Shown piece after piece: positions 1 through 64,000 of a stretch of DNA of 64,000 nt (its first letter is position 1; each line of letters begins with the position of its first letter). The stretch is from positions 18,117,563 to 18,181,562 of the forward strand of contig NC_057922.1 in the NCBI RefSeq assembly GCF_018873765.1, read 5' to 3'. The notes under the pieces are model-generated. The model did no database searches. It saw only the letters and a program-made list of their open reading frames with translations, and was not told the origin of the DNA. The stretch is from Telopea speciosissima. Lineage: Eukaryota > Streptophyta > Magnoliopsida > Proteales > Proteaceae. The translations under genes and the position numbers were made by a program.

Positions 1-123
1 TGTAAATTTGGCCATTTTCAGGGGGGCATTTGGAAATAATCCAAAAAATTATTCCATACGATAACTTTTTTTTTTTTGGTAAAGATCCCATGCCGTAGCT
101 TACCAACTGCATATATATAAATT

Positions 124-278
124 TTAGGGATACTTTTTATAAACGATTGTGTAAGTCGTGCATGTGAGAGGGTGAGAGTTTTGAGACATTAAATATGGGT
201 GAGAGTTTATGACTTTTTCAGCTCTTTGTGAGAGGGGGCACGACCGTGCATGCTTGCATAGCCGTGTATGAAATCTTT
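124..278. repeat. Small foldback MITE, diverged copy (family E)
   Basis: This stretch of about 155 bp resembles the better-preserved copy at 18961-19120. Shared motifs are GTGAGAGGGTGAGAGTTT, a TTTATGACTTTT(C)CA core, and an end reading GCATAGCCGTGTATGAAA. The two ends are roughly inverted (a cgtgcatgtgagaggg block against gagagggggcacgaccgtg). No open frame belongs to it. Boundaries are approximate and no target duplication was found. Confidence 0.5.
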
Positions 279-566
279 GCCAAAAAAAAAGTTTGGTATA
301 TAGAAGATTAACATCAGGCATAGTGAGATTATTGACAAGTGAGTTAGTGAATTTTAAAATTCATTCAAGTCAATATGTTAAAAAAATTATAAAAAAAACC
401 TGACGAGTCATTATCACCATAGCAAGTTAGGTAAAGTATTTTGTTCAAAAAGGATTAAAAATGGGTTGATGTGATATTTAACAAAATCTTAAGTTAAGAA
501 AACAAAAAAACATTTGGGGGAGGTTTTTATACACGATCGAATCAAATAGGGAGTTGTGTGGTCATT

Positions 567-603
567 TTCAACCCTATTTACCAAAAAAAAAAAGTTCAAC
601 CCT
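567..603 (+). repeat. Micro A-tailed insertion between 9-bp direct repeats
   Basis: The 9-mer ttcaaccct occurs at 567-575 and 595-603. Between them lie 19 bp, atttaccaaaaaaaaaaag, a short leader ending ACC followed by an A-run. Short direct repeats around an A-tailed insert are the signature of target-primed retroposition, here with almost nothing left but the tail. Slippage cannot be excluded for a single case, but the same arrangement recurs in this window. Confidence 0.6.
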
Positions 604-1315
604 AAAATGTTCCCATCCCAAGTTCTATGCTTGACCGTGCTTGGTACATGATTGTGCAAATTTTTTTATCAAATCTCCTTTAAGAAAATGTCTAATTGGT
701 AAGGTCAGCACCTCTACCTGTCTCTCTCTCTCTCTCTTTCGAAGATTTTATATTCAATTGCAAGTAAAGGAATAAGAAAATGAGAAAGAAAATAATGAAA
801 AAAATTACATTTTTTTTTATAATAATGATTGTACAAATAACTAAAACTTGCGCCAAATAATAGCAAATTTGATAATTAATGTTTCCAAGTGGATTATTTA
901 TCTTTAAGGACAACCCCAGGATTTTGGTCTTATGTGGGAAGGGGCATGGGTGCATTAAAAAATTAATCTAAAATAGATACGCACGAATATTTCACATGCA
1001 ATATTTGGAATCTCATTTGTTTGTGGATCCCATTTTCAATATATGCTAACCATAAACAAATCATTTACTAAATATTGAGTGGAAATACGTGAAGAACTAT
1101 CCAACGATACACACTCTATCCGGCCAGCCGATTTAGCCACATATGTTGAATCTATTAAGACCAATTTTAATTAATTTTTTTCTGTAAGGAAAAAGAAGAT
1201 GGGAAATGAAATAATTAAAAAAACAATCACTATACTCCATCGTGAATTTTAGACATGGCCCCCATTCCCCTCGGATTCCATCTGTGTTTGTTATTCTATT
1301 GAAATAAAAAAATGT

Positions 1316-1702
1316 GGGTAAATTACATGTCACCCCTTGATTTTCAAACGAAACTTAAATCACCCATTGTATTAGACCTTAATATGATAAATTAGTGTTC
1401 ACCAAAAAAAAAAAAATGATAAATTAGTCCCTACTGTTAGTTTTATGCTGTTAAGTGATGATGTCAGCCAGTTAAATAAATTTAAATCCCTAAACTACCC
1501 TTGACATCCAAACATAGATTTTGAAGGATAGTCTTGTAAATTTAATTCTAATGTTTTAGTACAAGGGTAAAATAGTATTTTCATACCAATAACTAACAAC
1601 AGACTAACACCGTTACTGTAGAGGGAGACGGATGAGTATTTTCAAAAATCAAGGGATAATTTGAGTTTCATTTGAAAACCAGGGGGTGATGTGTAATGTA
1701 CC
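1316..1702 (+). mobile_element. MULE-like MITE (family B), copy 1
   Basis: This element of about 385 bp begins gggtaaattacatgtcaccc and ends with the inverse, reading ggggtgatgtgtaatgtacc. The interior aligns with the copies at 14428-14812 (opposite orientation) and 18540-18923 (same orientation). It has no coding capacity. The other two copies have perfect 9-bp target duplications. Here the flanks (aaaaaatgt and caaaaattt) match only in part, so this copy is probably the oldest or has decayed ends. A 20-bp micro-insertion lies inside it. Confidence 0.7.
1384..1427 (+). repeat. Micro A-tailed insertion inside a MITE, 12-bp direct repeats
   Basis: The 12-mer atgataaattag is present at 1384-1395 and 1416-1427 and flanks 20 bp, tgttcaccaaaaaaaaaaaa. 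The sister MITE at 18540-18923 has a single atataataaattag at this point and no insert, so it supplies an empty site. The insert again ends CACC plus poly(A). Confidence 0.7.
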
Positions 1703-1703
1703 T

Positions 1704-2755
1704 CAAAAATTTAATTGCAAGTGAAAAAGATTTAAAAGAAAAATTTGCAACTCAGTAGTGCAAATGATATAGAATATTTTTGCACTACATAAGTAGTGGG
1801 AAAATTGGCTTTTGACTGGGCTGAGTTACCTTCTACCAAAAAAAAAGATTGGGTTGTTGCCTAAGTCCAGTCAAATTTTTGGAAAACTTGATTAAAAGTC
1901 GTGTAAACGAGATCAGGGTAAAAAATGACTAGATCTCTCATGAGCCTTGTACCTCGTTTTTTTAAACTTGGCAATGATAGGGGATATAACAAATTTTAAA
2001 CGTTAAATCCGTTGTGCTATGGGGACTGGCTACTGTGTAATCCCTCTGCATGTCAAGGTAGAGCCAAATTTGGATTTTTGCATCGGTGCCGTTTAAGGTT
2101 AATTCAGTTGTGGAGGATATATATGCGAGTTCATGGCAGAAGGCTCAAGAGGGAAATCTGCTTCCCTTGCTCAACAGTGTTCAGTGCCAAACATGCATGG
2201 TTTGACTTTTAAGGAATTGGAGAATGATTGAAGTACTCTCTTTGTCTGAGACTTTGGAAAATTATTGATTGAACCAAGTGGTTATTGTTGGCTAGAACAA
2301 CGCAGGCGCTTGTTGGTGGTTTTGGATTGGGTAGGGTTTATAACTTTGTATATATAATGTCTAAATAGAGATGAAGGTGGCCGGAGTTGCCGAGAGGTTA
2401 AACCTGCAAGAACAGCAATTTCTAATGAAGGAAGCTTCAGGGGAAGAGGGGAAGAGGGAAAAGGGGGGGGGGGGGGGTAGGGGTTATAGGATTTTCTCCT
2501 GCAAGATTGCCAACACCATCATCTTTGTGCCCTTCTTGCATGCAGTTGCAGTGCTTTAGGACTCAATTCTTCCTTTAGTGCTTTTCTTGGACTTAATTGG
2601 AGCTTGCTTCCTCTTCTCAGGCTATTTTATTCCACAGGAGAGCATTCCTAAGTATTGGCTATTCATGTACTAAGTTTCCCTTTACAAGTATCCCTCAGAT
2701 GCTCTGCTCATGGAGGTCATAAGGGGGTGATGTCCAACTTAAGTACCAAGTATTT
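1704..2755. other. Intergenic, no gene recognised
   Basis: AT-rich sequence with short open frames only. At 1811-1860 there is a weaker ACC-poly(A) segment between imperfect repeats (gactgggctgagttacc and gattgggttgttgcc), which may be a decayed micro-insertion. A G-run lies near 2465-2478. Nothing in this stretch resembles a conserved protein. Confidence 0.5.
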
Positions 2756-3153
2756 AAGTATCTTTTGTAATCTATCCACACTGTTCAATCATGAGCCCTA
2801 TTGGATTAGACAAACCAATACGATTTTAACAATGAGTCTCAGTAATTTCTGTAGAAACTGGAAAATTTTTATTATCATATGATCTAGCAAAATTAGTGAT
2901 GAGAACAAGTTAACGAAAGACTTCTTTTGGGCAAAATCCAAGTACAAAACAAATCTCCAATCCTATAACAGTGTTATTGGGATTCCTTTTTTATTACAAC
3001 CAAAACCATTGCAGACCAGATTGAAATGGACTGCTGCCAACAGAAATTTCAAAGAAACAACCATTTGTGAACAGGCACCACCTAGCTATGGTGCCATTCA
3101 AGAAAGGATGCAAGCGGGCATCAGAACTCGTCGACATTTAGATTTGCAGAGAT

Positions 3154-4710
3154 TTACTGAGCGTTCCCACTAAGCCTCAAAGTAAATTCCTGCAATGAGA
3201 CAAGAATCTGTTGTAGGATCTCCTTGGACATTGGGTCAATCAAGTTTCCTTCGCCGTCAAACTTTGGTGGAGGGTTGAAGGCAGGCACAAAAAACTCTGG
3301 CTTGTTAATGAAGTGAATATCAACATAAACCCCAACTTGGCGCAAGTGGTAATGTGATCTTCCACCACCAAAACCCCCTCCTGCACTTACAATGGTAGCT
3401 GCCTTCCCACCCCAAACATTGGGAGGTCTAGATCCCCAGTCAACTGCATTCTTCAAAGCAGCTACATTCACAAATCACAAGGGAAAGAGGAAGGGAAAAG
3501 TAAGCAACAAATCAATAAAGCAGACCCAATATTCCTTGATTGATTCTTTGTTTCCCCCCTCTTTCTTCCTTTCTTTTAAGGGTCAGCAACTTCAATAGAT
3601 ATGAATATAAGCACTATTTCAATGTTCAAGCTACAACCTTGCTTCTAATCCAATTACTTCTAACCATTCCACTTTGTTCTACTCTAGTTACAGGCTTATA
3701 CAAGGTCCATCTCCATCATGCATTTGTTTTGTTACTTTAAATATCTATTGAAACCGCTCCCTTTAAATGAAAGAAATCAAAGCATCCAAATACCCTGAAA
3801 ATGTTTTCAGACCAACTAAGATAAGTAAACCCAAAGATTTTTTAACCTCCATGTGGTTTATGATGCATAAAGAAAGAAATATTTTCAAAACAGGGCATTC
3901 CAAGAAAGAACTAGTCCAAAAAGGGTTATCCATTGAGACTAGTAGGGCTTTTATACTAATTCATTCCAAAGCATCTGAGGCATCCATGACTTCAATGTTA
4001 AAGGTTTCAACTTTCAAACTCTGAGAACCAACCCTACAGAAAATTTATAGATGAATCATTTCTCTTCAGTTGTCTAGACCCAGAATCCCTAGAATCTGCA
4101 GAGACCCTCCAACTTTTGATTGAGGCAAATTGAGTTCTCCATAGATCATAGTCAATACCAAGCTATGCTTTAAAGTTTAAACCAGTGTTTTGAAACCAGA
4201 CTAGCCCTCAACCCCTTATGGTCTCAGGACATTGGTTACAATATTACATTATCTTCTACTTTAAATTCTAAAACACTAAGGCAGGCATAGAAAGACCCAG
4301 AAAGTGAAATTCAGAGCTAAGAAAGAGAAGGGCAGAGACAGTACGGGTAATAGAGTAGTTGTACTCCGGCGAGGCAAAGAGAATGCTGTCGGCGGCAGCA
4401 ATTTTCTGACGGAAAGCCTCAACCACTGGGGGGCAAATCCCATCGACCTCAAGGTCAGTATTGAGCAAAGGGAGTTCTGAAATGTCAACAAGCTCAATCT
4501 CCATTCCTGTGAGGGAGTCCTTGCATATTTGCTGTGCTGCAAAGCAGAAACCAGAAAGCAAAGAAAGAATCAGAACCCAAAGCTACAATTACAAGAGTAA
4601 ATGAAAAACCCAAACAAGAATTGATTGAAAGTAGTACCAGCCCGGACAAGGCCAAGGTGGTAAGAGCCTTTACGGAGAGAGCCGCAAAGGGCAACGACTT
4701 TGACGACCAT
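3154..4710 (-). CDS. NQR: NAD(P)H:quinone oxidoreductase, FMN-dependent (NQR type), copy 1
   Basis: There are three exons on the minus strand, 4638-4710, 4345-4536 and 3154-3461, with GT-AG borders. Joined, they encode 190 residues, close to the Arabidopsis NQR protein as I remember it (about 196). The family has a flavodoxin-like fold, binds FMN and reduces quinones by two electrons with NAD(P)H, avoiding semiquinones. Visible motifs are the FMN phosphate loop LCGSLRKGSYHLGLVRA near the N-terminus, the segment ILFASPEYNYS about residues 74-84, and the glycine-rich GGGFGGGRSHYHLRQ. The ATG at 4710 is chosen because it directly precedes the VVKVVALCGS strand. No frame disruption is seen. It differs from copy 2 at six residues: E/D and K/Q in exon 2, and A/V, G/D, R/K and S/N in exon 3. 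Confidence 0.93.
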
Positions 4711-4808
4711 CTCTTCTTTCTTTCTGTTGTTGGGCTTTTCCCTTTTGATCTGCTTGATTCTAGTCTCTGTGCTGTGACAGTACTTGGGAAGGTAGAAGTA
4801 CTTGAAGG

Positions 4809-4817
4809 TATGTATAG
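4809..4817 (-). promoter_or_regulatory. TATA-like box of quinone reductase copy 1
   Basis: On the minus strand this reads CTATACATA, about 100 nt upstream of the ATG at 4710. Copy 2 has the canonical CTATAAATA at the matching site (10927-10935). The A-to-C change at the TATA core suggests copy 1 may have a weaker core promoter. This is inference from sequence only. Confidence 0.5.
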
Positions 4818-5229
4818 AGGACTTAGGAGGTTATGGTGACTTGTTGTTGGCTTCTATTGTGATCCAAGGGCCATAGTTTGATTTATAATTAACTAAACAA
4901 AATCAAACCTTCTTTACTTCCTTATTAACCATTTTTTTAAAAAGAATCAACAATGGAAGTAGGAAGAATTTCCGGTGGGCTAAACGTGGCATTCGAGGAT
5001 TGGAGGGGAATAACATATAGGAACGATGGTGGTCCTTTAGCTACCTCGGTTTGATTCAATTCCGAAGTACCTAAACATTCATTGTCTATTAGTGTGTTAC
5101 GTAAGGAAGCACGTCTTGATGGCATCAGAGAGGAGGCATTATTCCTTAGATCAGAGGAGAACCAAAGTGCTCTCTCCATTATTGAAGAGAGAGAGACAGA
5201 GAGCTCCCATGAGGTTTGGAGTTTAAGAT

Positions 5230-5408
5230 CAATTTGGATCCTCTACGGCTGGGCAGGTTGCAGCAATTGTGCTGTTTGCACTCAGATAGGGGAGTCGACC
5301 CCACCTAGGTAGGGTGCTTGAGCAATGGGTAGGGCGATCATTTCATCCCTGTCTGGGTGTAGGTAGCACAATGACCGCTACCTGCCGAGCCGTAGAGGAT
5401 CAGAATCC
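5230..5408. mobile_element. Foldback element, ends GGATCCTCTACGGC
   Basis: The left end ggatcctctacggctgggca (from about 5236) is the inverse of the right end tgccgagccgtagaggatc (ending about 5401). The arms continue into a partly complementary middle (acctaggtagggtg, gggtgtaggtagc). It has no coding capacity. Similar ends, with ATCCTCT at the border, are found at 11609, 12912 and 43680. Confidence 0.6.
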
Positions 5409-5456
5409 ATTCAAGACCTCTTGTTCGTCGTCTAGTTTAGATCTCCCTACCAACCC

Positions 5457-5490
<34 letters not shown>

Positions 5491-6246
5491 AAAAAGAGAG
5501 TACAATTGGTACAAATTATAGTTAAAAGTATTGGAAGTGAAATCAATTGTGTTGGGCTGTATCAAGCCAATTTTATTGGATTGATTCATTTTTTTTTGGG
5601 GATCTATTGATCAGAAAATAATAAAACTTTTAAAAATAAAAATTCTAAAAAGTCCATAGAATATATGTATCATAAAGGGAAAAAGTAAAAAATATATTTT
5701 GATGAAATATTACACTAAATGTAACCTAAATTACAATAAGTGTTGGCCTGCTCCGATCTGAATTTTTTATTATTGATATTCTGATCAATTCTATTGGATG
5801 TGTAGATCGTCTAAAAATATTCTGGAAACCAAAAAATCAACTCGATCGGAGGTCAAATGAAAGAACTCTATCTGTTTCAAGTTTGGATGAGTAAAATATA
5901 TCTAGTTACAACTTTTAAATAGGTATCAGGTTGAATCAGCCGATCTAAGAACTGGTCCAATACCCAATCAATTCACTGCACTGTGGTTGTATGGTTCTAA
6001 TAGCGGTATTGTTTTCAGCCCAATACCAATATATATCGATCTATACGCCACCAATACTTAGAAGCATGTGTATAAAAGGGGTGAGATTTTAATAATGGAA
6101 CTAGTCATCTAGGAGTCTAATTATAGGGTCACATCATCTTGACCCGAAGAAAGCACTATTTCTTATGCGCATCCATGGTTATAGGAGTCCACTTTGGGAT
6201 TTGTTAGCTCTTGTAATCCCTATTTTGACCTTTAAAATTAATTTTT

Positions 6247-6385
6247 CTTTTTTTGGGAATTGGAGAGCTTTAATAGTGTTGGGGAGATAGAGGATGGGAA
6301 CAGGCCCCAAGATGGTTTTAACTCATGATCTCTTATTTGAGGAGTTGGCCTTTTGCCAACTAAACTAACCCCTTGGGGTACCTCG
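6247..6385 (-). mobile_element. tRNA-derived SINE, minus strand
   Basis: Read on the minus strand, this has a tRNA-like A box in gttagtttagttggc (plus 6353-6367), a B box gagttaaaacc (plus 6314-6324) and a short A-rich 3' end (plus 6241-6254). It is the same family as the SINE at 14060-14215: both share aaataagagatcatgagtt and the sequence around the A box. A direct repeat of type taa(a)tttttc flanks it. It was inserted in unit 1 only; the matching part of unit 2 is too diverged to show a clean empty site. Confidence 0.7.
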
Positions 6386-6563
6386 TAATAAATTTTTCCT
6401 TTCATGGGTTCCCACAAAAAGAGAAAAATAAAAAAGTATATTGGTGTATGGGGTTCACATACACACTTGGGTTTGAAACCAGTCTTCTTCTCCCTAACAA
6501 CTAATTAACCATTGACTTGGTTTTTTTAATCCAAGTCTTTAGATTGCTAAATAGCTAGGGCTC

Positions 6564-9061
6564 ACCGGACTAAAACTGACAGCGTTCAAGACATTCTTGT
6601 CTTCCAACTTCTCCCATGAGACAGGCTCACCAGTCTTAAGGTTGATGAGGGAAGCCTGATCCATATTGTCTACATTGAGCAACTTGTTAACAACCGTGGT
6701 AGCTGGCCTCAACACGCCATTGGAAAATCAGAGGACCCCTCCTTGTCCTTCACCCAAAAAAGACTTATCCTTCCATTTGGTACCTCAATGATCTTGAGAT
6801 TTGTATAGCGATGGGCGAAATAATACCAGCCAAGCGCCTCCCCCTGTGCCTGTAAAAGGAAGCAATGGGTGAAAACTTATGCCGTTCTCCCCACAAGCTA
6901 TGGCAAAATCGAATATGCACTTCCACACATTTGGTACCAATTGGGTCAAAGCAAGCTTATAATGGTTAAGAGACCAGTGACGAATTGATGGATAGGAAAA
7001 CGCATGCCCACAACGAAGGTCTCTTGATAAAACCACACTTCTCCTATCCTCGCAAAGCAAGTTCTCTCCTCAGACCTAGGCAACTTAAGCCTAATCGATC
7101 GGGGAATGTAATACCTCCTCCTAATGGTCTTTAAATCATTACTTGTTGAAGTACACGCCCAATTGCGAGGCCACTTTGGGTGGGACCTCTCGTTCTTGAC
7201 TACGGCCTTCTTTTTCCCGAAGGTCTGCCCACTCCCAGAGGCTTGCCCCTTGCCTAAAACTTGCTTCTTAGCAGGAAGAAGAATGCCATGCCTAGCTAGT
7301 CTATGAGGAGAATTGGACGCTTCAGAATTACCCTAGAGTTAGAGTTAGAATCTATTCCGTAAACAACGATATCCCTATCATCTCTATCGGAAGGCTCCTC
7401 CCTCACAATTTTCTTAGGCATATTGAAAAAAAAAAAATAGAGGAAAACAAGAACTTATTGGAGGAATACAACTAACAGAAGACCTGAAGAGTGCTAAGAG
7501 AATCAAGAAAAGCTAAAAAAGCTCAAGATAAAGACGATAGCGGAACTATTTGTAAATCCTTAAGCAAAGAGAGGAAATCTCAAGCAGATTCGCAAAACTC
7601 CTTTTCTGATCAAGCTCTCCCGTAATCACAAAAGCAAAGACGAAGAAGAAGAGCAAAACCCTCGGTCAAAGGTATAAATACTTTTTTATTTGTGTTTTTG
7701 CACACAGGATCCAACGAACCAGATCTCCATAAGTGAACAGTCAAGATCTTACAATCATTGATCCCCAAGACAGCATTATAGGCCTGTAAATGAAGGCCAC
7801 GTGTCTCAACCTGGAAGAAACCTCCATTAACTCCAGACGTGACCTTTCAGGTGCCCGAGATCAAAAAGTCTCGGAAAGAAAACCCACTCCAACTTTGCAA
7901 ATGATTTGCCAACGGATCATCTGCACGTATCAAGAGGTGAACATACATGCGTGCAAATTACATTTTAATTTTATTTTCATAGAAAACATCTTCCTCCCTT
8001 TGTAAATGGTAAAAATAGGACAGGTGATTGATTCTCACATGTACGTTCACATATTAATATATGCAAAGGAATCGAAATCACTTCCAAATGCCCATGTGAA
8101 ACCATCACAGAATTCTCCCGTCGAAAGGTTTTTGAAACCAATGATCCAACAACTCAGAAGAATGCACGTGTGAGGAATTTCCGGAAATCCTGTTAGGCGT
8201 ATAGTCAGAAAGCACGCATGAAAGGGTATATTGAACCTCAACAAGCCAAAAACTCAACCAAACCCAATTCAGGACCTCGAGAGCAAGCACGCCTGGATGC
8301 CTCGCAACAAGTTCTCCAGCTCGGGGTGAAACCTTAAGCTTAAACTCAAGCCAACAGATACTTGTTGGACTCTGACTTCTGTCCGAGCTCATGCTTTAAC
8401 CACCAAGCTGACAGACTAAAGCCAGAGAAAGAATATTTTACTCCCACGAACCTATTCAATCTCGAAGGAGTTGGGGGCTTCTGTTATATGTAAGATTAGC
8501 TCTCCAATGAGCAGGTGCCACGTGGCAGGGACTCAAACCTAAAACCATATAAGCAAGGAATGGATCATTCTGCACGGAGAGTCTCCACTGGAAACAGAGA
8601 CCTTCTTTTTTCTTTCTTATTTTTTTCTAACTTTTTTTTGTTTTTTTTCTTTTTTTTCTTTTTTTTGTAAACACCCCAAAAATCCCCTCGACCGTAAGCT
8701 CTATGTGGTCTATGTCGCTGGAATGAGTAGCAGTCGACAAGAGGAATAGTAGTCCCTTGTATAATAGCTACGGCAGGTCGCCGGAGTGTTTACCAGTCAC
8801 CGGTGATGGGATCCAGAGAGGATTGCAGGTCTCCAGAGTGAAGATCCAGGACTTGAAACGGTTACTAGCGAGGGAAAGCAGAGTTTTAGTCCTTTAAATA
8901 AAAAAACATTTTTGTGAAAGTATTTTTTGGAGGTACAGGAGTAATTTTCAGAAACAAAGGGGAAGTCAATGTAATTAAGGCTTAGTCCAGGGGGAGGACC
9001 ATGTAATTTGCTCAATACTTTGATATATGATCTTATTCACCATAACACCCATAAGCCAACA
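6564..9061 (-). mobile_element. Gypsy-type LTR retrotransposon fossil, gag end, broken
   Basis: On the minus strand, about 7430 down to 6780 carries a gag-type region. It includes a stretch similar to the 'putative gypsy type transposon' domain of Tat-like plant elements (SYPSIRHWSLNHYKLALTQL, then FTGTGGGAWLVLF). Sequence to its right, up to about 9061, may be leader and LTR, because a TGTTGGCTTATGG start lies at the far end on the minus strand. The element is incomplete and old, with several breaks; pol is absent. It occupies exactly the interval between the two duplicated blocks. Confidence 0.55.
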
Positions 9062-9464
9062 TCTCTAATCAATCCATACTGTTCAAACATGGCCTCTCTT
9101 GGATTAGACAAACCAATACGATTTTAACGATGAATCCCATTAATTTCTGTAGAAGCTTTAAAATTTTTATTATCACATGATCTAGGAAAAGTAATGTTGA
9201 GAACAACTTGAGGAAATACTTCTTTTGGGCAAAATCCAAGTACAAAACAAATCTCCAATCCTATAACAGTACTTGTTATTGGGATTCCTTTTTTTTTTTT
9301 TTATTATTACAACCAAAACCATTGCAGACCAGATAGAAATGGACTGCTTGCTGCCAACAGAAATTTCAAAGAAACAACCATTTGTGAATAGGTACCATCT
9401 ATGGTGCCATTGAAGAAAGGATGCAAGGGGTATCAGAACTCGTCAAGATTTAGAGTTGCAAAGA

Positions 9465-10845
9465 TTACTGAGCGTTGCCATTAAGCTTCAAAGTAAATTC
9501 CTGCAATGAGACAAGAATCTGTTGTAGGATCTCCTTGGACATTGGGTCAATCAAGTTTCCTTCGTCGTCGAACTTTGGTGGAGGGTTGAATGCAGGCACG
9601 AAAAACTCTGGTTTGTTAATGAAGTGAATATCAACATAAACACCAACTTGGCGCAAATGGTAATGTGATCTTCCACCACCAAAACCTCCTCCTGCACTTA
9701 CAATGGTAGCTACCTTCCCACCCCAAACATTGGGAGGTCTAGATCCCCAGTCAACTGCATTCTTCAGAGCAGCTACATTCAAAAATCACAAGAGAAAGAG
9801 AAGGGAAAAGTTAGAAATAAAATCAATAAAGCAGACCCAATATTCCTTATAATTGATTCTTAATTTGTTTCCCCCTCTTTGATTAGGGGTCAGCAATTTC
9901 AACAGATATGAATAAAAGCAATATTTCACTGTTCACATTGTGAGCTACAACCTTGCCTCTAATCTAATTAAATGAGGGAACACAAAGTATCCAAATACCC
10001 TGAAATTCTTTCAGACAAACTAAGAAAAGTAAAACCCAAAGAGCCCTTACCACCAAGCTAAGTATTTTTAACTTCCATGTGGTTTATGATGGATGCATAG
10101 AACAAAGGATTTGTCTCAAAACAGGGCATTCCAAGAAAGAACTAGTCCAAAAAGGGTTATCCATTATTGAGACTAGTAGGGCTTTTATACTAACTCATTC
10201 CAAAGCATCTGGGGCATCCATGAGTCTAATGTTGAATGTTTCAACTTTCAAACTCTGAGAACCAATCCTACAGAAAATATGTAGATGAATCATTTCTCTT
10301 CAGTTGTCTAGACCCGGAATCCCTAGAATCTTCAGAGACCCTCCAACCTTTGATAGAGGCCAATTGAGATCTCCATAGCTCAGGACATAAGTTACAATGT
10401 TACAAAGTCTAAACACCAAGGCATGAATAGAACAAGACCCATTAAGTGAAATTCACAGCTACGAAAGATAAGGGCAGAGACAGTACGGGTAATAGAGTAG
10501 TTGTACTCCGGCGAGGCAAAGAGAATGCTGTCGGCGGCAGCAATTTTCTGACGGAAAGCCTCAACCACTGGGGGGCAAATCCCATCGACTTCAAGGTCAG
10601 TATTGAGCAAAGGGAGGTCTGAAATGTCAACAAGCTCAATCTCCATTCCTGTGAGGGAATCCTGGCATATTTGCTGTGCTGCAAAGCAGAAAGCAAAGAA
10701 AGAATCAGAATCCAAAAGTTACAATAACAGAGTAAATGAAAAACACAAAGAAGAATTGATTGAAAGTAGTACCAGCTCGGACAAGGCCAAGGTGGTAAGA
10801 GCCTTTACGGAGAGAACCGCAAAGGGCAACGACTTTGACAACCAT
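9465..10845 (-). CDS. NQR: NAD(P)H:quinone oxidoreductase, FMN-dependent (NQR type), copy 2
   Basis: There are three exons on the minus strand, 10773-10845, 10487-10678 and 9465-9772. Exon lengths (73, 192 and 308 nt) match copy 1, and the predicted protein is again 190 residues. The FMN phosphate loop (LCGSLRKGSYHLG), the SPEYNYS segment and GGGFGGGRSHYHLRQ are intact. Intron 2 is about 714 nt, against about 883 nt in copy 1. The first 24 codons encode the same residues in both copies. With a canonical TATA box and no lesion this looks like a working gene, probably a soluble cytosolic or membrane-associated two-electron quinone reductase. As in other plants, it may respond to oxidative or auxin signals, but no such element was identified here. 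Confidence 0.93.
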
Positions 10846-10926
10846 CTCTTCTTTACTTCTGTTGGGCTTTTTTCTCTTTTGTTCGGCTTGCTTCTCAAGT
10901 CTCTGTGCTGTGACAGTACTTGAAGG

Positions 10927-10935
10927 TATTTATAG
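10927..10935 (-). promoter_or_regulatory. TATA box of quinone reductase copy 2
   Basis: The minus strand reads CTATAAATA about 85 nt upstream of the ATG at 10845. Transcription would be expected to start near 10900, giving a 5' leader of about 50 nt. Confidence 0.6.
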
Positions 10936-11608
10936 AGGGCTTAAGAGGATATGGCTTCTATTGTGATCCGATGGCCATGGTTCTTGATTTATAATTAACT
11001 AAACAGAAGCTAACCTTTTTAATTTCCTTTCAAACTCGGAGAGTCGGAGGATTGTAGTGTGGGGATAAACATGGTGCACAAGGATTGGTGGAGGAATAAA
11101 ATATGCCGGGTCCACTCCCTTTTTAGTTAATTATCTTTTATTTTTGTTCCAAGGGTATGAACTCTCATTTGCTAATATCTTTGCAATGTAGGTTTTGTCT
11201 ATCGTATAAATGACAGATTGACCAATTTCCACTATGTGACTCAACAACCTGTATTCGTCTGATGCCATTAGTTGTACACATGTCTTCCATAAACAAAGCT
11301 TTTCCTTACCAAAAAATAAAAGAGTTTAGCTTCGCCCATGCCTCTTTAGCCATTTGACCTTTTGGATTAGGTGAGAGAGGTTATTATCAATCCGGTACAA
11401 ATCATGGTAAAGTTGTTGGAAATGGAATCGATTGTAATGGGCTGTATCACGTCAATTTTATTGGATCCATGTGTGTGTGTGTATGTATGTGTATCATTAT
11501 AAAAAAAATAATTCAAAAAATATTTTTTGGTGAAATATTTCACATAACGCAACCTAAATTACAATAAATGCTGGTGTGATCATATCCAATTTTTGGCCAT
11601 TGACATTC

Positions 11609-11776
11609 GAGTTGGGATCCTCTCCAATGAGTTGGAGAGCCCACTAAGCTATTTGACGGTTGGGTTGGCTGTGTGCACGTCATGATGAGTGTGGGCACTC
11701 ATCCCGGTGTGTGTCCAATCAACCCAGCTATTGGATGCTCATTGGGTGCGTGCCTCATTGGAGAGGATCTAGACTC
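11609..11776. mobile_element. Foldback MITE, ends GAGT..GATCCTCTCCAATGAG, unit 2 only
   Basis: The left arm gatcctctccaatgag (11616-11631) is the exact inverse of ctcattggagaggatc (11754-11769), and the inversion extends to the outer GAGT/ACTC. The unit-1 equivalent, around 5781, runs straight from gatattc into tgatcaattctattgg with no element. That is an empty site, so this copy inserted after the duplication. A related copy is at 43680-43839. Confidence 0.8.
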
Positions 11777-12911
11777 AATTACTTTTGATCAATTCTATTG
11801 GATTTGTGGACGTCCAAAAACATTAAGGAAGGTAAAAATCAATTTGATCAAAGTTCAAAGGAAAGAGTGCTAACTGTTTCAAGTTTGAATGGAAAAAAAA
11901 TATATGGAGTTACAGCTTTTAAATAGGTATCAGTTGAATCAATAGATTTGAAAACCGATCCAATACTCGGTTGATCCTTTGCACCATGATTGTATCACTT
12001 TGTTACTAGTATCATTTTCAGCCTGATACCAATACATACCAGTCGACATGTTTGATATTGTACCAATACTATGAACCATGCGTACAATAGGGTGAGTTTA
12101 GTGCTGGAACGCACTATCTAGGAGTCCAATTATAGAATCACATCACCTTAACCCTGTAATCAAAAACTTTATGAAAGAAGCATTTGAGTGAGAGTCCAGA
12201 CGATGGGGACATATCTGAACCCTCCATGGGTTGTGGGACCCACCTCTAGTGTGTAGGGCACATCAGCAATCCCCTTGTGGGGACTTTATCCAAACTCCTC
12301 GAGTGAATTGAATTTGAGTCATTCGAAACTTTTTTTCTTTGTTTTTTACCCTATGTATATGTCATCTAGGATAGGGTGCTGAGAGAATATCTTCATCCAT
12401 GGTTATTTAATGCTATGTTAGGATTCTGGAACAATGAGTCTCATCGTCAATTCCTCCCTCCCCTCTCCTACAATAAAAGTCGAAAATACTATTTCTAAGT
12501 TCAATCAAAGTGTCAGATCCCATGATAGAAGAGATTCTATTTTCACCATGGGTGAAGAAAAACTCATCCTTGTTTTAAAGGTGGATAAATGAAAGGGGCC
12601 GATTTTATATTTGGAAAAAAACATAGCTTGAATCAGACATGTTTTTTTTCTTTTTTTTTGGGAGGGGGGCGGGTGGAGGGCATATACATGCTTGGGTTTG
12701 AAACCTGTCTTCTTTCACCCTAACAATAACTAACCATTGACTTGCTGTTTAATCCAATTCTGTAGTTAATTAATTTTAAATAATGGATGAAGATTTTGTT
12801 TTCAATTTGATAAATTGTAAATACTTTTGCATGCCACATCCATTTATTATTTTGGATCAAACTTTTTTCTTTTTTTTTTAGTTATCTTTGCACCAAGGTC
12901 CATCAGTGGGA

Positions 12912-13071
12912 CCCTGATCCTCTACTATCGAGTTGCCTAGTAGGATCCTACTGCCAAGACACAACAAGGTGGTAAATTATCGCTTTACCCTTGCCTGAGT
13001 GGGGGTAAGACGATCATTTACCGCCTTGCAATGTCTTGGCAGTAGGGTCCTGCCGGCAGCAGAGGATCCAA
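12912..13071. mobile_element. Foldback element with long arms
   Basis: Left arm blocks gatcctctact, cctactgccaagaca, acaaggtggtaaa and tatcgctttaccc are answered in inverse order by gggtaagacgat, tttaccgcctt, tgtcttggcagtagg and agcagaggatcc. The arms are about 70 bp long with a short loop. It has no coding capacity and belongs to the ATCCTCT-ended group. Confidence 0.7.
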
Positions 13072-14045
13072 ATTGCCATCAATGAGAGTTGAATAGAAAC
13101 TTAAAAAAAGGGTAAAAACTGAATCGATCTGAAAATGTCATGCCAGTGTCATTGCCTTCGTAGTTAACTTATTAGAGACATATTTACCCCCAAAACAAAT
13201 AATTTTTTAGAAACATAAAATATTGCATTCTAATAATATATTGAAATTTTCAAAATAAATTATACCTATGGACAGCATTAACTAGCACTCCTATTTGCAT
13301 TTAGCATGAACCATGCACTTTGTAACCTTTTGCATTCTTTTAGTATTGTTAATTAATGGGTGTTCTTAATTATTGGTATCTTAAACCTTTACCTTTCTAT
13401 TAATCTAATTGTATACTTAGGATGTGTTATATAATATTAAGCAGAAAGTAACAGAAATCTTCTGGAAGCTCCTTTTGAAAGGCTCAATTAATCCTTCTAA
13501 TTAAGTTATGTTTTTCGGAAAACCTCTCGATAAATAATTGTTTCTTGTGTATCTTTGTTCTTCTAACCTACCCTCCTCACATCTAATCTTATAAATAAGA
13601 AAGCGAAACATTCTCCCGGGAGTTCTGTAAACAGCTAATTGATGAAGGTATTATTATCTTAATTAGTTTTTGGTATATAAGACTTTGAATTAAAAATGCT
13701 ATTTTTACTGTAGCAAAGGTTGATAAAAGGGTTTAGGAATTTCTTAAGTCTTAATTAAGAAACCCATTAATTGGTCACTCTCAATCTACTTATTAATTTT
13801 GAATCTAACTACCAAGATCCATATTCAAAAACAAATTCGAGCAAGGAATGAGATGATTCTAAAGTCAGGGCAAAAGAAAACTAAGTAGTCAATGCGAGAA
13901 GAAGTGGTGGGTGGGCTCGAAAAGGAATGGTAGCAAGGTCAAAATGTAACGTGGAGCTCCTCTGTAGTATGACACAGTGTGTAACGCATTATCTAATAGC
14001 CCGCAATGCACTACAGAGAACCCAAGTCCCAAAATGTAAGTACAA
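13072..14045. other. Intergenic, no feature recognised
   Basis: AT-rich DNA with no long open frame, clear repeat arms or recognisable homology. It ends at the target duplication of the SINE at 14060. Confidence 0.5.
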
Positions 14046-14059
14046 AAGAAGAGATGGGA

Positions 14060-14215
14060 CCCCAAAGGGTCAACTCAGTTGGCAAAAATCCAACTCTTCA
14101 AATAAGAGATCATGAGTTCAAACCATCTTAGGGCCTATCCTGATAATATAATGTATAAATTTCTGTTTAAAAAAAAAATAAAAAATAAAAAATAAAAAAA
14201 TAATAATAAGAAGAA
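14060..14215 (+). mobile_element. tRNA-derived SINE, plus strand
   Basis: The A box is in TCAACTCAGTTGG (14070-14082) and the B box is GAGTTCAAACC (14114-14124). The 3' end is a long (A)n/(AAAAAT)n tail from 14168. The flanks aagaagagatggga (14046-14059) and aagaagagagatgggg (about 14216-14231) are near-identical target duplications. It is the same family as the minus-strand copy at 6247-6385. Confidence 0.85.
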
Positions 14216-14427
14216 GAAGAAGAGAGATGGGGCACGTTGATGGGATTTGTATCCAATTTTAAAATTCCAAATTACCTACAAAGAACTTTTTGTTTTAGGT
14301 AAACCTGACAAAGAACCTTGCAATACAAGAAAAGTGCACACTGGGTGCTATGTTTTTTCACAAGACTTTTAGTGATGATAAACAATTATCGACACTAAAA
14401 GTAGGCTTTTAGTAGGGATATTATTTA

Positions 14428-14812
14428 GGGTAAATTATACTTCGTCCCCTGGTTTTCAAACGAAACTCAGATCATCCCCTAGTTTTTGAAAAAATTCAAA
14501 TCACCCTTTCTACAGTAACGATGTTAGGTTGCTATTAGTTATTGGTATGAAAGGACTATTTTACCCTTATATTAAAATATTAGAATTAAATATATAATAC
14601 TATCCTTCCTTCATCTTAAACATTGGTCAAGGGTAATTTAGAAATTTAAATTTATTTAACTGGTTGACATCATCACTTAATAGCATAAAACTAACGGTAT
14701 GGACTAATTTGTCATAATGGAATCTAAACTAAAGGGTGATTTGAATTTTTTTAAAAACCAGGGGATGATCTGAGTTTTATTTGAAAACTAAGAGGTGACG
14801 TGTAATTTACCA
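14428..14812 (-). mobile_element. MULE-like MITE (family B), copy 2, 9-bp TSD
   Basis: This 385-bp element begins gggtaaattatac and ends gtgtaatttacca, in inverted orientation relative to copies 1 and 3. Perfect 9-bp target duplications tattattta lie at 14419-14427 and 14813-14821. Long imperfect terminal inverted repeats with a 9-bp duplication point to the Mutator superfamily. Non-coding. Confidence 0.85.
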
Positions 14813-16056
14813 TATTATTTACCACCACTAACAAGTTAATGATTACTTATTCCATGGTGGTTTAAAATTTATACCTCGAAAGAATGAGTTTTAGTGGCGG
14901 TTTCTTTTTAGGGAAAATTACAAGATTAACTAGAATTGAATTTTACTTTACAAAACTATCTACCTAATCTTTCATTTAATTAATATATCAACAACAAAGA
15001 TTGGTATTACAAAAATAGCCAAAACAGTTACCTTTATACATAACCTCCTATAAATTGAACAATTTTGTCCCTAAAATTGCACCTCTCTCTCTCTCTCCGT
15101 GGGCAATCCCTTCCCCTGAAACTAGTCTGCATCGCTCACACTGCCCCTCATCGGACTTCAAGTCTTCTCCTGCACCTCTAACATTATAGGGTTTCTGGGT
15201 TATGGGTGATATGATACTGAACATCCCAGTAGGTGGAATCAAAGTAAGGATTTTCAAACAAGTGATATTCCATTTCTTTGATAATGGGCTTTACTTCTAG
15301 AACTACTTTTTGAGTATATTAAGATAAGAAGACAAGGTGAGGAGGCAAAGGTTAAAATCAAGGCATATTTAGAGATACCATGCGATCTCAGATCTTAATG
15401 TTAGAATCCAAATTTCTTTTCATTTTTTATTTTCCCTTAAACGTGAACTCCGCTTGTCTCGATTTCACTGGTATCGTCCCTAGTCATTGTGTTGCTTTGC
15501 ATTCGAATAGTCGGAAAAACTAAACAGAAATCAATTTTCTACTTTCTAGAGGAAAAGTTCTGAAGAGATCGAAACTCCGGTGACAGATGCAGAAAAGAGA
15601 TAGCTTTAGTGATTTGGGCAAATGGATTGAAAGGGAAATGTTAAGCATTTATCATAAGAAGAGAAGCAAATGTCGTTAAAGAGAGACGTTGTGGATTAGT
15701 AATTTGGTTGACACAGTGTTTAATGCTAGAACCTGCTGGTTTAGTAGGACCTTGTGGAGAGAACTATTTTGACTTTTATGACTTCCCTAGGATTAGAGAT
15801 GACTTAGATCAATCCTCTTTCCTCTGTTCTTCTCTCTCTCTCTCGCCAAAGAGAAATCCTTTATGAACGTTGTTGGTGGCCTGAAGCAAAACGGTTTCTG
15901 AATATCATGGTTGTTGGGTTTCCTGGGCTCCCTATCAACGCGGATTTGCAGCGGTGAGTCGGAAAATTTAACGGTGGTGTTCAGTTAGGAGGTAAAGGTA
16001 ACGATTGCAAAGAGAGGGAAGAAAAAAGTGAGGGTAAACATGTCATCAACCACTAA

Positions 16057-17150
16057 TTTTTTTTTAAAAAGATTTACTTAATCCTCATATGAGTTAAAAA
16101 GGATAAGAAAATTGTCTAAAATACCTCTAACATCCTTCTTTGTTCTTTTTCTTCATGTGCTTTCGTATTTCTTTCTTCTTCAATAAAAGAAAACCTCTCC
16201 AACCACTCATTCCTCCCTCCTCCCTCCGCCCTGCAACTCCACCCCACCCTCCTCCCTGAAAACCAGCCTTGCAGCACTACCGCCATCCACCCTTGCCTTG
16301 CTCTCCCACTTTTCCTCTAGCCCGCCCCACCATGCTCCCCTTCCTTAATAAATCGTTCAATAAAATGGAAAATAAAACATAGAATAAATTAAGAAATTAC
16401 AAACAATCTCTCTGTCTTCTGCCATTATATTTGGCGATTTTGATTACAGAGAATCTCTTACCGTTTGGATTCTATTTACAATAACAAAAAATTGCAACTT
16501 TTTTATTTCTGGGAAATGGGTGTTAAAAATTTGTTGGGTTATGAAATATGGTTTGTAGGAAATTGGTTTGAAGTTAACACTAAGCTTCCTATTTGAGATT
16601 AATAAAGTTCTGATTTTCCACCCAAAGGCAATCTGAAGTGTGGGAGCCTTACAGCATCGACAAGGTTTGACAGTTAAGAATTCAACACGAACAACGCTGA
16701 TGTGGAACCAGTGAAATTTTTCATGAATTTAATTTAATCTACTCTAAAATAGGGTTTGTAAAATTTAACCAATGAAGCAAAATTCTGTTAATATTTTAAA
16801 TCATCTCCAGTTGCGCTCTACCAAACCCTCTTTCTCCTGGCCGAGAAAAATCAAAAAATAGGTAAGAATCTCTGGTATTTTGTGTTGGATGTGTTGGTAA
16901 TTTGTTGATAGCTATTGTTCTTTCTCTTCGGATGCTTGATTCGGACTCATGGTGGAGTGGATTTATAGAGAGGGAGAGAGGGGTGGGTGGCGGTGGCGGC
17001 AGTAAAGTTGGAGGTGGTGGTGCGAGGCGGGGTTGCAGGGAGGAGGGAGTGGTTGTGGAGGAAAGATAAAAAGATGTAGGGGAAATTTTAGATTGTTCAT
17101 TTAACTTTTCTTACTCATATGGGGATTTGGTAAATCTTTTTAACATTGTA
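16057..17150. mobile_element. Long-TIR element of about 1.1 kb
   Basis: The left arm aaaaagatttacttaatcct..catatgagttaaaaa (16068-16105) is the inverse of ttactcatatggggatttgg..taaatcttttt (17110-17142). A C-rich block (16195-16330, with CCTCCCTCC and CCACCC) faces a G-rich block (16960-17060, with GGGAGGAGGGAG and GGGTGGGTGG). The arms therefore extend over roughly 150-250 bp. This architecture fits a non-autonomous Mutator-like element. No transposase is seen between the arms. Confidence 0.55.
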
Positions 17151-17292
17151 AGTTATAATGGTAGAACATATTTTATACCTACTAATTTTGTAAATCTTTT
17201 TATTATTTGGTAGATCTAGGTAATTCCCCCATCTTTATAATGATTAATATGGTTTAAGGAAAGTTTGACTGGTTACTTTTGTAATGTGAAAC

Positions 17293-17563
17293 TAGGGGTG
17301 TAAACAAAGAACCGAAATCCGTTTCCGTTTTCGTATCCGTTTAGCACCATCCAAATCTGTCCGAAAGCTAAACGGATGCGGATACAAATAGGCTATAGCT
17401 ATCCGAAAAGCTATATTTACATGTAAATGGATAAAATATCCGATCCGTATCCGTGTCCGTGTTCGTATCCGTTTAGCACTATCTGAATCCGTCGGATAGC
17501 TAATCGAATGCGGATGCAGATATAACACCATTCGAGCCGAATCCGATCCTTTTACAGCCCTAT
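17293..17563. mobile_element. MITE with aggggtgtaaa ends and TATCCG repeats
   Basis: It starts aggggtgtaaac and ends ttttacagccct, an imperfect inverse. The interior is rich in CGTATCCG, CCGTTT and CGGATGCGGAT blocks arranged as inverted and direct repeats. It has no conserved coding sequence; the open frame across it arises from the repeats. Confidence 0.55.
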
Positions 17564-17644
17564 GTAAAACCCAATTGTTGCTAATCTTGTAATTTCCCCT
17601 TCTTTTTATTGCCCACTAAAAATCCATTTGCTTTACATATTCAA

Positions 17645-17703
17645 AGGTAGTTTAAAATTTACTTTTTCCACCCAAAAAAAAAAAAAAATTGGCAATTTAA
17701 AAT
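17645..17703 (+). repeat. Probable micro A-tailed insertion, imperfect repeats
   Basis: aggtagtttaaaat (17645-17658) and tggcaatttaaaat (17690-17703) flank a segment reading ttactttttccaccc plus a run of A. The flanks match at 11 of 14 positions, so this would be an older event of the same type as at 576, 1396 and 46993. Confidence 0.4.
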
Positions 17704-18539
17704 GTCTGCATTGAAAAGATTTTTTTTAGTGACGGTATGTCTTTTACTGCAACTAAATGTTTATTTATTTAATTTCAAAAATATAATTTTTAAGTCTTTA
17801 ACGACAATTAAATATTATTGTTTCTAAATATGAACTTTTAGCATCAATAAATTCTTACTACAGCTAAAATTCTATTTATTAAATAACAAATATAATGCTT
17901 GAAGTATTTCATGATGGATTTTAATGTTTCTGCCACTAAATGTTGAAGCCACTCCTAAGTTCTACCACCTTTAGCAATGATTTTTTTTTCCTTCCGCTAA
18001 ATGTATTTTCCCAATTTTTGAAATCCTCGCCTGTGGACTCCCTTTTTAAAACATTGCTCCGGCTACGGTTCAAGAGTCTTGTTGACAAGGGAGAGAACAT
18101 AGTCTCTAGTCATGTTATGGAAGTGTTCGAAACTCGTCACTGGAAATGAAACACTACAACTGGTAACTTGGTAGCCACCCCCTTCCCTCCGTCTATCCCC
18201 TGCCAGGCTGCCATCCTTTCCCCTCCCTTCCTCGCAAAGTCCTAAGAAAATTGGTAGGATTTTGTATAAGGGTAGGGTAGGGCAGGGTAGGGTGGGGGTG
18301 GGTGGGGGTGGGATAACTTGGTTGCCACATAAGCCGACAGGGTTGCTTAGTAGAAGGAGGTTGTGTGTCTCATTTCCCACTCCAAAGCAACCAAGCAACT
18401 GGATTTTTTTGAATTTTATAGAAAAACTTCAGATTTTCCCATCCATACATTCCCACCCTATGCCACTTTTTGCCGTCAAACAAATGGGGTTTTAAAGAAA
18501 ATCTGCCGCTTTATTGGTATCTATACGTATAAACTTAAA

Positions 18540-18923
18540 GGTAAATTACACATCACCTTTTGGTTTTTATACGAAATTCAAATTACTCTTTGATTTTTGA
18601 AAATACTCAAATCATTCCTTGTATTAGACCCCAATATAATAAATTAGTCCCTATCATTAGTTTTATGCTGTTAAGTGATGATGTCAGTCAGTTAAATAAA
18701 TTTAAATTCCTAAACTATCCTTGATATCCAAACATAGATTTTGAAGGATAGTATTGTAAATTTGATTCTAATGTTCTAGTACAAGAGTAAAATAATCCTT
18801 TCACACCAATAATTAACAGCAGACTAACACTGTTACTGTAGAGGGAGACAGATGAGTATTTTCAAAAACCAGGGGATGATTTGAGTTTCGTTTGAAAATC
18901 AGGGGGTGAAATGTAATTTACCC
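18540..18923 (+). mobile_element. MULE-like MITE (family B), copy 3, 9-bp TSD
   Basis: This 384-bp element begins ggtaaattacacatcacc and ends gtgaaatgtaatttaccc. Perfect 9-bp target duplications aaacttaaa are at 18531-18539 and 18924-18932. The interior follows copy 1 closely but lacks the micro-insertion found there. Non-coding. Confidence 0.88.
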
Positions 18924-18960
18924 AAACTTAAATCATAACTCCCTTAAGGTTCTTCTTATA

Positions 18961-19120
18961 GGGGAAAGTTTTCATATATGGTCGTGTAAACTGTGTATGT
19001 GAGAGGGTAGAAAAGTTTCAAGGCATTAATTAATGGGTGGGGATTTATGACTTTTCCAACTCTATGTGAGTGACCCTCTCACATACACGGCTTACATAGC
19101 CATGTATGAAAACTTTTCCC
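18961..19120. mobile_element. Small foldback MITE (family E), good copy
   Basis: The left end ggggaaagttttcatata..gtgtatgtgagaggg is the inverse of ccctctcacatacac..catgtatgaaaacttttccc. The arms cover most of its 160 bp. The flank tata may be part of a short target duplication. A diverged relative is at 124-278. Confidence 0.7.
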
Positions 19121-19133
19121 TATACGGGACTCT

Positions 19134-19524
19134 TTATCTTTTTAAGATGCCACTAAGTTTCTTGAGGTACTTTAGTGGTCTTGTTAACATAGGTAAGAAA
19201 TGAATTCTTTGTAAGGAGCATGGCTCTTGCACACACGTAGGGGCCAATGAAAGTACATGTAGAAGCATTACTATAGATGGGATTTTTACCTTTCTAGAGA
19301 GGCTTTGACTCATGCTATGTCCGGTGTTGGGCATAGGAGCCACACTCTCGGATAAAGTTTTTTTCCCATATAATAGCATTGTTAGAGTCCGTACATATCA
19401 CCACCTTGTCAAAATGGCAGTGTTGATTGATTGCCAGCCGTGTTGCAAATGTAGTGCTCTGTTTTGAGCTGAAAAAGAAAGGGAAAAAAAAAAAGGAATT
19501 TTGAATTGAAATGGACTTTCCCAT
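19134..19524 (-). other. Possible RNase H-like fragment, low confidence
   Basis: The minus strand contains an open stretch reading HCHFDKVVICTDSNNAI, which resembles the beta-strand and TDS segment of plant RVT_3 RNase H domains found in LINEs and some host genes. The rest of the domain is not recognisable. It may be a small transposon-derived or pseudogene fragment, or a chance match. Confidence 0.25.
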
Positions 19525-19876
19525 GAAGCAAACGTCTCTCGGATCAAGATTAATTACCTGATAGACCCTTTCTCTTTCCCAATTTGTTTTTACTAAAAAC
19601 CCAAGTCTTTGGAACTTGTTTAATTGTTGGGCTCTGTGGGCCTAGGTTTTTTATGAAATTCAAAAGACTTAGACTCATGCCGACCCAAGAGGATCCAGTG
19701 ATTCCAGTCCAGTGCACATAATTGCTTTGGGGTTATTTTATTGTTTAAAACATAAAAAAATATATGAGCCCTATTTGTATATGCTGTTTTGGGCCTTGTT
19801 TATTTATGTTTCATATATATGTTTGTCTTGGCCCATTATTTGAACCAATGCTCTTTGCCCATACGTTAATGGCCCA

Positions 19877-20190
19877 CAAAAATTGGTTTTTGGCCCATGA
19901 TGTACTTACAAATATGCAATTGAAACTATATATGTAAATGAATTATGAGTTTAACCTCCACATGATCTAAATTTTAGATGAATGGTCAATAATCTTGTTT
20001 TGCTTTGTAATGGTTATAGGATTTAGAACTTGGGGTTTTTAGTTCCTGAGAATGGTTTAGTCTAAAATCGAAACTAAATCAAATAAAATTTCAATTCCCA
20101 AAACCATAATTGAACCAGTTTTTTTGGTTCAGATTTAAACAGTTGGTTAGGGTTCTGGTTATTAGTTTCAATTCTTAATTGACACTCTTA
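19877..20190 (+). repeat. Direct repeat upstream of the tRNA, copy 1
   Basis: From gtttttggcccat through caattgaaactat, cctccacatgat and gaacttggggtttttagtt to cagttggttagggttctggt, this block is repeated in the same order at 21516-22553 on the other side of the tRNA gene. Here it is uninterrupted, whereas the second copy is split by about 700 bp of inserted DNA. Origin unknown; it may be an old transposon or a small local duplication. Confidence 0.75.
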
Positions 20191-20229
20191 CCCCCTACAC
20201 CTCCCCCCCACCAGGTGCACTCGGCACAA

Positions 20230-20520
20230 TGATCAACTTTTATTTGCCATGTGGCAGTGCACTTGGTACCATGGTTTTAATGATTGGTATCAGATCAGCC
20301 AGATCAGTCGATACCGATTCATGGCTGATTCCATATCGGTGGATCAGTAGGACCAAGGGTAAAATGGTAAGAAAGTGTTTTTTAAATGAACCCAAGAGAA
20401 ATCCATCTAATACACGCCGATTCAGATTGATATCGGCTGAGACCAATACGATATCCGATACCAATTCCTAAATCCTTACCTGAGACCGATATTTATTGCA
20501 TAGCTAAGCCCTACAAATCC
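20230..20520. mobile_element. GATACC-rich foldback repeat (family D), copy 1
   Basis: This block of about 290 bp has inverted GGTATC/GATACC blocks: attggtatcagatc and gtcgataccgatt on the left, gatatcggctgagacc and atccgataccaattc on the right. The whole block is repeated at 29465-29770. A related, more diverged pair lies at 26645-26880 and 26935-27180. The middle (aagggtaaaatggtaagaaa) is shared. Non-coding; the open frames across it come from the repeat. Confidence 0.7.
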
Positions 20521-20529
20521 CTTTTTTAC

Positions 20530-21290
20530 TATAAAACTTCAGCCCAATCAGAACTATGTATAAGAACAAAAAAAAAAAAAAAAAAACCAAAAAGATCACG
20601 AGATGAAAGCCAAAGACAAGAGTTAGAAAAGATGGACCATTAAAAAATATGGGGAGGGATTTGGTGGTCCACCAACCATGCACTTTTAGGGTAAAATAGC
20701 AAAAGAAAAACCAAAAGGAAGGGTATTATGGAAAAATATCACCTCAATTTGTCTGCCCGTCAATTTCATCAATTGTGTATCTCACCTCGGGTAGTGTGTT
20801 TGGGCAGGGGGTAAGGTGGTCATTTCAATCCCCCTATTAGATGGAATAGAGGAAATTAAAGGGCAGGCAAATTGAGGAGATAAAGATCCAAAGTATTATA
20901 CTATTGGGGCGCTGTTCTCTGAGCCGCAGCGCAGCTTGCATCCAGGCACATGGGGGGTGGGCGTAATAATCATCTTGCCCCCCCTGCACAAGCTGCCCAT
21001 GTGCCTGGCACAGCCTGCACTTCTCCCTATAGTATTATAGATGATTTTTTTCTGGTGAAGGGTATTATTGATGATTAGAAGGGGTGGGTTTTATTCCATT
21101 CCATGGTCTAATGCTTCAAACCGTAGTGTTAGTTACGTAATCGGTGGACAAGAAAATAAATTTTTGTAATTCTATTTTTTTGTCAAATTTCTAGACAGAA
21201 AAAAATGCTTGATAATGTATAGTAATTTATATTTCTGAGGTAAAAGAGAAATATTTTGAATATACTAATAATACTTGACTTAACCTTATC
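20530..21290. other. Intergenic upstream of the tRNA
   Basis: AT-rich DNA with a long A-run near 20570-20585. A short inverted pair ccaggcacatggg (20961-) and cccatgtgcctgg (20997-) could be a small foldback. No gene is recognised. Confidence 0.45.
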
Positions 21291-21296
21291 ACACAA

Positions 21297-21454
21297 CCGA
21301 CCTTAGCTCAGTTGGTAGAGCGGAGGACTGTAGTTGGTCACACCAGACAGATACTCCCACGAGCGCAGTAAGGATATCTTTAATCCAAAACATTGGAATT
21401 GGTCACACCTAGCAGCAAATCCTTAGGTCGCTGGTTCGAATCCGGCAGGTCGGA
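21297..21454 (+). tRNA. tRNA-Tyr (GUA anticodon) with an unusually long intron
   Basis: The 5' exon 21297-21333 (ccgaccttagctcagttggt and onward) ends one base after the anticodon GTA. The 3' exon 21419-21454 contains the B box ggttcgaatcc and completes the acceptor stem, with ccgacct pairing with aggtcgg before the terminal a. Exons sum to 73 nt, and the anticodon stem GAGGA/TCCTT pairs. The intron starts after position 37, as in eukaryotic tRNA-Tyr genes, but is 85 nt (21334-21418), whereas plant tRNA-Tyr introns are usually around 10-25 nt. The repeat ttggtcacacc lies at 21334-21344 and 21399-21409. Removing one copy plus the 54 nt between them leaves a 20-nt intron. The upstream region has a TATA-like AT stretch and a CAA motif, typical of plant tRNA genes. 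The mature tRNA would be normal if the intron is still removed. Confidence 0.93.
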
Positions 21455-21459
21455 TTTTT
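21455..21459 (+). terminator. RNA polymerase III terminator of tRNA-Tyr
   Basis: Five T residues follow the last base of the tRNA directly, the standard plus-strand termination signal for RNA polymerase III. Confidence 0.8.
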
Positions 21460-21888
21460 GCGTCTTGCATATATTTTCTTTTAATTTATAATCAATCAAG
21501 GATTCAAGGGTCCCCAAATGGTAATTTGTTTTTGGCCCATCTCAAGAGATAAAGTGTTTATACTAACAAATATGCAATTGAAACTATTTAGTAAATGAAT
21601 TGTGATTTAACCTCCACATGATGTAAATTTTAGATGAATGGGCAATAATCTTTTTTTGCTTTGTAATGGTTATGGGATTTGGAACTTGGGATTTTTAGTT
21701 CCTGAGTTGGTTCTTCCCCAAATTGGGGGGAATGGGGGAAGGTAAATTGAGCACTAAATCTAATTTTTTAAGATTTTTTGTATGATTTGGTATCCTTTTC
21801 GTTGTTTCTCTGGATTGCTATCCCCATCTCCTTTGGCGTCTTCACCTGCAAATAAGCCATTGTGAGGGTGAGGAGAGGGATAAAATTT

Positions 21889-22250
21889 TTGCTGCTACCA
21901 GGGTAGTAGCGCTGCTGGCAGCCAAGGAAATAGGATCTAAAAGGATATTTTTTTGAAGGGAGAAAGTTCTCTGTCCGGGAGTGTGGCCTAAGCGAGCACT
22001 CCCATGAGTCTATCTCTCTCCTTCCCATATGAAAAGACACCTCTGACCTATTGTTTTGAGGAGGAGAGAGATAGACTCATGGGAGTGCTGGCGTAGGCCA
22101 CACTCCCGAACAGAAAACTACTGCCCTTTTTTGAAATACCAAAACCTAGGAGAATATTTATGAACCCAAAAAGAAGTGAATTATTCCATTTTCTTGGCTG
22201 CCAGCATGGCTAGCAGGAACACTCCTGTTACTCTGGTAGGAGCAAAAATT
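21889..22250. mobile_element. Outer inverted-repeat element containing a nested MITE
   Basis: The left arm, aaaatttttgctgctaccag followed by a ctgctggcagccaagg block (21890-21930), is the inverse of the right arm, cttggctgccagcatg followed by ctggtaggagcaaaaattt (22192-22248). The family-A MITE at 21958-22126 sits between the arms with its own target duplication, so it inserted into this older element. Outer ends are approximate. Confidence 0.6.
21958..22126. mobile_element. MULE-like foldback MITE (family A), nested copy, 9-bp TSD
   Basis: This 169-bp element starts gggagaaagttctctgtccg and ends with the inverse. The long arms share gggagtgtggcct, cactcccatgag and tctatctctctcc with their complements. 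Target duplications ttttttgaa lie at 21949-21957 and 22127-22135. Other copies are at 23556-23738 and 62187-62355. The family is nearly palindromic over its whole length. Confidence 0.88.
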
Positions 22251-22606
22251 TGTTCGAGGGGAGGGAGGTCAGGGAAAATAAGAAAAAAATGTTGGAGAGG
22301 CAGAGAATGAAATCGAATTTTGTTTTTTTATAAAAAAAAAATGGTATGTTGGGGACCAAGATTTCAGAAGGGGAAAGAAAATCAATTTATCTGATTCCTA
22401 CTTGGTTCAAATCGATTGTTTAGTCTAAAATTGAAACTGAATCAAATAAATTTTCAATTCCCACAACCATAAATGGACCGGTTGTTTGGTTCAGATTTAA
22501 ACAGTTGGTTAGGGTTCTGGTTTTTAGTTTCAATTATAAAGTGACACCCTTACCCACACACACAACCCCCCCCCCCAAAAAAATAATAATAATAAAGGAA
22601 TAGAAA

Positions 22607-22776
22607 ACACTAGTCGGTCATGTGCGATGCGAGACCCCTGCATCTAGACATAGGGTCGTGTAAAATGACCCTGCACCATTAGAAATTTCCGTCTTTCCAT
22701 GAGGGTGCAATGATCATTTCACGTGGCACTATGTCTGAACATAAAAGCCATGCACCGTACGCGACCAGGTAACATT
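22607..22776. mobile_element. MITE family C (ends ..GGTCRTGTGCGGTGC), complete copy
   Basis: The left end aacactagtcggtcatgtgc is the inverse of gcgaccaggtaacatt on the right. The arms share an agacatagggtcgtgtaaaa block against atttcacgtggcactatgtct. The same family is at 27675-27815, 48247-54306 (split) and 60474-60644. Non-coding. Confidence 0.75.
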
Positions 22777-22789
22777 CTTGCTCCAACAA

Positions 22790-23550
22790 AAAAGAAAAAC
22801 AAACCTACACATGTATAGTTTTTATTTTACGCTTGAGCTGGAGAAAGGTCACTTAAGCGTCACTTAGGGCCTCAAGACCTCAAGCTGGAGCCTAATCTTG
22901 GCTCGGTTGGGCCGTCCAGGGTTGAGCAGACCTAACCTGCAATTTTTATTATCTATAATTTTTTTTGGCAAAAGCTTTTGTAGACCTCTAGATCAGTAGA
23001 TCTAGGAAATATTTCTGGGACATATTTGGCTAAGCTTATCAGGCTTCAACTTTGGGCCACCAGAAGGCAACTTCTAAGGGATAAAGAGGCGGATCCAATG
23101 GGGTAGGGTGTGGCATTTGAAATCCTTTTCCACCTCTAGTCTGAGAAGCCACGAAGCTGTGGGAGTGGGTGAGATGGGGAGGATTATGGACTTGTTAGGC
23201 TGAAGGTGGTAAAGATTCCGTACCACCACACTTGGTTGGATCCACCTTTTTGCCTCCTTAATTTTGGCTTCCAAAATCCAAAAGTAAAAACCCTATAACC
23301 TCCCTCAAACAAGAACTAGAGGTACATTCGGTAATGGTTTAAACCATTTTCAGTGCTCTTTTTGTTCCATTATTGGGTATGAATTGGGCACTGCAAATAG
23401 GATTGAAGGAGCAATAGAAAGGTGATTTGCAAGGAGAGAAGCATTTCTCTCAAAATTTTGGGTAGCAAAAAGTGGTCACAAGGGACAATGTGGGTAGCAG
23501 AAAATTGTCACAAGAGGGTATTCTCATCAAAAGTAGGTCAACAATATAAA
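22790..23550. other. Intergenic, no gene recognised
   Basis: Mixed-composition DNA with a G/C-richer patch around 22840-22945 (cctcaagacctcaagctgga). Its short open frames do not resemble known proteins. Confidence 0.4.
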
Positions 23551-23555
23551 AGTCC

Positions 23556-23738
23556 GGGAAGTAGTTTTCTGTCCGGGAGTCTAGCCTATGCCAGCACTCC
23601 CATGTGTCTACCTCTCTTCTCCTCAAAACAAGGGGGCAGATGTATCTTTTCATAAAGAGAGGAGATATAGACTCATGGGAGTGTTGGCGTAGTAGGCCAC
23701 ACTACTACGCCAGCACTCCCGTACAGAGTTTTTTTCCC
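23556..23738. mobile_element. Family-A MITE, rearranged copy without clear TSD
   Basis: It starts gggaagtagttttctgtccg and ends cgtacagagtttttttccc. It shares the arms of the 21958 and 62187 copies but has an extra inverted block near the right end (gcgtagtaggccacactact). The 9-bp flanks taaaagtcc and aaaaaaata do not match, so one end may have been lost or recombined. Confidence 0.75.
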
Positions 23739-23808
23739 AAAAAAATAAAAACAACACTTTCCAAATTCTTTCGCTTTAGAAATACTCACAGAGAACAGAA
23801 ACAGAGAG

Positions 23809-23921
23809 AAGGTTAGCACCCTACCTATTCATAAAATTTCAGCTTCATTCGACCTAGCATGTGGCAGATACGAAGACATGTATCAAGTAGGTCCTTTCCT
23901 ACACATGTAAGGTTAGCACCC
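23809..23921 (+). repeat. 13-bp direct repeats 100 bp apart
   Basis: aaggttagcaccc occurs at 23809-23821 and 23909-23921. The 87 bp between them has no A tail or inverted ends. Possibilities are a short insertion with target duplication or recombination between two copies of a repeat. Confidence 0.5.
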
Positions 23922-23929
23922 GACTTTTT

Positions 23930-25030
23930 TTTCTCCCTTCTTTTGTCAACTTGATGTGGAATTAAGACATAGAAATAAAGAAAATATAATAAGTGAACAA
24001 TAGGTCCACAAACAAATAAGTTACCACATGAAAATATTAGGGCACTATATCCTTAGCATATTATTGAATAATTGAACCATGATAAGATTTAGAAATCCAT
24101 AATTTAATAATAATTAAAGAAAACTTTTGTAATCATTGCCTCCTAGTCGCATTCCAAATTATTTAAGATAAGGTAAACTTTTTTACAAGATTCAACCTAT
24201 TTTAATCAAGTGGAGTTTTTTTTCTCTCAAATCACGTGGAAGGCATTTTTTAGTCAAACCAACTATAACATTTCAATGGCACAAAAAAAATTGGAGAAGG
24301 GATTCATGCATGGGAGATTTTGTGTAACGGTGATTCGTTAAATAGGGGTACAATTATCATTTTGATGATGCTTTTATCCCCATCCAACGTCTTGTGCGTG
24401 AACTGTCCACCATGCATAGCTGTGCACAAAATCTTTACGCAAAAAAATTATTACATTTCAAGTTTTGAGTCCCACCTCACTCATAAAAGCTATCATTTTT
24501 TATATGAATAAGGTCCAACATATTAGAATTATTTTCAATAGTTGACTTAAAGTAGCGTTAATGCTGCCAAAATTAAATTGTAAACTAAATCTATTTCCAC
24601 AAGCTACTCCATTGGTAATGGAGTGTATTGAGCTGAAATTATTCAAACTAAAAGATAAAAACAAGAACAATATATGCACAAAATTTGAAAACCAATAAAA
24701 CACCATGTGAAAAATGAGTGTTAGGTACTTGATTGATATACCAAAAGCTTCAGAGTTGATAGAACGTGTTAAATCAAGATCTTTAACCTATCACATACTA
24801 GATTAACCCAATCTAACACACATACACTAAATCGAACCTCATAGGCACATAACAGATCACCATGCGCTTCCGCAGTCGTTGTCCTTGACGGCTCTCACTT
24901 TAACGGTAGGTAGTCTTTTCCAAGAAACTTGATTTTGCCCCAAGGTTAGCCTTCGGCTCTAATCATTCTAAAAAGTTAGGTACTCAACCGAACTTAACAT
25001 CTTTTTATCTAAAAAGTGATAGGGACATTT
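23930..25030. other. Intergenic, no gene recognised
   Basis: Very AT-rich DNA. A weak inverted element may span 24310-24445 (gattttgtgtaacggtg against gctgtgcacaaaatc). Nothing coding is supported. Confidence 0.4.
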
Positions 25031-25034
25031 TATA

Positions 25035-25400
25035 CAGTTTTTTTTTTTTTTTTTTTAAATGCGAAAACCTCAATGGGGGGGAAATTTCATTAAACCCCAC
25101 GGAACAGCAAAGGAGATACAATGCTAAGGAAGTCATTCGAAAAAAAGTGACCCCACATACCCAAACGAGGGTAGAACAGGGTCCATTTAAAAATATTATA
25201 GATAAAAACATTATCATCTTTGTAAACAAAGCAAAAGGAGTAGGTCTCAAAGGAGCACAAAAAGCTAAAGATATCTCCGAAGATGGTTGATCCTTGAAGA
25301 CTCAAGAGAGCACTTATCCTGTCATCATGTGATAATGGATATACATATAACATAAATGCTGCAAAAGTACACCTCATAAAGAAGAAGCCATCTCTTGTCC
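25035..25400 (-). mobile_element. Probable 5'-truncated LINE 3' end, minus strand
   Basis: On the minus strand a short open stretch runs into tttaatgaaatttcccccc, then gaggttttcgcatttaaaa and a run of about 18 A. A stop followed by 'TTAATGAAATTT' and poly(A) is common at plant LINE-1 3' ends. The coding part is too short and diverged to place in the RT C-terminus with certainty, and no target duplication was found. Confidence 0.45.
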
Positions 25401-26640
25401 GCTATAACAATAAAATCACCTCTTGATGACTTTAGGTTTAGTTAGTGCCTAACACCGCCCCCACCCTTTCTCAATTCAGTGGCTTCGGGTTGTACTTTCC
25501 AACTCTATCATCAATATCCGTTTGGTGTTCTACCGACCTCTTCTTAATCAAATTCACATCTCATAGCCAAAAAAAAATCACATCGTACATCTCCTCTCTT
25601 ATTTAATAATTCTTTTTTTTTTTTTTTAATAAAATATTTATTTGGATTAAAACTTGACATGTGAATAGAAGACCTTGGAAACTTTCATAAAATTTTAATC
25701 CAATCTATTACCACTTTGTTATGTGGATCACTAGACTAGAAAACCTTCACCCAACGACTTATTAAATAGGAGAGGAGATGTACGATGTGAATAGGCATGT
25801 ATTTTTTTTATTTTTTATTATTGATATATAAATTCTTTTGTTGATTATTAGGTGTATATGTAAATATATGAGAATGCATGCCGATACATGAAAAAGGCAA
25901 TAACTAAAGTTGGATATGGAGTTTTAGTAATGATATACCGAGACCATTTTCTAGGTATCCAATGATCAAATTCACCATTTGACCTTCCAAACAGTGGAAC
26001 TATAAAGTGTCTTAACCTAAAGACACCCTTATCAATCTATTGACCATAGGAACCTTTGATTATCTTTCTATATTTTCATAATTTTTATGGGTCCTTCTAG
26101 ATGTCATTATGTTTAGTGAAATATAACACTTCACTATTCATCACTTGACTGTAAATGAGTTAGTCCATGTGCTAAAGGGCTCCACATATATCTCAATGGC
26201 CAAATTTTATTCAAATACTGATTCAAAGTTTAGTCAAATTATCAAAATACCTTCAAATGGTGATGAATATAAACTATAAATGACATCTTTTTAAATATTA
26301 ACTATTTCCTCAACTCATTTTAAGATGAAATTAATTGTACCAATTTGATGCACATGGACTTCCATGGGGCAATAGTGGAAATATTATATTTCACTAGTCA
26401 ATTGCCTTCAAAATTGGAATCTTTCATGTGAACTAACTTCAGATGAGAAAGCTGGGACCTACCCAATGGTTGGGACCTCCTATGCATTAAAATGAACTTT
26501 TAACTGTTTTTGATTCACATTACCACTCTTATATTCTACAAAATGATAGCATCGAAACATATAACCCCAACATGATACCCTATCCAAAAATTAAGGAAAC
26601 ATAAAGAGCAAGAGAATTAGGTGATTCACAAAAGGACTCA
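25401..26640. other. Intergenic, no gene recognised
   Basis: AT-rich DNA without coding signal. At 25554-25584 tcacatc repeats on both sides of 17 bp ending ..gccaaaaaaaaa, a weaker example of the micro A-tailed insertions. Confidence 0.45.
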
Positions 26641-26644
26641 TGGA

Positions 26645-26880
26645 CATGGTACCAGGTATCGGGTATCAGGTATCGGTTGTATTGGTATCGAGATTGATCG
26701 GTATTTGTCAGTATGGATCGTATCAAACAGTTTTATCTTAAAATATACCAATATCATATGATATGTTGACAACTATACCGTCATATTCGTACGTTCACTG
26801 ATCTGGTATTGGCTAGATATCGATGTTAGTTGATACCAATACGGATTGGCCGATACTGTGAACAGATACCTAGAACTATG
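26645..26880. mobile_element. GATACC-rich foldback repeat (family D), diverged copy
   Basis: The left side ggtaccaggtatcgggtatc is answered by gatactgtgaacagatacct on the right. Alternating GGTATCG/CGATACC blocks fill the arms. It is related to the 26935-27180 copy directly downstream, in similar orientation. Confidence 0.6.
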
Positions 26881-26934
26881 CTCATGGAGACATGTCATAT
26901 AGGGTAGGGCCTTATGAAGATTCTGGATCATGGT

Positions 26935-27180
26935 TCTAAGTATCGGTATCATATCGCCTGTATTGGGTGATACATATTGATTTTACTAGTCACTGATATT
27001 GTGTCGATTCCGTATCAATAGCATGATACGAACAAGGGGTAAAATAATCTAAAAACTCATTTTTTAAAGAATTTCAAAGGTAATTTTATCCAATACAACC
27101 GATCCAAACTGATATTATATCAATATCGTATTGATTTTACATGTTTTCGATACCCGTTCCGATACTGTGCACTAAAACCA
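26935..27180. mobile_element. GATACC-rich foldback repeat (family D), second of the pair
   Basis: It starts ggttctaagtatcggtatca and ends cgatactgtgcactaaaacc. The centre contains aaggggtaaaata..aaactcattttttaaa, like the centres of the 20230 and 29465 copies. Confidence 0.65.
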
Positions 27181-27674
27181 TGTTCTAGATCATTGGTAGG
27201 ATCGGTAAGACTAAAACCCTTGTATAAAAAGACAAAGAGTACAAAAAGCACCTGATTCTAAGCTCTAACATCAATGATCTAGTTGTAGTGGTGTGTCATC
27301 CAACCCTGTATTAATTTAATTAATTACCGACCGAGTGACCGACCCCACCTTACAACTTCCCAGTTTCGCAAAGTATCTCTTTTTCCGAATTTTCCGTAAT
27401 GATAGCCTCGAAGGTTGAGTCTGCCATGATTCGCTATTTTTAATCGCTTTATAATGTTTGGCAGATCATACGGTCAAATGATAATTATCTATAATCTTCA
27501 TGAGTTATGGCTATTTGCATAATACTCCTCCCGCCTGCATCTTTTTAAATTTGTAGACTCCTCCTCATTCTTACCCAATGACCCTCAAAACATGGGCTAA
27601 CATTGTAACGGGTCGGATCTATTTAAACTTGTCCTTGGTTTTTATTTTATTTTTTTTTAAAATAAAAAAAGAGA

Positions 27675-27815
27675 ATGCTACCTGATCATGTGCGGTGCGC
27701 ATCCTCTTGTATCCAGTTACAAAGCTGCGAAATGATTATTGCGCCTCCATGGATTTCTGTCTTTCCATGGGGATACGAGGGTCATTTTGTGCTGTCCTGT
27801 GTTTGGGAAATGACG
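27675..27815. mobile_element. MITE family C, partial copy
   Basis: It begins atgctacctgatcatgtgcg and includes gtcattttgtgctgtcctgt, as in the 60474-60644 copy, but the right terminal arm is missing. The remaining DNA up to 28660 has A/T runs and no recognisable feature. Confidence 0.6.
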
Positions 27816-28664
27816 TATCCACCTAGACCAAAGGTGGTAATAGTAGGTTGGCTTCTCATTGTACAATTCCTCAACATGCAATAATCTTAATCCATTATTT
27901 GCCTAAGCCCCACTCCCCTATCCCCCGGAAAAAGATACTTTTCAACCACCATCCAACGACGGGGAAGAATTGGACACACATCCCCAGGTGTTTGCAAGTA
28001 TTGGAGAGGATTTGGATGCCCAAATATCAGAATTTAGAATATCAATAGATCAATACCAATACAGATCGAGTTGAAATGTTTGGAAATAAAATTTTTGATT
28101 TTTTTTTTTTTTTTTTGGTAAAATGTTAGATAAAATACAATAAATGTCCAGAAAAATCATAACAATGATTTTTAGAATGGAATATTGCAGAAAATGAAAC
28201 CACAAAGATAAATGTGTATAAAACAACTGCAAATTATTTTTGTTGTGAAAATTGTATAAAATACAACCAAAATTATACTAGATGTGTAGAAAATATATAA
28301 AAAAAAATATTATTGGAAAATATATATAAAAAAAAAAAAAATACACAAAGTTATCTACTCACATACAATATGTAAATTAGAGTGGCACAAAGAGTATAAA
28401 ATCATGATGCAATCACCACAACAGAATATACATAGCTATTATCCCACAAGTACAAAAATAATCATAATACAATGTCTATCGTCCCACAAGTACAAATTAC
28501 CCTCAACTTGTCATTATCTCTCATCGCGTGATAGTGTCAGCTTGTGATCTACAAAAACAATTAGAGTCAAGTTTATATTTGTAATTCAAGTGTAAAACCT
28601 ACTTAAACTTTCACTATAAAATAAATAGGCAAATAATCTAAAGAAATTTGAAACTACACATATC

Positions 28665-29105
28665 ATGCTAGTTTCACCACACCGAAATGTTGGAATTATC
28701 GTATGTATGACCATCAGAGTCATTATCATTCCCTCGATGTGGGTATTGTTGCTAGAACTTTACTAGCGTTGGGAACAAATTGTTGGAAGAAAGATAACAT
28801 GCTACTCTCAGCAATCTGACCAACTATATATATATTGTCGTCAACAAGTAGACTCTAATTATGATTCCCTTGACTACTGTGTATATACGGTTGTGGCCGG
28901 CTTGGCTCAAAAGGGTGAGCATACTACGGTGGATAGAAGGGCTCTAATGGATGGGTGGGCTGAGGTGGATACATGGACAGAGGTGGATATTTGAAAAATC
29001 CATAACGCTGCATTTGTGTAGGGTCTGGTAGTTGAGTCTCAGACCCAGACAATCTAAGTATATATATGGAATACATCTTTGCCTTTGCCCTCAAAGTACC
29101 ATCTT
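28665..29105 (-). pseudogene. Possible C-terminal coding fragment, Pro/Tyr-rich, then acidic
   Basis: On the minus strand a reading frame gives a Pro/Tyr-rich stretch (YPPLSMYPPQPTHPLEPFYP). Further on, in a nearby frame, comes HRGNDNDSDGHTYDNSN. Such low-complexity tails followed by an acidic end are common at the C-termini of plant hAT-type transposases and some host proteins. The frame is not continuous and the family is uncertain; I can assign no function. Confidence 0.3.
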
Positions 29106-29464
29106 CGGACCGTCATCGACCATACATACAGTATCCTTACCAAATTAGTGGGTCTCCGAATGGCCACTACTACTAGCACCAGGTGCACTATTGGCATTTG
29201 CGACTTGTTCATTGTATTTTTAGGTTTTCGTTACTTTGAAATCTATTTAAAATTTCAAAAAAATTTACCCTTAATGAATTCACAAAGTCTTTTTCCAACT
29301 CTTTTTCTACGCTGGAACTTAAATTCCAACTAAAGAAGGGGAGGGGGATCGTAGCCAGGCTGCATGACCCCTGCACCAGCACGAGGGTCAATGATAGAGC
29401 ATACTAGGACATTCAATAGGGGTGGGATTTTTTCATTTCAGAACAGGTGGGGCTTGGGACACGC

Positions 29465-29770
29465 GGCAAAACGATCCACTTTTATTTGCCTTGTGACAGT
29501 CCACTTGGCACTATGGTTTTAGTGATTGGTATCGGATCGACCAGATCAACCGATGCCGATTCATGACCGATTCCATATCAGTGGATTAGTAGGACTAAGG
29601 GTAAAATGGTAAGAAAGCAAATTTTAAATGAACCCAAGGGCAAATCCGTCTGATACAGGCCGATCCGAATTGATATCAGCCGAGACCAATACGATATCCA
29701 ATACCAATTCCTAAATCCCTGCCAGGCCCCAAAATTTATTGCATAGCTAGCCCCTACAAATCCCTTTTAT
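29465..29770. mobile_element. GATACC-rich foldback repeat (family D), copy 2
   Basis: Close direct copy of 20230-20520. It shares cttttatttgcc, gattggtatcggatcgacca, ggactaagggtaaaatggta, atacgatatccaataccaat and ttattgcatagct. The end acaaatccctttt is also shared, so the repeat unit is a little over 300 bp. Confidence 0.75.
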
Positions 29771-30425
29771 ATTTTCTAATCTTTGCCTTTGGCGTTCATC
29801 TCTTGATTTTTTTTTTTTGTTTATAGAACAGAGAAGTTCTAAATTAAAGTTTTTTTTTTCTAGTTTCTCAACAATTTTTAGTGTCTAGTTTATTTCTAGG
29901 AACAAAAAAACGAACAGACGATAACAAATGGATTTCTATTCTTTTTTTATTTTTAAAAATTTAAAAAAAAAACACAAAGAAACAGAGAAACAGAAATGTT
30001 AATATATAGGGCCTATATTTCTGAAGAACAAAACCGATAAATGGAAGAAAGGAACTTTGGATGGTAACCCGTACCTCTACTGTTTTTTCTGTTGGATTTT
30101 TGGTTAGTACTTTGGATGGTAAGTCTGTTATTTCCAAGTGGAAACTTCCAGGCTCCAGCCATTATACAATCAGGTCGGGCTTCTGGGTTTCCCGGTTGTG
30201 TTAGAAGCTTCAGTTCAATGCTTAGGTGGAGTTTCTACAAAATGTTTTATAGTAAGTGGGGGAGAGTAAACAAAAAACCAAGGATAAGGGTTTCCTTGTA
30301 AAATAAGACAAAATATTATTAAATTTACAAGAAAGACAAAACTAAGCGAAAATAGCCTAGGCGGCCAATCCCTCCCGTTGTTCACTTTTTAAAATCTCTG
30401 CATTTTTTTTGATCGACCGAACCGA
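29771..30425. other. Upstream region of the arabinosyltransferase gene
   Basis: AT-rich DNA with several T- and A-runs and no recognised gene. It probably holds the promoter. I could not pick a convincing TATA box, as is common for broadly expressed plant genes with CT-rich leaders. Confidence 0.35.
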
Positions 30426-30429
30426 ACCA

Positions 30430-31326
30430 AGCGTTGACAAGTCTCTCTCTTATTCTCCTTCGTGTGTCTGAAGCTCTCTGCAACGCATTTGTTCAGTTCA
30501 GAAGCTTTTCGGCATCCGTAGGATCTCTTTTTCTGATTTCTTCTGTTGCGCCTCTTTACATCAATCAGGCTTCTCTTCAGTCGACAGGTATATGCACCTT
30601 ACAACAGCATTTAATCTTCTCTGAATTTTCGCAGTAGTTTGGAATATCATTCTCTCTCTTTCTCTTCTCTATCTGGTGCTGTGACTTGCTTCGATACCCA
30701 TTTCACCATTTGGGTGTCTGTGGGTAGAATTACAGATCTGGGTTCCGGATTTTATGTCGACAATTTCACGCTTTGGCTGCAGAGCGCAGTATTTAGTTCC
30801 TCTTATACTCTTCTGCCTTTTATATTTGTTTTAAATTGACTATAATGATTTTTTGAAGAACTGAATACTCTGTAGGTTCTTAGTTCTAACCCCCCAAAAA
30901 ACCCTCTGTAGGTCTCCTCATAGGCTCATACCAACAGCAATGTTTTTATTTTTTTATTTTAGAGCTTAAATTTTGGTTTTTTTTTATTTTATATTATTCG
31001 ATTTTATATTTTTTAAATTTGATTATTGATTTTCTTCTCTAATATAGCTTTACGTCCTTATTGAGTTGCATGACCTTGATCTCTTCTAATGTGATTGTAT
31101 TTTTTGGTACAGTTGCTCACCGGAGCCTGCTTTCGCTCGGATTTCTGCTTGAATGATTTAGAATTCGTATAAATTACTGTTTCTGCTGCTACGATTGTGG
31201 GTTGAAGGTGGGAATGGGAGTAATCTAGTGGGATCAATGTCTGTGTTTAAGTAGCTGCTATGGAAAGGAGAATTGGGTTGACCTGATTTGGAAAATTTCG
31301 GAGTTCACCTTGTAAAACACCCGAAG
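30430..31326 (+). promoter_or_regulatory. CT-rich 5' leader with a likely 5'-UTR intron
   Basis: A CT-rich stretch from about 30440 (caagtctctctcttattctc) resembles a plant 5' leader. A donor at 30588 (gacag/gtatatg) and an acceptor at 31111-31112 (tttttggtacag) would remove a 525-nt leader intron. Between the acceptor and the main ATG at 31327 are short upstream frames, including one starting at the ATG of gctatggaaaggag and ending nine codons later. Transcription start and leader splicing are inferred. Confidence 0.5.
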
Positions 31327-34300
31327 ATGATTGGAAGGAAGAATATGGGACGGGCATCACCTCTGTTTCTAGTGCTGCTGGCACTAGGGTTTTTCTTTGC
31401 AACTTATAATCTGTTAACAATGGTAATTCACAACAGAGGGAAAGGGGTAGCTGATGATTTGGATGGTGGATCATTTTCGGATCCCATTACGCATATGCCT
31501 GAGAATGTGAAGACAACAGACAGTACTAAGTTACCTTTTCATGTTGCCTTGACAGCAACCGATGCTCCATACAGCAAGTGGCAGTGTCGCATAATGTACT
31601 ATTGGTATAAGAAAGTGAAGGACTCGCCTGGGTCAGACATGGGAGGATTCACTAGGGTTCTGCATTCAGGAAGTCCTGACAACCTGATGGATGAGATCCC
31701 AACTTTTGTGGTTGATCCTCTTCCAGGAGGTCTGGATAGGGTGAGGATTCTTTCACTGTTTACATTGATTTGTCTCTTATAGAATAAAGAATTATTTTTC
31801 CTTGCTGTATACATTCTTGTTCTTGCATTTGCTCATCTAAGAGTTTTCTTTCTGGAAAGAATAGATGCACGGACAATTCCCTTTCCTGTCCCTCTTTTAA
31901 GTATTTCTCCATTACAAACCATGAGGAGATTGCAGTTGTGAAAGCAATTTTACTGTTTGATCTTAAACCATTGGTTAATTTGAAGAAATTAAGAACTGTT
32001 TCTGTGGACATGGATAATGGTTATCCTAAATTTTGACTACAAATTGCTTGCTGGCAAAATTTCAGAAAACAATGTGGTTTTAAGTAGAAGAAATGCAAAT
32101 AAGTATGCTTCCGACTTTTTCTTTTGTGATTTTCCCCCCCCCCAAAAAACTAGTCAGAGAGATTTCTTCTCTTTAGCATATCGTTGTTGTTTATTCATTT
32201 TTTTTTGGATTTGTTTCGTAATGCAATTTCCAGGGTTACATTGTCTTGAATAGACCATGGGCTTTTGTTCAATGGCTGGAAAAGGCAACAATTGAGGAGG
32301 AGTGAGTTTTCTTCCATTCAAATGTGCTGAAATATTTTCTTCTCCTTTATTTCTTTCTCGAGTAGATCTGAAAGTTCATGAATTTCTGTGACTAATGCAG
32401 ATATATACTCATGGCAGAGCCTGATCACATCTTTGTAAATCCTTTGCCTAACTTGGCACATGGAGGATATCCAGCTGGGTTCCCCTTTTTCTACATTAAG
32501 CCTGATCAGCATGAGAAAATAATAAGAAAATTCTATCCTGAGGAGAAGGGCCCTGTGACAGATATTGATCCAATTGGCAATTCTCCCGTGATTATCAAGA
32601 AGGTAAGGTCTCTAATTGCTATGTTAGCTCAGGAGAATGATCAGAATGACTGTGAATGATTGGGTGTTTATGCATTATGATAAGGTTGGAATCTGCTACT
32701 TACTACAAGCACTAAAAGGGCGTGGAAAAGTGTATATGATTGTCATCATCTTTACCTTTACCAGCCTTCTTGGGAGTGTTTATAACTGCTTTGCTTCCCC
32801 CCCCCCCCCCCCACCTCACCCTAAAATGCCCTTAGTTTTCTTTCATTTTCAAGTTGTCGTGATTGATTAAATTGTCCAAATCATGTGTACTACTAACAAA
32901 TTTTCTTATTTCAGTCAATGCTGGAGCAAATTGCGCCTACATGGATGAATGTATCTTTGAGGATGAAAGATGATCCGGAGATTGATAAAGCTTTTGGATG
33001 GGTGTTAGAAATGTGAGATATCTTACATCTTCCCTGCTTTGGTTTTGGTTGAGGCCTGAACCTAATGTATAACTAACATTCTTTTTAATGGTTTGGTCAT
33101 TTACTTGCTGAACTAAGGTATGCATATGCTGTTGCATCTGCATTGCATGGTGTTAAACATATTCTTCGCAAAGATTTTATGCTACAGGTTTGTCTTACTG
33201 TGCGAATAACTCTTTTTTGTTTGATTCCATTTCAGCAAATTTTTATAATTTTCTGAAAGTAACAAATTAGTTTGAAAACATAGTTTTGCTTATTAATTAC
33301 TTTAAATGGTTATTTCAGCCCCCATGGGATTTGGAAGTTGGAAAAAGGTTCATTATTCATTACACTTATGGATGTGACTATAATTTGAAGGTATGCCAAT
33401 GTATCATGAAAATTAGTTCAATTCCCTGTGTGCTTTATTGCACTTGTTTAATAACAAAATGCATTCATTTTCAAACACATAGTTGTTGGCCGCTTCCTTA
33501 GAGTCATTATTGGTACCTTTGTTATGTGTCTGAAGTTGATTACTGTGCAGGGTGAGCTAACATATGGAAAAATTGGACAGTGGCGCTTTGACAAGAGATC
33601 CCATCTTCGCGGGCCTCCACCAAGGAACCTCTCCTTGCCTCCTCCTGGAGTTCCTGAAAGTGTGGTATGCCTATTGTTGTGTTTTTACTCAATAAAAAGT
33701 ACCGCACACCATGAAACACTTAAGAATATTAGTTTATGACATCCAGGGCTTTATGGTTTATTTCATGGTGTATTCGTCTGTTTTTCGTACATGATAGACC
33801 CTTGCCTTTGGATAAAGTTGGATCTATAAAAATTTTGTTTATGTTTTAATGGTTACAGACTTACAGTATGATCTCAAGTTTTTGAACTTTATATTGTCAA
33901 AATGCTAACTCTCACCATCTAATGGCTCTGTCATCTTGTAAGTGTCTTTACCCTGTGTAAGTTTTGGTCTATCTGTTGCATTCTCCATGTTTGACGACTC
34001 TTAGGCATGATGCATCATGTGAGTTTGCTAGGATTGTAATTCCTTGTAAAAATATATGGGTGGTAATTCCATTGTTGAAACCCGACACCTAGTGATGCAG
34101 GGCATTCAGCCAACCCGCCAGGCCTAACCTACCAGGCCCAGCCCAAGGCCAGATTTGTGCCTGCAAGACCAGCACGACCAGGCCTAAAAGGCCCAGCCCA
34201 TAGGTCGACACCTATGCTGGCCTGGGTGAATCAAACCCAGTGGTTCTGCCTTTTCATTTTCCTAGGCTAGTATTTCCTCTTACTATGTGTCTTTTCAGTT

Positions 34301-37300
34301 TCCTAGGTGGAGTTATGAGGTTGTTCATGCCCCTGGGTATTAGTTATTAATTATTAGTCATTAAGAGTCTTTTAGTTTTCTAAGTCACTTTCTTGGTTGT
34401 AGTTCCCTATGTCTTGGTTTTAGTTTATAGGTGTTCAAAATCCAAAAGTCTATTTACTGTAAGTTGATGTATCCCAAGGGCTTTTAATCCCTCCCCTTTA
34501 TATAAAGAAACCATGGGCTGTTCTCTGGAACACCAGATTTTGAAGACAAATAACTCTTTTGTGAGATTTAGCTTGTGGACTCAAGTGGGCTGTGGATTCA
34601 GCAATCATATCCAAGGTGGATCTCCTTGGTGGGGTTCTAGTGGACTCTAGCAGCCAAAACTATCTACCTCCATCAATTATCATCATCATCAACCACCATC
34701 ATCCATCTCCAACTTCATCATCAAACTAAAAGGTCCTTATTTAGTGGCTTATAACTTGCCGGTTCTCAACCAGTTCATCGATCCTTCTTATTTTTTGCAT
34801 CACCTTGGGGGGCCAGTCATGTAGATTTCCTCTTTTACAGCAACTGAACACCTGACATTGGAGTTGTAATTTACCCATGCCATTGTGCTGTTTTAGGATC
34901 CAGTTTATTAGCACAACATTGTTCTTGAGGCTCGGAACATGGCATCATGGTGATTGGTGACCCATTTTACACAAGTGATAATTCTGGAACACACTTATTG
35001 AGGATTCCTTGTTCTAGGAAAATTCTTCATGTTGAGTATTCAAATAACCCTACTTATACCCCCCCCCCCCAACAAAAAAAAGAAAAGAAGAGAAGAACTC
35101 CAAAAATACCCTGATAGATCTGATAGATAATCTGTTTTGCCAGTTGAAATATTTCTTTGTTTGATTCCTCACACATTGAATGTTATTAAATGAATACCAA
35201 TTCTAAATTTCTATGTGATGAGGATAATGTCATTTCTTCCACAGTTCTCTCTCTCTCTCTCTCTCTCTTTCTTCAACCTATATTCAGTTGAGAGTTCTTC
35301 TTTGAAGTTGAAGTTGCAGCATTTCAATGTTTACATGGATATGACACTTAGAAAGAGGTCATAAGTCCTAAATAGCCTGACAATGTATAAACTCTACAAC
35401 AGGGTGCACAGGTATAAATTTATACTTGCCAATATTCATAAGACAATCCTGTGTAAGATACCTACATTTGAGGACCATCCAAAGTAAATATTACCAGGAA
35501 TGTTATGTTTGAACCAGACTACACCATGCCAATCAGTTGTTTTATCTGCATGTTTTGGAGTTTTCTTCATGATCCGAAATCTAAATAAATTTGCGTCCAC
35601 AGGCAAGGGTGACTTTCCTAGGGTTCGCCCAACTTTTCTCCGAGTATCTTTTATGTTGAGACTTGAGAGTAGTTAGAAAGCTTCATCATGAAATACTTCT
35701 GATAAGATGCTACCAGCTGTTTCAAATTCTCTGTGAGGTCTAGAAGTGTGTAGCTAATGCTAATCTAATCATCAAATGTGTTATAATTACTCCATCTTCT
35801 TGCTGATGAACTTGCCAAATTAAAATTTTAATTCTGTTCCCAATCAAATGTTAGCATAATCCGTCATGGATCTTCTAACTTTAAGAATATTCCACCAGAC
35901 TCGAGAGCATCTGCTTAAAGCTCAAATTTAGGTTAGACATATTTGTTCCACCATTACTAATTCTATTCCTTTATTCCTCTCAAATCCAGAACCCTTCTGT
36001 GAATATGATACACGTATTTTTTTATCCTTCTGCTCAGATCAAGGCCAAAATAGAAGGAAGATTTATATCTTTTTTTCTTATGGCTTCATTTTAATGTGGA
36101 TAACAATAATTTATTTCATGTTGTACAAACTCTGATCGGCCAGGTAGTGCCAGCATTTGATCTTATTCATTCACGGAATAAGCATTCATTTAATTTATTT
36201 TGCCCTTTTTAATTATTGGTAGGAATCTTACTCTGCGTGCTTAGTTAGATGTGAGGAGTTGGAACCCACAAAGTCTTCACTGGCAGTCTGCTCTTCATGC
36301 ACCAAAAGATACTGTGAAGAGCCTCCTATGAATTTGGTGATCTGAATAAAATACGTAGTGCTAGCTACATTTACTCCTCTTTCACTGTAAGAATTCTGTT
36401 TAGCTTCTTGCTGGAGTGGCTGTGTACTAAGTAAAGTTATTCAATTTACTAAATATCGACAATTATGGACTTAAGAATTAAGATAACCCCAAGATTACGA
36501 TTTACTTTAAGGTAATCATTACTTTCTACTTTTAATGCTTGTTTTCCTTCTGCGACGATGCGGACAGGAGTCCACCCTATTACCTTTCAACCATGAATCT
36601 ACCAGTGCCTCCATTCTTCTAGAGAGAACTATACTTCACCTCAGTGCCTCTCCTCCCTAGAACTGTGCATAACAAACCTGATAGCACACAGGTTTGTTAA
36701 TGCCCTTAGAACCCTCTCTGTAGCAGGTCCTTTCCCACTGCCCTTAGAACCCTCTGTACCAGGTCCTTTCCCTTTGGATTCTTTAGATGTGAAATGGGAA
36801 TGATTGCTTCCTCCGGACGCATTAGGGGCAAAATGGACAGGCTTAGGTACCTGCTCACTATTGGAAAATTTCTTTGAAGAAAACTTTGCAGATTGGGAAC
36901 CATATTTCTTAGTGAATGGTTGCCTAATGTATTGTTCTAATTCCAGTGCCAACTGGAATGCCTGTTCAATTGAATCCATGGGGTGTGAAATCATCTCCTT
37001 TCTTATTTCAGGCTTAAGACCAGTAGGAAAGTGAGAAAGAGTCACTTTGGGATCCTCATTCACAAAAAAACGGACCATTAATTCATCAAACTTACTCATA
37101 TACTCGGTAACTGACATGCTGCCCTGCCGAAAAGATCATTTGGTTCAACATCTGATCTCTACGGGATATTGGGGAGAAATTTTTCTTGTCTTTCATTTCA
37201 GCCCAATATTGTATAGGCTCATGTCCCATTCTTTGAATATGACGCCCCACACTCATCCAATACAATTTGGCTTGCCCCGTAAGTTTCATTTTGGCGAACC

Positions 37301-40300
37301 TTACGCGTTGAGCATCAATCATGTCATACCACTCAAAGTAGTGGCCCATGTCTGAAAGCCAATCCAAGAAGACTTTTGGATCAAGTCTTCCATCATATGA
37401 GTGAGTATAAATCTTCACTTTATTTGCTATTTCACCAGCCCTATCTTGGCATTGCATGTTAGGCATCCTATCAAGCATTTCCCATTCTTCTTCGTCCTCA
37501 TCATAATGATGATGTGGACCTCTTGGTGGATAGGGAAACCTATGTCGTCATGGGGCTCTCGACACCCAAATTGACATGGCTGGTCATTAGGGACTTCACT
37601 CCTCTGAGTTTCATCCCGTCTTTCAACATCCTATTGATGAATGTCATTTTCCCTATCTCTAGGAACATGCTTCCTAGGCTATCTTGCAGCCTCAAGAGCT
37701 CTCACATGCATGTCTTGGGTCTCAAACTGGTTTTGGATCTCATCCAATCGAGCATTTATGCGACCCAACTGTTCAGCCAAAATATCTAAGTTCATTGTTC
37801 CTATTTGGGGTGTGGCTGGTATTGGGCCCCACTACAGGTTGACATACAACAAATGGGAAAGCTTGAAGAGGACGCAAAGGGCTGGAACTATCCTCTGATA
37901 CCAAAATTGGTGTAGGACAAGTTTGGGAAACCTAGAAAATTATCCTAACTGATAGGTAGAAGGATGGGAAGGGTATCCAACTCATATATCTCAGCATAAA
38001 TGCAGAAAATTGACAAGTATAGCCATAAATAAAGAAATACACAAATCATATGTGCAGAATTTTTGGTCACAGCACACTTGGTAGCTAGTGGTGCGTAAAG
38101 GCCCATTGCTATCAGGCGGTCTTGAGTTCAAGTTTCTTGGTTCACATTCTACATACCCCCCTACCTATCAAAAAATATATATATATGTGCAGAATTTCAT
38201 GCTAAGTATGCAAAGGAAAATTTAATAAGAGAAACATGATAGATCAATATCTTTCTTTGCTTTCCCATGGGTTAGAAGGCTGTGAATAAGAGCTGAATCA
38301 CTACCTAACTCCAAAGATTGTGCCGTAAAGGACTCCTTGTTGGTAGAAGAATATCCAAGGTATTTGGGGGCTGAAGTTGATAAAAATTGGAAAATTTGGG
38401 ACTGATACAAGAACTTGTAAGAAATTTAGCAATAATCAAGTCTAGGCACGAAGGGGAAATTAGGTTTCTTAGAGATTTGGCTAAGGAGGGTCAAGCGAAA
38501 TTTGAGATACCACAGTTTTCATCACAATCAGTCCTATTCCAGCCACACAAGTATGATTTATTGGGGTTTATGGGATGCTGTAGTTGAAAGAATAAATGGA
38601 ATGCCTTAAGGAAATGAAAATGGAGGTCGGGAGAAATATGATGAAACAATCAACAATGGAACTGGGGGATCAAACAGGGATAGTTTGCTGTCGGTATAGA
38701 GTTTGAAAGAGAGGTGTGGATAGAAGAAGAAGATAGAAAAGAAAGATCATCTTGGCTTCACACCATCTTGGAGTTGGATTCACTCCAAGAATTGCATAGT
38801 CACTCATGCTGCAGAAAAGAGAGTAATCTCTCAAGTCCAAATACATTTTTTTCATTCATTCATTGTCTTCCCATCATTAGTACAAAGTGTCTCATAACAT
38901 TACACAACAAAAAACAGTTATTTCCTAAAATAACTACCCATATAACTACACATTAAACCTCAAAATAGTTATTTCCTGAAATAACTACCCATATAACTAC
39001 ACATTAAACCTCAAAATAGTTATTTCCTAAAATAACTACCCATATAACTACAACAAAATAAGATAGTCTGGCCCCAAATAAAAGTACTCAAAAAAAAAAA
39101 AAATGCACATAATATTTGTTATCTAGCCATAATGAAGTGACATGTGGCTGCTTGTGTCTGTCTCCGCTGATAAGTCCTAAATTCTGTTGTGATGTCCCCA
39201 TCACCTTTCCTATTTAGTGCTTGAGTCTTCTATATAAGTTTGCAAGGTGCTACAGCCTTTTACACGAATTTGATTAATGAGATTTTGGCTTGAGCCTTTT
39301 CTTTATTTTGTGAGATTCAGATTTGCTGTGAGATGCATTGTTATGTGGTGGGACTCCAATCGAGACTAAGTGGGATGCTTAGTCATATCTTCTTATTCAT
39401 CATTAATATTAAAGTAAGTACTCCATAGTTTTTGCAACTCCATATCCTGTCCAATGATTTCAATAACAGCATTCTTTTGGGTTAATTCGATTCTACTGCA
39501 ATCTAGTCCTTGTTGCTAATATTTGACTGCCATTCATTTACACATTCATGACTCCATTAAAATCCTGCAAACTAGAGATTGAAACTTGCTATTTTCAAGT
39601 CTGATTGGAGGTGTTTCAGTTGAACAAGGAATCTGTCCAATCTCAGCATCCAACCGACGGATTAATCTGAGATTAGACTATGTTATTCTCCTCTGTTGAA
39701 TCTACCTATGAGCTGGATTGTATCCAGATCAGACCTGCTGATCTGCTGCTGTAATAAATCTCTCAAATTTGGATTATGGGTTTCAGATTTTTACTGTTTT
39801 GTTTATTGCTTCAAATCTGACCATTAAAATGTTGCTGTATTTTGGGGTTCACTTATTCTAACACTTTGTGTCCCTTGATCAAAATCTGACTTTCATTTGA
39901 AAAGGTTGACTTTGACTCCATTGTTAGCCTAAATTCTGTTTAGGGTTTAGTTGTGATCCTGTTATGGGGGAGTATAAATCTTAACCTAGGGTTCATACTA
40001 TTTACCCCCATCAAAATGGTTTAGGTAAAAAAGAGTAGGCATTGCCGACTGCTCACCTCCATTCCAATAGGGACAAAGAAAACAAATTATTGATCCACTG
40101 TAAATAGCACGAGGTGGCTTTAAGATTGGGTTTCTGCAAGCAGCTGGGTTCAAGTTGAACCAAGGGATGTCTGAAGTAAATTGGAAATGTTTAATCCTGT
40201 GTTAATGATAGTTTAGGCATTACTTGGGTCTCAAGAGTGTGGGTGAAAGCCTGCTTAGGAAACTTGAAGTCCTCTAGGAAGGCTTTGGAGGCCTCCAGAC

Positions 40301-41574
40301 CATCCCAGATTGGCCATGTTGAACCTAAGATATAGGTTGTTTATTGTCTTATACTCTATTGAAATCAAGTAATTCTATTGTCTCTGTGGATCTTCTCCTT
40401 TGGAAAAAGCCCAAAGTTTAAGCAGGAGCGCTTGAAGCATTAAACACCACCTTATTTCTCAATATTGCCCCTCCATTACTAATTTTAACTCTCCTCAAGT
40501 TGGTAGTAAATGAATGTAGTAATCAATGCAATGGGGTAAATGAGATGGACCAAGAATTTGGGATAGCCATAAATGGGAAGGACTCTTTGCGGGAGGTGGT
40601 TGACTACTTGGCTGTGATGTTAGAACTTAAAGCATGGAATGATTTGGATAATTGGATAATTTCCAGCAGCACGGTTCTATTATCTTTTATGAGATTGAAA
40701 CTGTGCACACCAAGACTGATCTTGAAATTCGGATAACATTATATTTATTTATACAGATTTAACTATTTATTATCTAAGGAAATTTCCATAAATCCAACGG
40801 AAGCTCCATATTTTTCATGGACTCTTTAGCTGTTGGAATGAAGGTTGCTTTGTGGCCTGCGTATTTCATGATACTGTGTTATGAACCAGACAAATATTAG
40901 GAGCCTAACTTCTTTAGTTTCTTACATTATGTAAACAATCAGCCGTAAATGGGGAAAAGAGAATAACAAAGTTATTAACCTACTACTATTATTATTATTG
41001 TTGTTGTCTCAAGATGTGAATGGTGGAGTCTAGAGGAGCCAGAAGGCAAATGAGAAAATAATTTGTATTCACTTATTATTATGAAAAAAAGTTGAAGGGA
41101 CAGCGTAGTCTGGAGCACCAGACCACGGAAATCGAATATAATCTCCCCCCCCCCCCCTCTATTGGCCGAAATGTCAAAACACCCTCCCAATGTTATTTTT
41201 TATCCCTCCCGTGTCCCCAAAGTACCATCTGGCAGACCATGAAACCCTTCCCCTATTATTATTATGAGCTCAAGATGTTATCTTTGTCAATCTTTATCAT
41301 GAATGCTGTGTTTTCTTCCAAAGAGTTATTAGATATATGATTATATTTGCTGTTATATATCAGCAAAAAGAACTGCTCATGTCTGTTAATTCAATGAACT
41401 TTGTTTATTGTCATGGTAAATGGATGTGGAAGCAATTCATCCGAGTGTTGAAGTAGTTGTCAGTTTATCTGTCTCATTTCATTCTGATGATTTCTCTAGG
41501 TCACACTTGTAAAAAAGGTGAATGAGGCTACTGCAAATATTCCTGATTGGATGGAACAGAGTAATACTGACTGA
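31327..41574 (+). CDS. HPAT: Hydroxyproline O-arabinosyltransferase (HPAT/RDN1 family, GT95)
   Basis: There are eight coding exons: 31327-31740, 32234-32301, 32401-32602, 32915-33012, 33118-33187, 33319-33390, 33551-33664 and 41500-41574. All have GT-AG borders and together they encode 370 residues, the usual HPAT length. These Golgi type II enzymes transfer the first L-arabinofuranose onto hydroxyproline of extensins and secreted CLE peptides; the Medicago RDN1 member acts in nodule-number control. Residues about 11-33 are a hydrophobic anchor (SPLFLVLLALGFFFATYNLL). The lumenal domain has APYSKWQCRIMYYWYKK, GYIVLNRPWAFVQWLEK, the acidic MAEPDHIFVNP motif, GNSPVIIKK and RFIIHYTYGCDYNLKGE, ending in a short WMEQSN tail. 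The ATG at 31327 gives a short basic cytosolic end before the anchor. No disrupting change is seen. The last intron, 7.8 kb, is exceptionally long. Confidence 0.95.
38063..38182 (+). mobile_element. tRNA-derived SINE with 15-bp TSD
   Basis: The A box is TGGTAGCTAGTGG (38079-38091) and the B box is GAGTTCAAGTT (38124-38134). The 3' end is ctacctatcaaaaaa plus an AT tail. Target duplications atatgtgcagaattt lie at 38048-38062 and 38183-38197. Length is about 120 bp. The 3' end, CTATC plus poly(A), resembles the inserts of several micro-insertions in the window, notably 47077-47093. It sits inside the gypsy fossil and so is younger than it. Confidence 0.88.
38911..39050. repeat. 51-bp tandem repeat, nearly three copies
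   Basis: The unit aaaatagttatttcct..aaataactacccatataac..cattaaacctc repeats at steps of 51 bp (starts about 38911, 38962 and 39013). It is probably part of the fossil LTR. Confidence 0.8.
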
Positions 41575-43530
41575 GCTGGAAGAAGATTAACCTGACAAAC
41601 CTAATTTTTGGAACTTCTTTTCACAGTATCACCATAGAGAGATCTCTGTATACAAAGCACAAGGTAAATATTTTGAAAATGAAAAAAGAAAGGATCAAAG
41701 GAAAGATATGGAAAGAAAACAAGTCTTATCATTGACACTTGATAAGCCTATACTGCATCTATCGATCACCAAATTCTCACCAAATTCTTTTTTGATGCAT
41801 AATTTGTTGTTACCTTTTCTGTCAATTTGTCAGATAAATACCCTTGGAATGCTTATTTCATTGGTTGCAGCAGGATTGCAATAGAATTTTTTTTCTTTTT
41901 CTTTTGATGTTTAAATTGCAAGCTCTTAATTTGTATGTTGTTGGATATACATTCTGGACAGGAAACAGATTTTTTTTTAAACTGAGCAGAGCAGCCTAAT
42001 GATATCATTAGATCCCTAATACCTGGTATTGTATCAATAGATTGTTTTGACAATATACTATGGGACTAGTGGTAGAAATCTGATTCTAAACAAAAAATGC
42101 TGGTTCACAAACCATGCGGATCCTTTATAAACAATGCATTTTATTCCAATTTGATAGTGCTAATCATTAAAGTTGGTTTTCTGAAACAGAATCCAGAGTA
42201 ACTGGACCTCAGCCTGACCTAGAGCAATCATACCATATGTTTGTATTGTTAAGAATGGAACTTAAGTTGTACTATTTCAGTTAAGTCAGAGACATTAATG
42301 TATCTTTTTTTGCTGGGGCCTAGATGTAGGATTCTATTGAAACTTCCATACTGAAGCCTTCTGCCATTGAAGAGGACTGAGCGACAAAGCAATGTTATAT
42401 ATGATTTTATTGTAATTATTGGCATTGTTTACAACTTGTACTTGGTAATCATTAACGACACAATCACCGGCTACACAACGGGGAGAACCTCACCCCCTAA
42501 GATAAGAGGGTACCAAGCTGTCGTCTTCCTTGTCATCTCTATCATGTGGGTGACGGTGGATGGTATTTGATGATGAGTCAAATCCAAATTACATGTGGTA
42601 GTGAGGAAATCACCACTATGTCATGGTAGAGCCTAGTACATGTCTTATCCATATATATGATGAGGTGAAAAATGTTACTAACTAGTGTGGGTTATAATGG
42701 GAGAACCTGGACAATTTTGCTCTACTAGTGTGGGTTATAGTGGGAGAACCTGGACCATTTTGCTCTCTAGAATCTGGACCACACTTCATTCCATTGTAGG
42801 AAGGAAACTACTTCCCTTTCCTTTTTCAACCTCACACAAAAAGGTCACTCAGCTCCACCAACCTCTTTTCCCACAATGATCTCTCTCTCTATTCTTGTCG
42901 ACTTGAGGAGCAGAAAGCAGAAGCAACCGAAGGGCCAAGAGAGGGACATCTGAGGCTATAAAATGGTTCCCGTGACAAACAGTTACACATCAATTAAATA
43001 GACAGAAGTAAGGATCAAAGTTTAAAAATAGAGAGAATGGAAGACAGAGACAGGGGACCAGAGAGACAAAATAGAATAGAAAAAGCTACTGCCAGTCAAC
43101 TATAGCAATTGGCTGTCTTACCTTCTGTTAAGCATTTTTTCACGGGTGGCTCTTATCTCTTTTCCCCATCATTCGCCGGTCTTTGCGTTACAGATCCTTT
43201 GGAGCGTTATGGGTTGGAGGAAACCTGAGCTCCTCTTGTCGGCAATTTCTTTCTTCACTTTTTTTTGTTTCTCCTATTCCTAATCCATATACAGTAAAAG
43301 CTAAATACCCTACCCTTGCGGCCATTCCTCTTTACTCCCCATCTCTCTATTAGAATGTACGTGAAATCATGGAATTATCAAAGAAAGCTGGAAAAGGAAA
43401 TCCACTTCTCACATTGGAAACTGTTTCCACGGGAGACCAATTCTCATGTGGATGTGTGTGACCTGAAACCGCAAGATTTCCTTAAATCATCTCATGATAA
43501 ATACCTGGAACTGGCTCGATCAAGTCATCC
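41575..43530. other. 3' flank of HPAT and intergenic DNA
   Basis: The first few hundred bases are probably 3' UTR, with no single obvious polyadenylation signal. A direct duplication of about 43 bp (ctagtgtgggttataatggg and following) lies at 42681-42723 and 42724-42766. 42880-43310 is a mixed stretch without recognised coding sequence. Confidence 0.45.
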
Positions 43531-43539
43531 TATAGTTAC

Positions 43540-44129
43540 TTGTGAATTGTGATGGAAGTTTTATTAAAAATACCCTTGAAGCCAGATGGGTTGCTGCCAT
43601 CATACTGGACCATGCATTTGTTTTGGCTGTTATAAATTATGGTTATGTAAGATGCAAACAGAATCGGCAAGAAGGGGGGGGGGATCCGGATCCTCTCTAA
43701 TGAGGGGATCACCCAATGAGGCATCCAACTGCTGGGTTGTCGTACACACATCCTGGCATGCGTTAAATCAACATGCACGGCAGCCCAGCCATTGAATAGT
43801 TCATTGGGCGGAATGCTCATTGAAGAGGATCCAAATCCCAAGGGGAGTCTTGGAAAGGGTGCATAAAGCAAAGTCATTAGAAGTCACAACCGACAACATC
43901 TGGAATGATTGCAAGAAGATGGTGGATTGGATGGAGCAAAGCAAAGATTACTAGTGGCCATAGAAACTTTTCTCTATATTATGGGATATTAATTTCTGTT
44001 TTAACTAAACAATTCAATTTTATAAATATGATGAAAGTGGATAGAGCTTGGGTGGATGTAGCTCACAAGCTCTCAAATAATGCTGGAGTTTTGATCAGGA
44101 CTATCACTAAGGCTTCGTTTGGATATTAA
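43540..44129 (+). pseudogene. RNase H-like (RVT_3) gene fragment, interrupted by a foldback element
   Basis: The plus strand reads VNCDGSFIKNTLEARWVAAI from about 43546, then LDHAFVLAVINYGYVRC. After the foldback element at 43680-43839 comes KSLEVTTDNIWNDCKKMVDW, and near 44030 KVDRAWVDVAHKLSNNAG. These are, in order, the N-terminal CDGSF strand, the TDN/NDC strand and the AHKL C-terminal segment of plant RVT_3 RNase H domains, which occur in LINEs and in stand-alone host genes. No start codon or upstream exon is recognised. It is most likely a dead LINE or gene remnant. Confidence 0.6.
43680..43839. mobile_element. Foldback MITE, ATCCTCT-ended, inside the RNase H-like fragment
   Basis: The left end gggatccggatcctctctaa (from about 43681) is the inverse of the right end tcattgaagaggatccaaat. 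The interior, including cccaatgaggcatccaactgctgggttg against cagcccagccattgaatagttcattggg, is the same family as 11609-11776. Confidence 0.75.
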
Positions 44130-46976
44130 ATCATTTGATTTATATAGTAAAACCTAGTGATAATGACTAGTTCAGTTGGGCAAATTAGATTCTTACTAAG
44201 GTAGTTGATTCCTTTCTTGGTATAAAGTTCTCTAGGTTGCACTGACAGAAAGGGTATCTCTAGACTTCACACCTAGTTGTGCCTTGTGGAATAATGAAGT
44301 CCTAGTTTTTTTAATTACTTAGTTGGCGAACTATTAAGGGCCTTGATGTCTACTTACGGAGTTTGAAAAGGATCATAATGTACGCGGCATTACCCCCACC
44401 TCGAAGACCTAAGTCAAACCCATCACCACTTTGGTACAATGGTCATTTGTTGGGCTCCATCTCCACCAAAATGGTGGAGTGGAAAAATCTCACCGTATCT
44501 ATCATCTCACCCAAATGGTGAAGTGGAAAAAAGCCCATAGTATATATTGCGCCATGAAAATTTTCAAATACTTTTCTCTACCCAATCAAACACAAGGGTG
44601 TCGCAATCAGTATTCCCACCATTTCCCCCCTAAGATATCATTTTTGATCTTTCTTTGGCGCCATTCAATGTAGACCTAATTAAAAGTGGATTTAGAACCT
44701 TATCCCTCATAAGAAACCCAGATTCTATGGACCAGTTTGAAATAATTAAGCACAATAATCATATCTATAGATAGGCCCCACTATCATTATTAGAGAATTT
44801 TAGCGAGCAATGAGTGCATGCTTCTAATCTGTCCTTTAGTCTTGTTTGCTTGGTTGTTGTTAAAATGCCAGCTTGTTCAATGTCCCAGTACCAAACAAAA
44901 ACTACTTAAACCTTTGAGATTTGAGAGTAAAAAAATCTTAGAAATTGTGAAGAAATGCTGTGGTCTTCAGTGTTACTAACCTTCGCAAGTGTCCGATCCC
45001 ACTGTAAGAGGGTGTTTTACTTCATTTGCTGATGTAGCAATAGTGGGAAAAAGATTTTTTTTTTTCTAAATTTTTATTCTATTTTACATGCATTTAAATG
45101 GGTTTGTTATGGGGAAGGATTCTCCACGACGCTACTGTGGAAGGAATCTCCCACACTACATCCATGGTGGCATAAAGAAGGAATAATGCAATACACATAG
45201 AGGCCGTAAGATCAAGTATTTATGGATTGGTACAGACCAAAGGTAAACTGAATGATTAAACATTCGGTTAGAAAATGAATTCAAGGGCAAACCCATCAGC
45301 TATGAACTAATCAGGATCAGTATTGGATTGATATTGACTGAGGTTGATATGGAATTTTTTTTTAAAAAAATGTGAAGCCAAAATTGAATAGGATCGGATT
45401 TTTCTTCAACTATGGTGAATGAGAATCCATTTATCGCGAGTTAAAGCATAGACCCAAAAGAATATTGAGAGGGTAGTTTGAGAATTATACTAAAACTCTA
45501 GAGGGATGTGGGAAAATTTTCTCCAATTGGAAATGATTCATAACATCAAATGATTTAATGCTCTGCCACTGCTTTCCTTATTTATCACGGGACTACTACT
45601 TTACCTTCCCTTTGCTTGGGTGAGGAGCCAAGTAGGATGCTCTAAATGGTCAAGGATTTCACACATTGTTGGCTTTGAAGCTCAATGATATGATGATGTG
45701 AATAATAAGGGGGTCCAAAGTGTTTTACACGTCATTGAATAAACCTCCCTAATATTTCAAGTTTCAACCCTACAGCCATCTCCACATGGTAAGGGCAGGT
45801 TTGCTTTCTTTGTCTTCTTCTACTTCTTCTTCTTTTTTTTTTTGTTTTTTGTTTTATTTACCCCTATTGGTTAGTGTGGTGTCAAGCATTCTTCATCTTG
45901 TGATATTTTATCCAAAGAAATAACCAAGCTCCTTTAGTAGATGACCGCAGTCTTCAAGATTTCTAAAATTTTCAAGTTGGTCAATTCATCTGCAACTGAT
46001 TTGTTTTTTTCATTGATTGGATGGAAATCTATGTTTTATATTCTGGGTCATTCTTAAAATTTATGATTAACCACTTTTTTTGCATTAGGTTGTGATTCTT
46101 CCATAGACACATCCATGGGTTCCTAGAGAATGTTCTTACTTTAAAATAATAAATTATTATCGCCAACAATCTAACACTACATAAGCTTTTTATAAAAAAT
46201 AATAATAAAAAAAAGATTTTTTACAAGTTGGGTATGCGGTATTTTACTCAAGATTTAACCTCAGGTAGAGTTCAACAACTATTATCATTATGTAAAATTT
46301 TAAGGAAAAAGGACTCAATTCAAGAACGTGATTTTTACGCCCAGACATAAGATTGGACAAAATAATCACCCCATTTTCATGAAAGGTTGAAATTCCACCT
46401 AGTTGATGCTTCTACATGTGTTCTCAACGTAAGAGCCACACTTCCAAACAAAAAACCTCTTCCTCAAAATTTTTATTACAAATGGGATTTACAAATGATA
46501 ATTAAAATACGATAAAAACACGTTGGAAAGATCAAAATACAAATGAGAAGAAGTATACTAGCTCAAAGGTTTTAAATACAAATGGAGAGAGTCTAACTTA
46601 CAAGATGCGCAATGGCTGAATTGAACCACAAAATTTGACATTTGATCAATCAAGAGGATGATTTGATATCATTGATATCCATGGCTTGCTCATCAGTATA
46701 TGTACCATCAAAGTGACAATATGACAATCACCATGTTGCCTACCTATGAGAGATATATTAACTATTCTACTTTTGCCCAACTTTTTCTTACAAATTAATA
46801 AAGAAGAGAGATAAACATAGAAAGAACTTAATTTCCGATCAAAGTACACATAAATTTAAATTTTTTAAAAAAAATAGGAATTAATTCAACATTCATTTAA
46901 TGTGGCATATCACCATTTTAAGTTATCAGTTGAATATTACCAAATAAGTCCTTAAATGCTCTTTCCTTTCTAGTGA

Positions 46977-47022
46977 ATATTGCATTCATGGTCTTACCAA
47001 AAAAAAATATTGCATTCATGGT
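46977..47022 (+). repeat. Micro A-tailed insertion, 16-bp TSD
   Basis: atattgcattcatggt is present at 46977-46992 and 47007-47022. The insert between them is only 14 bp, cttaccaaaaaaaa. The 16-bp perfect direct repeat is within the usual SINE/LINE target-duplication range. Confidence 0.8.
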
Positions 47023-47060
47023 AACTTGTATTTCGTACTCGACCTGTTCTATAGGATCTC

Positions 47061-47109
47061 AAATATAACATATAAACTTTCTATCAAAAATAAAAATATA
47101 ACATATAAA
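47061..47109 (+). repeat. Micro A-tailed insertion, 16-bp TSD (second)
   Basis: aaatataacatataaa is at 47061-47076 and 47094-47109, flanking 17 bp, ctttctatcaaaaataa. The insert matches the 3' end of the full SINE at 38063-38182 (CTATC followed by A-rich tail), which suggests its source. It lies only about 40 bp from the previous one. Confidence 0.8.
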
Positions 47110-48322
47110 ATAATGGGAGAAGGTTTTTGCCGCACCGTCAATGTAGGAAAATCTTTCGTAACATACCAATAGCGGTACAAAGACTATTTATATGGTCCCA
47201 CACGGTAAGGAGAGAAAATAGAAATTAATTTAAAAAAAAATTATGTGAGAGAGCACACACAATGCATTAATTGTCAGGAAAATTTTTCATAAAAAAGAAA
47301 AGATTCTCTGAGTAAGAGATATAGAGTACACCAACGAGATATAATAAAACAATATGAGGGTATCCAAGTCATTCATGCAAGGATAGGGAGATAGCTACAG
47401 AGGTGATAGTCTCTTTTGCCCAGTAATTCAGAGAACTTTTTTTCAATAAAATATAATCATTTAATAAAAGACACATCAATGGAAACACAGGTATAGACTA
47501 TGGTAGAAGTTATAAGAATAATCATAAATTATTTATTAAGTAATTTGCAAAAAGTATGAACCCAAGGGTGCGTTTGAGATTTGTAGTTAGATTTCCTGTT
47601 GGCTGTTAGATTAAATAAATTTTCATGAACGAAGGGAAGTAATTAAGGGGGAAAAAGAGAAAAGCATAACCTTTTTTATGGATTTGTTTAAACCTTTTAC
47701 GGGTTCCAATGTTTCTTTCTCCCCTTCCCTATTGCGGTATGCCATCCTAAAAGAAAGAAAGAAAGAAATTAACAAAAAAGATAAGCCTCTGACGGACTGT
47801 GACAGTCAAAGACAATGAAAGATGAGCTATCATGTGCATCTAGTGCGTATACATGTTCTAGTGCATAGTGGTACCACTCCATTATGTCCTCTCCAAGTGA
47901 TACAATTTAGGGGTTAAAATAAAAAGGTGACAATTTACGGTTCAAAATAAGGTAATGGATTTTTGAGTAGGAAAATAACATCTTGGGCATGAGATTTGCT
48001 TGGTTGTGTAATCCAACATGGGGTTAATGAGCATGTGAAGGGCATCAATATAGATGAGATTTTTTATTTGAAAAAGGGTTTGATAGTAAGTTCATATGCT
48101 CTTATGTCTAAGTGTAAGAGCCACATGATCAAACAGCATATTTTGTCCTTAATGTCTTTTATAGTTAAACCCAACTCGAGTAAAAAATTCAACCAAATAA
48201 CTCTTCATGAAATTTAAAATCTTATAATATATATATTGAGAAAGAGAACGGTACTTGGTCGCGTGCGGTACCCGTCCCTTGTGCCCAGACATAGGCTTGT
48301 GCAAAATGACCACCATGCCCTT

Positions 48323-51300
48323 TGATGAGTCATAGAATCCCCCAACCAACCAAAAGCTACCACGTAAACGTATTGGAACTAAATCCGAGGCCGAGGCTGA
48401 GCACTGAGACCGAGGCCGAGGCCGAGCACTGAAGCCAAGGCCGAGGTCGAGCACTGAAGCCGTGATAGGGCATAAAATCACCTCACTAATTAGAAGTCGC
48501 CACGTGGCCGACCGAGGTTAGTCCAAGAACCGAATCGAGCCGAGCAGAAATCGGGCCGACCCGATCTCCGATAGGTCACCCGACCGAGCGGAGCTCACAC
48601 AAGTCGCCGGCCGAGGCCGAGCTCACACAAGTCGCCCATAAACTCCCGATCGAGCATACACAGACAACCTAGGCCGAGCTAATCGCCGAGACCGACCTCT
48701 CGAGCCGACCTCCCGTGCCGAGGTGATTGCCAAGACCGACCTACCAGGCCGACCTCCGAGGCCGAGCCCTCCTCCACAGAAGCTACCATAGCGCCCCACA
48801 GGGATCGCAGGGCCACGTCGCACATCCCGAGAATCAAGGGATAAGGATCGAGCCACGATCCCAGCCGCAATACGAAATCACACTTTACATGGACTCTTGC
48901 CTTAATAAGAGCCCGACCCCGAAAATAGCTCTCCACTCCGCCTACGGAGAGAGCATTCCAAAAGAATGACTCCTACCATACTAGGACTCTCCCAACCGCC
49001 TCATCTCATCCTCACTCTATAAATACCCAGGTATGAAGCACCATTTCGGATCTTGCTTTCACTATGCGATTCGCTTATTGTATTGGAGACCGACTTGAGC
49101 GTCGGAGAGTCCTTGGCGAGCCACACCGGCTCTCTTGTGCTCATCGCTTGTTTTTGCGGGCTCATCCGTAGGCGAACCGAGCATCGGAGGTTTTCACCCA
49201 CAACAGATTTGGCACCGTCTGTGGGAACGACATCAGCAAGTCCTTGTCATTTCTACCAACCTCAAGAGCAACAACAATGGTGCACACGAGATCAGGTCAA
49301 CATGGCTCAACCTCTCGAGGAGATGAGCTACAACCTAATAGGCAGGCGAGACAATCGCCACCCCCGGAGACGTCGCGGCAAGGGGCGGCAGAAGACCCCC
49401 ACAGGGGGAGGTGCTTCGCGCAATGCGGGTACGTCAATCCCACGCCACCGGGAACAGGGGGCAATGGGGAAGTGTCACTGGACGCGGCGGCGGAGACCAA
49501 ACTCGGAGCCGAGCCAAATGGGCTGAACTTGCCGCCACCACCACTTTTGCCGAGAGTTTGGATCCCGAAGGGCCGGCGAATAATCGACGAGTGTCATGGA
49601 TTTGCAATTGCGGATGCTTCAAACTAACGAGATGTTGCGCACCTTCATGACCCGGATGGCTCAGGGCGGGCTAATGGGTCAGCCACCGATCGCGCCTTCC
49701 GGGCACTCGCACGTGAAATGGAAGATCCACGGTAGCACGGTGATCGACAAAGGGCCAAACTTAGCCGAGCCGTGTCATCCCATCCCCAAGGCCGAAGAAC
49801 TCCACCTCCACGACAAAGTGGGAGTAATCGGCGAGATGAGCAAGGACATCGTCGAAGCCCGAGGGCCGTAGAGGACATCGAGCCAGCAGGTCACCGCAGA
49901 GATTGATCTTTTGGATGACTCGATGACGGTAAAGGACCGAGGAGACACCAAGATCGACGTGAAGAGCCCCGAGTACGACGTGCTATAAAGGAAGAAGAGG
50001 ATTCTCGCCATAGCCCTCGGACGAAGTCCACTTCGCCAGAGAGATGGACGAAGGAGCCCACATGAGTCCGACCACGTAGATGACGTGCGCGCTAGGAGAA
50101 GTAATGTTGGCCGAGCGACCATAATGGCCGGCCTCGTCAACACGAGCGAGAGGATCAGTTGGTCGACCTCATTAGGATGAGTGGCCACCATAACGCCACC
50201 GACTTCAAAGAAAAAGCGCAAGACCCCATCCGAGCAGAGGAACAAAATGGTCGAGCTCTAGAGTCGAAATGGAGAAAAAGCTAAGGGAGCTGATCGAGCA
50301 AGTTGAAGGGCTTAAGAAACAAGCAACTTCGGATGCCTACTCACTGGTCGCGTATCACCCCTATCCGCCTAAGATCATGACATCACCGCTTCCGGTAGGG
50401 TTCAAACCACCTCCCTTTAACCGGTATGATGGGACTATCGACCCGATCGACCACATCAACTACTTCAACGCAATGATGACCATGTACGGCGGGATCGAGA
50501 TTGTTTCTTGTCGAGCTTTCCCTCGTCCCTAAAGGGTGCGGCAACTTCTTGGTTCTCATGGCTACCACCGAACTCTATTACAAGCTTTGCCCAACTTTGC
50601 CGAGCCTTCGTCACGCGCGTTTCCAAAGTAGCATGAAGCATAAGAAGACGACGGTGAACCTCCTCGCGTGAAATGAGGTCGGACGAGCCGATCCGATCGT
50701 ACTTCTATCGGTTCAATAAAGAATCCCTGGATGAGGCCACAACTTACACCACGATGAGCAATGGACTTACACATGAAGACCTGATCAAGGACTTGGCTCG
50801 AAAGTCGACCAAAAGTTATGGCCGAGCTCCTTGACGTGTGTAACGAGTTTGCGAACATGGAAGACGTTCTCCAAGCACACAAGGGGAATGAAAATGAGGG
50901 AGAGAAGAAAAGGTCAGCAACCGATGATCGAAGGGATGAAAAGGACCAAGATCGACCGCAGAGCCGAGAGCTCGGACCGAGCTCGTAGTCCCGAGTACAC
51001 TCCCTTAAATAGGTCGCGAGAAGGAAATTTTGATGCAAATTCAAGACGCACGGGTACATATGCTAACCTCGACCGATGCAAGCCGGATCATCCCGAAACC
51101 CCAACAAGTACTGCCTATTCCACAAGGACGAAGGCCACGACACCGAGGAGTGCTACCGTGAAACGAGAAATCTAAGAGCTAGAGCAAGGCACTTGAAGAG
51201 GTACATCAAGGGGAGCCGAGAAGAACGTGGAAGTCGACGACTCAAGACCGCGATCAAAGGAAGTCCGAGCCGAGGTCCGAGAGCCTGGAGGATCGAGCGC

Positions 51301-54206
51301 GACGAGGACAAGGTCTCGAGCCAAAAGAAGGATGACGGATCTGGGCCGTGCAATGAGAAAGGAGCTCCCATATACACCATCCTCGGAGGGCCCGGACATG
51401 AATCCACCCAAAAAGCCAAGGCGAATGCACGATGCGTCGGAGTCGCAGAGATGCCGAGCAAAAGGCCGAAGGTGACGATCTCCTTCTCTCGAGGCCGACC
51501 TCGAAGGTATAAGTTTACCTCATGATGATGTTTTGGTGGTACAGGTAGAAATAGCGAGGAGACCTGTTCAACGGGTATTGATCGATACAGGAGCATCCGT
51601 GGATCTTATGTCGCCGGACGTGTATCAACAGCTCGGCTTTGGGGATGAGGCGCTCAAACCGAAGCCACCTCACCCCAGGGATTCTCGGGGCCGCCGCCAT
51701 GATTAAGGGTCGATAGACCTCCGGTCACGTTCGGGCAAGCTCCATACCAAGCTTACGATCCAAGTCAAGTTCATAGTGGTACGGTCGGTGGTGGCCTTCA
51801 ACGCCATACTTGGTCGCCCATCGCTCACCGCCCTCTAAGCTATCATCTCGTCAATACACTTGAAGATGAAATTCCCCACAGAGAACGGCATCGGAGAAAT
51901 CCGAGGTGATCAAAAGAGAGCTCAAGAGTGCTACGCCACCTTTGTAAAGCAAAACAAAGGAAATGTCCGAGGAATGGCTATATGCGTTGAGCACCTCCAC
52001 GAAGACTAGCGGGATGAGCTCACCAAAAGGCGCGGAAGGCCCGTGGAAGACCTCATCCTGTTCTCCCTTAGTGACGAAGACCCAACAAAGACGCAGTGCG
52101 GGGCCTTGGAACTCAAAAAATTTGAAGAAATTTTTCAAGAATTTTCTTAAGTATTACGCTTCGGCACACTCATGACAAGCATTTATGTATTCGGCTTCAA
52201 CCTCGACATTCTTGATTCAATGAAATAAAGTCTTTTCTCCACTTGCTTAGCGCACTTGTAACACGCCGAGTGGACCAAGTCGTAAGACCGGTCCTCATAG
52301 ACTGGCCGACCTCAAAGACCGACCCTCATAGGACTAAGGCAACCAAGTCGTAAGATCGGTCCTCATAGACTCGACCGACCTCGAAACCGACCCCTCATAG
52401 GTCGACAACTAAGTCGTAAGACCGGCCCTCATGGACCTGTCCGCCTCAAAGATCGACCCTCATAGGTCGGCAACCAAGTCGTAAGACCGGTCCTCATAGA
52501 CCTGGCCGACCTCAAAGACCGACCCTCATAGGTCGGCAACTAAGTCGTAAGACCGATCTTCATAGACTCGGCCGACCTCGAAGACCGACCCTCATAGGTC
52601 GACAACCAAGTCGTAAGATCGGTCCTCATAGACTGGCCGACCTCTAAGACCGACCTCATAGGTCGGGCAACCAAGTCGTAAGACCGGTCCTCATAGACCT
52701 GGCTGACCTCAAAGACCGACCTCATAGATCGGCAATCAAGTCATAAGACCAGCCCACAAAGATCGGCCGACGTCCTCAACCAACAAGAGCAAACTCTCCC
52801 CATGGCCGAGTGAACAAAGTCTAAAACTAAGCTAAGGCATTGCGCTCGCCTATGGAGGTTACTCGACCACAACATCAAATGGAACAACATACACAAGGAA
52901 AAGAAGGCTAAAATTGTTGAGCTAAAACAGTTAGACAAATTTTGAGAAACAAAATTTTCATTGATTAAAGAGCCATCGCTCGGCACAGACATAGAGAGGT
53001 AGCTCGGCCCGGTACATACCAAAAAAAAAAAGAGGAAGAGTTCAGCGTGATTCAACGATCCAAATCAAAAGACGGTTCAAAATCCCGAGCATCATCATTA
53101 CGCAGAGTAATGTGGCACCGACACCCCAACCGACAAACAAGACAACGTCAAATCGCCAAGGAAAAGAGCTCGGACTTAGCCTCGAACGCAACGTAAGCGG
53201 ATGAAAGATGACACTCATCAAGGACGAGCCGAGCCTTGATGAGTGGGGGCCTGTGATGCGTCATAGAATCCCCCAACCAACCAAAAGCTACCACGTAAAT
53301 GTACTTGGAATCGAATCCGAGGCCGAGGCCGAGCATCAAGCCGGGCCAAGGCCGAGGCCGAGGCCGAGCACCGGCCGAGGCCGAGGTCGAGCACTAAAGT
53401 CGAGGCCGAGGCCTAGCACCGGCCGAGGTCGAGGCCAAGCACCGAAGCCGTGATAGGGCATAAAATCACCTCACCAATAAGAAGTCGCCACGTGGCCGAC
53501 CGAGGTCAATCCAAGAACCGAATCGAGCCGAGCAGAAACCGGGCCGACCCGATCTCCAAAGGTCACCCGACGCAGTCGAGCTCACACAAGTTAGCCAAGG
53601 TTGAGGCCGAGCTCACACAAGTCAGCCATAAACTTCGACCGAGCATACATAGGACAACCTAGGCCCACCGATCGGCGAGACCGACCTAACAGACGACCTC
53701 TCAAAGCCGACCTCCCAGTGCCGGGGTGATCGCAAGACCGACCTACTGTGCCGACCTCCTAGGCCGAGCCCTCCTCCACGTGGTTACCATAGCGCCCCAC
53801 CGGGGATCACGGGCCACGTCAAGACATCCCAAGAATCACGAGATAAGGATCGAGCCACGATCCTGTGGCAATACGAAATCACACTTTATATGGACTCTTA
53901 CCTTAATAAGAGCCCGACCCCAAAAATAGCTCTCCACTCCGCTCTACGCTAGAGAGCCTTCCAAAAGAATGACTCATACCATACTAGGACTCTCCCAACC
54001 GCCTCATCTCATCCTCACTTTATAAATACCTGTGTATGGAGCACCATTCCGGATCTTGCTTTCACTATGCATTACGCTGTGCATTGGAGACTGACTTGAG
54101 CGTCGGAGAGTCCTTGGCCGGAGCCACACCGGCTCTCTTGTGCTCATCGCTTGGTTTTGAGGCTCATCCGTGGCGAACCGAGCATCGGAGGTTTTCACCC
54201 GCAACA
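48323..54206 (+). mobile_element. Non-autonomous gypsy (Tat-like) LTR retrotransposon, gag-protease type, fossil
   Basis: The 5' LTR is 48323-49205 and the 3' LTR 53254-54206, both TG..CA. The target duplication ccctt is at 48318-48322 and 54207-54211. Directly after the 5' LTR comes tttggcaccgtctgtgggaa, typical of Tat-like primer-site regions. A purine-rich gagtgggggcctg precedes the 3' LTR. The interior has gag-type sequence (FKPPPFNRYDGTIDPIDHIN), a CLFHKDEGHDTEEC knuckle-like motif and a protease-like LIDTGASVDLMSP segment near 51580. Reverse transcriptase and integrase are absent, and a tandem array lies in their place. Structurally whole as an LTR element, but its coding parts are broken in several places. 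The LTRs are similar but clearly diverged by eye, so it is not very recent. The base composition is strikingly GC-rich against its surroundings. Confidence 0.9.
52278..52790. repeat. Tandem array, about eight units of roughly 65 bp, inside the LTR element
   Basis: Each unit has the form (c)aagtcgtaagaccggtcct, then catagac..ggccgacctc, then gaccgaccctcataggtcgg. Spacing varies from about 55 to 75 bp. It lies between the protease-like region and the 3' LTR, where pol would be in an autonomous relative. Confidence 0.85.
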
Positions 54207-54369
54207 CCCTTAGAGATTTTTGCCTTTCCATTGGGGCATGGCGGTCATTTTGCACAGCCTTGTGTTTGGTGTAGGGGCTACGCACCACACATGACCAAGT
54301 AGCATTTTTTCTCTCATATATATTATAAAAGTGAGAGAGAGAGAGAGAGATTAATTTCTTAAGGAAAAA

Positions 54370-54425
54370 ATTACGTTGTCTGGTCATGTGGTTCTGGCAC
54401 CCAAAGTCTAGACACAGGAGCATAC
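54370..54425. repeat. Small MITE-C-like fragment present in unit A only
   Basis: aaaaaattacgttgtctggtcatgtggt..gtctagacacaggagcat resembles a terminal arm of family C. Unit B passes from ttaatttctta to ggagcactcgaattt without it, so it was either inserted in A or deleted from B. Confidence 0.45.
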
Positions 54426-55123
54426 AAATTTATCACTCCATCCCTATGAAATAAAAAATTCCATTCAAATAGATGTTCATGCTTACTCTCAATGACCCAC
54501 ATATTGATGCAGGGGTTACACAACCAATCAGCATCTGTTGCCCAAACTTTAATATGCATAATATACACCAATTCACCTTGCTTACCCTTTGGTCATTGGT
54601 CTTCAAAGATGAAAAGTTTTTGAATTATTGCTGGGGAGCTATTTTAAGATTTTGTCATTTTGACCTTCCTCTAACCCATAGCAACACATGTCACCAAAAT
54701 TCGTAAGCACATATTATTCCAGAGAAATCTTTGGATGAGTCATGAAGTTATGCTATTGGAAGCTGCCAATGGGTTCTACTGGTAAGGTCTGTAGGTCTGT
54801 TTGTCTTAAAGTATAATTTTTTTCAGAAATATTTTAGAAGTAAAAGAAAATTTTATTAGAAAAAAAAAAAAAACAGAAATATATATTTTTTTTAAAGAAA
54901 ACAAGGCAAAATCTTCTTGGCAGATCGTCTTTAATTTATATTTTATTTATTGAAGGTGGGCCTACAATGATACTAATATCTGCAAACTGGTTATTAAATA
55001 GTTAATGCTAATAATAGTTGTGATGCAAGAGTTAATGTGATGAGAGTGTTGAGAACTTGAGATATTAACACCCTTCATTCATGTGTCATCATACCACCAT
55101 ACTTCTTCCTTTTAATTGATAGA

Positions 55124-55159
55124 TTTATTCTCCCATTAAAAAAATAAAAGTTTATTCTC
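55124..55159 (+). repeat. Micro A-tailed insertion, 9-bp repeats, older than the duplication
   Basis: tttattctc is at 55124-55132 and 55151-55159, flanking 18 bp, ccattaaaaaaataaaag. The same arrangement is in unit B (about 61404-61440), so the event predates the duplication. Confidence 0.5.
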
Positions 55160-55476
55160 AAATATAATAGGATAGAATAGAATATCCTCTCTTCTACTTC
55201 AGTATCTTTTTCAAGACCCAAAACACACTCCTAGTTAAATGACAAATCATGTTTGCATCATATAGAAAAAAAAAATAAGATTTTTTCCAAAAGAATTTTT
55301 TCATCTTCGAAAGCACATTGAAGTTTCTATGTGTGAGTTTTGATGCCATTTGTTGGGATCTCGGTAGAAGTCATTCTTAAAGGTTTGCCGTTAAGAATAG
55401 GGTATTCAATAAATTTTTATATCGGGCTATTCACATTAGATATGAGATCAATTCCTTTTGCGTTAAACCCCTACAA

Positions 55477-55477
<1 letters not shown>

Positions 55478-55524
<47 letters not shown>

Positions 55525-55525
55525 A
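55478..55525. repeat. (CT)n(CA)n microsatellite
   Basis: A compound dinucleotide run of CT units followed by CA units. The unit-B equivalent at 61745-61770 is much shorter, so the array expanded in A or contracted in B. Confidence 0.9.
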
Positions 55526-55865
55526 GCTTTTGCATTGTTTATAGGATAATTGAGTTGTCTCGTCGTCCTTCATTTCCAGAGAAGATTCAACCAAAGCAGT
55601 GAATGAGTCTCCTTCTGTGGAGCATCCTTAAAATTTGTGGTGTTTTAACAAAGGAGAAAAGAATTCTGTGGAAGAGTGTGTGTTCTGCATCCAAATACAA
55701 AGGGGGCGAAATGATTCTCAACCCCCCCCTCCCATAAAAGGCAATAATGATCACCTTGTTGATGTCTTTGTGCATGCTCCCATTGACCCCCACACATGCA
55801 CAGGAGCCATGCTCCCCCCATAGAGAATTCTTCCCTTTTTAATTAAATAAACAAAATTTTTGCTG

Positions 55866-56873
55866 TTGTGTCAAGAAATCGCTCGGTGGTCCCTCGAGTG
55901 TCTTAACTTGCAAAAGGACCAAGGTGACAAAGGAGAACCGGTGTGGTTCTGGCCTAGGACTCTCCGATGCCTAAGTTAGATCTCTCTGAACAAACAGACA
56001 AATGAATAGAGTTCAAGATGAGTTTGTGGGATAGAATACCTTCCCTTTTATAGTAGAGTATGGCGATGTGGAGAGTCCCAGTTCGATGGCGAGTGATCGT
56101 GTAGTTGATAGAGTCCCTGGGTAGCAGGGCTCTTCCTTAGTTGGTGGCCTCCTTAAGGGAGGTAGTGTCCCAGTGGGGTTGATGTCCTTAATAGAGAGAC
56201 GCTTATATGTATTGGACAAGGTCCTCGGTGTTTGAGTCCGTCTGGGACTATGTGGCTGGTAGGTTGTGGCCTAGTGTCCTTGAGATGGTGTATGTCTTGT
56301 TGATGACGGTGGTAGTAGCCTGATCTTAGATCTTGGTGGTGGTCATGTCCCTGGGCCTGGTCTACGCCCGAGGTCCAGTCTGTGTCCGAGGTCCACGCTC
56401 GTGGCCTTGCCTGGGTCCGCACCCGTGGCCTTGCTTGAGTCAACGCCGACCGAGGCCTTGCGATCCGCGAGTGGCCATGCTCGCCCGAGGCCACGCTTGC
56501 TTGAGTCCGCGCATGCCCGAGGCCACGCCCGTGGTCCGCACCTGCTCTTCTCTGAGGCTGCGCCTGCCTGAGGCCACGCCAGTCTGAGGCAGCGCCTGCT
56601 TGAGTATGTGCCTACCCGACGCCACGCCCGTGATAGCACCTGCTTGGTAGCGCCCGCCAAGTCCGCACCCGTGGCCTCGCCTATGCCTGAGTCAGCACCC
56701 ATGGTCGGGCCTGTCTGGTCCGCACCCATGGCCGCGCCTGTCTAGTCCGTGCCCATGGCCGCGCTTGTGGTTCACGTCGGAGTTGGTTCTCCATCGGGCC
56801 TGGGACGGTCCACCTCTTTAGGCTGGAATACGTGACGGCTCACGATTGACCAGTATGATTTTGGGTTTATCAT
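55866..56873. mobile_element. About 1.0-kb GC-rich insertion in unit A, possibly a solo LTR
   Basis: Unit B runs from taaataaacaaaattgctg directly to catcaccttcat. Unit A has about 1 kb between these points. It begins near tgttgtgtcaagaaatcgct, contains a TATA-like cccttttatagtagag (56044-56059), and from 56340 to 56780 is full of degenerate repeats of a GCCTGAGGCCACGCC type. Length, TATA box and lack of coding sequence suggest a solo LTR. The target duplication is unclear, with only ctg shared at both borders. Confidence 0.6.
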
Positions 56874-56895
56874 CTGCATCACCTTCATAAATTAT

Positions 56896-56938
56896 AGCTA
56901 TTGTATAATTTTTTTTCCTGTGAAAGCTATTGTACAAT
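56896..56938 (-). repeat. Micro T-tailed (minus-strand A-tailed) insertion with empty site in unit B
   Basis: agctattgtataat (56896-56909) and agctattgtacaat (56925-56938) flank 15 bp, tttttttcctgtgaa. Unit B has a single agctattgtacaat at 62127-62140. On the minus strand the insert reads ttcacaggaaaaaaa. Confidence 0.8.
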
Positions 56939-57046
56939 CTTGGAGTCAAGGGTTACATTACTTAAGAATTGGTAATAAATAGAAATAATATCAATGTAAG
57001 ATGGTATGAGTGTATGACACTATTAACTCTTCTAAGTCTATTTTGA

Positions 57047-57091
57047 ATACCCATAATCCTTACACCAAAATAGAAAAAATACCCATAATCC
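57047..57091 (+). repeat. Micro A-tailed insertion, 13-bp TSD, shared by both units
   Basis: atacccataatcc is at 57047-57059 and 57079-57091, flanking 19 bp, ttacaccaaaatagaaaaa. The same insert is present in unit B at 62432-62450 with slightly decayed repeats, so the event predates the segmental duplication. Confidence 0.75.
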
Positions 57092-57840
57092 ATTAATGTG
57101 AATAACTCTCCACCCCACCCCCCACAAAAAAAAAAAAAAAAAAAAAGCTGCCCTTTACAATTTTATTTTTTTTGTTTTTGGATAGAAAACTCTCCTTTAC
57201 ATCACATCAAGGCTATCACAAGGTCTCATTAAATCTAAACTTTTCCTTACACACGTTTAGAAAGAAAAAAAGCTGTTGCCTTTGGATTCCATACACCTTT
57301 TTAGAAAGAAAAGCTGTGGATTTTGGGGATGTTTAAACCGTACAGTAGATCCCACTGTGATGCACTTGCTCCGGTCTTAGAGAAAAAGTAGAGTTAGATA
57401 TTCCATTAATTAATCTTACTCACAAGTATGTGGAATTTTTATCACCTCCAATTTGCTGTCCGTTCCAATTCCCTCCAATCCCTCACATAGGAGCATAAAT
57501 GACCACCCTACCCCATCTTGGGCAGTGTAATAACGATTCGTAGTCAAGATGACTGTGGGATTTTAGCTTAGAATCCTTAGATACATCGCTATATTCAATT
57601 ATGATTCTAAACTATGACACATTTTAATCCCCAAAAAGACATTAATTATATAAAGTGGCATTAACCCTATTCATTCCCCTAGAATTATAATTCCATTGTC
57701 AGATCCTAGTCCTCCTATCATATAAAGCAATTGCCAAATTCTCGAGCCCATACCATTCTACCCCTTTACCCTCAAACCCTAAGATATATATTTTTTATTT
57801 TAGATAGGAAAAAAATAAAAATTCATTACTCGGGACAACC

Positions 57841-58750
57841 AGTTTCCCCCAAATTCCTTCGATCTAAAAACCGTTGTTGGATGTGAAAACTATTTCATAA
57901 AGTGACTTGAAAAGAGTGGGTTCTACCAATGTCTTGGTAATCCAAAGACTTTTCAAAAGAAATGCAAAAATTGCAATGCCAAGAACAAGAAAAAGAAATA
58001 ATCAAATTAATTTTTTCTCCAGATACATCTTTGGTAAAATGAAGGACTGCAGAGATCTTCAATTTGACTAAGAACATAGTACTGTTGAAGAGTAACCTCA
58101 ACAGGTTCTTTTGAGGAAAAGAACAGGAACCATTTTTTAAGATAAAAGAAAATTGCAAATTGTTTAACTAATTTGTGGATCCCTTCTTCATCGCCATCAT
58201 CACTTATATAGTTGTGGTTGGCAATCCCTTGTAGTCATTAGGTGGTTAAGTAACTTCTCATCTCCATCACTTCACATTTGAATTTAAATTTGAACAATTG
58301 TAAATGATTACGTAATTGCACATAACCTCCTTCACCACCTTCCCACTTTGTTTTTTCAAATTCAAAGGAACCCATTTCATGGCATACTAGGTAGTTTCAC
58401 AACTACCCACTTCTTTGAGAGTTGATTGTAACCACCTTGCTGACCGTTCGTCGATCACTGACCGTTTATCTATCATTGACCGTTTTTTGATCGACTAACC
58501 ATTTTCAGTCATTGACCGTTTCTGACCGATTGACCTTTTTTTTTTTATCGTTTTCGTTCATTGACCGTTTTTGACCGTTTTCGATCATTGATTGTTTTTT
58601 AGCGTTTTCGGTCATTGATTGTTTTTTACTGTTTTCAATCTGACTGCTTCTGACTGTTTTCCAGTCATTTACTAACAAGTCAGTCTTTACATAAATAAAT
58701 TTTGATCAATTTGACTATTGACCGAAATAGACCGAAAATAGGATCTAAAC
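57841..58750. mobile_element. 0.9-kb insertion in unit A, just upstream of the protease pseudogene
   Basis: Unit B reads gggacaaccccatgagggtc. Unit A reads gggacaacc, then 910 bp, then acaaccccatcagggtc, with acaacc at both borders (57835-57840 and 58751-58756). The interior has no recognised coding region but has repeated ttgaccgttt / cattgaccg motifs at 58440-58640. It is probably a non-coding transposon or solo LTR. It lies about 130 bp upstream of the TATA position of the pseudogene. Confidence 0.6.
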
Positions 58751-58881
58751 ACAACCCCATCAGGGTCTCATAGACTTCCTGCAAAAGCAAACAAAAGGAA
58801 TACAGTCTGTGACTCAAAGTGTTATATATTCTCTCCACTACTCTCTACTACTATTTCATTTCGTTCTCTCACCATCACCCA

Positions 58882-58890
58882 CCATAAGTA
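58882..58890 (+). promoter_or_regulatory. Degraded TATA box of the protease pseudogene
   Basis: It reads CCATAAGTA, where the copy in unit B has CTATAAGTA (63312-63320) in an otherwise almost identical promoter. The change removes the first T of the TATA core. Confidence 0.45.
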
Positions 58891-58966
58891 CACACTTCTC
58901 CAAACACTCCCTCACCACACTTCTCCTCTCTCACTCTCTCGCTTCCCTCCCCCAAGTCCCCAACCC

Positions 58967-60291
58967 ATGGGGACAACACCACCACTCCCTCTGCTAGTCG
59001 CCTCCCTATCACTCTTAGCCCTTCTCTGCCTCTGCCCTTCTCTCAAGGATCCACCCTCAGTTGTGGTTCCTCCAACCTTCCAGGCTCCACCCTTGAAGTC
59101 ATGCATGTCTACAGCCCCTGCTCACCTTTCCGCTCCAAGAAAGCCCTCTCTTGGGAACAATCTATCATTGACTTGGCTGCAAAAGACGATGCCCGTCTTC
59201 TCTATCTATCTAGCCTCGTCGCTCGCAGATCAATTGTTCCGATTGCCTCTGGCCGGCAGGTTATCCAGAGCCCAACCTACATTGTCCGGGTCAGGTTTGG
59301 CACACCGGCCCAGCCCATGTTTATGGCCTTGGATACCAGCAGTGATGTTGCTTGGATCCCCTGCACCGGCTGTGTAGGATGCTCTTCTGTCGTCTTCAAC
59401 CCCAACCAAGTCAACAACTTATAAGCCAGTCGGGTGCTCCGCCCCGCAATGCACGCAGGTCCCAAACCCGACTTGCGGTGGTGCAGCCTGTTCATTCAAT
59501 CTAACCTACGGCTCCTCCACCATCGCCGCCACCGTCTCACAAGACAGGCTAGTCCTCGCCACTGATCCTATCCCCGACTACGCCTTCGGTTGCATTAAAG
59601 CAGCCACCGGAATATCGGTACCCCCTCAGGGCTTACTCGGACTCGGTCGGGGCCCCATGTCACTACTCTCCCAATCCAAGTCCCTCTACCAGTCAACCTT
59701 CTCCTACTGCTCGCCCGATTTCCGGTCCGCTAACTTCTCCGGTTCACTCATACTCGGACCAATAGCTCAACCAATACGAATCAATTCACCCCACTCCTCA
59801 ATAACCCAAGAAGGTCCTCCCTCTACTACGTCAACATGATCGGAATCAGCGTCTGTCGACGGCTAGTCAACATCCCGCCTAGCGCACTAGCTTTCAATCC
59901 GACAACCGGTGCCGGAACCATCTTCGACTCGGGCACGGTCTTCACTCGGCTAGTCCAACCGGCCTACATTGCCGTAAGAGACGAGTTCCGGCGGAGGATC
60001 AAGGCCGGACCGGTGTCATCGTTGGGTGGGTTCGATACCTGTTATATGCAGACGGTGGTGTCGCCGACCATGACGCTGCATTTTACGGGGATGAACGTGA
60101 CTTTGCCGCAGGAGAACTTTTTGATACATAGTACGGCAGGGAGTATAACATGCTTGGCCATGGCAGCTTCGCCGAATAACGTGAATTCGGTGCTGAATGT
60201 GATAGCGAACATGCAGCAGCAGAATCACAGGTTGCTTTACGATGTGCCAAACTCGAGGTTGGGTGTGGCACCTGAACCCTGTACTCATTAA
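58967..60291 (+). pseudogene. AED3-like aspartyl protease pseudogene (unit A)
   Basis: This is a single-exon copy of a pepsin-family (A1) protease. The start ATG and signal peptide (MGTTPPLPLLVASLSLLALL) are kept. An extra tc near 59041 (ctctcaagg, against ctcaagg in unit B) shifts the frame early. An extra a near 59404 (ccaaccaag against ccaccaag) and a third 1-base shift near 59785 (caattcacc) disrupt it further. Between shifts the sequence is well preserved: YIVRVRFGTP, ALDTSSDVAWIPC (first active site), QGLLGLGRGPMSLLSQ, GTIFDSGTVFTRLV (second active-site DSG) and a normal C-terminus ending RLGVAPEPCTH. The high preservation suggests recent loss of function. Its neighbour in unit B is open as far as visible. 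Confidence 0.9.
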
Positions 60292-60473
60292 TTGAAACAT
60301 TTTGATACATAGTAAGTTCATATGCTCTTATGTCTAAGTGTAAGAGCCACATGATCAAACAGCATATTTTGTCTTTAATATCTTTTACAGTTAAACCCAA
60401 CTCGAATAAAAAATTCAACCAAATAACTTCTCTTGAAATTTAAAAATCCTATAATATATATATTGAGAAAGAG

Positions 60474-60644
60474 AACGCTATTTGATCGCGTGCGGTACCC
60501 GTCCTTTGTGTCCAGACATAAGCTTATGCAAAATAACCACCATGTCCTTAGAGATTTTCATCTTTTCATTGGGGCGTGGCAGTCATTTTGCACAGCCCTG
60601 TGTTTGGTGCAGGGACTATGCACCGCACACGACCAAGTAGCATT
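60474..60644. mobile_element. MITE family C, unbroken copy (empty site for the LTR element)
   Basis: The left end aacgctatttgatcgcgtgc is the inverse of gcacacgaccaagtagcatt. The centre reads caccatgtccttagagattt, exactly where the unit-A copy is opened by the gypsy element. No convincing target duplication of the MITE itself was found. Confidence 0.85.
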
Positions 60645-62186
60645 ATTTCTCTCATATATATTATAAAATTGAGAGAGAGAGAGAGAGATTAATTTCTTAA
60701 AGGAGCACTCGAATTTATCAATCCACCCCTATGAAATAAAAAATTCCATTGAAACAGATGTTCATGCTTGCTCTCAATGACCCAAATGTTGATGCAAGGG
60801 TTACACAACCAATCAGCATCTGTTCCCCAAAATTTAATATGCATAATATAAACAGATTCACCTTGCTTACCCTTTGATCATTGGTCTTCAAAGATGCAAA
60901 GGTTTTGAATTATTGCTGGGAGCTATTTTAAGATTTTGTCATTTTGACCTTCCTCTAACCCATAGCAACATATATAACCAAAATTCGTAAGCACATATTA
61001 TTTCAGAGAAATCTTTGGGTGAGTCATGACGTTATGCTATTGGAAGTTGCCAATGGGTTCTACTGGTAAGGTCTGTAGGTCCGTTTGTCTTTAAAGTACA
61101 ATTTTTTTCAGAAATATTTTAGAAAGTAAAAGAAAATTTTATTAGATTAAAAAAAAAAAATATATATATATATATTTTTTAAAGAAAACAAGGTAGAATC
61201 TTCTTTAATTTATATTTTATTTATTGAAGGTGGGCCTACAATGATATTAACCCACTAAGATCTGCAAACTGGTTATTAAATAGTTAATGCTAATAATAGT
61301 AGTGAGTGATGCAAGAGTTAATGTGATGAGAGTGTTGAGATATTAACACCCTTCATTCATCTGTCATCAGACCACAATACTTCTTCCTTTTAATTGATAG
61401 ATTTATTCTCTCATTAAAAAAATAAAAGTTTATTCTCAAATAGAATAGGATAGAATAGAATATCCTCTCTTCTACTTCAGCATCTTTTTCAAGCCCCGAA
61501 ACATACTCCTATCTAAATGACAAATCATGTTTGCATCATATAGAAAAAAATTAAGAATATTTTCATCTTCGAAAGCATATTGAAGTTACTATGTGTGAGT
61601 TTTGATGTCATTTGTTGGGAACTCGGTAGAACTCATTCTTAAAGGTTTACTGCTAAAAATAGGGTATTCAAATACGTATAAACTTTTATATCGGGCTATT
61701 GACATCAGATATGAGATCGATTCCTTTCGTGTTAAACCCCTACAATCTCTTTCTCTCTTTCACACACAGACAGTGCTTTTGCATTGTTTATAGGATAATT
61801 GAATTGTCTTGTCGTCCTTCGTTTCCAGAGAAGATTCAACCAAAGTAGTGAATGAGTCTCCTTCTATGAAGCATCCTTAAAATTTGTGGTGCTTTAACTA
61901 AGGAAAAAAAATTTTGTGGAAGAGTGTGCGTCCTGCATCCAAACACAAAGGAGGCAAAATGACTGGCTCACCCCCCTCCATGAAAAGCAATAATGATCGC
62001 CTTGATGATGCCTTCGTGCATGCTCCCATTGGCCCCCCATATACACAGGAGCCAAGTTCTCCCCACAGAGAATTCTTCCCCTTTTAATTAAATAAACAAA
62101 ATTGCTGCATCACCTTCATATATTATAGCTATTGTACAATCTTGGAGTCAAGGATTACATTACTTAAGAATCGGTAATAAATAGAA

Positions 62187-62355
62187 GGGAAAAAGTTCTC
62201 TGTTCGGGAGTGTGGCCTACGCCAACACTCCCATGAGTCCATCTCTTTCTTCCCAATGTGAAAAGACACTTTTAACCCCCTATTTTAAGGAGGAGAGAGA
62301 TAGACACATGGGAATGCTGGCGTAGACCACACTCCCATACAAAAAACTGTTTCCC
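62187..62355. mobile_element. MULE-like foldback MITE (family A), 9-bp TSD, empty site in unit A
   Basis: This 169-bp element starts gggaaaaagttctctgttcg and ends ctgtttccc. Target duplications taaatagaa lie at 62178-62186 and 62356-62364. Unit A has taaatagaa only once, in ggtaataaatagaaataata near 56970-56990, without an element. The arms of about 65 bp are inverse to each other (gggagtgtggcctacgcca against tggcgtagaccacactccc). Confidence 0.92.
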
Positions 62356-63311
62356 TAAATAGAAATAATATCAATGGAAGATGGTATGACACTATTGACT
62401 CTTTTAAGTCTATTTTGAATACCCATAATCCTTACACCAAAAAAGGAAAAATACCTATAATCCATTAATGCGAATACCAAAAAAAAAAAAGGTCTCATAC
62501 ACATCAAGGCTATCACAAGGTGTCATTAAATCTAAACTTTTCCTTACACTGGTTCAGAAAGAAAAAAAACTGTTGCCTTCGGATTCCATACACCCTTTTA
62601 GAAAGAAAAGCTGTGGACTTTGGGGATGTTTAAACCGTACAGTAGATCCCACTGTGATGCACATGCTCCCGTATTAGAGACAAAGTAGAGTTAGATATTC
62701 CATTAATTAATCTTACTCACAAGTCACAAGTGTGCTGTGGGGTTACCATCCCACTACACTAACAATATATATATATATATTTGCTTCTTGAAAAATGAAA
62801 ATGAAATAAAGTTACAAAATCATCATCTTCATACGCGTCTACAACTCTATTTTAATTCACCATGCGTATTAGGTTAAAAGGAGGGATTATTGACTGACTA
62901 GTAGTCAAGATGACTCTGGGATTTTAGCTATATTCAATTATGATTGCAAGTTATGATACATTTTAGTTCCCAAAAAGACATTAATTATATAAAGTGGCAT
63001 TAACCCTATTCATCCCCCTATAATTATTATTCCAGTGCCAGATCCTAGTCCTCCTATCATTATAAAGCAATTGCCAAATTCTCAAAAGCCCATACCATTC
63101 TACAGTCCCTTTACCCCCAAACCCTAAAATATTTTTTTATTTAAAAAAAATAAAAATTCATACCCCATAAAAAGGTGGGGACAACCCCATGAGGGTCTCA
63201 TAGACTTCCTGCAAAAGCAAACAAATGGAATACAGTCTGTGACTCAAAGTGTTAGCTATTCTCTCCACTACTCTCTACTACTATTTCATTTCGTTCCCTC
63301 ACCATCACCCA

Positions 63312-63320
63312 CTATAAGTA
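63312..63320 (+). promoter_or_regulatory. TATA box of the AED3-like protease gene (unit B)
   Basis: CTATAAGTA lies 77 nt upstream of the ATG, with a CT-rich leader (ctctctctctcgcttccc) between them. This spacing fits a plant core promoter with a short 5' UTR. Confidence 0.6.
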
Positions 63321-63396
63321 CACACTTCTCCAAACACTCCCTCACCACACTTCTCCTCTCTCTCTCTCTCGCTTCCCCCCCCCAAGTCCCCAAGCC

Positions 63397-64000
63397 ATGA
63401 GGACAACACCACCACTCCCTCTGCTAGTCCTCTCCCTATCACTCTTAGCCCTTCGCTGCCTCTGCCCTTCTCAAGGATCCACCCTCAGTTGTGGCTCCTC
63501 CAACAATGAAGGCTCCACTCTTGAAGTCATGCATGTCTACAGCCCTTGCTCACCTTTCCGCCCCAAGAAAGCCCTCTCTTGGGAACAATCTATCCTTGAC
63601 TTGGCTGCAAAAGACGATGCCCGTCTTCTCTATCTATCTAGCCTCGTCGCTCGTAGATCAATTGTTCCGATTGCCTCCGGCCGGCAGGTTATCCAGAGCC
63701 CAACCTACATTGTCCGGGTCAGATTTGGCACACCGGCCCAGCCCATGTTTATGGCCTTGGATACCAGCAGTGATGTTGCTTGGATCCCCTGCACCGGCTG
63801 TGTAGGATGCTCTTCCGTCGTCTTCAATCCCACCAAGTCAACAACTTATAAGCCAGTCGGGTGCTCCGCCCCGCAATGCACGCAGGTCCCAAACCCGACT
63901 TGCGATGGTGCCGCCTGCTCATTCAATCTAACCTACGGCTCCTCCACCGTCGCCGCCACCATATCACAAGACAGGCTAGTCCTTGCCACCGATCCTATCC
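63397..64000 (+). CDS. AED3-like apoplastic aspartyl protease (unit B), 5' part, runs off the window
   Basis: 201 codons plus one base are visible, open to the window end with no intron. Residues 1-25 form a signal peptide (MRTTPPLPLLVLSLSLLALR and on), so the product should be secreted. The propeptide-like region includes LEVMHVYSPCSPF. The mature A1 peptidase domain starts near YIVRVRFGTPAQPMFMALDT, with the first catalytic aspartate in DTSSD at residue 122. The usual DTGS glycine is Ser here, as I recall for the AED3 group (At1g09750, LDTSND). Cys pairs in IPCTGCVGCSS fit the plant nucellin-like subclass. AED3 is linked to systemic immunity in Arabidopsis; a role here is inference. The ATG at 63397 is chosen for the signal peptide and TATA spacing. 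The second active site is beyond the window. Confidence 0.92.
   Translation, partial: MRTTPPLPLLVLSLSLLALRCLCPSQGSTLSCGSSNNEGSTLEVMHVYSPCSPFRPKKALSWEQSILDLAAKDDARLLYLSSLVARRSIVPIASGRQVIQSPTYIVRVRFGTPAQPMFMALDTSSDVAWIPCTGCVGCSSVVFNPTKSTTYKPVGCSAPQCTQVPNPTCDGAACSFNLTYGSSTVAATISQDRLVLATDPI

Follow-up and report, generated by a model that had tools for sequence, protein, structure and literature searches.

Tiny A-tailed insertions between direct repeats in a 64-kb stretch of plant DNA: probable traces of aborted target-primed reverse transcription

The window considered here—that is, the whole 64-kb stretch of DNA, the one window to which all our tests were confined—has a G+C content of 39.3% and encodes a partial hydroxyproline O-arabinosyltransferase at 31282–31782 along with, at 58888–60291, a partial protein matching two xylanase-inhibitor (TAXi) domains of plant aspartyl-protease-like proteins, both of which belong to plant families. 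A scan for domains in 10 of the 23 long open frames returned a sub-threshold match to a retrotransposon gag, and the window also contains MITE-like elements whose ends are inverted. The features on which this report centers are one A-tailed SINE-like element and six very short insertions:

38048 to 38197, plus strand: A-tailed SINE-like element of 120 bp with a 15-bp duplication, ending in CTATC and an A-rich tail
567 to 604, plus strand: tiny insertion, with repeats 567–576 and 595–604, TTCAACCCTA (10 bp), around TTTACC + A11 + G (18 bp)
1384 to 1428, plus strand: tiny insertion within a MITE-like element, with repeats 1384–1396 and 1416–1428 (13 bp) around GTTCACC + A12 (19 bp)
46976 to 47022, plus strand: tiny insertion, with repeats 46976–46992 and 47006–47022 (17 bp) around CTTACC + A7 (13 bp)
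47061 to 47109, plus strand: tiny insertion, with AT-rich repeats 47061–47076 and 47094–47109 (16 bp) around CTTTCTATC + A5TA2 (17 bp)
57046 to 57091, plus strand: tiny insertion, with repeats 57046–57059 and 57078–57091 (14 bp) around TTACACC and an interrupted A-tail (18 bp)
56896 to 56938, minus strand: sixth tiny insertion, added to the other five, with the minus-strand stub TTCACAGG + A8

Five of these sites had been named as clear cases in the original prediction, and at every one of them we found exact repeats around an A-tailed insert (18, 19, 13, 17, and 18 bp in coordinate order). The sixth site has a repeat that can be read either as 10 bp and exact (56896–56934) or, one mismatch being allowed, as 14 bp. 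Extended maximally, the exact direct repeats measured 10, 13, 17, 16, 14, and, for the sixth site, 10 bp, so that the length of the target duplication varies among the strong sites between 10 and 17 bp. The inserts, for their part, are all of 13–19 bp and begin with a short, mostly T-rich stub, extending 6–9 nt past the tail, after which the A-tail abuts the 3' copy of the duplication in six of six sites, five of them in the plus and one in the minus orientation. The AT-rich repeat at 47061 lay below the complexity filters of several scans and was visible in only the scan for non-tandem repeat pairs.

The association between A-runs and repeats was assessed by a flank-swap null in which the 3' flanks were exchanged among the A-runs, a procedure that preserves composition and run lengths and that, for A-runs of at least 6, took in the first 82 of 222 tracts. 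Among the 71 A-runs of at least 8, a correctly placed exact repeat of at least 9 bp accompanied five, as against 0.19 expected, one of those five (at 54859) enclosing 41 bp; repeats of at least 12 bp were present at two of the 71, as against none of 4,922 swapped pairs. A mismatch-tolerant score of at least 10 was reached by six A-runs, with 0.14 expected, two of the six (58546 and 8648) being tandem or low-complexity. When we started from the repeats instead—non-tandem direct repeats of at least 10 bp with a gap of 10–60, those that overlapped any tandem array on a list drawn up by hand being left out—6 of the 30 pairs had a tail on the retroposon side, where the product of the background rates gives an expectation of about 1.3, and an A-run lay on the wrong side in 2 of the 30.

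The stubs proved to have a recurrent end, T(T)TACC or TTCACC. Upon comparison of the k-mers preceding A-runs of at least 8 with those preceding runs of 1–4, the top tetramer was TACC (7/71 versus 0.47 expected; p 5e-7) and the top hexamer TTTACC (3 versus 0.03 expected), while among the trimers TTT (12 versus 3.1 expected) outranked ACC (8 versus 1.7 expected); ACC also preceded 6 of the 29 A-runs of at least 10. The pattern TTYACC-A8, which was chosen post hoc, matched the window four times versus 0.02 expected. Because the motif and the score settings were picked after the cases had been seen, and because ACC had first been noticed by the initial reader, the p values that follow, obtained run by run for 8 ACC-preceded and 58 other runs (five low-complexity runs of the 71, at 58546, 8648, 8639, 8657, and 8666, being omitted), are guides: the flanking repeats of the eight ACC runs gave, against swapped flanks, a combined p of 8e-7, with p <0.02 in five of the eight; the five that remain once the three clear listed ones are removed gave a combined p of 0.001; and the minus-strand run at 77 beat every swapped pair. 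The ACC runs at 62479 (p 0.51; no repeat) and 28116 (p 0.11) were unremarkable against swapped flanks, and the 58 other runs included five with p <0.05, where about three were expected, and two with p <0.01.

Beyond the strong sites, the window holds weaker or older candidates, of which the last two listed here are newly added:

55124 to 55159, plus strand: weaker case, with an exact 9-bp repeat around CCATTA7TA4G, common to the paralog at 61402–61437
25554 to 25584, plus strand: weaker case, with the 7-bp repeat TCACATC around TCATAGCC + A9; flank-swap p 0.016
49 to 100 (approximate), minus strand: old candidate, with CTTTACC + A12 flanked by repeats of 17 bp that differ at five positions
53000 to 53051 (approximate), plus strand: old candidate, with GTACATACC + A11 between degraded repeats; flank-swap p 0.015

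The flank-swap p of the candidate at 49–100, 0.008, is the lowest attainable. Four weaker cases had been proposed beforehand, of which those at 55133 and 25561 do possess repeats, as given above, while those at 17661 and 1831 show them only if mismatches are allowed. Further, weaker pairs of A-tail and repeat enclose 26 (30868), 41 (54824), 42 (55613), and 50 bp (11784) between repeats of 9–10 bp, the 41-bp body being also present in its paralog, and the same scan gave longer pairs of 114, 1082, and 1314 bp, with repeats of 11–12 bp; it also picked up the SINE of 120 bp as well as tandem arrays. TTTGCC-A9 at 282 was dropped as a tiny insertion since it falls just where a MITE-like homology (127–281) stops and no repeat was visible there by eye.

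Empty sites were sought among related copies of the window's own segments, and two were found. The alignment of the MITE-like element at 1.3 kb with a MITE-like relative at 18.6 kb shows a single clean 32-bp gain in the former, 1384–1415, which corresponds to one duplication plus the stub and the tail; precisely these bases are missing from the relative, whose single target copy differs by one base. In another relative, at 14.8 kb, the divergence at 1384–1415 is too great for a clean reading. The other empty site lies in a duplicated segment at 56.9 and 62.1 kb, where AGCTATTGTA occurs twice at 56896–56934 and once in the paralog, which lacks the 29 bp 56896–56924:

62127 to 62136, minus strand: empty site, where the paralogous segment carries the repeat word just once

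The insertions at 57060 (paralog near 62.43 kb) and 55133, for their part, are filled in both paralogs and are therefore older than those duplications; taken along with the sites having empty counterparts, they indicate that the events were spread over time. The remaining strong sites had no paralog in this within-window comparison.

We consider it likely that the tiny insertions are almost completely 5'-truncated non-LTR retroposons, arisen when an L1-type LINE, copying a poly(A) RNA by target-primed reverse transcription, halted 6–9 nt past the tail. The endonuclease of the LINE would nick the target; an RNA would pair with the nicked end through its poly(A) tail, situated mostly behind T(T)TACC or TTCACC, and reverse transcription would begin there; copying, in the six strong cases, would cease within those few nucleotides beyond the tail; and second-strand cleavage followed by fill-in would then generate the target duplication of 10–17 bp. 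Such an aborted reverse transcription, which the original prediction had already put forward, would explain the duplications, the constant side of the tail, and the two empty sites, and fits with the occurrence of insertions on both strands. Observed are the duplications, the side of the tail, the two orientations, the two empty sites, and the recurrent TACC or ACC, whereas the enzyme, the RNA that served as template, and the premature halt are what we infer. Weighing against this reading are the location of five of the six strong cases on one strand, the stronger enrichment of TTT than of ACC among the trimers, the ACC run at 62479 with no repeat, the number of repeat pairs around untailed filler, the outcome of the looser rule, and the indistinct nick sites, the last three of which are described below.

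In their variable duplication, the A-tail on the 3' side, and the clean empty site, the insertions resemble 5'-truncated non-LTR retroposons (L1-type, Sadhu, plant SINEs), but differ from these in that the body is here cut down to a stub of 6–9 nt. The Sadhu elements of Arabidopsis include truncated A-tailed copies with duplications, described as consistent with abortive retrotransposition, the target duplication measuring 7–16 bp (PMC2848041). The kind is thus already known; a search of the open PMC literature found neither a report of A-tailed insertions of 10–20 bp as a class nor a description of the tiny size and the recurrent TACC stub, which result is weak evidence of absence.

As to the origin of the stubs, the SINE-like element shares with the tiny insertions an A-rich tail and a duplication; yet the resemblance that had been supposed between the stubs and the 3' end of this SINE, given there as 38063–38182, did not hold, inasmuch as a CTATC end is found at 47077 alone, that is, in one of ten stubs, the other nine having 0–1 final bases in common with it. 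On the basis of the stub ends we accordingly rejected this SINE as the source. Three other stubs have 6 nt in common with internal stretches of the SINE's last 60 bp, a count that stands without a null. If the stubs had a shared source, the RNA concerned would carry T(T)TACC or TTCACC at its end; neither a LINE nor an RNA ending in TACC was encountered in the window, where the domain scan covered 10 of the 23 long open frames. The only Rfam match in the window was a tRNA, ARAGORN found none there, and the T-rich stubs are presumably unlike the CCA acceptor ends of tRNAs. A search of IMG/VR for relatives of the SINE by one degenerate pattern gave 0 matches. At the six strong sites, where the tail blurs the border, the first base of the duplication was A in five and was preceded by T in two, and a clear TT/AAAA nick consensus was not seen.

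The main rival is the repair of a break, in which two offset nicks or a break would be filled in to leave a short tandem duplication while end joining added the filler between the copies. Such duplications are reported to be common among short human insertions, with plants also mentioned (PMC8355091), and resemble our sites in that a few added bases lie between the copies of a short direct repeat; moreover, repeats with untailed filler do occur in the window, for example at 170, 28442, and 30054, and 24 of the 30 non-tandem repeat pairs surround untailed filler, with gaps of 13–54 bp. Break repair, however, predicts neither a tail always on the 3' side nor a recurrent TACC—its duplications would be expected to lack both—and in the variant with templated filler the stubs should be copied from nearby, whereas none of the ten matched its own 100-bp flanks above random flanks (lowest P 0.12). 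We therefore regard this explanation as unlikely.

Appreciably less probable still is that the template was a tiny oligoadenylated RNA of some 15–20 nt, in which circumstance the copying would have been complete and not aborted. The narrowness of the strong class speaks for it: an insert gap of 13–19 bp is found in six of six tailed pairs. Against it are the weaker tailed candidates of 26, 41, 42, and 50 bp and the stub sequences, which vary between cases; and we know of no oligoadenylated RNA of that kind and length. With regard to size in general, a gap of up to 19 bp is found in 7 of the 24 untailed pairs, two of those seven being paralogous copies, as against all six of the tailed ones (Fisher p about 0.003); few events are involved, and these suggest a narrow size class, which is not proven because weaker tailed candidates of 26–50 bp exist. 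The stronger proposal of a discrete class of nano-retroposons—with a near-fixed size (the tail plus 6–9 nt), recurrently derived from a single RNA 3' end, T(T)TACC-poly(A), owing either to a roadblock that halts the reverse transcriptase at a set distance or to a tiny oligoadenylated template—we hold as a tentative idea and rather doubtful. At the density found in the window, one per 5–11 kb (from 6 strong sites to about 12 including the weak, in 64 kb), the members of such a class, were it real, would outnumber full SINEs and constitute a main source of long A-runs here, and would be invisible to repeat finders.

Very improbable, in turn, is an origin by chance or by slippage in AT-rich DNA. 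The expectation that these structures would be more frequent than by chance was borne out under the strict rules, as in the five A-runs versus 0.19 described above, and only weakly under a looser one, which gave 13 matches on both strands (two being copies of one event), while the reversed sequence gave 9 and 60 local shuffles averaged 2.9, with a maximum of 8. Chance is nevertheless opposed by the repeats of 13–17 bp and the flank-swap results, and it is contradicted at the two sites whose empty counterparts mark the inserted sequence as novel. Since the looser rules yield a weak signal, the strong sites are safe from chance and the weak ones, taken individually, are not. Finally, excision footprints of DNA transposons, in which a few bases can remain between two copies of the target and for which the MITE-like elements in the window could be invoked, can be dismissed almost entirely, in that cut-and-paste families have a fixed target duplication length and A-tails of 7–12 are unusual as transposon ends, whereas the duplications here range over 10–17 bp and no sites with both a constant repeat length and the end bases of a single transposon family were seen among the six.

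If the aborted retroposition that we favor were general, the non-LTR machinery would leave more scars than annotation shows, because surveys such as those cited here start at 50–100 bp and tools need a recognizable body: a primate survey deals with insertions of at least 50 bp only (PMC2912911), and the short L1 set of a mouse study is that of 100–400 bp (PMC11084082). Insertions of this kind would then reveal the frequency with which reverse transcription begins and fails, would explain some of the A-runs and some of the 23–36-bp indels in such genomes, and would be a source of presence/absence markers, while the recurrent TACC end offers a handle for tracing the template.

Three direct repeats in the window enclose filler that lacks an A-tail, and these might be break-repair duplications:

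170-208: direct repeat of 12 bp, 15 bp of filler
28442-28496: direct repeat of 15 bp, 25 bp of filler
30054-30122: direct repeat of 14 bp, 41 bp of filler

The next repeat pair lies within a tRNA gene, which we take to resemble tRNA-Tyr and which ARAGORN did not pick up:

21297-21454: tRNA gene, matching Rfam RF00005 at 53.8 bits

Its intron is unusually long, at about 85 nt, and contains the 11-bp repeat TTGGTCACACC twice (21334-21344 and 21399-21409). The 54 bp between the two copies have no A-tail, and the arrangement looks like the trace of an insertion into the intron.

The duplicated segments at 56.9 and 62.1 kb diverge at 57100-57200 versus 62470-62500, where one paralog has an A-run of more than 20 after a C-rich lead, whereas the other has GAATACC followed by A12. 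Larger elements are also present:

62178-62355: 178-bp gain with inverted ends, as compared with the 56.9-kb paralog
1307-1702, 14417-14820 and 18540-18934: a family of three elements, each about 400 bp long and bearing inverted terminal repeats
48319-49205 and 53250-54206; 52274-52774: long direct repeat pair with tandem arrays

The 178-bp gain is MITE-like in its inverted ends and in having relatives at 21.95 kb and 23.56 kb. One of the three 400-bp elements harbors the tiny A-tailed insertion at 1396. The long direct repeats, 82% alike, about 5 kb apart, and accompanied by G+C-rich tandem arrays of 6-66-bp units, resemble an old LTR element's terminal repeats.
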